From contig NC_057918.1 in NCBI RefSeq assembly GCF_018873765.1, forward strand, positions 67,684,871 to 67,748,870: a stretch of 64,000 nucleotides of DNA. The letters are read 5' to 3'. Shown one piece after another: positions 1 through 64,000 of the stretch. A program made the translations under genes and the position numbers. This DNA comes from Telopea speciosissima. Taxonomy: Eukaryota; Streptophyta; Magnoliopsida; Proteales; Proteaceae. The notes under the pieces were generated by a model. That model saw only the letters and a list, made by a program, of their open reading frames with translations, searched no databases and was not told the DNA's origin. Every line of letters starts with the position of its first letter. Position 1 is the first letter of the stretch.

Positions 1-1817
1 TATACATGGGAGAAAGATAGAATGTCACTTGATCGTGCATTGTGGTGTGTCCATATGCTAGCTTAGACACAAGGGGTATACGAAATGATCGACACACTCC
101 CCGAAAAGGCAAAAATTATTAGGGGTACGGTGTGCCACAATATGCAACGGGGTGGCGATCCTTTTCTCTTATTTTATTTATTAAACATTTTTGAGGGGAT
201 TGGGAGAAAGAGAAAATTATGATTCATGAACCAAAACCTTATTCAATTTTGAAAAGGCTTGATTCCAAGACCCTGGGCACGTTCAAAGGTCTTGAATTTG
301 ATGATCCAAGAATTTGAAAATTAAAACTTTATCGATGGCATGAGCAGAAAGACCCAAAGTTATTTTAAAAAGATTTTCTATTTGTGAAATGATTCGTTTG
401 GAATTTGTATAACCCCTCTTTGTTCATCTTGTCACTTGGGGTGGGGGCCAAAAAGACCTTTTCTCCCAATGGTAATGAGACAATGTGATACAAATGGAAG
501 GCCACCCTATTGAGATTAATCTAAGAAGTAGTTGTTGATGGATCATTTGTCCCTAGGCAACAAATGGATGAGGTTTAGTGTAGAGTAGTAGTAATAGTAG
601 TAGGAGAATTTTGTAATTTTTCTAGACATATCTAGTGTTAGATTTTCCTCAGCTAAAAGTGGGCCAAGGGCCTTGATTTTATTTTATGGGTATTTTATTA
701 TATTTTATTTATGATCCCTTATTATGGATTGGGAGAAAGAGAATATTATGATAACCCTTTTTAATCTAGAAAAGGCGTGGTTGAGTTGAATGAACTCTAA
801 AATTTCCAAAAGCATGGACAACGGGCATGATCCAAGAATTTGATAATTGAAACTTTATTGATGGAATGGATAGAAGAAAGACTCAAAGCTCTCAATATTA
901 AACTGAAAAAAGACCCACAAAGTGGAAATTAAAAATAATTGGATAAAGAAATATGTGTAGGAATACCTTGTTGATTCTTGTCTCAATTTGCCTCATGGGA
1001 GGGGCAAGAGAGCTTGATGACTTTAACTCAAAGAGTGATTAAGTTCTTAGATCTAGGTTTCAAAACATGGAATTAGAATTTGGATCGGACTCGGCCATTT
1101 TGATCTGGGATTGGATCAAAATAAGTTTGGATCAATTACAAAATCGATGTTTTAATGTTTTACCTTTAGTTTTGTTTTAAAATCAGGGGGTAACGTGTAA
1201 TGTATCCTAAATTTTTTCATCAATAAACGTAAGTTTCTAATCATTAAAAATATAATTGTAATGTACTATTGTAACATAATCGGTTCGAAATTAATGGTTT
1301 ACCTATTTAAAACCAAATCGAATCAACCACTTTTTTTACAATATTCAATATCAAAATTAAGACGATTATTTATGATTTCCGATTTGCTTAAGTTCAAAGT
1401 TTCTACACAAAATGATTGAATAGAAAAATAAAAAATATATGTGGAAAGACCTTGTTGATTATGAAGTCTTATCTCAACTTGCCTTGTAGGAAGGGTAAGA
1501 GATTTTGATGACTTTAACTCAAAGAGTGATTGAGCTTTGAGAACGCGGTTTAGTCTCACAACGGGTGCGTGGGTGTGGTGTGTATTGTGTATATCCGTCA
1601 TTTCATGACCTTAAAAGTTAATTAACCTTTTGAGATTGATGAATAACTTGTGTGATTACCCTTTCATAAAATAAAAATGGTTTAAAAAAATTCTTGAAAT
1701 TATAAATTCGGATCGAACTCGACCGTTTTGATCGAGGATATTTTTTTTTGGATAAGAAGTAATTAATAGATCGATCAAACGCGTGGTCAGGAAATTAAGG
1801 AAAATCATCAAACCAAC
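1..1817. other. Intergenic, degenerate direct repeats
   Basis: No gene is recognised. Blocks recur in diverged form: a block with 'gggagaaagagaa' and 'tgatccaagaattt' near 200-360 returns near 725-900, and a block with 'gatgactttaactcaaagag' near 1017-1045 returns near 1505-1530. Phrases of the 'ggatcg(g/a)actcg' type also occur twice (near 1083 and 1710). This looks like old local duplication in AT-rich spacer. The one minus-strand reading frame here (1323-1601) has no domain and is probably chance. Confidence 0.5.
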
Positions 1818-4817
1818 AAAAATCTCTATCAATTATCAAGACAGTAGTTCCGTGTGGGCTCCATCGGTCGGTGGAAAGTTTTTAGCTTTCTTTCTTCATT
1901 TCGTAATCAAAGGTGACACATGCACGATGTTGATTTGACAAATAATCAGAATCCAATTAAAGCTTTTTGATATTATTTATTTATTTATAAGATGAGCAAT
2001 GGAAAGGAATGGAATTAAGCATAGAATTTATTTAGAAACCAGCCAAATAATCAGAATCCAATTCTTCTCTTCTCCAATCCCATGGCGTCGTCCTTCATTA
2101 CATTTGTATTGAAAATAGTTGTTGTCTGGGTTTCTTTGATCACCATTAATGTAAGCCCTGCTATTACATTAACAGAAGAAGCCAAGGCTCTTCTCGACTG
2201 GAAGGCTAGTGGTCTCTACTTTCCTGAATCTTGGAATGCAAATGATACAAGCCCTAGTAAGTGGAAGGGGATAACTTGCAACACAGCGGGAAGACTAACA
2301 ATGTTAGATTTGTCACATTCCGTCATATATGCTGAGCTCAACAGATTGAATTTCTCCTCTTTCCAATTTCTAGTTCGTCTTGATCTCAGTTGGAATGATG
2401 GAGACTACTATGGAATTTGGGGAACCATACCAGACAACATCGGTATGCTTTCCAAACTTACCCATCTCTACTTATCTTACAATAGAATCACTGGATCAAT
2501 ACCTCGAGAGATAGGAAACCTCAAAAATCTCAATCACTTGGACCTCTTTCACAATATGATCAATGGCTCAATACCTCGAGAGATAGAAAACCTCAAAAAT
2601 CTCAATCAATTGGACTTCTTTCACAATAACCTCACTGGCTCAATACCTCAAGAGATAGTAAACCTAAAATATCTCAATCAGTTGGACCTCTCTCACAATA
2701 TGATCAATGGCTCAATACCTCCAGAAATAGGAAACCTCAAAAATCTCAATCAATTGGACCTCTCTCACAATAGGATCAATGGCTCAATACCTCCAGAGAT
2801 AGGGAAACCTCAAAAATCTCAATAAGTTGGACCTCTCTCAAAATAGTATCAATGGCCCGATACCTCCAGAGATAGAAAACCTCAAAAGTCTCAATTGGTT
2901 GTACCTCTTTAGCAATATGATCAATGTGGCTCAATTCCTCCAGAGATAGGAAAGCTTAAAAATCTCAATGAACTGGACTTAAGAGGTAACAAGCTTTCTA
3001 GTTCAATACCTACATAGATATTGAATCTGGAAAATCTAAAAATGTTGCAACTGGGAAGTAACATGTTTTCTGGACCAATACCTACACAGATTGGGAATTT
3101 GAGAAATCTAAATGAGTTAGATCTAAGTCACAATAAGTTTACTAGTTCAATCCCTACGGAAATTGGAGATTTGGGTCAGCTAACGGTACTTGATCTTTCG
3201 CACAAGAAGCTAAATGGTCCAATACCTACACAAATGAGTAAACTCAATTTAACCTTCATGGATTTGGATTTGCGCTACAATGAGTTGGAGGGTCTTATTC
3301 CGGATGAAATAGCTTTGAAAACTCGACCAGATTCATGGAATAATAATGAAGGTTTGTGTAGTCATTATTGGAACCTCCCATGCAGAGGTAGCAAGAAAAG
3401 GCTTAAGATTCTCATTATTATATCTCTTTCTGGCATCATCATACTTGTTGCATTTGTAATTGTTACTGTCCGGTTCCTCTTTAGACAAAAGTTAATTAAT
3501 TCCATCATTGAGACAACAAGAGCCCAACAAAATGGAGATATATTTTCCATATGGAACTACAACGGGACAATTGCATATAATGATATCATGGAAGCTACGG
3601 AAGAATTTGACATTAGATATTGCATTGGCACCGGAGGCTATGGGAGTGTTTACATAGCAAAGCTACCTACAGGGAAAGTAGTAGCTGTGAAAAAGCTTCA
3701 TCGACTAGAAGCTGAAGAGAAAGTCTTTGAGAAAAGCTTCACCAATGAGATACATGTATTAACAAGAATAAGGCATCGGAACATTGTGAAACTGTATGGG
3801 TTTTGCTCCCATCCAAGGTGTAATTTCTTAGTTTACGAATACATAGAAAGGGGAAGCTTAGCTTATGTTCTTGGAAATGAAGCAGAAGCCGTGGAATTGG
3901 ATTGGAAGAAACGTATAAATGTCATCAAAGGGGTCGCTCATGCTTTGTCTTACATGCATCATGATTGCACACCACCATTAATTCATCGGGACATATCGAA
4001 CAACAATGTCCTGTTGGATGCAGATCTCGAGCCTCATGTCACTGACTTTGGAACTTCTAGATTTCAAAATCCTGATTCATCCAACCATACTATACTTGCA
4101 GGCACATATGGATATATTGCTCCAGGTAAGGTACCATATATTCTTCCTTTATCCATGCTTATTACTCTAAGAATATTGATAAAATTTGAACCATTCAATC
4201 GTTTTTACCCCCAAAAAATTCAATTATTTACCAGATGAATTAATTGTTTAATAACTACAACCTAACTTTAGTTTCATAGAGTTATGGGCCAAGAAATCTT
4301 GTTGGGCTTTAGGAATCATTTCAGTCAGGTTTAAGTGTCCACAATGGCTTTAAACTTTATAACATATACAGGCCGATAGTAGTAATGTAATGAGAGAAAA
4401 GTCTTCTTTTGGGTATTGGATGTATCGTTAGGTTGAAAAATGCTCCTTATCCGCGCTTAATGCGCCAAATTAATTCGATAAATCCCAGTTTTGTTTTTTT
4501 CTCTAGAGTTCCGCAGCCCAATAGGCGTTACGGCCGTGTGCCTCAAAATCTGAAAGAATATCCCGGAGTTTCATCTGTTTTTTTTATTTTATTTTATCTA
4601 CCTGATTTTCATTACTTTTCTAGTATTTTTATTTTTAAGTAAATTATTTATAATGTCATGGTTCGATTGGTAACCTGACCCCTACCGAGATTTTCGGGAC
4701 GAGAGTTGGGCCGGGTTTTAGACCACTAGAGCATATCATGGTCTCAACTCAAATTCAAGCTTAGGCCCATCTGAAATAATTCAACTTCCCAGCCCAAATA
4801 TCCACTTATCTTCAAGT

Positions 4818-4966
4818 AATTTTTTTTTTTTTAACTAAAGATCAACGAAGTGTGTATTAAAATATAGGAATAATTACAAGATCAGAAGTCCCCAAAACAA
4901 AAAATCCATAGAAAAACCAAAACAAATCCTCTTCGCCAGGTAAACTTAGAGGAGCAAAAGAGATTA
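4818..4966 (-). mobile_element. Poly-T-led retroposed fragment (LINE-like 3' end) in copy 1 intron
   Basis: A run of T starting near 4821 is followed by about 130 bp that is missing from the equivalent place in the copy 2 intron; flanking sequence resumes with 'ttagttttatgatttt' in both. The poly-T lead fits a retroposed 3' tail on the minus strand. No coding part is recognised and a clean target duplication was not found. Confidence 0.45.
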
Positions 4967-5307
4967 AATTAGTTTTATGATTTTCAAAGGTTACCCACTT
5001 ACCCCAAGCCTTAAATTCAATATCTTATGATGTGCTCAAGCACATACTGGCTGCTCTACCTTGGTAAATTCTCATTCCAGCCTCATTTACATTCCAATAA
5101 CATAGCAGTCTTGGTAGATAGGATGGTTCACAAGTCACCAACAAATAGAAGAAGTGATCCCTTTAGAAATTAACACTATACTTTTTACAAAAAGATTTGA
5201 ACAGTGGAAACCCTTGTAATAGTGTAAGTCTTTAGTAATAAACAGGTTAATCAACCTTCCCCGCCCCATATAAAGAAATACAACAGAAAATAAAAATAAA
5301 AACAAAA

Positions 5308-5694
5308 GGCTAAGTTACACTTCATCCCCCTCGTTTTTAAACGAAACTCAGATCACCCCCTGATTTTTGAAAAAAACTCAAATCACCCCTTCTACAGTAA
5401 TGGTGTTAGTCTGCTGTTAGTTATTTGGTGTGAAAGGACTATTTTACCCTGGTACTAAAACATTAGAATTAAATTTACAATACTACCCTTCATCTTCAAT
5501 ATTGGTCAAGAGTAGTTTAGGGATTTAAATTTATGTAACTGGTTGACATCATCACTTAATTGCATAAAAAAACTAACAGTAGGGACTAATTTGTCATATT
5601 GAGGTCTAAACTAGGAGGTGATTTGAGTTTCTTCAAAAAACTAGGGTTGATCTGAGTTTCGTTTGAAAATCAGGGGGTGACATGTAATTTATCC
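5308..5694. mobile_element. Mutator-like MITE, family GGGTAAATTACA, copy 1
   Basis: A 387-bp element with long terminal inverted repeats: the left end reads ggctaagttacacttcatcc and the right end is its near-complement. It is flanked by a perfect 9-bp direct repeat, AAAACAAAA (5299-5307 and 5695-5703), as expected of Mutator-type transposition. No coding capacity. It lies in the intron of LRR-RLK copy 1 at the site matching 10210-10600 in copy 2, so the insertion predates the tandem duplication. Confidence 0.85.
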
Positions 5695-7307
5695 AAAACA
5701 AAAAGAAATCTACAAACAACCAAACAAGATTACCAAGAAATTGCTCCCCCTTCCCCCCTCTTGAATTTCTTATCCCTCTAGTTGATTGATGTTGGCTCTA
5801 GTCTCCTTTCATGTTAGAATTTTCATTTCTCTACTAAAAAAACTTGCTATTGTTGTCATATATTACCTATTTCTTGAATTAGTAATCTGAATGTTGTTAT
5901 AAGATTATATGAAGATTCTAAATTCTTTTTTTTTTTCTTACTTTTCGCCTCCCCTCCCCCCCCAACTTTCAGAGCTTGCTTATACAATGGTTGTGACAGA
6001 AAAATGCGATGTTTATAGCTTTGGGGTATTGGCAATAGAGATAATTATGGGAAAGCATCCAGGCGAACTCATCTCTTCATTATCCTTTCCAAATGCAAAA
6101 GACATTATACTAAAGGAAGTGTTAGACTCGCGTCTTCCACCACTAACACAATTGGTAGCACAAGATCTGACTTTCTCAATGATGCTTGGAATTGCATGCT
6201 TGCACACCAATTCAAAATCTCGTCCAACTATGCAATACGTATCTCAGGAACTAGGAAGTCCTATGAACCCTGATGGCATCCCTTTTGCACAAATTCATTG
6301 TGGCAATTAGGCATCTCGAAATAAAATCAAATCCAAAAAGTTTCTTGGAAGTGGATGGTAGATTGCTAAGGTGTTTTCATGATGTATTTAAAGTATTGTT
6401 GTTTCTATCTTAAATTGAACTTTTAAGCACGTTGTTTCTAGAATTTTTTTAAAAAAAAATGCATGGAACTTGTACTTTAGAATGGATTATGGTTTACTAT
6501 AAATATTATGTTATCATAAAATCTGGTTAACAAATAGTTATTTTATCCCTTGCCAACAAACAAGATCATTCTTGAATCCGAAATATTTGATTAAACAAAT
6601 TCTAGACGTACAGAAATATTCTTAGTCTGTCCCTTAAGCTCTATGCAATTGCCTCATGCCCCTCAGCACATAATATTTTTCTAATTATAACCATTACCTT
6701 GGATCAAAACTTCAATAAATGTAAGTTTTACCATCATATTGGTTTTGCTTGGATTTGGCTGAACTGTACATGTGAGTATAGGACATTGGGATCAATCTAT
6801 CCACAATTTCTGTTCCATTCCATGTATTAGAATTCCCACATTTTTGGTAAAGGAATTCCCACATTACAATTATATAAAGGCATGCAGATCTATTATCGGG
6901 TTCGGGTTAATCAAACATTAAATTAACTAATAAAATACTTATAATACCTCTAAAAATCTCTATACCTCTCTGCTGTTAAAATGCTTGATGTTAAAACAGC
7001 AGTTCCGTGTAGGCTCCATCTGGCACGTGAAAACTTTATAGCTTTCTTCATTTCGTAATAAAAGGTGACACTTGACAAATAATCAGAATCCAATTAAAAC
7101 TTTTTGATATTATTTATTTATTTATAGCAGCAATGGAAGGGAATTAATTAAGGATAGAATTTATTTAGAAGCCAAATAATCATAATCCAATTCTTCTCTT
7201 CTCCGATCCCATGTCGTCGTCCTTCATTACATTTGTATTGAAAATAGTTGTTGTCTGGGTGTCTTTCTTCACCATTAATGTAAACCCTGCAACAACAATA
7301 GCATCTG

Positions 7308-7345
<38 letters not shown>

Positions 7346-9522
7346 CCAGAAGAAGAAGTGAAGGCTCTATTCATCTGGAAGGTTAGTGGTGACTACTTTC
7401 CTGAATCCTGGAATGGAAATGATAGAAGCCAATGTGAGTGGAAGGGGATAACTTGCAACACACCGGGAAGAGTAACAGTGTTAGACCTAACACATTTGCT
7501 AAGCTCGACAAATTGAATTTATCCTCTTTCCAATTTCTAGTTCGTCTAGATCTCAGTTGGAATGATAGAGACTACTATGGAATTTGGGGTGGGGAACCAT
7601 CCCAGACCACATCGGTATGCTTTCCAAACTTACACATCTCTCTCTCACACACAATAAACTCACTGGCTCAATACCTCGAGAGATAGCAAACCTCAAAAAT
7701 CTCAATCAGTTGGACCTCTCTCACAATAAGATCATTGGCTCATTACCTCGAGAGATAGCAAACCTCAAAAATCTCAATCAGTTGGACCTCTCTTACAATT
7801 TGATCACTGGCTCAATACCTCGAGAGATAGGAAACCTCAAAAATCTCAATCAGTTGGACCTCTCTGAGAATAGTGTTGATGGCTCGATACCTCCAGAGAT
7901 AGGAAACCTCAAAAATCTCAATGGGTTGTACCTCTTTAACAATATGATCAATGGCGCAATTCCTCCAGAGATAGGAAACCTCAAAAATCTCAATCAGTTG
8001 GACCTCTCTCACAATAAGATCATTGGCTCAATACCTCGAGAGATAGGAAACCTCAAAAATCTCAATCCGTTGGACCTCTCTTACAATTTGACCACTGGCT
8101 CAATACCTCGAGAGATAGGAAACCTAAAAAATCTCAATCAGTTGGACCTCTCTGAGAATAGTGTTGATGGCTCGATACCTCTAGGAAACCTCAAAAATCT
8201 CAATGAGTTAGATCTAAGTGACAATAAGTTTACTGGTTCAATCCCTACGGAAATTGGAGATTTGGGTCACCTAACGGTACTTGATCTTTCGCACAACAAG
8301 CTAAATGGTCCAATACCTACACAGATGAGGAAACTCAATTTAACCTTCATGGATTTGGACTTGTGCTACAATGAATTGAAGGGTCTTCTTCCAGATGAAA
8401 TAGCTTTGAAAACTCGACCAGATTCATGGAATAATAATGAAGGTTTGTGTAGTCATTATTGGAATCCCCCATGCAAAGGTAGCAAGAACAGGCTTAAAGT
8501 CAAGGTTCCCATTATTTTATCTATTTCTGGTATCATCATACTTGTTGCATTTGTAATTGTTATTGTCTGGTTCGTCTTCAGACAAAAGTCGATGAATTTT
8601 ATTATTAATACAACAAGAGCCCAACAAAATGGAGATATATTTTCCATATGGAACTATGACGGGACAATTGCATATAATGATATCATGGAAGCTACGGAAG
8701 AATTTGACATTAGATATTGCATTGGCACCGGAGGCTATGGGAGCGTTTACATAGTAAAGCTACCTACAGGGAAAGTAGTAGCTGTGAAAAAGCTTCATCG
8801 CCTAGAAGCTGAAGAGAAAGTCTTTGAGAAGAGCTTCACCAATGAGATACATGTATTAACAAGAATAAGGCATCAGAACATCGTGAAACTTTATGGATTT
8901 TGCTCCCATCCAAGGTGTAATTTCTTAGTTTACGAATACATAGAAAGGGGAAGCTTAGCTTTTGTTCTTGGAAATGAAGCAGAAGCCGTGGAATTGGATT
9001 GGAAGAAACGAATAAATGTCATCAAAGGGATTGCTCATGTTTTGTCTTACATGCAGCATGATTGCACACCACCATTAATTCATCGGGACATATCGAGCAA
9101 CAATGTCCTATTGGATGCAGATCTCGAGCCTCATGTCGCTGACTTTGGAACTTCTAGATTTCAAAATCCTAATTCATCCAACCGCACTATACTTGCAGGC
9201 ACATATGGATATATTGCTCCAAGTAAATTACCATATATTCCTCCTTTATCCATGCTTATAATTCTAAGAACATTGATAACATTTGAACCATTCAATCGTT
9301 TTTATCCCAAAAAATTCAAATATTTACCAGATGAAGCCTGGAATTAATTCTTTAATACCTGCAACCTAACTTTAGTTTCATAGAGTTATGGGCCAAGAAA
9401 TCTTGTACGAGCGTACTTGGTATATTAGTTTAAACAAAATTATGGTTGATTAAAGTCCCAACTCAAATTCAAGGTTAGGCCCATCTGAAATAATTCAACT
9501 TCTCAGTCCAAATATCTACTTA

Positions 9523-9866
9523 GGCTCTGTTTGGTTGCAAGGGGAATTAAAGGGAAGGGAAGGGAAATTTTTCAAACTTAAAAAAAAAACTTTTGTAATC
9601 ATTACCACATGTGATTGTATAAACTACTTAAATTTCTTATCATATCTAGTAAAGATACATTTTACATGTAATATTTATTTCACATTTTAAACCAAAACGA
9701 AATAGATACAAAGTAAAGTGAAATTTAATAACCAAATATGGAATGATTTGGAGTTAGATATATTGTCACAAGGTGTCACATGGGATAATAATTAAAAAAG
9801 TTCCTTTTTTAAATATGAAAATTTCACTTCCCTTCCCTCTATTTTCCCTTGCAACCAAACGGAGCC
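9523..9866. mobile_element. Tourist-like MITE (PIF/Harbinger)
   Basis: A 344-bp element with ends GGCTCTGTTTGGTTGCAAGG and its near-complement, flanked by TTA (9520-9522 and 9867-9869). The copy 1 intron shows the empty site: 'ccacttatcttcaag' against 'ctactta[element]ttagcttcaag' here. The element therefore inserted after the tandem duplication, or copy 1 lost it precisely. Non-coding. Confidence 0.9.
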
Positions 9867-10209
9867 TTAGCTTCAAGTATGCCCATCTGAAATTTAGTTT
9901 TATGATTTTCAATGGTTATCCACTTTACCCCAAGCCTTAAATTCAATATCTTATGATGTGCTCAAGCACATACTAGCTGCTCTACCTTGGTAAACTCTCA
10001 TTCCCATAACATAGCGGTCTTGGTAAGTAGGATGGTTCACAAGTCACCAACAAAAAGAAAAAATGATCCCTTTAAAAATTAACACTATACTTTTTACAAA
10101 AAGATTTTAACAGTGGAAACCCTTGTAATAGTATAAGTTTTTAGCAATAAACAGGTCAATCAACCTTCCCAGCCCCATAAAGAAATACAACAGAAAATAA
10201 AAAACAACA

Positions 10210-10600
10210 GGGTAAATTACACTTCACCCCTCTCATTTTCAAACGAAACTCAGATCACCCCCTGATTTTTGAAAAAAAACTCAAATCACCCTTTCTATAG
10301 TAATGGTGTTAGTCTACTGTTAGTTATTGGTGTGAAAGGATTATTTTATCCTTGTACTAAAACATTAGAATTAAATTTACAATATTACCCTTCCTTCATC
10401 TTCAATATTGGTCAAGGGTAGTTTAGGGATTTAAATTTATTTAACTTGCTGACATCATCACTTAACAGCAGAAAAAAACTAACGGTAGAAACTAATTTGA
10501 CATATTGGGGTCTAAACCAGGAGGTGATTTGAGTTTTTTCAAAAAACAAGGGGTGATCTGAATTTCGTTTGAAAACCAGGGGGTGACGTGTAATTTACCC
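10210..10600. mobile_element. Mutator-like MITE, family GGGTAAATTACA, copy 2
   Basis: About 391 bp with long inverted ends (gggtaaattacacttcaccc and its complement). The flanks aaaacaaca and aaaacaaaa match 8 of 9 bases. It is in the same intron position as the copy at 5308. Downstream in the intron is a C homopolymer (about 10637-10653), a likely spot for length errors. Confidence 0.85.
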
Positions 10601-11870
10601 AAAACAAAAAGAAATCTACAAACAACCAAACAAGATCCCCCCCCCCCCCCCCCCTTGAATTTCTTATCCCTCTAGTTGATTGATGTTGGCTCTGCAGTCT
10701 CCTTTTCATGTTAGCATTTTCATGTCGTTATTAAAAAAACTTCTTCTTGTTGTCAAATATTACCTATTTCTTGAATTAGTAATCTAAATGTTGTCAAGAT
10801 TATATGAAGACTCTAAATTCATTTGTTTTTCTTACTTTTCGCCCCACCCCCACTTTCAAAGCTTGCTTATACAATGGTTGTGACAGAAAAATGCGATGTT
10901 TATAGCTTTGGGATATTGGCAATAGAGATCATTATGGGAAAGCATCCGGCCGAACTCATCTCTTCATTATCCTTTCCAAATGCAAAAGACATTATATTAA
11001 AGGATGTATTAGACTCGCGTCTTCCACCACCAACACAATTGGTAGCACAACATCGGACTTTCTTGATGATGCTTGGAATTGCATACTTGCACACCAATCC
11101 AAAATCTCGTCCAACTATGCAATACATGTCTCAGGAACTAGGAAGTCCTATGAACCCTGATGGCATCCCTTTTGCACAAATTTATTGTGGCAATTAGGCA
11201 CCTTGAAATAAAATCAAATCCAGAAAGTTTCTTGGAAGTGGATCATAGATTGCTAAGGTGTTTTCATGATGTATTGAAAGTATTGTTGTTTCTGTCTTGG
11301 ATTGAGTTTTTTTTTTTTTTTTTTTTGGCTACTCCTATGTTGAACTTTTAAGCACGTTGTTTCTAGAATTTAAAAATAAATAAACAAATCCATGAAACTT
11401 GTTCTTTAGAATGAATTATGGTTTACTATAACTATTATTTTATCATAAAATCTGGTTATACAAATAGTTATTTTATCCCTTGGAAAATACATGATCATTC
11501 TCGAATCGGAAATATTTGGTTAAACAAATTCTAGACAGAAATATTTTCAGTCTATCCCTTAAGCTCTATGCAATTGCCTCAGGTCCCTCAGCACGTAATA
11601 TTTTCCTAATTATAACCATTATCTTGGATCAAAACCTCAATAAATATAAGCTTTACCATCATATTGGTTTTGCTTGGATTTGGCTGAACTGTAAATGTGA
11701 GTATAGGACCTTGGGATCAATCCATCCACAATTTCTGCTCCATTCCATGTATTAGAATTCCCACATTTTTGGTGAAGGAATTCCCACATGACAATTATAT
11801 AAAGGCGTGCAGATCTACTATCGGGTTAATCAAAAATTAAATTAACTAATAGAATACTTATACTACCTCT

Positions 11871-12089
11871 AAAAATCTCTATACATCTCTGCTTTCAAAA
11901 TGCCAAATGAAAGAACTTGTATTGTTTTCCTTGAGTTCCAGTCTAATCCTCCCTTAAACCATTATTATAAGAAATATATTTAAACTCCAAATAAACTACT
12001 ATCCATACAGGAATTAGGGACCCATCCATCCTACCTTTACAGTGCCTTGGTTACCTAGAAGGGAGAATCTTGTTGTCACCAAAATTGAT
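11871..12089. other. Spacer after the tandem duplication
   Basis: It begins with the third occurrence of the AAAAATCTCT boundary string and then shows no recognisable gene or repeat before LRR-like sequence begins near 12100. Confidence 0.4.
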
Positions 12090-14190
12090 TACAAGAAGAT
12101 TATAATCTTATTTTTTTGAGCCTCAATTCTCCAGCTGGACCAACCTCTCTACCTTTGAGCTTGATTACAATCTGCTCCAGGGGGAAATCCCTCCTATTAT
12201 AGGTAAGTTGAACAACCTCAACATTCCCTCCCTCTTTGGCAATAGTATCAATGGCTCAATACTCTCAAGAAATTGGAAACTTGAAAAAACTCGATCGGTT
12301 TAGACTCAAGCTACAACATGTCCACCAATCAAATACCTTCAGAAATGGGGAACATGGAAAGTTCTGCTGGAACTGAGTTACATCATGCTCACTGGTTTAA
12401 TACTTGTAGGCGTAGGGAACATAAAGAACCTGAACCAGCTGGACCCAAGTAACAACATGCTCACTGGTCCAATACCTGCAAGAGTTCCCAAATGAAAAAT
12501 CTGAAACCAATTGAAATAAAACAAAAACATGATAATTACTGGCTCAATCTGATGTAGATCCTAGCCTCCTTGAATTGAAGAAGCCACCCCAAACCTAGGG
12601 TTTTAGTAGGAGCCCTAGTTTAGTTTAGTTGAGTTTATTTCCATACTTAGTCTTATTTTTGTGTTTTTAATTGAACCGGATTAAATTGATTGCATCCAAT
12701 TGGTTCAATTGGTCTAATTTAAGTGAAGTGATCCTATTGGCTAAGAGGTCCTTATATCCTATTGGCTACTAGGGAATCTTCCTTTATTTTAAGTGAAGTG
12801 ATCCTACTGGCTAAGAGGATCTTATATCCTATTGGCTAGTAGGGAATCTTCTTTATTTTAAGTAATTTAAGTTGTTTTTAAGTCATTAGGACTCTTTTTT
12901 AAGTCTATTTCAGTTTCCTAGTCAGTTTAAGTTAGCTAATAGGTTAAGGATTGGGTTAGGCCATTCCTTTTTTAGTGTCTAAGTCTATTTTTGAGTCTTC
13001 TATATAAGTTTGTAAGGGAGGCCAGCATGGGACACGAATTTAATGAATGAAAAGGTTTTTGTTTGCTGTCATAGCTGCTGCTCTACTCTGTTGAGTGAAC
13101 CTTGTGAGTAATATCAAGGTTGTCTTGTGTGTAATATCAAGGTGAAGGGATTGGTGGATCTCCCATCGACTCCTTGCATCTTGTAGATCGGGAGGTCATC
13201 TTAAATCATTCAAGCTGCTGCCATTACAGTGAGTTGAGTCTACTTTATTTTAACCTTCTTCTACATAAGCCTGATCTACAGTTTTCCCCTTCATCAAACC
13301 CTAGTTCTCCATTAAACCTGCATTCCTACCTCTACTAGGATTCCCCCATAACTCTAGATTTAGGCTTCACCCTCAAACCCTACTTCCAGCCCACATTCCC
13401 TATATCACTCCCCACACTTGACCTCAACCCTAGCCTTTAGTATTCACTCTAACCCCTATATTCCCCCACTCCATTAAACCCTAAAACCTGCAACTCAAAT
13501 TCTGCCTCCAACTGCAGAATTTTAAAACCTCTTCAAACCCTAACTTCTTTACATCATTAGGATCCCCAAAACCTGCATATTAAAACCCTATAAGCCCCTT
13601 TCCTAAAATCTGCCCCTAAACCCTAGATCTTGCAAACAGTCCATTTTCACAAGGCCTCTAACCCGAAACCCTAGATTTCCAACCTTATCCAAATCAATCC
13701 AAACCTACACTAATAGACTCATAAAAACCTGCATATCATTACCAAATAAAATCCTAATTCCTAATCCTAATTTCTGCCCTAGTCAACCTAATCTGCCCAT
13801 TCGGTCACTCTATTACACAACCTGGTCCTAAGTGTGACTTATTCCACCTAGGCTACATTACAATCCTTATGGGAATCGAAGATATGAAACAGTTGGCACT
13901 ACTTAATCTCAGCCACAACAAGCTAAAGGGTTCAATACCTGAACATATTGGGAGACAATTTCTATTGCATGGACATGGATTAGTCCAACAATGATTTGGA
14001 AGGTCTTGCTCCATATAAGATGGCATCGGAAGCTCCAACAGAGTCACTTAGTAATAACATAATTTTATGTGGTAACAATAGCAATTAACAGGGTATGCCA
14101 CCATGTAGAATTACCAAAAGTGGCGAGAAAAGGCATAAACTCAAGATCTCCATCTTTGCATCATACTTCCTGCAATTGCAACCATTACTC
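12090..14190 (+). pseudogene. Old LRR-RLK relic, split by a solo LTR
   Basis: Two pieces, 12090-12549 and 13861-14190, encode decayed LRR repeats: phrases such as ggctcaat, ctggacc and aacaacatg recur at about 72-bp spacing. The second piece continues with LLNLSHNKLKGSIPEHIG-type sequence and then a decayed juxtamembrane segment with SGEKRHKLK. Many frame breaks are present, and no kinase domain is seen downstream. If the LTR at 12550-13860 is taken out, ggctcaatc joins cttatgggaatcgaag, matching the intact paralog reading GSIP.EIGD. This is a third, older member of the cluster. Confidence 0.75.
12550..13860 (+). mobile_element. Solo LTR of an LTR retrotransposon (fossil)
   Basis: A 1,311-bp insertion with ends TGATGTAG...CTACATTA and a perfect 5-bp target duplication CAATC (12545-12549 and 13861-13865). 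No internal coding region is present, so it is a solo LTR left by recombination. It contains a TATA-like 'tatataag' near 13002 and a long C/A-rich stretch with many aaaccct motifs. Related sequence occurs near 21100-23400 (plus) and 24990-25544 (minus). Probable gypsy-type; it looks structurally whole as a solo LTR and moderately old. Confidence 0.8.
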
Positions 14191-14194
14191 TCCA

Positions 14195-14640
14195 TTTATT
14201 AATGTATAATATGACATGATTATATTGCTTGTCTCATTTATTTTTTTAATTACCTAAGGATTTGCATATTTTGCTTTAGTTGTTTGAGTGAAAGTATATG
14301 CTTATTACAAAACGCTGCTTAGCATCCCAAATTTGTCACAGTACCAACTCAAGTCTAAGCTACGATACATCCCAAATTATATTTTACCATGGCAACTAAG
14401 AAGCATCAATATACAGTTAGATCCATGAAATCCAATGCAAGTCAATCTTGTATTATTAACTTATTTTTCCAGATAATATTTATCTAAAGAATTTGGGTTT
14501 TCTCACTTTCTTAAATTGGATCATCAGCATGTGCATGTTCTTATTGCATGAATACATGATAAGTACTTCAAAATGGATTGAGTTTCTTACAGTGCAGCCA
14601 TTTATTTATTTGATTACTTCCCCCCTCCCCCACCCCCTTT
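14195..14640. other. AT-rich spacer
   Basis: Nothing recognised; short T-rich tracts only. Confidence 0.4.
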
Positions 14641-15545
14641 TTTTTTTGTTTGAGTGGGCTTACTCCATGTATTTTTTTTCGGGTGAATAAATAAGTCATT
14701 ACCAAGGAGAAAGAGAACAAGGGCCCCAAAACAGTGAAGAGAGAATATACAAAGAGAACAAAAAACAAAACCAGCCTAGCCGTCAAAGGGGAGGGGTAGA
14801 GGCCTGAAGCAAAGACAAAGGCAGGCCCCAGGAGACAACAATAAGCCTGTTCCTTGGCGAGTCCGTTACAGTTTTTGGGGAAAGGAGGGATATTTTGGAG
14901 CTAACATCAAAGGAGATGGCCTTCCAAATCTTGTCCAAGGATCAGGAGTTGGAGGTCCATCTGTCGAGATTGTGCTCCATCCAAATATGGTTGACAGTAA
15001 CACCAAATGCAAGCTTACCAACAACATCAGAAATAGAATTACCAGAATATGTCATATCTACCCAGATCTATTCTCTTTGAAGAGGAAGAAATCTCCTATC
15101 CTTGGCCAACATTTTCCCATGACTTTTTTTCAAACTGAGGAGCAGCAGGGGCAGGCGAAAAAGAGGTAATCGACATCTATGAATCCATTCCAACATAAAC
15201 AAGAAGGGGAAATGGAGAGCTGACTATGAATGAGAAAGGACTGAGTGGGAGGCAGTTATAAGGGCCCTCCAAATGGTGAAGCTGTGCGGAGGGATGCAAC
15301 CTTTGAATCACACAATCTTGTGCCAACTGCCAAGGGGACAGAGGACCATGAGCTCTAACGAAGTCCCAAGCAGAGAAGCTGAAGAGGTCGTTGGAGGAAG
15401 GAAGCCAAACAATCAAATCAACACTATCTCAAGGTCCGAGAGGGAGGAGAGGCAAGGCATTCCAGATTGCAGCCATAACAGGAGAGGAATGAGATGGAGG
15501 GGCCGCCCAAACTCCTTGACAAATAATGGAAGCGACTAAGGCTAG
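14641..15545 (-). mobile_element. L1-type LINE, 3' fragment of ORF2
   Basis: Read on the minus strand, the segment encodes the zinc-binding reverse-transcriptase-associated region common at the end of plant LINE ORF2. An aromatic-rich segment (FSFSAWDFVRAHGPLSPWQ, near 15370) is followed by VTVNHIWMEHNLDRW near 14980, matching the LINE pattern of 'xIWxERNxRxF'. The 3' end lies near the T runs at 14637-14682. Several frame breaks; 5' truncated. No target duplication was identified. Confidence 0.65.
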
Positions 15546-16690
15546 TCTCTCAATGCCAGAGTAGATGACCCTTGCACACACCCCCCACCTCCCTACTATG
15601 ATCCACCCCCCTCTGCAACTCCCGCCCCACTCCCTCTCCACAACCCCACCCCTCTTGCAAATGCCCACATCACCCCCTCCCTCGGTTTGTAAACCCCGTC
15701 CCATCACTCTCTGCAACTCCTTCCCCAACCCTAAAAACAAAAGAGAGTGAGTCCAGAAAGATGTGATTCAACACGAAGGGGGATAAAAAATGGAGCTTCT
15801 CTACTCCTCTCCTCACCTTTCAAATCCCTATTGAAAGAGGAGAACAAATTCCCGGAATTGCAGAACTATCCCATAATTTCTAGAAACCACTTGTCAGTCT
15901 ATTTCGTTTTCGGAGGACCAGAGGCCAGTCCCAGTCGATTATCAGTTTTAAGCTCTATACCCCTAAAACTAGAATTCTAGACAAGTGACACTGTCAAAGC
16001 TGTCTACGAGGAGCTATGGGTTGTTGCATGTCTCTGTATACGATCTTTCACCAAATTCAAACAATGTCACAACATTGAGGTGAGGTAATCGTGTCTCTTC
16101 ATATAAATTTTCTCCGCTTATGTTCTTTTATCTGGCCTTTTGGTCTAACCGCTTTTTGAAGCATCAGATTTTGGGATGGAAGTAATTTCTTGGTGCCCTA
16201 GCTATGTCAGTGGGAAGAAGGGATGAGCAGTCGCTGGATTTACAAGAGGGAGTGGGGTTGCAAAGAGGGGGTGAAGTTGCGGAAAGGGAGCTGGGGTTGC
16301 GAGAGGGGGTGGGGGTGGGATTTCCAGAGGGGGCGGGTCACAGTAGAAGGGAAGCACGGGGGGTGCAGGGTGTGGACTGCGAGGAAGACGGTTGGGTAAG
16401 TGGGAGTTGGGAAGGGTGGGGAGTTGTAGGGAGAGGGGATGGGGAGTTGCAGAGGGGGTTGGGGGCAGGGTCAAGGAGAGGGAGGTGTGGGCAGGGAAGA
16501 TGAGGACAGAAGTGGGCTGCTGGAAGGGGGTTGTGTGAGGGGAGGGGACCAGGGGTATTTCAAGGATTTTGAATTATAGGAGAGAAAGAGAGGAGGAAGT
16601 TTGATTTTCTTGGGGTAATCAGAATAGAAGTTTGGGGTAGGGGAGTTTAAGTAAATATATGGCAAGTACAGTAGAGTCATAGAAATTGAT
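15546..16690. repeat. C-rich and G-rich minisatellite arrays in inverted arrangement
   Basis: From about 15580 to 15730 the plus strand is C-rich with a degenerate unit like ccctctgcaactccc. From about 16220 to 16560 the complementary G-rich form appears (gagttgcagagggggttggg and similar). The arrays are therefore inverted copies of one short unit separated by about 500 bp of unrecognised sequence. Reading frames in the arrays are proline-, serine- or glycine-rich artefacts of base composition. The G-rich strand has many runs of four or more G. Confidence 0.6.
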
Positions 16691-18377
16691 CTGATTTCTA
16701 ACTCTTAGAAATTTCTCTATTTATGGAAAGCTCTCAAAAAATTAAAAAAACACACTTAAAAAACATCTACTTAGGGCATTAGAGTCTAAAGAATCATTTA
16801 AAGTTTTAAATTTGTATATCTGCCTTTTAAGAGGCTTCTCTTGTGCTTATTTTTATTCATTCTCATCTTCTTGTTGTGGGAGATTTGGTGTCTCCATAAT
16901 GTAACCACAAAAGGTGATTGTGAGGTCTGATTGCCACCAGAAGGAAATGGAGAGATATTAGAAAGCCAAAAGACAGAGTCCCCTTTGCATGTGATTGTTT
17001 CATCCTCAAAAAGAAACCCATCGCTAATATTTGAACCCAATTCACCCCCTCTAGGATTACTAGGCTATCACAATAGCAGAGGGAAGATGCCATACACATT
17101 TTCCTTCTTTTATTTGAGGTTTCTTGATTTTTCACGAACTTTCATGATCTCTTTTCGACAAGCTTCCTTCTCTTGGAGACTTTGTTTTCTAATATTTTTT
17201 TTTTTAACTGAGATTTTTACCTTCTAATCTTGCTCTGAATCATCAGTGGTTTATCCTCAAAATATTTTCCCAAATAATGTTGGCTAATTTTGATTAGTAT
17301 GTAATATGTACAAGGATAATGCTGCCTCAATTGATCAGCTTACCTTATTGTTGGGTAATTATAGATCACATTACTTCAACCTTTGGCTGAGGTGAAGAGA
17401 AGAATAGTGATGATAAGTACAAAAAATTAGTTTTTTTACCTTGCTTGATATACCAAAGCCAAGCAGTGGATATTACCTAAGTCCCCTTGTCAGGCCTTTA
17501 ACTTGACTTGTTATTGGCACGTTTGGCCAATCTGATCAATTGATCAGAAAGGATGGAATTCAAGTTGATTGTAAGGAAATGACAGTCGTCAAAGATTGAC
17601 CGTGACTTACCATTGACTGTGGGAGACCAACCGCAGCTTACCATCGATCATCAATCACTGACTGTCATGGATCGGCTATTGCTTACCACCAATCGTCGGA
17701 GACTGATCATGGCTGACCAATGATTAGATAGAAGTTAAGTAAACCCAGACCTGCATATAAGCTTGCAATTCAAGAGCAGACCAGATATCAAGGGGAGGAC
17801 AAGATCAAGCAATTCATAGCAGACAAGCTTGCTAGAGAGGGATCCTCCAGGGTTCAGTTTTTCAGTTACATATGGGGACCCACCAAGTCATGTAGTTCAG
17901 TTGATGAGATGGTGCCTTTCATAGTTGTTGATTTGGTTGTTCTGGTATGGCCCCCCGGTTGTATTATAATTTCTTTCTGATTTCTAATGAAATTCTTATT
18001 ATTAGAAAATAAATTCATGCACAAAAAAGTAAAAGGAAGAGTAACTCCACCGCTAATCTCTATCAATACAAATATAAAGCACTTTTTTGTTGAAAAAGTA
18101 ACAAGAAATAGTGATGATTATGATCATAAATGAACATGTGCACTACATTGAGAGTGCAGTAACGCCATAGATTTATAATAATAAGAATAAGATATCAGCA
18201 AAAATAAGAGTTTTTTCTGATTCTGGATAAGAAAATCCGAATTTCCTATGCACTCAAAGCTACTAAATCCCATAGAATTCACGGTCAGAGAACATCCAAA
18301 TAATCTCTCCAGTTAACACTTGCATGTCAATAAGAACATAGTCAAGGGATGGGAACCCAAAAAAAAATACTGACCCA
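16691..18377. other. Spacer downstream of the CCCH-RING gene
   Basis: No gene recognised. Two overlapping reading frames on opposite strands near 16800-17230 have no domain. A diverged short repeat with 'gactg' and 'cttacca' spaced through 17585-17720 is visible. The 3' end of the minus-strand CCCH-RING transcript should lie in the right-hand part. Confidence 0.35.
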
Positions 18378-21300
18378 TCATTTCCCCTCTGCTGCCATCT
18401 TTTTCCGGATCTCATGAGCCGTGTTGAAGATCCCTAGAGTAGGAGTGTTGCACACAAAGCACTTCTTGTTCCTAGAATGATGCTGTGGACCAGATGATGG
18501 CAAAATAGAGTTAAATTTTAGCATAGGAGATTAAATATTTGACTAAGCTTTTCATTGAAAATAAAATGTTTCATAGGAACAACAAAATTCCTAAGCTAAG
18601 TTATATGGTTACAGGTGCAAGTCCGGTTCTACAAGTCCGATCAGCTCAACCATTTAATATTAGAATATGGTGACTTAACTAAATGGACCTAAAAAATAGG
18701 TGTGGGTACATGAAAATATCATACAGACCAAATATATCCAATTTTTAAGTAAGCAAGCAGGTTGATAGCCTAGATGCATTCATTATTGATATCCATAAAC
18801 AACAACAAAAACTTAAATAAATCAATTACACAGTTTACAGTTTATACTGTGTGCAGATGCAAATTGTTGAACGGTGTAATGTGAGGGGGAGAGTTTCTGA
18901 TTAAGTCGAGAGTTATGTTAACTTGTTAAGTAGTCGTTATTAGCTTTAACTTGTCTTTATTTGTAATTTGACTTGTAGTGGAATTCTTAATAGATTATAA
19001 ATGTGGGCCTAGGCCACGATAGGACTCATTCTGAATCTTAACGTGGCTCTAGGGTTCTGCCTCTTCTCTTCTCTCTTTTTCTTCAACCTCCCTTCTTCTT
19101 CTTCCTCCTCCTCTTTCTCTCGTAGGTACCGGTATACAGGTTTTTTTAGTGTTACATGGTATCAAAAATTGCCTAACTAGTTCCTACTCCTTTATTCTCT
19201 GTTTTGAAAATCCTTGCAAGGTTCTCCTTTGTGGTTTGCAGCAACCTACGCTGCCATACATTTTCTATGGAAGCCTAATTTTAAATACATGAAAATAATA
19301 TAAACTAGTGTTTCCTCCATATATGTTCATCAAATCTATCAACCATATGAAGACTATTACTTGCAGCAGTAAGTCCTTGGTGTTTCCAACTTCACCAGGT
19401 TTGATTTTTCTGAAGATTATTGCTGATCACAACCTGGTGATACCCTGTTTTTTGGTTTTCCGCGTAGAATCGAAATTTGCAATTACTGAAGATCTATCCA
19501 TTAGATCTTCCTGATATTTTGGGGCATTGAAGGCCCCTCTGGTGAGGTCTTTCAACCTAGGTTTGATGCTGATCCAATCCTCTGATTTGTTGTGCATTCA
19601 AATTCTCCCAAAACTGGGTTTATATTTTCAGATTCTAGTCTTTGGGTTCCTAAATCCTGACGCTAGCCACTGGATCATTATTCGCTTGTGGGGTTTTGGT
19701 ATTCTATTGGCCTACAGTCTCCAATCACAATTGTAGCCCACCCAAGGAGTTAACTTTTTGTTCAATTGGGCTTCCATATCTGACACGAGTTGAAGTGTTT
19801 ATTGTTGGAACTGCTGCTGGTCATTCATCCTTGTATATTTATCGACCTTTGTGCTGCTGTGACTGTTGATGTGTGGTGCCTTCATTGAGATATTGCTGCA
19901 GATCACTCTTTTATATACAAAATGGGTGATACAAAACTTCCAACGTGGACTCTCTCAATGTCCAGATTACTTCTATCAAGTTTAAAGGTGCGTCCAACTA
20001 TCTTCTCGGGGCACAGGGGGTTAGAGTTTATATCACTGCCAAAAGGAAGATGGACTACCTGACTACGTAATGCAAAAGTCGACCTCGAACCAGTGAGAAA
20101 ACCAGCAGGAGATCGATTGCAGCAGAATCAATACAATGAAAGGAACAGCAGCAGGGTTCAAGACTGAGGTCTAGTGGGCTCCTTTGGGACATGAAGCAGT
20201 CCTCCAAGTATCACTCTGATTGGGAGGAAGAGTGCTGAGATCAAGACATTCGAATCAGCAGCAGTGACTAAGGAACTGATGCAGCCACAAGTGAGGAAAG
20301 TGGCCTTCTTTGCCTCTGAACAGCAACAGCAGATTCAGTTGTTTTTTTAGGATGCTCTCTAGATCTTCACAGATGTAGTAGCAGGTTGCAGCACTTGATT
20401 GCAGTCACATAACAGCAGGAACAGTAGGGAATCAAATAAGAGAAGTAGTAGAGGATAGGAGAAGAAGAAAGAAGTGGATAAGGAGATTCGGCTCTCACCA
20501 GCCAGGCTCTCTCGGCCCTAGGATTTTGGCTCTCTCAGCCAGGCCCTCTGCCCTTCAAGCTTCACAATAAAACTTGAGAATAACCATGCTTGCAGCAGGA
20601 AAATAACTTTTATTCAACTTGATAAGTCGTCCCCTTGGCTTCTAAAAGCCTTACATATAAATAGGTAGCAATGACTTGCTCCTCAAGTTACAAAAATTAA
20701 AAAGTTTTAACTTTGACAAGTCCTAAAATTGGGAACTATAAAAATAGAAACAAGAAAATAGCAAGTCTCTTATAAGGCTGAGACTTGGATTACAAGCAAT
20801 GGAACTAAAATAGAAACTAACTGAAATAGAAACTTCTAAATAAAATCTAAGCAACTAAAATAGAAACTCTAATTTAGAAACTAAGAAAATAGAAACTTAA
20901 GAACAGAATATTCCACCAATCCAGTACCTAATCTTCACTCCAGCAGTCCATATCACCCCCAAATCACGGTTCAACTCATGGTACTGTTTGCATGAACAGT
21001 AATTCGTGAACAATATTTTCTGACTTTTATTTTGTCCTCCTCTTAAAAAAAACTCGCCCCCTCTTAGAAAAAATTCGTCCTCGAATTTTGTAGAATGTTA
21101 GGGTGATTTTAGTTAGTCATATTTTGAGTCTGCTTTTCTTTATTATTTCACCTTCTAGTCAATTTAGGTTACCTTATTAGTTAAGGATTGGATTAGGCCT
21201 TTGCTTTTTAGTGTCCATGTCTATTTTTGAATCTTCTATATAAGTATGCAAGGCATAGTTGTCAAGGCGTCGCCTAGGCGGCGCTTAGGCGTCCTGGCGG

Positions 21301-24300
21301 TATTTTATGGGCTAGGCAGTGCTACGCTTTCCATGAGTCAAGGATGGCGGTCACTCTGACCATATAGGCGTCGCCAAGGCGGTCAAAGCGACGCCTTGGT
21401 GTGCCATATGGGCTGAGCAACCGCCATCCATGACTCTGGTTATTTTATTTTTATTTTTTCATGTTCTGTTTTTTTATTCTTTTTGCTTGCTTTGTACACT
21501 GCTACATGGGCTTATTTAATTTTAAAATATTAAATACTTAAAAGTTAAAAATCTATCTAAAAGTATAAACGAAAAAGTGAAAACCTAAATTTACTCTAAA
21601 GCCTTCGTCTCCTTCAACTCTTCAAGTCTTCACCTCCTCCAGTTCCGGCAAGCGGCAACATCAACTCGAGTCTTCATCTCCTCCAGTTCCGGCAAGCGGC
21701 AACAAAGACTCAACTCATCTTCTCTTCTAGTTCCGGTAAGTCTCTAGTCTCTACTCCCCTAATCTTCTTCTTCTTCTACTTCTCTAATCTTTGTAACTCT
21801 GTTTTCCCTTTTTTGTTTTTGTTTTTTTTTATTTTATCGACCGCTGGCTGCTACTGCTTCCCCCAACACAGCATCTCTACTCTTCCGGTTCCACTTCCGC
21901 CAACTGAAACGTGACTCTTCTGGCAAGGTAAGCCCCTAGTTCCCTACTCTTCTTCTCTGTTTGAGTGTTTTGCCTGCTGCTCTTTTTTTTTTAAACGCCT
22001 GCTGCTTCTCTCTCTCTTTTTTTTACTTTTTATGTTAACGCATGTTACAGGCCCTGCTTCTCTGTTTTTTTATTTTATTTTGATGCCTGCTAGTCTGCTA
22101 CAGCCTGCTGCATCTCTCTCTCTGTTCTTTTTTTTTTTTCTAATGTTAACTCCATTGTTACAGCCTGCTTCTCTGTTATTTTTTTTCTATTTTAACCCCT
22201 GCTAGTCTGCTACAGCCTGCTGCTTCTCTCTCTTTGATGCTTCAATTAATCAATTCTGCTTCTTAGTTCTTAGTTCTTACCTCCTTCTTCTTCTCTGTAC
22301 TCTAGTTTGTAGTGGCTTAAATTTTATTTTTATTGATATAAGGTATGATATGTATTGAGTGTTTGGGGGGGGGGGTGGGGAGGGGAAAACTAACACTAGA
22401 GTGGCTAGACCGTCTTTACCGCTTAGGCGGCCGCTTTACCGCCTAAGCACTTAGACAGGTCTCAACCGCCTTGGACCGCCATGCCGCCGTGACAACTATG
22501 ATGCAAGGGAGGCCATCATGGTACACAAATTTGCTTAATGAAATATTGGTTTTAGCCTTTGTGAAAATCCTGAGACAGGATGGGTGACATGCCCAGGCTG
22601 GAGATAGCCAACCCCAACCTTCCCCCATCCCCATCCATCAATCACCATTCAAACTCCAGTTCTGCCCTAGCCGATCTCTTGAAGATACATACTCAGCTGC
22701 TGGAAATTCTTTGCAAGGGTCAAGAATACTTTCAGACAAGAAGTAAGTGCATCATCCCAACCCAAACCCTTCTTCTTCTAATCCTCTAAACTAAACCCTA
22801 GCATCTCCTCCATCTCTAAACATCATTCCCATAACCCAAATTCTGCCCAGACCAAACCAACCAGCAGAAACAGGACAAACTTGGACTGAACCGCCCTCTC
22901 ACCCTTGGGAAAACCTGATCCAAGCCCCTGCCCTAAACTCCCATCCTAAACCTTAGATTCCCCCATTATTCTCTTTTCAAAAACCCAGAAAACCTAAACC
23001 TAACCTGTTGTCCATTCAAGTTTACATACCTAACTCCATCAAAACATCTCAGGACCTTCACTGGAAAACTCCCCTGCATCAACTTACCCTAATTCTATCA
23101 AACCCTAACCCTAACACTTTCAACCATTTTAACCTAATCAAACTACCATTCAAGTTAGATCCTGGTTGTCTGGCTTCTAGTTGGTCTCCTACCAATCTAG
23201 AACTACATTAGATATCGACTCAAAATACCCTAACCCATACCCTTCCCACAGCAACCCTCTCTCTCCCATCTCCCGTTGAAACCCTACACCACTCCATCCT
23301 ATCAACTTCCACTGAAACCCCCTCCACTTCAGCCAAACCCCTTCAATTTTCACTGAAAATCACCCCACCCTTTCGACTAAAAAATAAACTCATTGTTGAT
23401 TCCATGGTTCGAGAACTCGCCTCGCCGAGTTTCTCGGTTTCGTGAGATCCCGAGACGAGATGCCATACGCATTCTAAAATTACACTTTCTCGGCGAGATC
23501 TCGGTATTGTCTCGGTACAAATTTTTTCCAGTTTTTTTTTAGTTTTAAAAGTTCAATATCTCGTCGAGATCTCGAGATCTCGGTATCGGGTTAGAACATG
23601 GTTTTTTACCAGTTTTAATTGCCCATTTGACCCATGTGCCCATTTTTATTAAAAGAGGGCAATGGACAGAACTCGAAAATCTCAATAGTTCTGTCCATAG
23701 CTCTCTAAACAAAGGGGAAAACACTCAAACAGCTCTCTCCCTCAAATTTCTTCCTCTTTCTTTCAAATCTTGGGTGGATTGCATTGTTTGAAGTGAGATT
23801 CAAGTGCTAAAGTGGAGATTCAACTCCAACAGTCCAAGAATCATCACCTATTTGTAGGATTCCAAAATAAAACTCATATTTGGACTTGTTTTTTGGCAAA
23901 TCTGGGCATGCCATTGTGTTTAAATGGCCTGAAATAGGCTGGATACCAAGTTTCAAACCCAAAATATGTGTAAAACCCACCGAGTTGGGGGTCCGAGTCA
24001 AAAAAAAAAAAATGCGCAACTCGCCGAGATCTCGGCTAGACTCGGTTTCTGGCTTGGCCGAGATGCCACCGAGACCCGAGTCTTAGAACCTTGGTTGATT
24101 CCAACGATAGCCCCCACCGCCTCCTTTCCCTCTATGAATCGATTGGCCAAACCCCCTCTGCAAGATTAGACCAAGTGAACAAAAAAAAATAGTGAAGAAG
24201 AGAATTGAAGTGAGAGCGAGAGAAGTGCGAACCAAAAAAAGAAAAAAAGAGATGTAGGAATCATATCAAGTTCCATCGTTGTCGCAGTCGGAGCCATCGT

Positions 24301-27300
24301 TGAGGTCAAAGTTAATGTTGTTCAACATCACCACCTCTTCCGTCAAAGTTGCCGAGTACTATTCGAACTCGAACCCCTCTTTCCACCATCGCAACATATA
24401 CCATCGAAGGCTCCATTCCATCACTGTTATCTAGAGAAACAGACTCAGACTCCTCAAGTCTTCCACTATATACGACAAGTATCTTTTAACACATCCTATT
24501 TCCTATATTACCCCCCACTTATTCATTATTCCATCTAGTTCTTTTACCTTTCTATTTCCAATATTACCCCTATATTTTTCTTTCATTCTGGTCTAACCTT
24601 CTTTTTACACTTAACTTCCAAGATTAGGGGTCTCCATTATACGTTAAATCCTGGTTGTTTTTCTATTTGAGCTCCAATATTACGCCACTGCCATTCTTTT
24701 ATAGAGTTCAAGTTATTTACTGTTTTGATATTCAACCTTTGTCTTTGAGTGTTTTCTTGTTTAGCCTAACCATGGTAGCCAATAGTGAAATTCTTCAACA
24801 ATTTAATTCTTATAAGGCTGAAACCGATGCAAAATTTAATAATCTCACTACCGCTGTCAATTCCATTAAGGCAATGATGGAATCTATGCAAGCTTCTATG
24901 AATCAACTGAAAGCTTCTGATAAAGGAAAGAGTCCCATGCTATCTGAGGATTCTTCCCACTCCATCCCGTAGGACAAATTGGATCAAACACCGATTCCTT
25001 CAGCCTTGATCAAGCACAAGACAAATCTTTAATGGATAAGAAGAGAAGAGCAGCAAAAAGCTTTTCATTAAGTCAAAATCCACGTTTGTTTGTCCCCCCC
25101 TAACAACCTTATATAAAAGACTCAAAAATTGACTCCTACACTAAAAAGGAAAGGCCTAACCCAATCTTTAAAACCAAATAAAACTCCTACACTGAAATAC
25201 TGAAGGAAATAGACTCAAAACATGGCTGGACTTATAGAGTCCTAATCCAGCCCAATTTACATTGGTTAAAAGCAAATAAAAGAAAACTACTAAAGTCACT
25301 TAAATTGAACCACTAGTTGGACCAGCTTGGACCCGGTTCAATTTAAAAACAAAAGACTTTAAAAATAAAACTAGGTATGGAAACTAAACTAATCCCGTAT
25401 ACAACCTTATTACCCATAGTTTAGGCCCATAAAAGTGGCCTATTACATTGAAAACCCATGGGATCAAAGGCCCAACATGCATACAACCCAACCCTAGACT
25501 TATTCCTAAGCAAAGAAGCCGAGTTTGATGATAAATCTGCATCACAACCCTAATTCATTAGCTTGCTGTTAGGAATGTTACCTACTTCCCTGTTGCTGAA
25601 AGTAATCAACTATTGTACTGTTTCAGTATCAGTGATCTAGTATTGGTTAGGTTGTTAGTGACCTAGTCGGCTAGTCCTACATTAACAAGGGGAATTTTAA
25701 GAGAACATTTCAATGGTTTCTTCCATCTACAGCAATTGTTAAGGTTGTAACCACTCGCATGCAAGATAACTAGATTTTTTTTTCCATTATTTTTTAAAAA
25801 AGAAAAAATTGTAAATCTTTCTGCTCACTGTCCTTTCTGATCCCCATTGGTTTTCCATTTAACTGGATTGTTTCCATATTCAAAAAAAAAATTTGTAAAT
25901 CTTTCTACTAATGGTCCTTTCTGCTCTCAATTGGTTTCACTTTTTTTTCTAGAGCAAACTTGAGAATTTCATCAATTTCAAAGGATATTTCAATCTGCCA
26001 TATTTACTTACACTAGAACCCTAATCAAAAAAGCAGTGAAGGTTATTATGGAAACTAAAGTATTTCTCAACAATCAACCAGGACTTATTTGATCCTAGAG
26101 AACTCAAACATATTCAAGGTCCAAAAGACTGAAGTTTAGTAGTTAATCCCCAGAAAAAATATTAAACTTCAGAGTCCAATGTCCACAGAGCAGCAAATAA
26201 TTTCAGAAAACTCAACCAAAACACTACAAGTCAGCAGAATGTCTAGAATTTCCACAGGTATGGCAGCCCACTTAATTTCATGTTCGACAGACCTGGTTTA
26301 GGGTTATTCGACAGGTGAGCATTTTCAAAAACAAAATACTGGAGAACCCCAATTCCAATTTGAAATTTAATTTAAAAAACTTGCAACCACGATTCAGAAT
26401 TCATCTATCATTTGATTGAAATGCTAGGATCAGAAATTTGTAACAGATTAAAGTAAGGAACCACCAGATCATGCAATGTAGCAAATATGCCACTTCTCTG
26501 TGGAAACAGGAACCTGTGCTGCTGGCCCAATCATTGAAGAGTTAATTGTTCTACCTAGATCAATGGATGAAGAAACCACCTTGAAGTTTAGAACAGAAAG
26601 TTTACAAAATTTTATTGTTTAAATCATTAACCCTATAACCGTTATAGGCAGATACTGAACCCTTAATTCTAACAAGTAGTTGAAGACTGATTCAGCTTGA
26701 TTCACCTTCTTACAATGAACTAACTTCCTGACAATGATGAAACAGTTCAGGTGATCAAGTTTGTCTGAGTATGAGGAATCCAACCACCATTTCTACCAAT
26801 TGAAAGCATTAATTGAATTTAAAAAAATAAAAAGAAAATAAGGAAATTAGAGGAATAAAACTTGCCTTCAAAGCACAATGCTCGCAGAAATAATGCTTGC
26901 ACTTAGTGACTACAGGATCCACAAATGGCTGCCTACAAATGAAACATGCAAATGGCAATGCGTCGTCCTCATCTTCACTCAAATCTCCTCCTCCTTCATC
27001 GTCTGTGCCATCCCCTCCCATAGCTAAATTCCTTTTCCTTTCCTTCTCAGCTTCTTCCCATTCTTTCTCCATCTGCCATCCCGACTTATAATCTCCTCTA
27101 TCATGCATAAACTTACATGCATCTCCAAAGCCACAATAACCAGTCTCCTTGTAATCCTTACAAATATCTGGTTGATAATCAAACCTTGTTGAAGACCTAA
27201 TATGAGCCGACGCCCTAAGAGGGCCATGAGCTCCGCTAGCCTTCTCTCCAGAGACAGTTTGTTCTCTTCGGAAGCCAGCCTTGTAATCAGTATATCCATG

Positions 27301-27747
27301 AATACCTTTATACAACTTCTCATCCCCAGAAGGTTTGGATTTCCCCTTAAGAGCTTCTTCTGCTTGCTTAAGAACTTTCTCTCGGAGTGCTCGAGCATCT
27401 TTTGAGAACTCAGTCTCAATTTCTAAGGTTGCTGTAGCCCGACTATCATTTTGAACTTGAATTTCCTTTGAAGACTCAAACTGGAAGATAGGAGCATCAT
27501 GCTCTTTCTTTGATTCACCAGATAGTGATCGCTTTGAAGACTCAGTCGAGAAGTGGAGTTTATTGTCAACCTTTGGAATCTTCTTTTGCTGCTTGATCAA
27601 ACTCTCACCTTTCAAATTTTCTTCTTCATCGCCATCATCATTTATCATTCTCTTTCTGATGTTTTTGTTTTTCGAGGGTTTTCTGAAGAAACTGCAGACT
27701 TGTTCAGACGATTGAGGTTGAGGTTGAAGTTCACCAGGATCCGCCAT
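18378..27747 (-). CDS. CCCH-RING zinc-finger protein, RNF113/CWC24-type splicing factor
   Basis: Family role: RNF113A/Cwc24 joins the activated spliceosome through its CCCH finger and carries a RING. Exon 1 is 27747-26866 and exon 2 18482-18378, giving 328 residues (294 + 34), close to the plant family length as I recall it. The N-terminal half is charged and Lys-rich. The CCCH finger (about 196-215) starts [20 protein letters not shown]. An acidic linker follows, then a C3HC4 RING (about 268-309): CFIC, CKH, CEHC in exon 1 and CFVC in exon 2. The tail is [18 protein letters not shown]. Exon 1 ends CTTTGAAG followed by GCAAGT, a strong GC donor; the acceptor is TCCACAG with phase 0, so the RING joins as [16 protein letters not shown] chose the Met beginning MADPGE; an in-frame Met 16 codons upstream exists (27795) but adds an unlikely tail. 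The 8,383-bp intron is filled with nested transposons. Confidence 0.85.
18870..20045 (+). mobile_element. Ty1-copia fossil, 5' part
   Basis: An LTR-like segment (about 18870-19155) ends just before a primer-binding-type tggtatcaaaa. A leader follows, then the start of a gag-like frame near 19922 with the copia-style segment [12 protein letters not shown] near 20030. It is cut off near 20045 where a different LTR begins. Broken and partial. Confidence 0.55.
20046..21100 (-). mobile_element. Ty3-gypsy fossil, 3' end and LTR
   Basis: Read on the minus strand, the right end has ttcgaggacgaa, a frequent end of gypsy polyproteins, then purine-rich polypurine-like tracts (aagagggggcgag and aagaggaggac), then an LTR-like region running down to about 20046 that contains a TATA-like segment near 20660. 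Partial element inside the CCCH-RING intron; internal genes absent. Confidence 0.55.
21254..22500. mobile_element. hAT-like non-autonomous element, ends CATAGTTGTCA
   Basis: A 1,247-bp element with inverted ends catagttgtcaaggcg and cgtgacaactatg, flanked by a perfect 8-bp duplication ATGCAAGG (21246-21253 and 22501-22508). Next to the ends are arrays rich in gcctaggcgg and gccttgg. The interior is pyrimidine-rich with no transposase. It sits inside LTR-type sequence within the CCCH-RING intron. Confidence 0.8.
23403..24093. mobile_element. hAT-like element of the CTCGGCGAGATCTCGG family, copy A
   Basis: 691 bp with ends CATGGTTCGAGAACTCG and its near-complement, and a perfect 8-bp duplication GTTGATTC (23395-23402 and 24094-24101). 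The subterminal regions hold repeated CTCGGCGAGATCTCGG-like palindromic motifs. Short reading frames inside are not credible genes. Confidence 0.85.
24986..25544 (-). mobile_element. LTR fragment (fossil), minus strand
   Basis: On the minus strand it begins TGATGCAGATT and shares phrases with the LTR at 12550, for example aaagattgggttaggcctt and tgagtcttttatata. Its far end is cut at the gag-like segment near 24985. Partial; same broad family as the solo LTR. Confidence 0.6.
25545..26865. other. Intron sequence without recognised elements
   Basis: AT-rich with no gene or repeat recognised; part of the long CCCH-RING intron next to exon 1. Confidence 0.4.
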
Positions 27748-28389
27748 TATCACAGATGGGACAGAAATACTGAAACTGAAAGAAAATGACATCAATGAGT
27801 ATCAGAAGTCACATTTACTGATGGTACCAGGGCAGAATTTGCATAATCAAAGATGACTTAAATATCAGTACAAGAAATGGGAAAATCTACAGAAAATTTT
27901 AAAAAATATATTAAGATTCTGCATACAATTAGAATTTCTTGTAACTGCTTACAATGTTTGAAATTACTAAAAATTCAGAATGTTGACGATCTCTAAATTA
28001 TTTATAATTTGTATGAGTTATTTACATTTCTGATAACTAATTCAAAGTTATTAGAATACAAGAATTTTAGAAGGAATATTCTTTTTCTAAATCACAGACA
28101 TAAATTTTTACAATAAGAAAAGAAAATCTACTAGTATGTTTTAGACATAACAGAACAGGATCAAAGAAAAATAATACGGCCTTCCTTGCTAAAGACCTAA
28201 AAAGTAGCTCCCTACTACCACCGTACCATGTTCCAGATTCCACAAAACAGATAGAAAGAAACACAATCAGACCTACTGGAATAGCAAGCGGTTTACATAT
28301 TATGAACATCATCTTGAGTAAACAGCAAGGAAAAAAATCCCCCGAAATCCGTTCCTCCCGATGCATTTGAGACAATCTTTAAAATATAA
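27748..28389. other. 5' flank of the CCCH-RING gene
   Basis: AT-rich. It should contain the minus-strand promoter and 5' UTR, but I cannot place a convincing TATA box. The upstream in-frame ATG at 27795 lies here. Confidence 0.35.
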
Positions 28390-31300
28390 AGTATTTGTGT
28401 TGTAATATGGGTACAAAAGTATTTTTTGTCATATTTATCTCTTAGGGGTATTCTTGTACATGAACCTATTTTAGAACTATAAAGTCACAAGCCATTATTC
28501 TCAATTCCATCATGGTATCAGAGCGGGGATCAACATTGGGATCCAAACCCTAATCCCAAAACCCAAGCACTTACCACCTCTGAACGCCGCTAGCCTCCAG
28601 CACCAGTGCCGCCGCCTCCTCTCTTCAGCGTCACCTCCCCTCCTCGGGGCCTCTCTCTCTCTCTCTCTCGGTTTCACCTACCGCACTTGTCGCCTACTTC
28701 TGGCGCTTCCCTACCCTCGGCACTCCTTTCTTCCCACCCCCTCGATGGTGATTTCTTCCACCGAGGGATTCTTTTGGGTGAATCCATGAGCTTTTGAGCA
28801 ATCTCTCTTTTTTTCAGAGATCTATGTTTATGTTTCCAGAAATGTGATTTGCCAGCTTTGGTTATGCTCTTTGTTTTTTAGAGCTTTTTGTTCGAGTCTT
28901 TGACCAACAACTATGTCGAGCATGACCACCGATGTGACTTCTCCAGACACTTCTAGTGATCACGCCTTTCCTTCGTTCCCTGCTTGTTCCATTAAATTGG
29001 ATGGGAACAATTAGTTGATGTGGTCTTGTTCTTACTTCCTTTCTATAGCTTCCCATGGCTTTTCAGGCTATCTTACAGGGGATGCTACGAAGCTTGTTGA
29101 TGCTGGTCATCATCAAGGTACTAAAACTCAGGTCTCGGTACCAACTCGACTCTTGGAAAAACTGAGACGAGTCGAGATCTCACCGAGTTGGTGCATTTTT
29201 TTTTCAACTCGAAGCCTCAACTTTGGGTCAACCCGAGATCTGGACCCAAGATCCGAGATCTCGCCGAGATATGTCGTGTTTTGTCCAATCAGGTAAGGTA
29301 TTTAAGTGGTAGGTGAGTTAAAATAATGGGTCAAAACCGAGATCCAACCGAGATCCGAGATCTCGCCGAGATATTGCACTTTTGAGACTCGTAGGCAGTC
29401 TCGTCTCGGCTTGTTCAAAAACCGAGAAACTCGGCGAGATCTCGCGAGTTCTTGAACTATGGTCATCCTCAAAACAAATGGAATTCGGATAACTATCTGG
29501 TGATGTCCTACCTTATCAATCCCATCAACCCACATATTGCACGGGGTTATCTCTTACTAGATTATCTGAAAAACAGCCAAAGATACCTACTCTCAAGTGG
29601 GCAATGATGCCTAGGTCTGTGAGCTCCAGAAGAAGATCCATGTTACGAAATAGAAAGAGATGACATTATCCTAGTATTTTTCTAAGCTGTGAGGTATGTG
29701 AAAAGAGTTAGGACTATTATGAGGATTTCTCTACTTCTTGCACTACCAATGCTCTGAAGTTCACCAAACGGGATACAAGCTTCATGTGTACGTATTCCTG
29801 GCAGGCCTTAATATTGAGTTTGATCAGATTCGGGCTCATATTCAAAGTCGTGATCCTTTTCCAACCCTAGAGTAGATGTATGCTATGGTTCAATCTGAGG
29901 GCAGCCGTACTGCGATGTTGCAACCTGCTTCTTATGATCGTTCTGCCCTTTTTTCGGGGTCAAGAGCCCCTTCCCATGGAGGGACTTACAGTCCTAGAGA
30001 TCGTTCTAGTTCTGACAAGGGACCAATTAAATGTGAATACTGCGGGAAGGAATGCCACACCAAAGTATTTTGTTGGAAGCTCCAAGGTAGGCCTGCAAAT
30101 GGCAAAGGTAGTGGACGAGGTTTTGGTTCGGTTCAGGCACACCAAACCGAGACAACTGATGCTTTCTCCCACAGGAGTCTCTCTCTCTCTCTCTCTCTCA
30201 TGACTTAGCTCCGCCGTCTCCTTCCTTTGCCCAGTTCCTCTTTCCCCATCAGCGTCTATGGCTACCTCCCTGCCAATCTCTTCTAACTCCAACTTTGCCC
30301 ACACAGGTATTTCTATCGGTGGTCATTGTGCCTCTATTGCATCCAATCCTTGGATTATAGACTCAAGGTCCACCGATCATATGACTAGTTCTTCTCATTC
30401 CTTTTTTGAGTATTTTCCTGGTTCAGATAAGGGTAAAGTCAAGAGTTGCTGATGGATCGCTCTCTACTATTTCCGGGAAGGGATCTGTCAAATGCTCTCC
30501 TTTATTCTCTTTATCCTCTGTTTTGTATGTTCCCAATTTCACTACCAATTTCCTTTCCATTAGTAGTCTTACTAGGGATTTACATTGATTGTAAAGTAAC
30601 CTTCTTTTCCTTCCCATTGCATTTTATAGGACTTGGTAACGTGGAAAACGATTGGTAGTGGTAGAGTGGTAAATGGCTTATACTTGCTTGATTCTGCAAC
30701 ATCATCTCCTTCAGCATTGACAACGCAAGCTCCTCCTGGTTCCTCTGAAATTGCCTTAGCCGATTTATATAAGTGGCATCATCGTTTGGGTCACCCTCCT
30801 CTTGGGACTTTAGCCAAGATTTTCCTTGATTTATTAAAAAGTGTAATCCGAACCAATTTTTTTGTGATGCTTGCATTTTTGCCAAGCAGACTCGTTTGGT
30901 TTATCCCCCCCCCCTTTCTAATAAAATTAGTTTGGTAGCTTTTCATTTAATTCATTCTGATGTATGGGGCCCGCCCGATGTGTGTCTATTACTAGGTATC
31001 GGTGGTTTGTCACATTTATTGATTGTCATTCGAGAGTTACTTGGATTTATTTATTGCGACAAAAGAGTGAGGCTTTCCGCTGCTTCCAGCTCTTCCATCA
31101 AATGGTTAAAACCCAGTTTGATGCAAAGATCAAGATCCTTCGCATGGATAATGGGAGATAATAAATTGATGGGTCTTTTCAATCGTATCTAGTGATAATA
31201 GAATCATTCATCAGACAAGTTGTGTTGACACCCACGCTCAAAATGGTGTGGCCAAACGCAAGAATCGGCATTTATTGGAGGTAGCTCATTATTTGATGTT

Positions 31301-32690
31301 TCAAATGAACAGCCTTGCACCTTAATGGAGAGAGGCTGTCCTCACGATTGCGTATCTCATAAATCGGATGCATTCTCGTGTTTTAAACTCTCGCTGCCCC
31401 TTGGAGTTGCATTTGGGATCGCTTACTTTCATTCTGCCCCCGAAGGATTTTGGCTGTGTGCTTTGCTCGTAATCATCACCAGCATGGCTTGATCCTCGTG
31501 GCATCCGTTGTATTTTTCTTGGCTATTTGGCGACTTGAAAAAGGTATAAATGCTATCATCCCCCCTCTCGCCATCTATTTGTCTCTATGTACATGCTGTT
31601 CCATGAGAATGAGGCTTATTTTCCCACTACTGCACCTCTTCAAGGGAAGTCCTTGGGAAGATGTGCTTCTAAATGCTCCAATGCCAGATTTGGGTACCGA
31701 AAGAAGATACTGATATAGTTTCGGCCCAGGGGAGCCCATAGCTTCTGTCTAAGAAAAGTCCACAGTTCCATTAAAGATTTTTGTTTGCTCCAAGTCCAAG
31801 CGACAGCAAGATGAAGCCACCACTACCACTATACCACTCCAATTGTCACCTCCTGATCCATGTCTTCTACACAGCTTTCATCGGGTGAGTCTACTCCTCC
31901 TTGTATTCCTATTTTTGACCCTACACTTGATTTACCCATTGCCATTCGTAAATCTGTTAGAACTTACACTTAAGACCCTATTTCAAATGTGGTCTATTAG
32001 GAGTCTCTTTCACCGTCTTTTTATATTTTGGTTTCTTCCTTGTCATCTACTTCTATTCCTAAGCACTAGCAGGAAGCTTTGGCCGATCCAAAATGGAAGG
32101 CTGCTATGGTGGAAGAGATGAGGGTATTTGGGAAAAATGAGACATGGGACTTAGTCATTCTTCCTCCGAGGAAGAAACTTGTGGGATGCAAGTGGGTGCT
32201 TATTGTGAAATAGGAGATGGATAGCTCAATTAACAGATACAAGGCTCAATTGGTTGCCAAGAGCTTCACCCAGACCTTTGGCACAGACTACCAGCAGACA
32301 TTTGCACTAATGGCCGAGCTAAATACTATTCGAGTATTTTTTTTTCGTGTGCAGTCAACTTGGGATGGGATTTACAGCAACTAAATGTGAAGAATGCATT
32401 TCTTCATGGGGAACTTGAAAAGGGGGGTGTACATGGACGTCCCACCTGGCTTCTCTAGTCAGAAAACCCATGGTAAAGTATGCAAATTAAAATGAGCGCT
32501 ATATGGGCTGAAGCAATCTCCTCGAGCATGGTTTGGGCGTTTTCATAAAGCCATGATGTTTGTAGGTTAGAGAGTAATGTTGATCATACTATGCTCATCA
32601 AGAAGAATGGTGAGCTGATTACTGTCCTCATTGTTTATGTTGATGACGTCGTGGTTACAAGAAGTGACATTGATGAAATAACCCTAGTCC
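28390..32690 (+). mobile_element. Ty1-copia retrotransposon fossil
   Basis: In order: an LTR-like tail, a primer-binding site TGGTATCAGAGC (28513-28524, initiator-Met tRNA type), gag-like sequence with a zinc knuckle (CEYCGKECHTKVFC, near 30034), a protease-like segment (near 30345), integrase parts (LYKWHHRLGHPP near 30768; LIHSDVWGP near 30950) and reverse transcriptase up to YVDDVVV (near 32638). It is truncated soon after that, with no RNase H and no 3' LTR seen. It is broken in many places and clearly old. A hAT-like element (29114-29461) is inserted in the gag region. Confidence 0.85.
29114..29461. mobile_element. hAT-like element of the CTCGGCGAGATCTCGG family, copy B
   Basis: 348 bp, ends CAAGGTACTAAAACTC and its near-complement ending GAACTATG. 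The flanks gtcatcat and gtcatcct match 7 of 8. It carries several ccgagatctcgccgag motifs. Nested in the copia fossil. Confidence 0.82.
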
Positions 32691-32889
32691 TAGCATGAAC
32701 CTAAGTATACCCTAGGACCCCACCTTCACCCTGTTTGATCTAATCACCATAGGATTGAGTTCTTGTGCGGCGAGGCTCACCGAGAGACTAATCGGAACCC
32801 GGCATTCAATTGAACAACCAAGTCCTTGACAAGGTGAGTGGGATAAGCATTGAAATCTTTTGGTGTGTTTCTTTTTAATTGCTTTCATG

Positions 32890-34215
32890 CAAGGTTCGAA
32901 AACTCGGGTCTCGGAGCCATCTCGGCCCAGCAAAAAACCGAGTTGGGCCGAGATCTCGGCGAGTTTGTGCATTTTTTTTTCTGACTCGAAAGCCCATCTC
33001 GGTGGGTTTTAGACCTCTTTTGGGTCTGAAAATCGGTATACAGCCTATTTTAGGCCATTTAAACACAATGGCATTATTAGATTTTGCAAAAACAAAGTCC
33101 AAATAGGAGTTTCAGTTAGTGGGAAAGCAGGACAGACACTCACTTATTCTAGAAACCAAGACAGACACAAGACAACAGTCTTATTTATGCCTAAATAACT
33201 CCTTCAATATAAATCAGATTTAAGCAATCTTGGACTTGTTGGAAAGCTTTCAAAACATAGCTTTCCAACAAGTCCAAGATTGCTAAAATCTGATTTATAT
33301 TGAAAGAGTTATGCACTGGTCAAACTTAATTCGGTGTGCGCGAATGCTGTCAAAATCGCTCTGAATGGAAATAATTTTTTGGACATCAAAACAAATGAAT
33401 ATTTTACCGCATTTTTGGTTTTTAGCAATGTTTTACCATAATAAGATTTATGGAATTTTTAGATTTGAGAAAAACCACATGTGTATGCGACGCAGCAGAG
33501 GCTGTCACCCGCCACTCTTGATTTCTTCCCGACTTCTTCCTTATTTCTTCGATTTCTTCTTCCCTTCGATTTCTTCTTTCCTCTTATTTCTTGATTTCTT
33601 CTTCATTCTTCTTCTTCTTCCTCTTCGATTAGAATTTTCTTCTAAAAGTTGAAAAAAAAAAAGTAATCATTAAACATTAAAATAGAAAAAAAAAAAACAT
33701 GACATGCAGGCGAGTCAGTACTCACTTGATGGGGTGAAACTATCAATAGAAAGTTGAAAATTTTCAAAATTCAGTTTTGTTCTTGAACTAGGGGATTGAT
33801 TTTTTTCCTTTTGGAATTTGATTTTTTAACTATTTTTATTGGATTCAAATGAGGGGGGTATTTGCTTATTTATGAATAATATCTTAAGTAAATGAAATAC
33901 AAATACAAAAGCATTTACTTAAATAATATTAGGCATAAATAAGTGTCTGTCTTCTCTGTCTTGGTTCCTGGCATAGATAGGTATCTGTAAACCAAGAATT
34001 TCCAGCAAGATCTCGCACTCATATAAAGGACCTACATGAGCATTTTCCTATGTCAAACCAAGATCTCAGAGAGATCTCACCGAAATCTCGGATCTTAGAG
34101 AGATCTCCGCGAGATCTCGGAGAGATATTGACATTTTAAGTTTCGTAGGCCATCTCGACTCGGGAAATTGGAAAACCGAGAATCTCGGCGAGATCTCACG
34201 AGATTTCGAACTATG
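32890..34215. mobile_element. hAT-like element of the CTCGGCGAGATCTCGG family, copy C
   Basis: 1,326 bp with a perfect 8-bp duplication CTTTCATG (32882-32889 and 34216-34223); ends CAAGGTTCGAAAACTC and its near-complement ending CGAACTATG. CTCGGCGAGATCTC-type motifs fill both subterminal regions. A further inverted repeat lies inside (caagacagacac near 33163 against gtgtctgtctt near 33943). A ttcttc-rich tract lies at 33524-33645 and a near-perfect hairpin at 33202-33306. No transposase. Confidence 0.85.
33202..33306. repeat. Near-perfect 48-bp-arm hairpin
   Basis: The left arm (33202-33248) and right arm (33259-33306) are complementary over about 47-48 positions with only one or two mismatches or gaps; the loop is 10 nt (33249-33258). 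The innermost pairs are ggaaagct/agctttcc. It lies in the middle of hAT-like copy C. The transcript would form a strong stem like a young miRNA or siRNA precursor. Confidence 0.85.
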
Positions 34216-35380
34216 CTTTCATGCATGCCATGCATGCATGTGATGGCATGCATGTGTGATTGACATTCTTTTATGTTATATTGTTTAGAAATCTAAATGA
34301 TATATTCTTTTATTCTTACTTTGTTATGTGGAATTGTTGAAGGATACTGCCTAGATGTTCTTATGTGTTGGCATACGTGCTATCATTGTGCTAGATTAGA
34401 TGTCGTAGTCGGCTTGGAGATGAGGAGTATGATGGCCCGTTGTATAGGATGCGGAGGCACCACTCAACTCATGCTATGTCATATAGATGTAAGAGGTTAG
34501 GGATAACACATACCCGTAAGCTACGACCCTTACCAACAGGGGTTTAGGTGTTGGGTAATCAAAGCTCCCTACTGTCTGAGGAGTTGTCATCTGCCCAAGG
34601 CAGGGTTGACTTTGGTTATCGGGGTCTGCCAACGAATGGTATGTGATGCCATGACCTAAGCAGGCTCCAGGGCAACAATTGAGGTTTCAACACAGTGATA
34701 ACAGGAAGAAGCCATGTGTGTTTCCCTAGTTGTTGTTGTAGCATCAACTTAGACACTTAGGCATTGATGATAGGTGGATGAAAAGTTAAAATTAAATCTC
34801 ATGCATGTAGGATCAATTGAATTGCAACTGCTTGTGTGATTTATTTCACTCATTAGGCTCAATGGAGCTCACCCCCGTGGAATTCCTCCTTTAGATGATC
34901 ATGCAGGTGGATATAACGTTGTTGGGGAGGATTATTACGAGCCGAGAGCTGATGGTGAAGGTGTTTATGCTGATCTGGACCCCGAGGGGCATGGTCCCGA
35001 TTGTGCATGTGATTACTGTGTTTCATCCTGAGTGACTTGATGGGTCGAGAACCTTTTCTTTTTTATGTTTTTATAACATTCTTTTTGGTAGATAGGGATC
35101 TACTGTAAATATCTGTAAAGTTCTAACTACAGTTCTAGTGGGTTATGTATGGGATGTAACCAAAGATGTGGGGAAAACAAACTGTAAACACCAATAAATA
35201 CAATCTTTTTGAGGAAATATTAGTCTGCCGTTGTACTCTATTTATCTTACTATCTCTCTATTATTGGCGCGTGGCTTGTGAAGTGTATTTACTGCTTCTA
35301 AGATCCTGAAGGTGCTTGGATACTACGGGTATCCGGGTCACTTACCGGACCCTTCCAGGAATCAGGTCTGGGGTGTGACA

Positions 35381-35909
35381 AGGAGAGTGGCAAAGGAGAT
35401 GCAACGACAGACTATAGAGGCAGACTTGCAGTAGGAGATTGCCAGGTTGGGATGGGGAGTGATGTGGAACCCAAGTTGGAAAGACCTTATTGGATTCGCT
35501 TACGGGCCCACAATTAAGGTGAACTTGTAAATATATCAAATCCTAATAAGGAAATCTTAAAGGGTCATTAAGGTAAACTAGAGGAAAGGACGGAATAGGG
35601 AATTAGAATTAAAGAAGGGAGATGGACTTGGAAAAAAAAAAAATAAGGGGCAACACTTGATTAATTGAATAGGGAAGGAAAATATGGGAAGTACAAAATA
35701 CAGTCACCAACCCCTCTGCCTTCTCTCCCTCCCTTATCTCTTCCCCCCTGTTTAGCAAGTAGCAGGCAGAGTTTGGTGAGCTTAATTGTCCTTCTTTTGA
35801 CACTTCCCAAATCAGGCTTCTTCTTAATTCTCGTCAGTCCTCCCATCTCCTTGAGAGAGAGAGAGTCTCGAAATCTGGCTTAAGATCGAGGCGGATCGAG
35901 AGTATAGAC
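35381..35909 (+). other. Possible 5' UTR remnant before an ACLA exon relic
   Basis: It contains pyrimidine-rich sequence and a GAGA tract near 35853 that would suit the 5' UTR of the ATP-citrate lyase relic that follows. No other gene or element is recognised. Confidence 0.35.
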
Positions 35910-36000
35910 ATGGTGAGGAAGAAAATTAGAGAATACAATTTGAAGAGGCTTCTCAAGGAGAACTTAAAGAGACTTGCTGAGCTCTAACTCAAGATCTGTT
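35910..36000 (+). pseudogene. ATP-citrate lyase subunit A (ACLA), exon 1 relic
   Basis: From the ATG at 35910 the frame reads MVRKKIREYNLKRLLKENLK and then RLAEL, close to the plant ACLA N-terminus as I recall it (MARKKIREYDSKRLLKEH). A TAA at 35985-35987 interrupts it, and similarity ends soon after (about 36000) in T-rich sequence; no later exons of this roughly 420-residue protein are seen. ACLA with ACLB makes cytosolic acetyl-CoA. The relic may be a truncated duplication or a fragment carried by a transposon. The flanks do not show which. Confidence 0.7.
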
Positions 36001-38129
36001 TTATTTTTATTATTATATGAATGCAAGTATCCAAATGTCAAAGCAACTATATTATCAAGCACCCATTTCAAATTCCACAATCCATTCTAAATTTCAAAAT
36101 CCAATCACCATATACCCAAGAAGCATATCAACTTCCATGATGCATATTCAAGTAAACAAGATATTCAAAATCTGTTGCAAATTCAAACACATAAAAAAAG
36201 AGACACTGAAACTCTAAAAATATCATCCAACATCATACAAGAAGCATTGGAGTTGCAAGTCATTGTCTGATTCAGGGTGACTGAAGGCTGAACTGTATTG
36301 TTGTTGATAAATTAAATAGTTTTAATTGTCGATAATGTTATCCCATATTCCTCGGTGTTCCTTTTTGCAGGGCTTATGTTTAGCTGCAGTCTCCCATCTA
36401 TACTGTTGAACAATCTTAACAGCAAATTGCAGTCAACTGTAAATCAATAGAATTAATCAGTTGATCATAGTCTTTAAAAAATCGTGGTAACCAAGTGTTT
36501 ATTATTATAAAGAGCATCTGGCATGCCTTTTTTGGGGCTTCAAATGAACTTTCTACAAAGGTTTTTGTACACCATTCTGTCTAGGGCTATGTACAGGAAG
36601 GTTTTTGTTGAGGTGAAATCCCCTAAACCCACATCTAACAGTCATTTGTGAGCTTTAATGCTGTCAATAAATTGAGTTTCATTCACCCACAAATCACACC
36701 ATGATTGGGATTAAACTGACCAAATGTTATAGGGTTTGGCTTGTATTCCAAGCTTTCAGTAACGTCCATCTGTGGAAACGAAAACAGGAAGTAGAGGAAG
36801 ACACAAACACACACACACACACAGGGAGTTTACCTCCGGATTTATCGAACTGTCGTCGAAAGGGAAGGGGTGAGGGTGACCGGTGACTTGCCGTTCAGGA
36901 TCAGGCCTTGATGTCGAAGGCTCTGGCTTTCTTCTGTCTTGAAGATGGAAGAATAGAAGATTAGAAGCAGACTAAAGACTGTAACCCGTTGTCCAATGCA
37001 AAATAGCGATTTTAGAGGGGGGCAAGTATGTAATTCCGATATCCAAAACGCGTATTATATGCATTTAATATATACAGTAGCCAAATGTATGTGTCCGGTA
37101 GTTCGTATTCAAGTGGAGTTCGGTACTTGCACTACCATTGTATCCAGAGAGTTTGGGAACGCAATAAAACAGGTAAAGATACGTACGGCAATTAAACGGA
37201 CCAAACAGCAATAATAATTTTCAAAAATTCGGTGTAATAAAACGTGTCCAGAAATGATAAGGTACGTGTTTGAAACGATCATTCTATAAACAAAAATATA
37301 GAACATTTATTCACTATGTAACAGAGATGTACACCACCTAATAAACAAAATAATAGAATTTAAAGAATGAATATATCAAAGGAAGCCTCACAACTGAATA
37401 AAAGCATAGAAAATTTTCAGAGTAGAATAAGAATTCAAAACATGAGAACAGTAAAAAAGAGGAATTTGTTTTGAGAACGGAAAAAAGGAAGAAAAGAAAA
37501 TATACAAAATAGCAATATAGATAAATTTCAGAGAACAAGAAAGAGAGGCACTGACCTGAGCCGAATCACATACCCGTGTGCGAGTGGGGAGCACTCTGTA
37601 ATCTGCAACTATTCCAGATGCCCTGACAAGAAAAACGAAAGAAGGTTAAGCGAATATGAAATTATAAACAATGAACTTGGAACCTATTCATTTGATTTCA
37701 CGTGCCTCCTCGCATAGGAAATCAAAACACTGAATTTTAAAAACGTATCCAAAGTAAAACAAATATTGCTTTTACCTCAGAAGTGGAGAAGATGAAGGGG
37801 CCACTGCAAGGCTGTCGGAGTCAATTCCTCCCTGATTGGGGTTGCTACAAAGCTGGAGTTGATTCCTCTTCAACTTTAGGCCTCTAAATTCACAATCGGA
37901 GACGGAGAAGAGGAAGGGGACGGTAGATCGAGAATATGAAAAAGGGTTTTAGTTTAAGAGGAGGAAGGGGGAAATAATCGGGGTTTAGGGCCAGAATTGA
38001 TAATTTGGTACTTCGGCGGTGAGGTTGCATTAAAATAACGGATAACTCAGGGTTAGCGCCGTGGCGCTGATAATTTCCCTTTGTTTTTAAGGAGAATTTT
38101 AATAGGGGATGGGAAAGGCCCGATCCCGG
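36001..38129. other. Spacer, no gene recognised
   Basis: AT-rich. It holds a (CA)n microsatellite near 36808-36824 and several short frames with no domain. The 37750-38000 stretch is purine-rich on the plus strand and could be an unrecognised 5' UTR of a minus-strand transcript. Confidence 0.35.
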
Positions 38130-38137
38130 AAGGGGAT

Positions 38138-38497
38138 GAATTTTTTTCTCCCTCATGTCCGTTGCCCAGACACGATCGTGTTGTTCCCTTACATGGGGGT
38201 GCATAATGACAACTTAACCTCGTCGAATTTTTATCCTCTGTTGTCCACTGTCCGGACAGCAGAGTGTTGTCCCCTCACATGGGCGTGAAATGACGACTTA
38301 ACCATCCCTCGGGCAGGGTGATTAAGACGTCATTTTACGCCCATGTGAAGGGACAACATTCTACTGTAGAAGATAACGATTCGACCTCGTCTGAGCAGTG
38401 TGTTCGGGCAGGGGGTAGATTGTCATTTTGTGCCCCCATGTGCGGGGACAGCACAGTCTTGTCTGTGCAGTGAACAGGAGAGAGGATAACGTTTCAG
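38138..38497. mobile_element. Hairpin MITE (outer), interrupted by a second copy
   Basis: The outer foldback has a perfect 8-bp duplication AAGGGGAT (38130-38137 and 38498-38505). The left arm includes ttacatgggggtgcataatg and the right arm its near-complement near 38425-38450. Without the inserted copy and one of its target repeats it is about 193 bp. Non-coding. Confidence 0.8.
38225..38383. mobile_element. Hairpin MITE (inner), inserted in the centre of the outer copy
   Basis: 159 bp with a perfect 8-bp duplication ACCTCGTC (38217-38224 and 38384-38391). The arms are complementary over about 65 bp, including tcacatgggcgtgaaatgac and its partner. Same family as the outer element but with different outer arms. 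Confidence 0.82.
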
Positions 38498-38509
38498 AAG
38501 GGGATAACC

Positions 38510-38670
38510 CAAAAAATTATCGCCTCCAGTACTGGGGGCACTGCTATGCGCATCGTGCGGCGCAGCAGCGCCCATGTGTGCACAGTGGGCCCCACCATGC
38601 GCACATGGGCACTGCTGCACCGCATGATGCGCACAACAACGCCCCCCAGTATTGGGGGTGATAAAGATCC
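38510..38670. mobile_element. Hairpin MITE, high-GC arms
   Basis: 161 bp; the flanks ggataacc and ggatagcc match 7 of 8. Arms of about 70 bp are complementary, with alternating gcgcat/gtgcgc tracts. The loop is only a few bases. It lies 12 bp from the preceding element. Confidence 0.75.
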
Positions 38671-38739
38671 GGATAGCCCCAAGGTAGTTTGAAGTCATGA
38701 TCTCTTATTTTAATTTTCCTTTGTTTTTTCTTTGCGAAG

Positions 38740-38896
38740 CAGTTTTCTGTACGGGAGTGTGGCCTACGCCAGCACTTCCATGTGTCTATCTCTCTCCTCC
38801 TTAAAACAAGGGGGCCGAGGTGTTTTTTCACATGGGGAGGAGAGAGAGACTCATGGGAGTGCTGGCGTAGGCCACACTCCCGGACAGAGAACTTTT
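38740..38896. mobile_element. Hairpin MITE, GGAGTGTGGCC arms, copy 1
   Basis: The left arm (gggagtgtggcctacgccag...) pairs with the right arm (ctggcgtaggccacactccc) with a loop near 38800-38830. A sister copy lies at 45187-45335. I could not fix the target duplication. Confidence 0.7.
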
Positions 38897-40300
38897 TCTC
38901 TCTTTCTTTTTAAAAACCACAAACATACAATATGTATACACGTGTATATGCATATAATACACATATTATATGCATAAAATACAAATAGCTTGTTTTTTCA
39001 AACATTGAGGCCAAAAATGTCCAATACGTATTATATCAGCCGAACCGCTGGTACCGATGGGACCGATACCGATTTCCATACCATGAGTTTAAGCCTTGTT
39101 CCCAATGTCATGATGACTTAGATTCCAATTGAATGTTGTTGACACGGCATAACGGACCATAGTTTTGCACCAAAATATGGGAAAGATAAGCATGCACCAC
39201 CTTTGTACAAATTCTTTTATACTTTTTGTTAGAAAAACTGGTATAAAAAGGAAGATGACAGAAAGATGGCCTGAGTCGAACGAGGTCGTTCTGTCCTTAA
39301 GACAGTATTTGCACCCTCCTATATCTGTAAAGGGTTGCTACAAACCTTACTGATTGCAGAATCAGTAAACTCTTGAAGCTATCAGAGAAGTTTTGTTATA
39401 TCTGACTGAGAGAATTCGTGGCCCATTTATAGGCCCACAGGGCCTGTTCGGATGGGTCACACCCATTGGCTCATGTGGCTTGATCTGACAAGTCATGACT
39501 ATTGGGCTGGGCTTTCATGGCTGTACGTGTGGGCTGCAACCATTGGGCTCAACGTTGAACCAATGGTTGCACCCCCCCTTTGATTAGCCACCGTTGATCC
39601 CGAAAAGATTAAGGCAACATAGCGCATGTGCGAAGTGCAAAGTGCGCCATCAAAGCGCCACATTGCGCCTCACGCACGCGCACGCATATACGTACGCGCT
39701 CGAACGATCACCGTCCTCACTCGCAAGTGCACCGTACAACCCTTTCCAAACATAACATATGATAATAACACACAATCATATATAAGCCAAGGGAAACATT
39801 TCTCCGTAACCGATGTGGGACTAAATATCACATCTATTATTTGGAAAAATTCCAACACTTTTTAAATTTTGAACAACGTCTTCTTCCACCCATAGAGGAC
39901 GGTTCACCCACCATCTTAGGGTTCACAAACCCCTCCTAGGGTTTTTGTATGGTCCAAAATATCCTCTAGAAACCTATTCCTGCCATTTCACATCCATCGG
40001 TGAATGGGATCCCATTCACTGTAGGTGGAGGGAAACCTGGTTTTTTTTTTGTAAAGTCCTTTATACCCCTCTCACATGATAAATAGTGAAGACGTGGAGT
40101 TCATTCTAACACCCACTTTTATTCAGATCATGTAGGTTCATAAAGATGATACCATTTTCCAATCCTTCATTGGTGAACGTGCATATTCCTTCTTACAATG
40201 TCCTTGTAGAAGACTCACTCCTAAAAATATATACTTAAAAATCTTTTGGGAATGGAACCATTAATAAGGTGTAATGGCAACGTGGGACCCAATGGGTGTC
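38897..40300. other. Spacer upstream of the lipid-transfer-like gene
   Basis: No gene recognised. The 39120-39880 stretch has an LTR-like or promoter-like look, with a GC-rich run of cacgcacgcgcacgcat near 39671, but no confirmed ends. Confidence 0.35.
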
Positions 40301-40310
40301 CATATATACA
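40301..40310 (+). promoter_or_regulatory. TATA-like box of the lipid-transfer-like gene
   Basis: catatataca, about 104-113 bp upstream of the ATG. A GA repeat (about 40397-40413) lies directly before the start codon in the presumed 5' UTR. Confidence 0.5.
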
Positions 40311-40413
40311 CACAAAGGAGCCATGGCTGAAGAATAATCTCTACTGACTAAGAGAGGGTGGGAATTGGGAAAGAAGAAGAGGAAGCAAAGCGTTCTGAGA
40401 GAGAGAGAGAGAG

Positions 40414-41118
40414 ATGGCAATTTCTAACATTAGTTGGTTAGCCTTGGCATCCATATTCATGGCCGGAGTTCTGATCTCCGGCAAGAGTGTCTCGTCCCAG
40501 GGATGCGGACTTGATATTCCTGGTTTAGTATACACATGCTTGCCGATCATTCAAAGGCCTGTGGTGGAGAAGGTAACGAAGTCTCAATGGTGCTGTAATG
40601 TTGTGAAGAAGGTGGAAATCCCATGCGTCTGCAAGTATATCACCAAGAAATTAGAGGAGCAGTTCAGCATGGATAAAGCAGTATATGTTGCGGAGCAGTG
40701 CGGAGTGACTCTTCCCCTTGGAATGATATGTGGAAGTAAGATTCAATCCCTTTGTCTCTACCCAAATATTTTGTTACCAAAAAGATTTTTTGGTTGGATC
40801 CACCATGATTCTCTCTTGCTTCACATCTTTATTTGTTTCATATGGAAGATTGATGTGACAATTCTGATACTTAGATAACTAAAGATCGAATGGTGTAATT
40901 TGGCTACGTGTCAAATTTCAAATCAAAATTCGAGCATTTACCTTCTCATATATATCAAATGCATCCACTATCTAATTAGTTCTCCCTTAATTAGACAAAA
41001 TTTCTTCAATGATCATTTTGTCATGTGGTAAACTCCTTTGGGCTGAAACATTATATGTGATAAGAGACTTATATGCCAACTTGATCACCGAATTTCAGCC
41101 TTATACAACTTCACATGA
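40414..41118 (+). CDS. Secreted eight-cysteine lipid-transfer-like protein
   Basis: Small apoplastic proteins of this superfamily bind lipids in a helical fold held by four disulfides. A signal peptide (about residues 1-29) precedes a mature part with the full motif: C31, C42, C60-C61, C71-V-C73, C96 and C106, as in YTC, WCC, PCVC, EQC and MIC. Exon 1 ends at 40735 (GGAA|gtaag, phase 1). A plausible exon 2 is 41099-41118 (after tttcag), giving a protein of about 114 residues; another acceptor near 41132 would end almost at once. Reading through the donor gives a 154-residue product with an unlikely tail. The spacing resembles DIR1-like or anther-expressed members rather than classic nsLTP1. 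The start is supported by the signal peptide and the TATA-like box. Confidence 0.75.
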
Positions 41119-41173
41119 AGAAAAAAATATAGGTTAACCAGGGATTCCTTCATGGTTGTGAATCCTATTTTGT

Positions 41174-42197
41174 ATTTTTTTTGGTAATGAAAATTTCATT
41201 CAAATAAAAAGCATGAAATACACAAGGTTTGGGTAAGATGTATCCAAAACTAAGGAATGGGAAATGACCAATCTGTTGTACATGCAATTGACAGGGTCTC
41301 CTAGGCTAGGGTATGGGCACGCCTAACAGTAACCCTAGAGAAAAAACTGTAAACACAGCAACCAACACCACTCAACACATGATACATGTCCTTATGAGTA
41401 GGGATGGGCATGGGACCCAACAAGTTGACCCACAACCTGTCTGGTCCCCACTTTCCCCGATGCCAGCCTGGTAAACAGAACCCATTGTATTATGGCCAAT
41501 TGTCGGTTGCGGCGTTGTTAGAGAGCCAGTTGTGGGTGGTGGATTCTTTGAGCAAAACCAGCATGAGCCCAAACGCCTCCCAACTCCGGTGTCCGGTGTT
41601 GATCAGTGAAGGGGTCGATCACTAAGGTACCCTTGCTGCCAGCACCGATGACGCAAAAGCCACTACGAATGACGGTGAGGTTCTGGCTCCAGACTCGTGG
41701 AGCTTTCATCTGGTTCCAAGCGAGATGCACGCAGACAAGTTGGAATGATCGGAATACTGGGGAGGTGGAGGAGGAGGCATTGGTTTTGAGGTTGGGGCGG
41801 AGGATGACGTCGATTGAGATGCAGTTCTTAATACCGGCATCAGCAGCGGACAAACCCCCACCAACACAGATTCCGTTCCCCTTGCCTATGAAATCTCCAT
41901 CGCCTCTCACCAAGGAAAAATTGCTAAGGACCGACATTAGAGCCAAAAGCAAAACAGATCCGCAATGAGACGAGAAGAAGAAGGAGATCAAGTTCTAGTT
42001 AGAGTGAGATCTAAGGTGACGCAAGTTAAAGAAGGAGAAGAAAAGGAAAGAGAAGAGAAAGGGAAAGAAGGGAAAATAGGAAGAGGAAAAACACGCCACT
42101 GGAGGAGGAGGATTTCACGCCACTGTGGCTGAGAAAGGATCACGCCATAGGGACGGAAAAGCTACATCATGAACCAGAGGGCATGCGATAGTCGGTT
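41174..42197 (-). mobile_element. Retroposed unit with poly-A tail and 13-bp target duplication
   Basis: Flanked by a perfect 13-bp direct repeat AATCCTATTTTGT (41161-41173 and 42198-42210). The left end is a T run (41175-41182), so on the minus strand the unit ends in a poly-A tail. Length about 1.0 kb. The last bases (tttgaatgaaattttcattacc before the tail) resemble plant L1 3' ends, so it could be a 5'-truncated LINE or an mRNA copied by LINE machinery. It contains the reading frame described separately. Confidence 0.75.
41518..41991 (-). CDS. Hypothetical 157-residue secreted-like protein inside a retroposed unit
   Basis: I do not recognise this protein. It starts with a hydrophobic signal-like segment (residues about 1-30, LLLALMSVLSNFSLVRG), then a Gly-rich stretch (GKGNGICVGGGLSAADAG), six Cys in all and possible N-glycosylation sites (NAS, NLT). 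No transmembrane segment after the leader. A C/T-rich stretch of about 200 bp precedes it inside the unit, like a 5' UTR. It could be a retrocopy of a host mRNA, or chance coding in a LINE tail. No evidence of expression. Confidence 0.35.
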   Translation of the reverse strand: MISFFFSSHCGSVLLLALMSVLSNFSLVRGDGDFIGKGNGICVGGGLSAADAGIKNCISIDVILRPNLKTNASSSTSPVFRSFQLVCVHLAWNQMKAPRVWSQNLTVIRSGFCVIGAGSKGTLVIDPFTDQHRTPELGGVWAHAGFAQRIHHPQLAL

Positions 42198-42210
42198 AAT
42201 CCTATTTTGT

Positions 42211-43129
42211 TGATCATTGGCAACTAGAGATTGAAAAAAAATACATATATACCTTTTAAATGATTACCAAAAAACAATTATACCTTTTAAATATAATCTT
42301 TATTTTACTTTTTTGGCTCCTCATTGGAAATGAAATAAAGGGAAGGAAAGTAAAATTAAATCTAAAAAAGAAAAAAAAAATTGTAATCATTATCTAATAT
42401 TATTGTATCATTAACTCAAATTATCTCAAATTTGGTACTAATATTTTTCTTTATTGTGCATTCAAATCGTTTTCTGTTATGTTTCTCACATCATTATCTA
42501 GTCATGTATTAAATTATAGACGGGTCTAATTTGTTAGTATGTTATTATAGTGATTGCAAAATTGTTTAAAAAAATCAATTTTTTGCAAAGTTGTTTGAAA
42601 AAATCAATTTGTTGTGAAATTGTTTGAACAATAATGAAGTCAAAAAATTGAAAAAAAAAAGGCAATAATCTCATAGATAGTGGGTCAACGGTTGAGATGA
42701 AGCATCAAATTTAACATGTAACCTATCTAAGGAATTCCTTATTTATCCAACAATCAGAAGATCATCTTGTCCATGTGGTGAAAAAGTAGCGGCGGGTGTA
42801 TAGATATGATTCGTACCACATGCATGTAGGAACTTTTACGTATTTTTATTTTTTTTTTGGGGGGGGGGGTAAATATCCATCATTGAACACAAAGAAAGGA
42901 AAACTATGATAAAAACAAAAAATAGACATGGAATTATTATCATAATAAAAATAAGGGGCAGAGTAATACTTTTGCGCACTCCTATGTTTGGGCATAGGAG
43001 CCACACAATCTAGTAGCGTTTTTTTCCCCTCAAAATAAAGTAATGGATAATTAGTAATTTCATACAGGTTGACCATAGAGAAAACAGTGAAATGCTTTCA
43101 TTACCCCAAATTCCAAATAATATTAATAA
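42211..43129. other. AT-rich spacer
   Basis: No gene. A tandem-like phrase (aaattgttt.aaaaaatcaatttnttg) is repeated about three times near 42555-42630. A G homopolymer lies near 42859-42868. Confidence 0.4.
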
Positions 43130-44247
43130 GGGTAAATTACATGACCCCCCCTGAAAATCAAACGATACTCCATTCACCCCCTGTTTTTTTTTAAATACTC
43201 ACCCGTCCCCCTGTATTAGAGTCATATATAACAACTTCGTCCCTACCGTTAGTTTTATACGATTAAGTTATGAAGTCAGCAAGTTAAATATTTTTAAATC
43301 CCTAAAACTACCCTTGACCAGTGTTGAGTAACTTTTTTACCCTTTATCTTAAAATCTCAAAATCAATCCTCTTCTCACATGACCTGCAACATGTACGATT
43401 GGTCTTATTTATTTATTTTTAAATTAAAACAAGGAATCATAGAGGAAATATTCCCTCTCCTTCCCCAAATCGCTAAATCGAGGATGGAGAAAACCCATTT
43501 AGGGTTTTAACAACCACCACCGCCGTCTCTTGCAGCGATCGAACCAAAGGCCACCAACTCAAACACGGCAACGACCGTCAGGGTCCGACAGCCATAACCC
43601 CGGCATCAGATGTTGGTGAAACCCAAACAAACAAAAAAAGCCCGAAATCCCTTTTTCTCTGTTCGGTGAAGAAAGCCTAGGGTTCAAAGATCAAACTGCC
43701 GCCCCTTGCGGCAGTTGAATAAGAGGGTCGGGGGCCTGTGAAGATACTGTCGAACTACCATCCTGCTCCTGTGACCATGACCCACTCTCAGGTACGGGTA
43801 AAACTCAGCGGTGGCCGGTGGCCCCCAAAAAAAATTTATTGATTTTGCAGGTTTTGAGAGTTGATTCCAGCCATGAAAACGATTGGTGAACGGTCCCGGA
43901 GCTCTCGTGAAGCTCCATTAGCAGTCCAACCTCCGTGCGGTGACTGATTTGCCTCGGATGGGGGTTGCAGCTATGGTTTCAGTCATGGTTGTGGCGGTGG
44001 CAATAGGAAGAAGGAGAAGAAGAGCAGCATAAGCAGAGAGGGTATCTAAAGCTTTTTTTTCTACAAATGTTGGGTACCTCAATTGTCATTGTTTATCTTA
44101 TTTTAGTTGAGGTTAAAATTGTTTTTTCAATTTTTGGATTGTTTTAAGTTAACACTGTTACTCTGGAGGGAGTCGAGTGAGTATTTTCAAATAAGAGGGG
44201 TTGAGTTGAGTATTGTTTAAATTTTAGGGGTGTCATGTAATTTACCC
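43130..44247. mobile_element. Large Mutator-like element, family GGGTAAATTACA, possible gene-fragment carrier
   Basis: 1,118 bp with the same ends as the MITEs at 5308, 10210 and 62066 (gggtaaattacatgacccc and its complement). The flanks tattaataa and taataaaaa match 7 of 9. The left 200 bp follow the small copies, but the interior (about 43370-44150) is unrelated and G/C-richer, with accaccaccgccgtctcttg and other exon-like sequence. This layout fits a Pack-MULE. No conserved protein was recognised in it. Confidence 0.6.
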
Positions 44248-44390
44248 TAATAAAAATAATGTCATTTCGGAAGATGATAAAATGATTTTCAGGTCTATTA
44301 TGAGAAAAACAAAAATCAAATAAGAGCATCTTACAATTATAGAATTTCTTAACAAAGCAATAAGAATGTTGCCATCATACATCTCAAAGT

Positions 44391-44579
44391 AGGATCACGA
44401 TCCTCTGTTGTCGACTGACCGCGCGGCCATCGTGCAGCCTTGCACAGGCAGGGGCAAAATGATCACCTGTGCCCACCCGGGCAAGGTGCTCAGGCAGTGG
44501 GTAGGGTAGTCATTTCGCCCCTGCCTGTGCAAGGCTGCACGCCGGCTCCACGGATAGCGGCAGCAGAGGATCCAAATTG
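44391..44579. mobile_element. Hairpin MITE, GGATCCTCTG ends
   Basis: 189 bp with an 8-bp duplication CTCAAAGT (44383-44390 and 44580-44587; the next base also matches). Arms of about 70 bp: gcagccttgcacaggcaggg on the left pairs with its complement on the right. Core caaaatgatcacc. Confidence 0.82.
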
Positions 44580-44587
44580 CTCAAAGT

Positions 44588-45186
44588 AAGGGTATTTTAA
44601 TAATTCTATAGAGAACAACTAAAGCAAATATATAGTAGAACCATGGATCCATACAAGAACATGCATGTGAAGGACTTTTTTTTTTTTTTTTTCACTCATT
44701 ATTCTTTCTTTTTATAGGTTACACCATACCAAAGGCATGAAGCTGAGAGAACGGGAGGAACCAAGGCAGTCAGGTGTTTTTGAATTTCGATGTTTTAAGT
44801 GACCATTTCTGTTGCCATTTTAACTAGAATAATGCCATTTTGTGGCTGCGTGCAAAAAAAAAGTTATTTTGAAATTCTCTTTAGAAAAAAAAAGAAGGAT
44901 GTCTGGTTGTGTGCCGCCTGTACTTAAAGACCTAAGGGGTGAAATAACCGTCCGCCTGACAGCGATCCCCTCCCTTCTCCAAAATAGAGACGGTTCTTAT
45001 CTTATGCATCTAATCTTGACCTTATGATCAATATCCAAGCAACATCTTGGGTGGGACTGGCCTTTTAAATATGGGGACTGCAGGGTTGACACCATGTTGG
45101 AAGCCCAACTTCCAAACACAAATGTTGCTTTTATATATTGGTATAATGCAATTATTAACTAATAATATTATAGGAAGTAGTTTTTT
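44588..45186. other. Spacer between hairpin MITEs
   Basis: Nothing recognised apart from a T run near 44677-44692. Confidence 0.35.
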
Positions 45187-45335
45187 GTCCAAGAGTGTGG
45201 CCTATGCCAACACTCCCATGTGTCTATCTCTCTCCTCCTCAAAACAAAGGGGTAGAGATGTCATTTCATTTGGAGAGGAGAGAGATAGACTCAAGGGAGT
45301 GCTGGTGTAGGTCACACTCCCGGACAAAGTTATTT
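45187..45335. mobile_element. Hairpin MITE, GGAGTGTGGCC arms, copy 2
   Basis: gagtgtggcctatgccaaca pairs with gctggtgtaggtcacactcc across a loop near 45240-45275. Closely similar to the element at 38740-38896. Confidence 0.7.
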
Positions 45336-45379
45336 TTCCCTAATATTAATTGGTTTCCTCTTAGTTCCAAATCCTAATT

Positions 45380-45492
45380 TTTTTGGACTAGGATCCTCTG
45401 CAGTACCGGTGGGGCAGCATGTGTGCCACTTGGCCTCTGCTGTGCCGTCGGATGTGCACTGCCCCGCCGGTACTACAAATGATTTTAATTCT
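45380..45492. mobile_element. Short hairpin MITE, GGATCCTCTG end
   Basis: cagtaccggtggggcag pairs with ctgccccgccggtact. ctaatttttt occurs on both sides and may be the target duplication. The centre lacks the usual long core. Confidence 0.6.
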
Positions 45493-45534
45493 AATTTTTT
45501 ATAGGGAGGGCTGAAGAACATGCCACAAAGGATA

Positions 45535-47230
45535 TGATCTTAATTCTTTTATTTTTTGGTAGAAACAAAAGAAATAAACTTGATAATCCCAAGTGTACTG
45601 AGAGGGGGGTGAATCAATGTCTTCAAGAACTCTTCCAAACTCAATCCCGTAGTTATAACAATCACACACAAAGATTGTCCGGGGCAGTCCCGTAATTACC
45701 AATCACACATGCATGCCCACATCGCAACCACTGTGTGGTCAGGTCTACCAGACAATGCATCATTACAGCAAACACACTTCAAGAATATGCAGGAAAAATA
45801 ACAAACACACAGTACACCAAGTATACGTGGTTCAACCAAGCTGCCTACATCCATGGAGGAATACCCGTAAGAGTTTCATATTTTCTCAAACAATCAATTC
45901 GAATTCGACTACTACAATAGCCTAGCTGCTACAACACCTGGTTCTGACTCCACAACAACGAAATATAGGGCTACAACCCCAATCCAATCAAGCCCCAACT
46001 TGAATGGTATTACAATATGAATATACAAATTCAAGTACAAGTCCCTCACAATAACACGAACAAACTAGGATTCTTTTAACATGAATCAAACCTTAGATAT
46101 AAAATAGGACTTATGAAAACAAAAAGATTACTCTCCCTGAGTAATCTCATGACCAACCCACTGCTTGAAGCCTTCCTGGTGTCAAGCACGTTTTCCAATG
46201 TTCAAAGCAGCTTCATAGATCGATCAATTAGTGTATTCCGTGCATAGTACCTTCTTCTTTGTGTTTTCTGCCTCTAACAGTAGGTCCAATGGATAAATCT
46301 CAAAAAAACACAATATCAAAAAAAATTTCCATCCAATTTAGACTCTAGATGGCCAAGATACGGCCTTCCAAAGTTGGATGCTCTAAAATTGAAAATCAAT
46401 GGCAAATTCGTAAATAAAAAGATTTTTCATGACAAACCACATGAAACGAGGCAAATATTCTGTTTGCAGCCATCTTTTTTATGACTTCAACATGCTTTAC
46501 AAAAGCGTGTTTTTGCTTTTACTAAGAGAATATGCCACGGAATATGTTTTTTTTCTTTTATATTACAACCAACCATTTTCCTTGAAATGGAATCTTCTAC
46601 AAACTTGCTTACACAAGCGATACACTTGATTAAGGCCCCTGCTGATACACCTGAAGATGCTTTTCCATGTATGTGCAGTGTATGGAAATAAATGCACCTA
46701 CCCAATGAATGAGCTCACATTGGAATCAAGAGTGCACATTATCGTAGATCTGGAATCAAGTGCGATTAAGCACATCCGACAGTCAAAAAGACTCAGTAGT
46801 TTTAACAAAACAAAGGAGAACGTATGCTTACAGTATAGCACTTAAAAATAAGCCAAAATTTTTGGCTAAGTATATAAGCTTTTGCCTATTCCAGATTTGC
46901 TCTATTTTCGCGCGTCGACACGAAAATATCTGTAACTTTCTCGTTTGACACTGAAATGATGTGAAACCTGTTGCCTTGGAACCGTGACATGACGAACCTT
47001 ATTTCTCGTGAAGAGAGATTCACCAAAAACTGCAATTATACATTCCAAAAATGGCCTTAAAATCTCTGCTATTGCATGAACCTGTGAAATCATAACTTTT
47101 AATAGTATGGAACCTTCACCTGCTGCTTTGCCCCTTTGCCAAACACTATATAAGGACTTAATATGCTGTTAAATGGTGTTCTTCAAGTGTGGGTACCCCT
47201 GTAACGCTATCAAATGACCAAAATACCCTT
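45535..47230. mobile_element. Possible copia (SIRE/Maximus-like) LTR remnant
   Basis: gagaggggggtgaatcaatg near 45600 and tacgtggttcaaccaagctg near 45824 are phrases I associate with LTRs of SIRE/Maximus-type elements, which would put the LTR on the minus strand. Ends and coding parts were not identified. Fossil; low confidence. Confidence 0.3.
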
Positions 47231-47424
47231 ATTACTGTGTAGGTGGCTCTTTGACCATTTCTGCTCTTCCAACTCACCAAATACTACTGCCGCATCACCA
47301 ATATGGCTAATAAGGTTGCCAACAATGACAACACCACTCCAGCAAACCTCAGTTGACCAATAAAACTGACTACAAAGATTTATACTTTGTAGTGAATGCA
47401 GGTTGAGTTGGGTCCATCGCTAGA

Positions 47425-47550
47425 AACATGGCTCCTGTCTAGCCGTGGCGAGAGTTGGACGGTCAGGCCCCACTAAACGACAATAAAAATAGGGGTGGGA
47501 TGGTCATTTCACAGGTGGGTCCCACGGCTGGACAGGATCCTTTTCCCCAC
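47425..47550. mobile_element. Hairpin MITE, weak arms
   Basis: ctcctgtctagccgtgg pairs with ccacggctggacaggatcc; the centre has gggatggtcatttcac, the family core in complement. Boundaries are approximate. Confidence 0.5.
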
Positions 47551-47588
47551 TGCTAGGCCCTAACACAGCCTCAAGCCTATATATTTTA

Positions 47589-47724
47589 AGGGGCGCTGTT
47601 CTCTGTGCCGCAGTGCAACCTACACCCAGGCACATGGGGGTGGACACAATGACCACCCTGCCCCCCAACACAAGCTACTCATGTGCTGGGCGTAGACTGC
47701 TTGTGGCACAGAGAACATTCTCCC
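47589..47724. mobile_element. Hairpin MITE, GTTCTCTGTGCC arms
   Basis: 136 bp; the flanks atatttta and atattttt match 7 of 8. gttctctgtgccgcagtgca pairs with the complement near 47690-47718. Core acacaatgaccaccctg. Confidence 0.72.
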
Positions 47725-47864
47725 ATATTTTTTGGTGGGCCTTGAGTAAGGGAGGATTAGCTTTTGTATGGATTGGTAATATTTTTCTCTCAGGTGTGCA
47801 ACCCAGCCTTGACTGCTTTCTCAAGAGAAAGGCAAAAATCTCCTTATTAGACTACAATCGTTAG

Positions 47865-48152
47865 ACGCGTTGGATTCAGCCGGATCATTACTCCAATCGA
47901 AAGTGGGAGTCCCCATTAGACTAATATCGTTAGACACTTATTCCAATCGAAAGTGGGACAACTAATATCGTTAGATCCCTTCTTTTTCTCTCCCCTGCGA
48001 AGCTTACATGTTCTAAATTTCTCTGTGAAGGTAAAGTAACAAGACTCGGGAAGATCTCTTCTACTCTTGCGAAAACCTAACCCTAATATTTAGATTTGAT
48101 TGCAACCTCAAATTTGCTTCTGAAGTAGTTTCAGTTCCTATTTACAGAAATC
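47865..48152 (+). promoter_or_regulatory. Promoter/5' UTR region of ESS2 with direct repeats
   Basis: ccaatcgaaagtggga occurs twice (near 47893 and 47943), each close to a 'atcgttaga' phrase that occurs three times (near 47867, 47926 and 47968). No clear TATA box, as is common for housekeeping genes. The repeats may be regulatory or just a local duplication. Confidence 0.4.
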
Positions 48153-49685
48153 ATGCTCTTATCACCGGGTCATTCTCCTCGCCACATCTCTTTCTCCCCT
48201 TCACCTGCTCCATCCGAGGGAATCCGAGAAAACCCTTGTGATTCATCGTCAATAAATCCTCCCAGAAACCCTAACAAGCGCCCCAAGGTCCTCGATGAGG
48301 ACACCTATGTCGCCGCCATAGAGAAGATCATCGAACGCGATTTCTTCCCCGATATTTCAAAGCTCCGTGATCGCATCGACTGGCTCGAAGCTGTTCGCAG
48401 TGGGGATCCTGTTCTAATCCGAGATGCCCAGTTAAAGATCTTGGAGCGACGAAGAGGCAAGGCTTCAAATTCCCATGCCGAAGGTAATAAGACTCGAACT
48501 CCTGGTTCTAATTTACGAACGCCCGGTTCGATTTTCTCGTTGAATTCTACTCCGTTTGATTTGGATAAAATCCCAATTCAAGCGGATGCCGAAGGCGAAG
48601 AATTCGTTGATGATTCGGTCGATGTTTCCTTGACGCTCGACGAGTTCTTCCGGCGTTATACAAGTGAAGATAATAACAGTTTTTCTAAGATCGTGGATAA
48701 AGTGAATCGGAAGAGGAAGGAGCGATTTGGGTATTTGATTGAAGGTGAGAAGGAGCAAATTAAGACAATTGAATCTGGAAAGAAAGACCAGATCACTGAT
48801 GGGTATGGGTCATCTGGTCAGCCTTTGAGCACGTTAGATGGTTGGAAATACACAGCAAAGAATCTGTTGATGTATAATCCAGCGGATCGTGGTGAAGTCC
48901 CTTTGACAGAGGCTGAGAAGGAAGTGAGACTTAAGGCTTTGACTAAAGAAATTAACCGCACAAACACTCGTTTTCATGGCAAAATGATGGATTCTAGGCC
49001 GAAAGAAGAAGAAGACACAGTTGCAGTTGTTTACGCACCCGTAGCTGGAGGAACCCCTGTTCCTATGTGGGATCGAGAAGCAGAGAGATCGAAGAAGTAT
49101 GATTTGGAAGATTTGAGGAAGACTCCAAACCCGTTCTACGTGGAATCAAACAAGATATCTGATAATGGGTATAACTATGTGAGAACACCATCCCCTGCAC
49201 CGGGTGTTGATGAATCACCTTTTATTACTTGGGGAGAGATCGAAGGGACACCATTGAGATTGGAAGCAGAAGACACTCCTGTGGGTATTGGTGGTAGCAG
49301 TGATGGGCCTCACTTTAGGATCCCATTCCCACCATCAAGAGATGTCAAGGCTCACACTTTGTCAAGGGAAGCTGCTCGTAAACTGAGGGAGAGGTCCAAA
49401 ATGTTTCAGAAGCCACCACTGCCATCACCTGTGACTGTGAGAGGGGGAAGTGCTAGTCCAAGTGTTCGGACGCTTTCTCCTGCTGCTCAGAAGTTTGTGA
49501 GGAATGCTATTGCAAATGCCAAATCTTCATCTTCTGTGGATGAAAGTCTTCGTGCTAGCTATCGTGGTGGAAGCCCAGCTGTAGGGACTCCCAAGGCAGG
49601 GAGGAGCTTGACAAGATTTGGAAGAGACGGGAGCTTGGACTCGAGGTCTCCATCTGTTAGAGAGGCCTCCAATCCTCCTTGGTGA
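48153..49685 (+). CDS. ESS2/DGCR14-family splicing-associated nuclear protein
   Basis: ESS2 (DGCR14, Es2) is a conserved eukaryotic nuclear protein found in catalytic spliceosomes. Here it is a single open frame of 510 residues, the usual plant length. The N-terminal signature DEDTYVAAIEKIIERDFFPD (about residues 48-67) is followed by LRDRIDWLEAV. The mid region has a charged stretch (KVNRKRKERFGYLIEGEKEQ) and WKYTAKNLLMYNPADRGEVP. The C-terminal half has FITWGEIEGTPLRLE, the sequence SREAARKLRERSK and a Ser/Arg/Gly-rich low-complexity tail. No intron is needed. The first Met is followed within a few residues by Ser/Pro-rich sequence before the domain and is the only sensible start. A C homopolymer of about 14 follows the TGA closely. 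No damage seen. Confidence 0.95.
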   Translation: MLLSPGHSPRHISFSPSPAPSEGIRENPCDSSSINPPRNPNKRPKVLDEDTYVAAIEKIIERDFFPDISKLRDRIDWLEAVRSGDPVLIRDAQLKILERRRGKASNSHAEGNKTRTPGSNLRTPGSIFSLNSTPFDLDKIPIQADAEGEEFVDDSVDVSLTLDEFFRRYTSEDNNSFSKIVDKVNRKRKERFGYLIEGEKEQIKTIESGKKDQITDGYGSSGQPLSTLDGWKYTAKNLLMYNPADRGEVPLTEAEKEVRLKALTKEINRTNTRFHGKMMDSRPKEEEDTVAVVYAPVAGGTPVPMWDREAERSKKYDLEDLRKTPNPFYVESNKISDNGYNYVRTPSPAPGVDESPFITWGEIEGTPLRLEAEDTPVGIGGSSDGPHFRIPFPPSRDVKAHTLSREAARKLRERSKMFQKPPLPSPVTVRGGSASPSVRTLSPAAQKFVRNAIANAKSSSSVDESLRASYRGGSPAVGTPKAGRSLTRFGRDGSLDSRSPSVREASNPPW

Positions 49686-49925
49686 TGTAGATTCCCCCCC
49701 CCCCCCCCGCCTCCTTTCCTTTTCTTTTGTTAAGCAAGCCATGCTTATCTCTTTTCTTATCACTGTTTGTGCATATGCGCATAGCCATATCCCTGAAAGT
49801 TTCTTGATTAATTTATGTACTAATGAATGAGCTCTTTTGCCATCATAACATCGTTTATTAACTTTTGAATTTGAAACAAATACTTTAGAGATTCAATAGA
49901 AAATACGTTACCATGCGATGCTAAT

Positions 49926-50110
49926 GTTGTTTTAAGATTTGAAGTCCTTCTCCTATGACTGTATACATTGTGGGCCATGTTTTCTAGATGATAGATGCTA
50001 AGGAGCTGCCTTCAAACGTTGTTGTAAGATTTGAAGTTCTTCTCTTACAACTGTATACATTGTGGGGCATGTTTTCTAGACGAGAGATGCTAAGGAGCTG
50101 CCTTCGTTCC
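49926..50110. repeat. Tandem duplication of ~93 bp, 3' of ESS2
   Basis: Two adjacent copies share gatttgaagt, ctgtatacattgtggg and gctaaggagctgccttc at constant spacing. The copies differ at about ten positions. Non-coding. Confidence 0.8.
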
Positions 50111-50238
50111 TAGATTGCTGCCTGACTTAACCAATATTTAGTCTCTCAGAGCACTTGGTACATCCATAGGCCTACATATGCTTTCTCTTATTAAGAGATA
50201 ATACACAACAACTATAGCCTTTGCCACCTGGAAATTAA

Positions 50239-51979
50239 GGCTCTCTATGGCAACGTTTCTGTGTTTTTTTGAGTGTTTTTGGGTCCGGCACAGTTTTATG
50301 TGTTTCTATGTTTTTTGAGCATTTCTGGGTCCTGAAATTCTGTATGGTAACACTGAAAAAAAAAAAAAGTTTCTGTAACTAAGAAGAAACAGAAAACTGT
50401 ATGGGTTGCACTTAACAGAATCATTTCTATTGTTTACCAAAAATTACGTAAAAGGCCACATACACCATAATTTTTATCCTTGTGGGTTTCTAAGAAAAAA
50501 AAAAATGCAAAACATCATGTGAGAAAACTAATTAAATTGTTTAGGTAGTACATCTATGAGTTTAAACCAGTTATTACAACTATATCTAGAGTAGAAATAA
50601 AACATAAACAAGAACAATTGATATACCATGAGCATTCAGCACAGCTTGTTCAGCCATCCAAAGATTAAAATCACTATCAAAAAATGAAAATATACTACTT
50701 TAAGCTTGAAGCTACCTAATAATTTAATAGTGTAGATCATAGGAAACAGTAGAACTCCAACGTTAAACCTTTCAAATCATTGTGGAATTTAATATATGTA
50801 TTGCTGAAAAAATCAAAACCATTAACCCCAGGGAACTCACAAATCTTGATAGATCAACTGGAAGGGATTGAAGAAAATGAAATTCATGACTAACAAAGAT
50901 TGAGCAGTGTGATGCTAAAGAACTTAGCCACATACCTAAAGGACAATCCAAAATTTCCTTAAATGGATCCGCATGTCCCTTACTGGCAATCCAAACAGTA
51001 CTCACAAAGTTCAGGTTCAGTGTCAAAATAGATTAAGATATGATGAATCAGTTCATCTCGTGAGAGAGCTACAGAGTGCATTTGGAAATACTATTGGAGG
51101 AGAACGCCATCATCAACTACAGTTGCTTCGAGTCCATTAGCTGGGAAAGGGATCCAGCAGTGAACCAAATTGTCCAGGAAATAACCAAAAATAATATCTA
51201 AATAATTAACGAACTGAAATTCTAATTAAGCCCATGCAAGCAGTGTCCAGAGTCTAAAATGAACTGAAGAAGCATAAACTGAATCACTGGAAAAACTGTC
51301 AACAATCAGATTTTCTTGAACCTGAAACCACATTAAAATACTTACTCCCTAAGACTGAGTATGATTTCTGCAAAATAAGGGAGCCGATTGTCCTCAAATC
51401 CGTCAGAACAGAGAATTGTTTCGACTAAGATTTATGAGCTTAAATAAGACTTCAACTGTTCTGCGAACGAATCTTCAAGAGAAGTAGTACAGGGATGGAT
51501 CGAAGTATCTGATGGTTGAAAAAAAATTTGGAAGAAATGTTCGTCGAATAGAAATTGAATTGGAGGAGAAAAGTCAATCTCGCATTCAAGCGGCGTACCA
51601 TGATCTGCAACTGCATTTCAGTAAATGCCAAAATTGGGGCCGGGATATTCAGTCTCCACCTTTCGGAGGTCAAGCACCAAGAGAGCACCAGAAATCAACG
51701 TAGAGTTGCAGATTGAGCAAGAAGGGTCATGGTATTCTTGCGAATGAAGAAAGTTTGTGAGGTTTTAGGGCAAAACATCACCTATTGTTTTGTTTTTCTT
51801 AGAAATTTCAATATTACCCTCATTAACTTAAGTGAGCATGGTGTTTCTCTAATGTGAGAAACATGATTTTGGTGTTTTTCAAATGGGGCCCAAAAGTGTG
51901 CCAAGTGCCTGGTTTGTTTGAAAAAAAAAAACTGGAAAAACACTAGAAATGTTTTTTAAGAACATTGCCATACAGAGCC
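50239..51979. mobile_element. PIF/Harbinger-like non-autonomous element
   Basis: 1,741 bp with ends GGCTCTCTATGGCAACGTT and its near-complement, and a 3-bp duplication TAA (50236-50238 and 51980-51982). The interior has only short frames without transposase motifs. Inverted similarity of the ends extends through T-rich sequence with tgtttttgggtcc. Confidence 0.7.
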
Positions 51980-51982
51980 TAA

Positions 51983-53307
51983 GAAACTGCAGAGAGTTGG
52001 CCATGATTTTCTTCTAAGCTGAGACACAAACCATGACCTCAATAGAATAATAACATTTGGGAAGGGGGGGCTTTTTTGGGGGGGTGGGGGGAGGAGTCCC
52101 AATTTGAACTTGTAAATCTTCAGGAACTAATTTTTATGTACAGGGCTACAAGTTAAACAAGAAACAGGGTACCTATAATGTGAACAAGAAAAAAAACAAA
52201 AACCAAATCATTAGCAGTCATGAAAAGTGATGTGAAACTGGAAATCAATGGCTGAAAAGAAGCCTTAATGGGGCATCAACATCAAGCTCAGTTTTGGGCT
52301 ATCTTGAGCTTTCTTTACCCACTTGTTTGATTCAAGAGCTTAAATAGTAGACAAGGTTTCCTCTCATTCGCAAGTTCATAGTTTGCTTCAATTTGTATTG
52401 AATTGGCAGTTTATTAGCTTTCAAGAACATCTATCTTCTTACATGCGAGAATGTAGATTCCTTTCTCTCATTTATGTAATTAAAACTATCTTAAAAGTCG
52501 GGATCAATTAATTTTCAACTTTTTCAGTACATGGGTGACAAATTCAACAGAATTCACCAGCCAAGGGACTTTAAAAATGAAACTCAATTGCCTGATTGTA
52601 CAAGATTTCATTATCTATAGTTGCAGAACTGAGACATTCTTTTGTTTTCAGAGAAAAATGAATCAGCTAATTTTACAGTAAGGCCATAGCACTAAAATTG
52701 GCTTGATCATGTTGATCATAACTATCTGCAAGTTCCAGGCTTGATAATTAAGAATTCACTGATTTAGTAACATACATAACAGCTACAGGCTTTTAGTTCT
52801 ATTGATGTTTAGAGACCAAGATATAAACATGGCCTTCAGGTATTATGTTTTCTAGTGTCCAAGTTCAGGATGAAAATATTCAGAAGCAAACTGTTGAGAT
52901 GAATAAATTAGCCTTCTCACATGAAGTTGTTCTGAACTAGTTTTCTTTGGATGATCCACAGATTCATCAAGTCCCTAGCTTCCCTGATAATAGTACCTCT
53001 CAGCTGATATGGAATCCATCCAACACTTGCATAATCCAGAAATACAGGTTCTCTTGTTCTCTTTGTTATATCATATCAGATAATGGGAAAAAAATAAAAT
53101 AGTACTGGATTGTGGTACGGATAAAAATCCTCGGCAATTTTTAAATCTTGTGATTCCATTCAGTGTGGGTTCCCCCGGCAAGGAAAAACCCATATTGGAA
53201 CCCGATATGAGGTTGACCCACCCTTTTTAGATCCCAAAATCTAACCAGTGACTGATGAATCCTCTCCCTGGTCCCCGATTTCAAAACCATTTCTCTGGTT
53301 CTTCTCT
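51983..53307. other. Spacer
   Basis: AT-rich, no gene or element recognised; a G-rich run lies near 52066-52095. Confidence 0.4.
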
Positions 53308-53315
53308 GTTGTTCT

Positions 53316-55218
53316 CAAGGTTCTAAAACTCGGGTTTCGACCAGCCAGAAATGGAGTTCGTCTCGATTTTGACCATATCTCGGTGGAAACCTGGGATTTT
53401 TCCCATTGATGGGAAGACCAAGTTTTCGACCCCAAAATAAGGTTTTTTAGGTTTGATTTTTTGCAGGTTGCTCATTTTTCACATTTTAAACACAATCCAT
53501 GAATTACATTCACCAAAAACTCACTGAGAATGGTACTTGTGGTTATTGACCCAAGTTTACTAATGTACGTGCTGATACGATACAAACACTAAAGTGGTAT
53601 TATAAAATTTATAATTAGTTCACATAATTATAAAGTACTTGAACCCTGAATAATACATTGAATCCAAATAAAACATTAAGATGTCTTTCTTCAATTCCAT
53701 GCGGAGTTTCTTAGTGGGTCTAATCCATGAGCAACGAACCACTGAAGATTGCGAAACCGTTCCTCCTAGGGGTGCAAGTTTGGCCATGTTGGCCCGAACC
53801 CGCCCTGAGCCCGAACAGGGTTTGGGCTGAGATATTTGGCCCTAAGGGCGGGTCAGGGCTAGAAATTTCTGGCCCTGAGTTAGGGTCGGGTCGGGTTAGG
53901 GTTGAGGCCTCGAGCTAAGCTTGGCCCGGCCCGGCCCGGCCCGACCCTGATTTAAGTTATACTGTAAAATATATATTGACAAAATTTATACATTATAAAC
54001 TTTAAATTTCACCCACATTTCTTTATATAATATATTATATATGAAGACAATAAGTGTTATAATATAATTTATTATATTGTTATTTTATGTAAGATTAATA
54101 ATGTTCTTCCCAGCCCATTCCAGCTCATGCATTTCTTTTCCCCCTCCCCATGATCAGGGCCAATCAGGGTCGGCCCGACCCGACCCTGAGGGCGGGTCAG
54201 GGTTGGATTTTTCTGGCCCTGAGTCAGGGTCGGGTCGGGCCTGGGCCCAGCTAAGGGGACTTAGGGTTGGGCTAGGGTTCTATAAAGCCCGGCCCAACCC
54301 GACCCTGTTGCAACCCTAGTTCCTCGGACTTCCTCCAAATGCACAACATATGTATCCTAGCGAACTGACACATGGAATTAACCAAAATGGAGAGAGCTGG
54401 TTCAACTAGAAAGTCCAAATTTTGAAAAAGTAACAATCAACTAATGGTATGTTGACCCAACCTAAAAAATAGAAGCTTAAAGAACAGGGAAAAAAATCTC
54501 CTATTTATCGAGAAAACATTTGTGGAGGAAAACAAGAACAACCATACATACAAAGAATGGTTATTCATAGCAAATCCCGCACCAAACCATCAAATGTTTT
54601 TTCTCCCTTGCTTCCCTCACATCCGAACTCGAGCAATACCTATAAATGAACTTAAAATAACTCTAACCCAGTTCCTAAAATCTTTTTAAAACCCTAGAAA
54701 TCCAAGAAGCTATCGAACAGGAGCACTAGAAAGCTCTCTGGAATCTCCGCAGGTCAAAATGAAGACCCAACAAAAAAAACTACTCAAACTAAACAAAATT
54801 AAAGATTTGCAGGAAAAAAAATCAAAATCTGAATTACCAACTCACCTGAATCTTCTGGTTCCAGTTATGATCAAACAGGTCGATGATTAGAACCAGCTCT
54901 TGCTAGCCAACCACCATTCCCGTGAATCACGACAACCTCTTCACCCATTTACATACATAAAATAATGCATACATGGGGAAAAGAATCAATCAAAACTCAT
55001 CTACATTGCTTTAGCTCTGAAAGGGGACTTTTTAAATCTAGAAAAAGTAAAGATTTTTAATTTGCTGGGACCTGGCCTCGACCATTTCCCTCTGGTTTTG
55101 ACTGAAACCGGGATGAAACGAGGGATTTTTAAAAGTTCCATGTTAACTCATTCGGAACTTGTCGAAACCGAGTTGTCTTGGCGGTTTCGACAGGTTTCGA
55201 CCGAGTTTTGATTCCATG
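53316..55218. mobile_element. hAT-like element of the CTCGGCGAGATCTCGG superfamily, copy D (diverged)
   Basis: 1,903 bp with a perfect 8-bp duplication GTTGTTCT (53308-53315 and 55219-55226). The left end CAAGGTTCTAAAACTCGG is shared with copies A-C. The subterminal motif here is of the ggtttcgacc/ggtttcgaca type instead of gagatctcg, marking a subfamily. A second hAT MITE (53767-54318) is nested inside. No transposase. Confidence 0.78.
53767..54318. mobile_element. hAT-type MITE, ends TAGGG(G/T)TGCAA, copy 1
   Basis: 552 bp; ends taggggtgcaag and its partner gttgcaaccct; the flanks gttcctcc and gttcctcg match 7 of 8. Interior arms are rich in ggcccggcccg and gggtcgggt with an AT-rich centre. 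Short frames inside are compositional. Sister copy, in opposite orientation, at 63062. Confidence 0.82.
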
Positions 55219-55280
55219 GTTGTTCTTACACAAAAATGGAATAAATAAATAAATTTTAACCTAAAATGTATATATTAAAT

Positions 55281-55466
55281 AAGGAAAGAGAATGCTACCT
55301 AGGTACATACGGTGTGCTGCCCCTACACCCAGACATGGGCGTGCAAAATGACCCTCGTCCCGGGGAAATTTCGCCTTTCCATGGGGGTGCGGCGGTCATT
55401 TCTCGCACCCTTGTGTCTAGGCACAGGGGCAGCGCACCACACATGCCTAGGTAGCGTTCTTTCTCA
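55281..55466. mobile_element. Hairpin MITE, CTACCTAGG arms
   Basis: 186 bp with a perfect 8-bp duplication TATTAAAT (55273-55280 and 55467-55474). gctacctaggtacatacggt pairs with the complement near 55430-55456. Core gcaaaatgaccctc. Confidence 0.82.
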
Positions 55467-55511
55467 TATTAAATAATTTAATGCATGTCATTTCTTACAA
55501 CAAAACTAGAA

Positions 55512-55676
55512 AAAATTTGGAAAAAGATCTCTACTTGGTGGTGTTTTCTACACCCTCTCATAGGCCACTGTGAGATGACGCCTCTGCTTCTTGGGTAGAT
55601 ACCCAGGCGTGCTCACTCATTGGCCCAGACGCTTATGCAGAGACCATGTGATCAAGTAGAGATCTCTTGCCCAAAT
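55512..55676. mobile_element. Hairpin MITE, AGATCTCTACTTG arms
   Basis: aaaaagatctctacttggtg pairs with tgatcaagtagagatctctt near 55650-55669. The centre has cactgtgagatgacgcctc, a diverged family core. Boundaries approximate. Confidence 0.6.
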
Positions 55677-56820
55677 TAACTTTTACCCGAATATATAATA
55701 TATTTAATGCAAATTATGATTCTTCAATACCCGGCCCGCTTTGAGCCCAATGGAGCCATGCCTAGGTTGAGCTTTGGGAACCCCGGGCTGGGCTTGGGTC
55801 TTCAAAACCCCAGCCCAGCACAGCCCAGTTGCGCCACTAATTAGAAGACAAGGTGTAAAATTGTTTATGATTTTAATTCTCCGCAATAGAAGTTGGAACT
55901 GTTAGAAATTCTTTGGGTTTTGTAAAAATCTAAACCAGTCTCCATACAGTGAATTAGAACACGATTGAATAAAAGAACGGGAAAAATAATGTGTACCTTG
56001 CACCCACGTATGTTGGAGAAGAGCGATATAGAATAATCCATAATCCTTTGTGTCGTCATCCTTCGCGAAGGAAACCTTAGTCAGGATCTTCTCCAGTCTC
56101 TTTTTCTCACACACACCTTTCACATTCTTGGTGGGAAGAACAAAGAATGAGATCAAGTGACTGTAGGGACCCTAATCATGTATTTGTAATAAAAACAAAC
56201 CCTAATCCAATATACATGAAAAAGATTAGTATACTTCCATTAACCTTAAGATAGTCCTAAACTAGGTTTTATGTCTATGGATCCGCACCAATAGATTAAG
56301 ATATAATTAATTAAGTTCAATATATTATGAAAATAACTTACAGTAATATACCCCTATCAGATAAGATCATGTTGTGGGATGTCACAAGAACATGTGATCT
56401 TTCCTCAAAACAGGCCTACAGAATTTTGACTGAGGAGAATGACCAAAACCTGTGGTCTTTGTCATTGTAAAAAATATGGAAATTACCACCGAGATCAAAG
56501 TTTATATACTTTCTCTAGATAGGTATTCAACTATTCTTGATGTCTTACCAAGTCAATCACTTTCACATGTTTGGAAAGCATCCATACTAAGGCATTGATA
56601 TTAGGGGCAATAAATGAAAATGACCCAAGTTTTCAAACTCCTAAGTACGGTGATTCAGTTAATAGAGAATCTCATTATTAATAGGTTTTGATACTAGGAT
56701 GAGATTCCTGAAATAGTCAAAAAGGCATTTAGGTCATCAACTCATCATTCATAGTTGGGTTCTTAGAGACGATGTAAGCTTTAGCAATGGAATCTTATTT
56801 CAGATTATTGTTGAGGTAGA
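55677..56820. other. Spacer, partly LTR-like
   Basis: ggcccg-rich, hAT-MITE-like debris at about 55725-55840, then AT-rich sequence. The 55870-56360 stretch has an LTR-like look but no confirmed ends. No gene. Confidence 0.3.
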
Positions 56821-56834
56821 AACAGTCTCTCCGC

Positions 56835-57170
56835 AAAGCCGGATCTTTGTCTCTTCTAATTTTTTGCCCTGCCTAGTTCCCCCGTTGCCTGTAATAAAGG
56901 GGCACAATGACCATCCTACCTTTGCCTGAACACGTTACTTGATTAGGGCCCACCTCCCTTATTACAAGCACTGGGGAACTGGCCAGGCAAAGAACTAGAG
57001 GAGATAATTTCTCGGATCATTATCACCTCCAATTCCCTCTAATCCATCACATAGGAGTTGAAATTATCACCTATCCACTGCCTGAACACACTGCCTAAGG
57101 TGGAGTAGAATGGTCATTTCAACTATTATGTGAGAGATTGGAGGAAATTACAGGGTGTCAAAATTGCAAG
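56835..57170. mobile_element. Two adjacent hairpin MITEs
   Basis: First, about 56840-57010: ctaattttttgccctgcctag pairs approximately with ctggccaggcaaagaactag. Second, about 57020-57170: cctccaattccctctaatcc pairs with the gattggagg region near 57130. Cores are cacaatgaccatcct and gaatggtcatttcaac. They are almost back to back; target duplications were not fixed. Confidence 0.6.
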
Positions 57171-57184
57171 AGACAAAAATTTTA

Positions 57185-57313
57185 ATTTCCCCCACGAAAC
57201 CTCTCCACAAAACGATTGTAAGGCTGCATTTATTATGACTATGACCCTCCCTAGACCCCTACTTGTATTGGCCGGAGCCTATTACATTGGTTAGCCGCCC
57301 ACCCCCAAAAAAA
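57185..57313 (+). mobile_element. Au-type SINE, 3' part
   Basis: cctctccacaaaacgattgt, then aaggctgca and tatgaccctccctagacccc match the well-known 3' half of plant Au SINEs. The segment ends cgcccaccccc followed by an A run (57307-57313). The Pol III promoter half is not visible. A similar phrase (agtctctccgcaaagc, near 56823) hints that a hairpin MITE landed in or next to a SINE. Confidence 0.55.
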
Positions 57314-59619
57314 TAGTGATTTCTTGGGGGTGGAATGCTTTTAATCTTATTTTATCTCTCAAACATTTGCTTTGGGCATGATATATTCGAAAAAAATTTC
57401 TTGTAAACCGCTGCCCGTAATGAAATAATCTCCTTCCCCTACCTTCGTGGGTCCGTAAATAGCCAAAAACCCCTTTTAATTGAGTGGGGATTCCATTTCG
57501 GCACTTGCGATTATGGGCAGCAGGAAAATTTTGTCCATGATATTCGAAGTGTATGGCCAGGTCCTGGGATCCAATCTAGCCTTTACTTTTTTTTATCTAA
57601 TCCTCCAATTATATTCTTTTCTCAAAAAAAAAGAAAAATCAAAGCTTGTATTATATATGAGAAAAATATTATTGTGTGGGCCTCCGAGCATGAATGCACG
57701 TGTTGGCCAACAAAAGTACATGCACAAGTGTCACACTGGGAAGGATTTCCTTCTTTTCATGGGGGCAACATAGTACTTTCGTGTGCTTCTGCGTCATTTT
57801 ATAATCAATTCTCATACATGGTGGATAAATCCAACTATAGGGGAAATGTCCTCTTCACTGGGGGCATAGGATGTGCCTAGACACATGGAACGGGGGGGTG
57901 AAATGATCGGCTCGCCCCCCTGAATGATCGAAATATGGTGCTCGTCTCACCTCATGTTCTTACACATTGCCTGCCCCCAACTATATTACCAGCTTTCAAA
58001 AACATTGGTTTAAGGCTTCATGTACGTCATGATAACTGCCACGTGGTAGGTCAAATGGGTGTCCACATTTATGGGCATGTAGGATCAAGATCCTATGCTA
58101 ACACACAGAGTTTCAAGTGATCTAATGGAACTAAAAAAAAACGGAACTATGCTGACATGACATGCTAGAGTCTTAAAATTAATATAAAAAAAATTGATAG
58201 TATACAACTTATTCCACTTCATTGACTGGAGTTAGAGATCGGAACTATGAAGGAGAGGACTGAGTATCATCTTTAGGCTAAAGACACTTGCTTCACACAA
58301 CCGAAAGTACATGAAGTAGAGTTAGCGAACAGATCGTAACGGTTGAACACTTGAAATGAAAGCAACCACTCATTGTAGGGGAGCGTTTAAATGAATTAAA
58401 AATGTGAATAATTGGAGGAGCTGAGTTGTGTTATCGGTCACTCTTCTTAAGATTGTAATCATCCACTATAGTGCAATATGGGTTTTTGCAAATCAACCTC
58501 CAAGATGAAATAGACTCTTAGATACAGTTATGTTGTGCTCATAGATGCCCTCTATTTATAAATGATAGATACACATTGGAAACACTTATTGAAGGGGAGT
58601 TAGGGGACTCAAAAGATGCGTCACTCGAAGAGAGAAGACAAATAAAAAAAAACACTTAGCCGTATTGACGTCCAATGCAATCTGGACGATGAACAATGAA
58701 GAATCACCAACGTTAATGATACTCATCGTATGTTGGTAAAACTCCACTAAATATCAAACATATTGTAAAGCATGTCACTAAGTTCTTTACAAATTCTGAA
58801 TTGGAACATATTGGTTTTACCAATGTCAGTAAATATAAATACAGATATAAGTCCGACCATCAGCAAAAAGAAACTACATACACACCAAGGCCTCGCCTTG
58901 CCACGGCTCAACACAAACATATGTGTGAAAATAAACCCTGAAATCCCAAGGAAGAGAGAATAGTGAATCTTTTTTCTTTCATGAAAACATATCAATGTGG
59001 TTTCCATTTTACTTTATGAACCTCACTCTAATCCCTTTCATAACCAATGTGTGACTAAGGATTTTTCACTCTTTTACTTTAGTACCATTAAGTTCAAAAC
59101 TTGTGGGAAACAAAAACTAGGAAAACCAAAAAAATGGTATTTTGAAACTTTGATATTTTCCTTTTATAAATGCTTTTAAACAACCATAAAGTTTTAAAAA
59201 TCTATTTGAAGCCAAGCTTTTAAAATAGGATTTTTTTCTCCGTACAAATATGGTTGATTACATTGAAGCTGTCATTATACCAATTCTTTGAAGAAAAAAT
59301 AGGGGACAATCTTTTTGTTAAATAGAGACAAAAATGGTAGTATAAAAAAAAAAACAAAAAACAATAATGTTAGTTTTCATAATTCTCTTTGTTTATATTG
59401 TCCATGTCAGATCGATTGTGATAGCTTAATAACCATGCATGATTATATATAGAATATCTATTTAAAATTATGATTAAAATCAAGTTGATAGTTGTAAAAT
59501 ATAAATGAAAAAGATGTCTATACATAGTTGTAGAATATCATTTGACCCTTATGTATAGGCATCTTCTTAAAATATAAATCTTGATCATTATCTGGGATTT
59601 TCTTTTACTAATCGTCGCT
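57314..59619. other. Spacer
   Basis: No gene recognised. A half-copy of the hairpin-MITE core (ggggggtgaaatgatcggctc) lies near 57892. The rest is AT-rich with unremarkable short frames. Confidence 0.35.
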
Positions 59620-60245
59620 TAAATTGAGTTTCTTGTTCTAGTTTGTTAGACAGAATAAGTATGAAACTTAGAACTTGGAAATCAAAATATTTGAGCTCAA
59701 CAGGGAAACTAACCCTAACTCAATCTTCTCTCTCATCAATGCCCCAATATTATATGTCATGTTTTTTACTCCTAATTTATGTTCGTAGTGACCTAGATCG
59801 TGCTTGTCCCCATTTCTTTTGGTCCAATGGTGATCAATCACTAGTTCTTACGATAAACTGGAATCTTATCTGTCAGTTAAATAAATCTGGAGGTCTGAAC
59901 TTTAAAATGTCGAGTTACATGAACTCTACGTACTCTCCTTGCAAAGAAAGCATAGGAATTCATTCAACCATCGTTTTCCTTATAGAGTAAAATTATGAAA
60001 GGGCCTTACCTAGTGCACAAGGCTCCTGCGTTTAGCAGGGTCTGGGAAGATCAAATTATGAAAATTATATATTTTTCTAATTCTTCTTTCATAAATGACA
60101 GGTGTCCAAAATCAGCTTCTTGGGGATATAAGTCGGTTTTCAAGTCAAGTGAGATTGTTTTAAAAGGATTACTGTTCAGAGTAGGTCATGGTCATTCAAT
60201 TAACCCATGGATTGAACATGTCCTACTACTGTTGCAGATTTAATT
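59620..60245 (+). mobile_element. L1-type LINE fragment, reverse-transcriptase C-terminal region
   Basis: The plus strand encodes the LINE pattern after the RT palm: LRTWKSKYLSSTGKLTLTQS, MPQYYMSCF, HFFWSNGDQ and GGLNFK, then in the next frame FRVGHGHSINPWIEH, the usual 'VGdGxxIxxWxdpW' zone. A break with a stop lies near 59990. 5' and 3' truncated. Confidence 0.75.
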
Positions 60246-60509
60246 CTTATACTTGGAATATGGGTTTACCCTGGTGGCCTGGTTGTCTCAAGATCACTGG
60301 AGACAAAATCGGTGTCTCGAGCAAGGCTTCTAAGATCTTCGAGGATTGAACCAAAGTTGGTTTTGGTCACTTTCTTCACAATGAAGGCCGATGTTGAAAA
60401 GATGAAAGCCTACAGGTGCAGCAGAAAGAACCATGGGAGCTGAGAGTCAGGAGTCAAAATGATCAAAGAAGCCAAAACAAGAATGCAGAATGGTTTTTTT
60501 TTTTAATAT
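60246..60509. other. Spacer
   Basis: Nothing recognised between the LINE fragment and the first Tourist-like MITE. Confidence 0.3.
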
Positions 60510-60642
60510 TCCAGAACGCACGAGGTTCTCAGGATCATTCTAAAATTATAGAATGAGAATGTATACCAAATCATGTTCTTGACGATCTAGAATGCATTCT
60601 AGTCCCAGAACTCATTCTGAGAATGCATACGAAACACAACCT
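60510..60642. mobile_element. Tourist-like MITE remnant
   Basis: gaatgcattctag and gagaatgcatacgaaacacaa resemble the two elements at 60829 and 60970. Ends are approximate. Confidence 0.45.
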
Positions 60643-60828
60643 TAGTCTTCTAATCTTTCCACTAAGTTTAGCCCAGAATATAGAACTATGCGCCTCGTTA
60701 AGACAAATTTGCTAGAAAAACAAATGTCTAAAAAAAGTCTAGATCTATGCAAGACCTTGTTTTTTTAAGCTTTTCATGGACAACAGAAAGCCCAAAATAT
60801 GAGAAGTTGATGTCCTCTCAAATATTAA

Positions 60829-60966
60829 GGCTATGTTTGGAATGCATTCTCGGAAATAGTTTTTTGATTCTAGAATGTATTCTAAAGCAAGAAAATAAAG
60901 AAATCAAGTTTTCAGATTGCATCCTAAAACCAAAATTTATTCCAATAATGCATATCAAACACAATC
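60829..60966. mobile_element. Tourist-like MITE, GG(C)TATGTTTGG ends, unit 1
   Basis: 138 bp; ggctatgtttggaatgcatt and its partner aatgcatatcaaacacaatc; TAA on both sides (60826-60828 and 60967-60969). Confidence 0.7.
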
Positions 60967-60969
60967 TAA

Positions 60970-61104
60970 GGCAATGTTTGGTATGCATTCCTGGAATGTG
61001 TGCTAAGTTGGTTTCGTTTTCTCAGATAATAAAACTAGTTTTTATCGTCCAAGAGTGTGAAAGCAACCTAGAATGCATTCCAAGAATGCATACCAAATAC
61101 AACT
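60970..61104. mobile_element. Tourist-like MITE, unit 2, abutting unit 1
   Basis: 135 bp; ggcaatgtttggtatgcatt and its partner aatgcataccaaatacaact; TAA on both sides (60967-60969, shared with unit 1, and 61105-61107). Confidence 0.7.
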
Positions 61105-61303
61105 TAAATGTTCAATTGATTTAATCAGCTGAAATGGTATATCTAACAAACATGGCAAGTTCTTTAAAGGTCCAGCTAAATGGAGGATTAGAGAGTAAGA
61201 TATTGAAAAATTCATTCAATGGAGCAATTAGGGTAATTTTAAGTCAAAGTAATGCATAACAAGTTGCAATGACCAATCCAGCCATATTGACCAATCCAAC
61301 ACT

Positions 61304-61494
61304 CAATTCAGATCGTCTATGGCGCAGTTGCCCGTAGCGGCCTGTGCGGTGTAGACTGGGTCAGGTGCGCAATGACCGTCTTACCCCCACTCGGGCAAGG
61401 CATTTGGGCAGGGGTAAGGCGGTCTTTGCAAATGCGGCTCAGTCTGCGCCACTCAGGCCGCTACGGGCAGTGCACCGTAGAGGATCTGGATCCT
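61304..61494. mobile_element. Hairpin MITE, TTGCCCGTAGCGGCC arms
   Basis: 191 bp with a perfect 8-bp duplication CCAACACT (61296-61303 and 61495-61502). Arms of about 80 bp: gttgcccgtagcggcctg pairs with caggccgctacgggcag. Core gcgcaatgaccgtctta. Confidence 0.85.
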
Positions 61495-61699
61495 CCAACA
61501 CTACTATCCTTATATTGCTTTTGAGATTTAGCTTAAATATTACCTTATTGGAAACTGACCCAATATGGATTGGCTAAAAAGCTCGAACTTTTTTTTTGGG
61601 TTTTTTTGGTAACTACCAAATAGCTCAATCCAACGCTAATCTTTAAAACCATGGCCACATGGAAGATAATTTTTTTTGGATCACCTAAGTAGGTGTCCC

Positions 61700-62460
61700 A
61701 TAACTTTCCGTTTCCTAATGTTGGTGAAGCATTGACAATTCGCTGTGGAATGCTTGAAGTTATTTCTAAAGGTTTCCCACACTTAATTGTTGAGTCAGAC
61801 AACAAGGATGTGATTGCCTATCTTCAAGATAGAGCCAAGATCTCTTTGCGTATCATCAAATCGATATTTGAAGATATTTGACATTCACAATCTTATTTTG
61901 AAAATTGCCATTTTATGTATGTCCCTTGAGAGGCAAACAAGTTGGTTGACTCTCTGGCAAAGAGGGTCCTGTCATTGTATGTAAAATAATTTAATCCATT
62001 TATGATGTCCCTATCCACGAGTTCTTCATATCTCTATAAATGAATTTTCTTCAACTAAAAAAAAAGGGTAAATTACACGTCATCCTCTGATTTTCAAACG
62101 AAACTTAGATCACCCCTTGATTTTGAAAAAACTCAAATCACCTCCTGGTTTAGACCCCAATATGACAAATTAGTCCCTATCGTTAGTTTTATGTTGTTAA
62201 GTGATTATGTCAGTCAATTAAATAAATTTAAATCTCTAAACTACCCTTGACCAATATTGAAGATGAAGGAAGGATAGTATTATAAATTTAATTATAATGT
62301 TTTAGTACAAGGGAAAAATAGTCCTTTCATATCAATAACTAACAGCAAACTAACACCGTTGCTATAGAGGAGGTGATTTGAGTTTTTTTAAAAACTAAGG
62401 GATGATCTGAGTTCCGTTTGAAAACCAGAGGTGACATGTAATTTACCCAAAAAAAAAAAA
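61700..62460 (+). mobile_element. 5'-truncated LINE with RNase H domain and nested MITE
   Basis: Flanked by a perfect 13-bp duplication AAGTAGGTGTCCC (61687-61699 and 62459-62471). It encodes the LINE-type RNase H (RVT_3) end: GEALTIRCGMLEVISKGFPH, LIVESDNKDVIAYLQD and, after a stop at 61879, a C-terminal EANKLVDSLAKR. The poly-A tail is split by a Mutator-like MITE (62066-62448). Structurally a textbook 5'-truncated L1 insertion. Confidence 0.85.
62066..62448. mobile_element. Mutator-like MITE, family GGGTAAATTACA, copy 4
   Basis: 383 bp, ends gggtaaattacacgtcatcc and its complement ending taatttaccc. It is inserted in the A tail of the LINE, so its 9-bp duplication is hidden in A runs on both sides. 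Confidence 0.85.
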
Positions 62461-62471
62461 GTAGGTGTCCC

Positions 62472-63053
62472 TTGACAAGAACCGTTGAAAATTGAGATCT
62501 TTTACATTTCTAAATGCTTTTAATGGAAGGGATGCTTCATAAAGTTTATAAACCACACCTTCCATAGTGCTTGCATGTCTCTAATAATAAATCATCAACA
62601 ACTACAATGTTAGACATAGATCCATGAGGAAGCCTTTTAAGCCCCTCCCCCTCCCCTCCTTTATTTATCTAGCGCTTTAAAATATAAAAGGAAGTTCTAA
62701 GTTTTTCTTCACCCGTAAAGCAAAAATTCTACCTAAAAAAAAAAAGAAAAAAGAAGTAAAGCAAAAATTCTCTTCCATAATAGTGATGTAATCATGTGAT
62801 TGATGTGTTGGGTCAGCATTACATTTCCACTTTGTATATATGAAGTCAAAATTACCCTTCTCTAATGTATTCTAATGTACCAATGGGAATGGATGTGAAG
62901 ATTTCCTTTATACTCACGGTATAAAGAAACTAGGTGAACATGGTTTGAGATCGGTAACAAATCACCCGATCTGGCGATTCATATCAGAATTGGGGGTGGG
63001 CAATACCAATTTTGGGACAGTCCCATACCGATAGATCAAAATGGATCAATACA
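62472..63053. other. Spacer
   Basis: AT-rich, no gene; gcaaaaattct is repeated near 62720 and 62761. Confidence 0.35.
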
Positions 63054-63061
63054 GACCAAGG

Positions 63062-63617
63062 TAGGGTTGCAACAGGGTCGGGTTGGGCCGGGCTTTATAG
63101 AACCCTAGCCCAATCCTAAGTCCCCTTAGCTGGGCCCAGGTCCGACCCGACCCTGACTCAGGGACAGAAAAATCCAACCTTGACCCGCCCTCAGGGTCGG
63201 GGCGGGCTGACCCTAATTGGCCCTGATCATGGGGAAAGGGAAAGAAATGCATGGGTTGGAATGGGCCGAGGAGAACATTATCAAATTTACATAAAATAAC
63301 ACTATAATAAAAAGTATTATATCACTTATTGTCGTCATATATAATATATTATATAAAATAATGTAGGTGACATTTAAAGTTTATAATAGATATATTATAT
63401 CAATATAGATTTTATAGTATAACTTAAATCAGGGTTGGGCCGGGCCGGGCCAAGCTTAGCCTGAAGCCTCAACCCTAACACGACCCGACCCTGCCTCAGG
63501 GTCAAAAATTTCCAGCCCTAACCCGCCCTCAGGGCCAAATATCTCAACCCAGACCCTGTTCGGGCTCAGGGCGGGCCAGGGCCGGTTTGGGCCAACAGGA
63601 CCAAACTTGCACCCCTA
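63062..63617. mobile_element. hAT-type MITE, ends TAGGG(G/T)TGCAA, copy 2 (inverted)
   Basis: 556 bp; the flanks gaccaagg and gaccaaag match 7 of 8 (63054-63061 and 63618-63625). Opposite orientation to the copy at 53767, with high similarity along both arms. Confidence 0.82.
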
Positions 63618-63625
63618 GACCAAAG

Positions 63626-64000
63626 ATTAAAAAAATGATTTTTATTGAAAACTAGGGGCATATCTGTCTGGTAAGGGCCGATTCAGATCAACATCGACCA
63701 AGATCAATATCAATTACTAAAACCAAGTAATAGATGCCAAGGCTGGCTGAACGAAAGACAAAATGGAACAGATTTTTATCCTCTCAAGTGCAGTAAGAAA
63801 AAATTAAAATAATTTAAAAAAAAAATTAGTAAGAATCCCAAAAAAAAATTGACCAAAAACCCAAAGAGAAAGGGTCAAAATTCCATAGATTTTGTATGTA
63901 TCGAATGGGATTCAGGCGATCCAATCGAGTAGACCAATCCAAGGAGCAATCCACTAATAGTAGGGAAAATCGATCATTATTTGAGATCGATCTAGGCCAA
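63626..64000. other. Spacer at window end
   Basis: AT-rich; nothing recognised. Confidence 0.3.

Follow-up and report, generated by a model that had tools for sequence, protein, structure and literature searches.

How do the two arms of a hairpin transposon come to match? The question is raised by a 64,000 bp stretch of the Telopea speciosissima genome (contig NC_057918.1, positions 67,684,871–67,748,870; hereafter the window), in which a cluster of hairpin elements has arms that remain paired within most copies and mostly differ from copy to copy. All figures given below come from this one window and 14 elements, and the samples are small.

Identification of the hairpin elements

Fourteen hairpin elements of 108–192 bp were found between 38138 and 61493 of the window, one of which was nested inside the loop of another; each is referred to here by its first position, and all are listed without a strand. 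An earlier note on this DNA had reported at least ten foldback elements of about 110–195 bp between 38.1 kb and 61.5 kb, and the count was in agreement with this, the outer ends being as the note gave them. A palindrome scan with a cut-off of 19 listed 10 loci, representing 11 of the 14 elements, with scores of 21.0–46.2, whereas a single Markov-generated control sequence peaked at 15.4; the three elements missing from the list were 45384, 47424 and 55519. Predicted folding of eight of the 14 hairpins (arms only) gave z-scores of −2.9 to −14.7. As expected of MITEs, the 14 copies are short (108–192 bp) and non-coding, with inverted repeats and target duplications; a duplication at the tips was absent in three of them (55519, 56841 and 57014).

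No element matched Rfam at the gathering score, and no transposase was found among the 20 of the 28 window ORFs that were scanned. When all 14 elements were compared with the window by BLASTn, only two weak matches appeared outside the set, between 45172 and 61033–61059 (E 0.029) and between 55283 and 57872–57922 (E 0.009). Beyond the window, one exact pattern had no match in a collection of genome contigs and a second had none in a collection of viral contigs, which is unsurprising since neither collection is intended to cover plants. The first 38 kb does contain hairpins of other families, for example at 33195–33312.

Tips, core and loop

The elements have a loose tip motif in common (tips GGAAnnnnATCCTCT), and at least four of them also have a common loop. 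The loop-proximal core, which the earlier note had described in most copies, was above noise in 11 of the 14. It was present in both arms of 38138–38496 (192 bp without its insert), of 38225–38382, which lies within the loop of the former, of 44392–44579, which also has the shared loop and a perfect arm tract of 25 nt adjoining the core, and of 55283–55467 and 61304–61493. The core was found in the left arm of 47590–47724 (recognised by self-alignment, core profile and fold), of the degenerate hairpin 55519–55671 and of 56841–57013, and in the right arm of 45172–45340, of the partial hairpin 47424–47547 and of 57014–57166, which directly adjoins 56841. Of the other three, 38511–38670 was recognised by self-alignment and fold and has the tip motif without a core match, 45384–45491 is a short hairpin with the tip motif and no core, and 38734–38900, with arm type GGGAGTGTGGCCTACGCCAGCACT and 45172 as a member of its subfamily, has a degenerate core that at 4.3 bits was within noise.

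A core profile gave 16 matches of at least 9.0 bits, all between 38.1 kb and 61.5 kb, the profile having been trained on these same arms, without the 10 of 28 arms that scored under the threshold. Its best match in the first 38 kb reached 7.6 bits, which is at noise level (7.8 bits in a 5x shuffled control); the note, too, had seen no member of the cluster there. The core might also be a repeat of the tip (a tandem TIR). The terminal profile did peak over the core, with the observed value reached in 3/500 column permutations, but the best match lay in a register other than that expected from the common ATCCT, and the idea is no more than a lead. These core-versus-tip tests used 16 of the 28 arms, with both arms of 38511, 45384, 38734 and 45172 and one arm each of 47590, 56841, 47424 and 55519 left out.

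Alignment of the loops revealed changes of orientation. The loop of 57014 aligned to that of 44392 with z 8.9 when inverted and 2.8 in the same direction, with the tips GGATC and CAATT keeping the orientation that they have in 44392. The loop of 61304 aligned to that of 44392 in the same direction (z 7.8 vs 0.2), and here it was the tips that were exchanged. Inversion of the loop relative to the tips is predicted by template switching; such spacer inversion was seen in 44392 versus 57014 and versus 61304, a comparison of three elements with 8-nt tips. The loop of 56841 also has the reverse orientation to that of 44392.

Target duplications and superfamily assignment

Target duplications were analysed in 13 of the 14 elements; 45384, the motif of which lay outside the search range, was excluded, and has TAATTTTTT on both sides, which is of low complexity and was obtained with fitted ends. 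When the ends were fixed at 8 nt beyond the tip motif and at most one mismatch was allowed, duplications of 9 bp were found in 5/13 elements, of 8 bp in 0/13 and of 10 bp in 1/13. When the ends could shift by up to 2 nt, under the same mismatch limit, these figures became 9/13, 9/13 and 4/13 respectively (chance about 1% or less). The 8-nt offset was judged by eye from 38225, 44392 and 61304 and then applied to the remaining elements. Independent fixed-end checks of 9 bp came from 38511 (GGATAACCC/GGATAGCCC, 8/9), the left copy of which overlaps the right duplication of 38138, from 38734 (TTTTTCTTT/TCTTTCTTT, 8/9, low complexity) and from 47590 (ATATTTTAA/ATATTTTTT, 7/9, or 8/9 with play).

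Perfect matches of at least 9 bp were present at 38138 (GAAGGGGAT at 38129–38137 and 38497–38505, 9/9 if the right end is shifted by 1 nt), 44392 (CTCAAAGTA, 9 bp), 55283 (ATTAAATAA, part of a longer match with both ends shifted, so that its exact ends are uncertain) and 61304 (TCCAACACT, 9 bp); as the first, second and fourth of these illustrate, the duplicated sequences are diverse. A shift of 1 nt at the right end was also needed for 45172 (TAATATTAT/TAATATTAA, 8/9) and 47424 (CATCGCTAG/CACTGCTAG, 7/9). The duplication of 38225 (AACCTCGTC/GACCTCGTC) matched at 8/9 positions. At 55519 a perfect 10-bp repeat, ATTTAATGCA, lies 25–30 nt beyond the tips.

The duplications had previously been counted as 8 bp long, which would imply hAT-type MITEs. 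Matches of 8 bp are indeed present at several sites, the perfect matches of 38225 and 45172 span 8 bp only, and with 2 nt of play a length of 8 bp fitted as many elements as 9 bp. At motif-set ends, the figures (0/13 vs 5/13) disfavour a hAT assignment, and each of the four perfect matches that reach at least 9 bp would require an 8-bp duplication to have been extended by chance. We consider hAT membership improbable. A duplication length of 9 bp depends on setting the ends by the common tip motif, and 9-bp duplications at such ends point to non-autonomous Mutator-like (MULE) foldback MITEs. The elements are thus most likely old, non-autonomous foldback MITEs of the MULE type, with a transposase assumed to be encoded elsewhere, an assignment made from sequence features. 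Excerpts of PMC3903597 accept duplications of 8–11 bp for MULEs and give the TIRs of TIR-MULEs as 100–500 bp; the arms found here, at approximately 60–95 nt, are shorter, with outer-arm matches covering 52–90% of the shorter arm.

Arm sequences within and between copies

Outside the tip and core, the match between the two arms of a copy had a median z of 7.2 (14 copies), and in 12 of the 14 none of 200 shuffles was as good as the match with the own partner. Between copies the median mean-z was 0.58 (91 pairs). The outer arm as first defined still included GGGYGTG beside AAATGAC, which the earlier note had counted as core; trimming a further 10 nt beside the core removed it and gave medians of 5.6 within and 0.39 between copies. 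The own-partner match was weak in 47424 (z 1.8 untrimmed, 2.9 trimmed) and 55519 (1.8 and 0.6). Residual similarity between the arms of different copies (best z >3) was seen in 14/91 pairs compared to 3/91 with reversed arms, and in 8/91 compared to 1/91 after trimming; as this exceeds the reversed control, some arms represent ordinary subfamilies. Three groups, 38734 with 45172, 38138 with 38225 and 38511 with 45384, appeared in both comparisons.

The claim that arms differ between copies and pair within them therefore stands for 12 of the 14 elements and needs qualification for the rest of the pattern, since 38734 and 45172 have common arms, 38138 and 38225 have arms that are common only in part, and weaker similarity links other copies. 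Likewise, the note had held that its idea would fall if the arms proved to be ordinary diverged subfamilies with no excess of within-copy identity: some are such subfamilies, but the excess is present (z 7.2 vs 0.58). Mismatches between paired arms comprised 61 of the G-U type, 49 of the A-C type and 54 transversions, with no clear wobble bias.

Differences shared by both arms of a copy were counted in the arm columns of 12 of the 91 possible pairs, chosen mostly for signs of similarity. In 10 of these 12 the concerted differences exceeded the two other 2:2 patterns (p <0.02, uncorrected), with counts such as 15 v 2, 18 v 0, 16 v 5 and 19 v 2. For 44392 and 38225, the arms of which are similar at z 3.8 (3.0 after trimming), the count was 15 v 2; for 55283 and 38225, in a visibly poor alignment, it was 15 v 3, and for 38511 and 45384 it was 5 v 1. 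Non-homologous arms give a concerted pattern automatically and only 8/91 trimmed pairs are similar, so these counts alone cannot separate copying from replacement. Perfect within-copy tracts were not longer than expected over the 14 elements (Fisher p 0.09 for whole arms, 0.20 for outer arms), with nominal p <0.05 in the whole or outer arm of 44392 (p 0.003) and 61304, and values of 0.041 and 0.050 for 38734. The arm-to-arm copying proposed in the note would account for the concerted differences, but no direct conversion tracts emerged over the set. Copying at every transposition appears disfavoured because 38734 and 45172, the sole close pair of one subfamily, have inherited arm-specific differences (3 v 1 concerted), although these counts are small.

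Origin of the paired arms

Template switching between the arms of an inverted repeat is an established mutation process. Arm-to-arm copying is, as far as the sequences can be compared, the best explanation for arms that are paired and yet different. The fuller account that we favour, at slightly less than an even chance, is that these are old MITE subfamilies of the MULE type and that template switching re-palindromised their source elements now and then. The transposase, a MULE enzyme with its gene elsewhere, would move the elements via their tips. In the source elements, replication would slip from one arm onto the other, by template switching or quasi-palindrome correction, so that whatever had changed in one arm would be written into its partner, at times with a flip of the loop. 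Each renewed source would yield its own subfamily, the copies of which would then drift one arm at a time. Excerpts of PMC8604942 describe template switching as homogenising inverted-repeat arms and inverting spacers, and parts of PMC8794818 propose it as a process by which hairpin stems arise and are repaired.

As the tips, core and loop are common to the elements, their arms would be expected either to be related by descent or to have been exchanged for new sequence on both sides. A different history, possible though on the unlikely side, has each arm type born once as a palindrome and then diverging as an independent ordinary subfamily, with no continuing arm-to-arm copying and with the tips and core conserved through the needs of the transposase or by chance survival. 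The three recurrent arm groups, the absence of homogenisation in the close pair 38734/45172 and the non-significant tract test all fit such a history; the pairs that retain some outer-arm similarity, which differ mostly in concert (15 v 2, 15 v 3 and 5 v 1), do not. Replacement on both sides would follow if host or filler DNA had inserted into a single arm, in the stretch from tip to core, and a duplicate of it had then formed in the opposite arm. This we regard as quite unlikely: despite common tips and loops, 77/91 pairs (83/91 after trimming) have no arm similarity above z 3, and sections of PMC4168063 (Galileo) and PMC3310237 (sequences built into extended MULE TIRs) offer precedents, but the similarity that remains in 14/91 pairs (8/91 trimmed) speaks against it, as does the scarcity of BLASTn matches elsewhere in the window. 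The effect of trimming, together with the 8-bp figures obtained with play, shifted weight from template switching in old MULE-type subfamilies towards arm capture and hAT.

Selection might also keep the arms paired through compensatory mutations, acting on the hairpin either in RNA form (a precursor of miRNA or siRNA) or in DNA form, as a structure that serves transposition. Very stable folds are predicted (z to −14.7 among the eight folded), whereas G-U-compatible mismatches are not clearly in excess (61 v 49), Rfam gave no match at the gathering score, and the right arm of 38225 alone lacks a long stretch, a one-arm gap that persists; such selection seems highly improbable. A bolder form of the re-palindromisation account, which we hold to be rather unlikely, is a MITE superfamily in which recurrent events of this kind generate diversity, with whole arms rewritten at once and loops flipped while tips and core persist, so that new subfamilies could escape siRNA silencing with transposase recognition kept.

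If arms do turn over in concert across the whole genome, plants would offer a natural experiment on template switching, and hairpin transposons would have a simple way of forming new subfamilies. In that case arm-to-arm divergence would be unusable for dating such elements, and similarity-based repeat-finding would split one superfamily into many apparent singletons.

Comparison with known systems

One search phrasing for transposons whose arms are homogenised or evolve in concert through template switching returned no paper with five of its six terms, from which absence from print is not claimed, and six sequence strings of the elements had no match in the literature searched. The statement that no named family behaves in this way was nevertheless too strong, as MuTAnT and Tm1 are foldback MITEs of the MULE type that have 9-bp duplications, sequence inserted in one repeat of Galileo reportedly ends up in both of them, and template switching is established. 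FARE elements, the foldback MULEs of Arabidopsis, are longer than those found here. They are named in a passage of PMC4486113 and resemble the present elements in being foldbacks of the MULE class with long palindromic repeats.

Excerpts of the same paper (PMC4486113) describe MuTAnT, from Medicago truncatula, as modular, hairpin-like foldback MITEs of a plant, mostly 200–300 bp in length, with 9-nt duplications, G-rich tips and a frequent location near genes; their mean TIR is 47 bp. MuTAnT targets TA microsatellites, whereas the targets here are not (TA)n (e.g. GAAGGGGAT, CTCAAAGTA and TCCAACACT), and the element described there has almost identical TIRs of 144 bp, whereas the arms here vary from copy to copy. 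Tm1, a Mutator/Foldback family of Meloidogyne, likewise has foldback repeats, 9-bp duplications and MITE-like members according to parts of PMC3169594, along with a Mutator-type transposase of the kind proposed here; it differs in being from an animal and in its composite repeats, largely of 13–15-bp units. The Drosophila element Galileo, in sections of PMC4168063, is similar in that its ends are best conserved, its repeats are variable and insertions into one repeat become part of both. It belongs to the P superfamily, with repeats at least hundreds of bp long and duplications of 7–8 bp (consensus GTATTAC in D. willistoni), unlike the diverse duplications of the present elements.

The template switching described in excerpts of PMC8604942 and PMC8794818 shows the combination of arm homogenisation and spacer inversion that is proposed here, although those papers concern yeast coding DNA and RNA genes; word searches found no 'transpos' in PMC8604942 and no 'transposable' in PMC8794818. 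Taken with these systems, the Telopea cluster resembles a good example of a known transposon class combined with a known copying error rather than a wholly new phenomenon.

Hairpin elements of the window

Fourteen hairpin elements of 108–192 bp, spanning 38138–61493 of the window, were defined by a palindrome scan, arm self-alignments and an alignment of their tips (the shared outer ends of the arms); each is designated here by its start coordinate. All copy-to-copy comparisons were drawn from the 64-kb window alone. The palindrome scan listed 10 loci, representing 11 of the 14 elements, with scores of 21.0–46.2 against a top score of 15.4 in one Markov-generated sequence. Folding of the arms only gave z values of −2.9 to −14.7 for the eight elements folded. 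A profile of the loop-proximal, AAATGAC-containing core, trained on 18 of the 28 arms, produced 16 matches of at least 9.0 bits, every one within 11 of the 14 elements; the matched arms had trained the profile, so only its negative is independent. The best match in the first 38 kb scored 7.6 bits, close to the 5-fold shuffled control (7.8 bits), which upheld the statement of the earlier note that the family was not seen there. This region does contain other hairpins; one at 33195–33312 is near-perfect, with 54-nt arms (96%), lacks the core and has arms resembling those of none of the other elements.

One element (38225–38382) is nested inside the loop of another (38138–38496), and a third (38511–38670) borders this pair, where the duplication on its left overlaps the one on the right of 38138. 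The elements at 56841–57013 and 57014–57166 abut directly, neither with a duplication, and are perhaps a composite or the product of a deletion between neighbours. A degenerate match (72.5%, E 0.009) to the loop-side part of 55283 at 57872–57922 is perhaps a broken further relative.

The window is plant-like DNA; among its ORFs are one for an Es2 nuclear protein (48.1–49.7 kb) and one for a protein of the lipid-transfer type (40.4 kb). Pieces of LRR receptor kinase genes at 2025–11194 form two similar blocks (2–6 kb and 7–11 kb), possibly a tandem duplication. A second repeat family was present at 5345–5660, 10245–10565, 62060–62450 and 43130–44247; three copies have inverted ends TCAAATCACC..GGTGATTTGA, and those at 62.1–62.4 kb and 43.1–44.2 kb extend to GGGTAAATTACA/TGTAATTTACCC tips. 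A GGCCCGACCC-rich repeat occurs twice in opposite orientation (53767–54318 and approximately 63060–63620); the 53767–54318 copy looks hAT-like: its tips are TAGGGGTGCAA, and inspection by eye shows a duplication matching at 7 of 8 positions (GTTCCTCC/GTTCCTCG). The region 60540–61110 contains several inverted repeats composed of GGAATGCATTC-like words; 27 nt within it (61033–61059) weakly match the tip and arm start of 45172 (E 0.029).

Arm similarity within and between copies

Arms were compared, with 200 shuffles, once the tip (16 nt) and all sequence from AAATGAC towards the loop had been cut away. Within copies the median z was 7.2 and no shuffle was as good in 12 of the 14 copies, the match being weak in 47424 and 55519; between copies (91 pairs) the median mean-z was 0.58. 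Trimming a further 10 nt beside the core gave 5.6 within and 0.39 between copies, with 12 of the 14 again unmatched by shuffles. The claim that arms vary between copies and match themselves within a copy is sound, with the correction that partial arm subfamilies exist: the best z exceeded 3 in 14 of 91 pairs, against 3 of 91 with one arm reversed, and similarity persisted in 8 of 91 after further trimming (1 for the reversed control). Elements 38734 and 45172 form one subfamily (83.6% over 165 bp), and the arms of 38138/38225 and of 38511/45384 are related.

Resemblance in tips and loops extends to more copies than resemblance in arms. Element 57014 shares loop stretches of 24–26 nt (85–88%) with 44392 and 38138 and a 20-nt tip (90%) with 38511, all with E within 0.007–0.027. 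The family is a mosaic in which tips, core and loop are alike and the arms turn over.

Tips and target duplications

The tip alignment gave the loose consensus GGAAnnnnATCCTCT. With ends placed 8 nt outside the ATCCTCT motif and flanks of 13 elements scored with at most one mismatch, a duplication fitted at 9 bp in 5/13, at 8 bp in 0/13 and at 10 bp in 1/13; allowing up to 2 nt of play at the ends, the counts were 9/13, 9/13 and 4/13. As 8 and 9 bp are equal with play, the preference for 9 bp depends on the shared tips. The 14th element, 45384, is flanked on both sides by TAATTTTTT when its ends are fitted. No duplication was found at the tips of 55519, 56841 and 57014; 55519 has a perfect 10-bp repeat 25–30 nt beyond its tips. 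The duplications reported previously are more likely 9 bp long than the 8 bp first given.

Duplications of 9 bp are reported for MULEs and MULE foldback MITEs in PMC4486113 and PMC3169594, and on this shared length we call the elements putative MULE-type MITEs. Scanning of 20 of the 28 window ORFs of at least 110 aa revealed no transposase, so the assignment depends on duplications and architecture. The core resembles the tip (observed value reached by 3 of 500 permutations) and may represent a second, internal terminus of the kind seen in tandem-TIR MULEs, but its register is not convincing.

Concerted arm differences

For 12 pairs chosen from the 91, 2:2 sites among the four arms of two copies were sorted into their three kinds. 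Independent evolution of the arms predicts that sites separating both arms of one copy from both arms of the other are at most as frequent as crossed sites. The concerted kind was in excess in 10 of the 12 (uncorrected p < 0.02 against one third), with counts such as 15 v 2, 18 v 0, 16 v 5 and 19 v 2. In the sense that the two arms of a copy have come to differ jointly from those of another, concerted change is well supported. Where arms are no longer homologous this pattern arises from the palindrome alone, and because few of the 12 pairs keep clear arm homology, change by stepwise copying is weakly supported. Clear homology was kept by 38511/45384 (5 v 1); it was marginal in 44392/38225 (15 v 2; z 3.0 after trimming), and 38138/38225 gave 2 v 0. 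Within the 38734/45172 subfamily the concerted kind was not in excess (1 v 3), small counts suggesting that same-subfamily copies retain source mismatches and that transposition itself proceeds without arm re-copying.

Taken over all copies, perfect arm tracts did not exceed the expected length (whole arms, Fisher p 0.09; outer arms, 0.20); among the 14 tested, 44392 has a 25-nt perfect run (p 0.003) and nominal values were 0.041 for 38734 and 0.047 for the outer arm of 61304. New arms may instead have been captured from other sequence: PMC3310237 mentions sequence built into extended TIRs of MULEs, and PMC4168063 describes insertions in one repeat of Galileo copies that come to form part of both. 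Arm mismatches had no clear G-U-type bias (61 v 49), so that selection acting on an RNA is not indicated. For arm-to-arm copying, proposed in the earlier note, the joint difference of arms between subfamilies stands and copying at each transposition is disfavoured by 38734/45172; copying as such is a candidate explanation, and the interpretation was half right. The observation as a whole is sound once the duplication length and the partial subfamilies are corrected.

Loop inversion and comparison with known systems

Elements 44392 and 57014 have identical tip placement (GGATC left, CAATT right), and their loops match better inverted (z 8.9 v 2.8). Between 44392 and 61304 the loop orientation is equal (z 7.8 v 0.2) and the tips are exchanged; the inverted loop match of 57014 and 61304 (z 3.9) agrees. 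One inversion of the central part with respect to the tips accounts for all three. The cluster is of interest because it combines, in a compact and natural setting, arm turnover and loop inversion in a plant MITE. Named relatives exist. Template switching is proposed in PMC8794818 to make and mend hairpin stems, and is reported in PMC8604942 to produce the combination of homogenised arms and inverted spacers.
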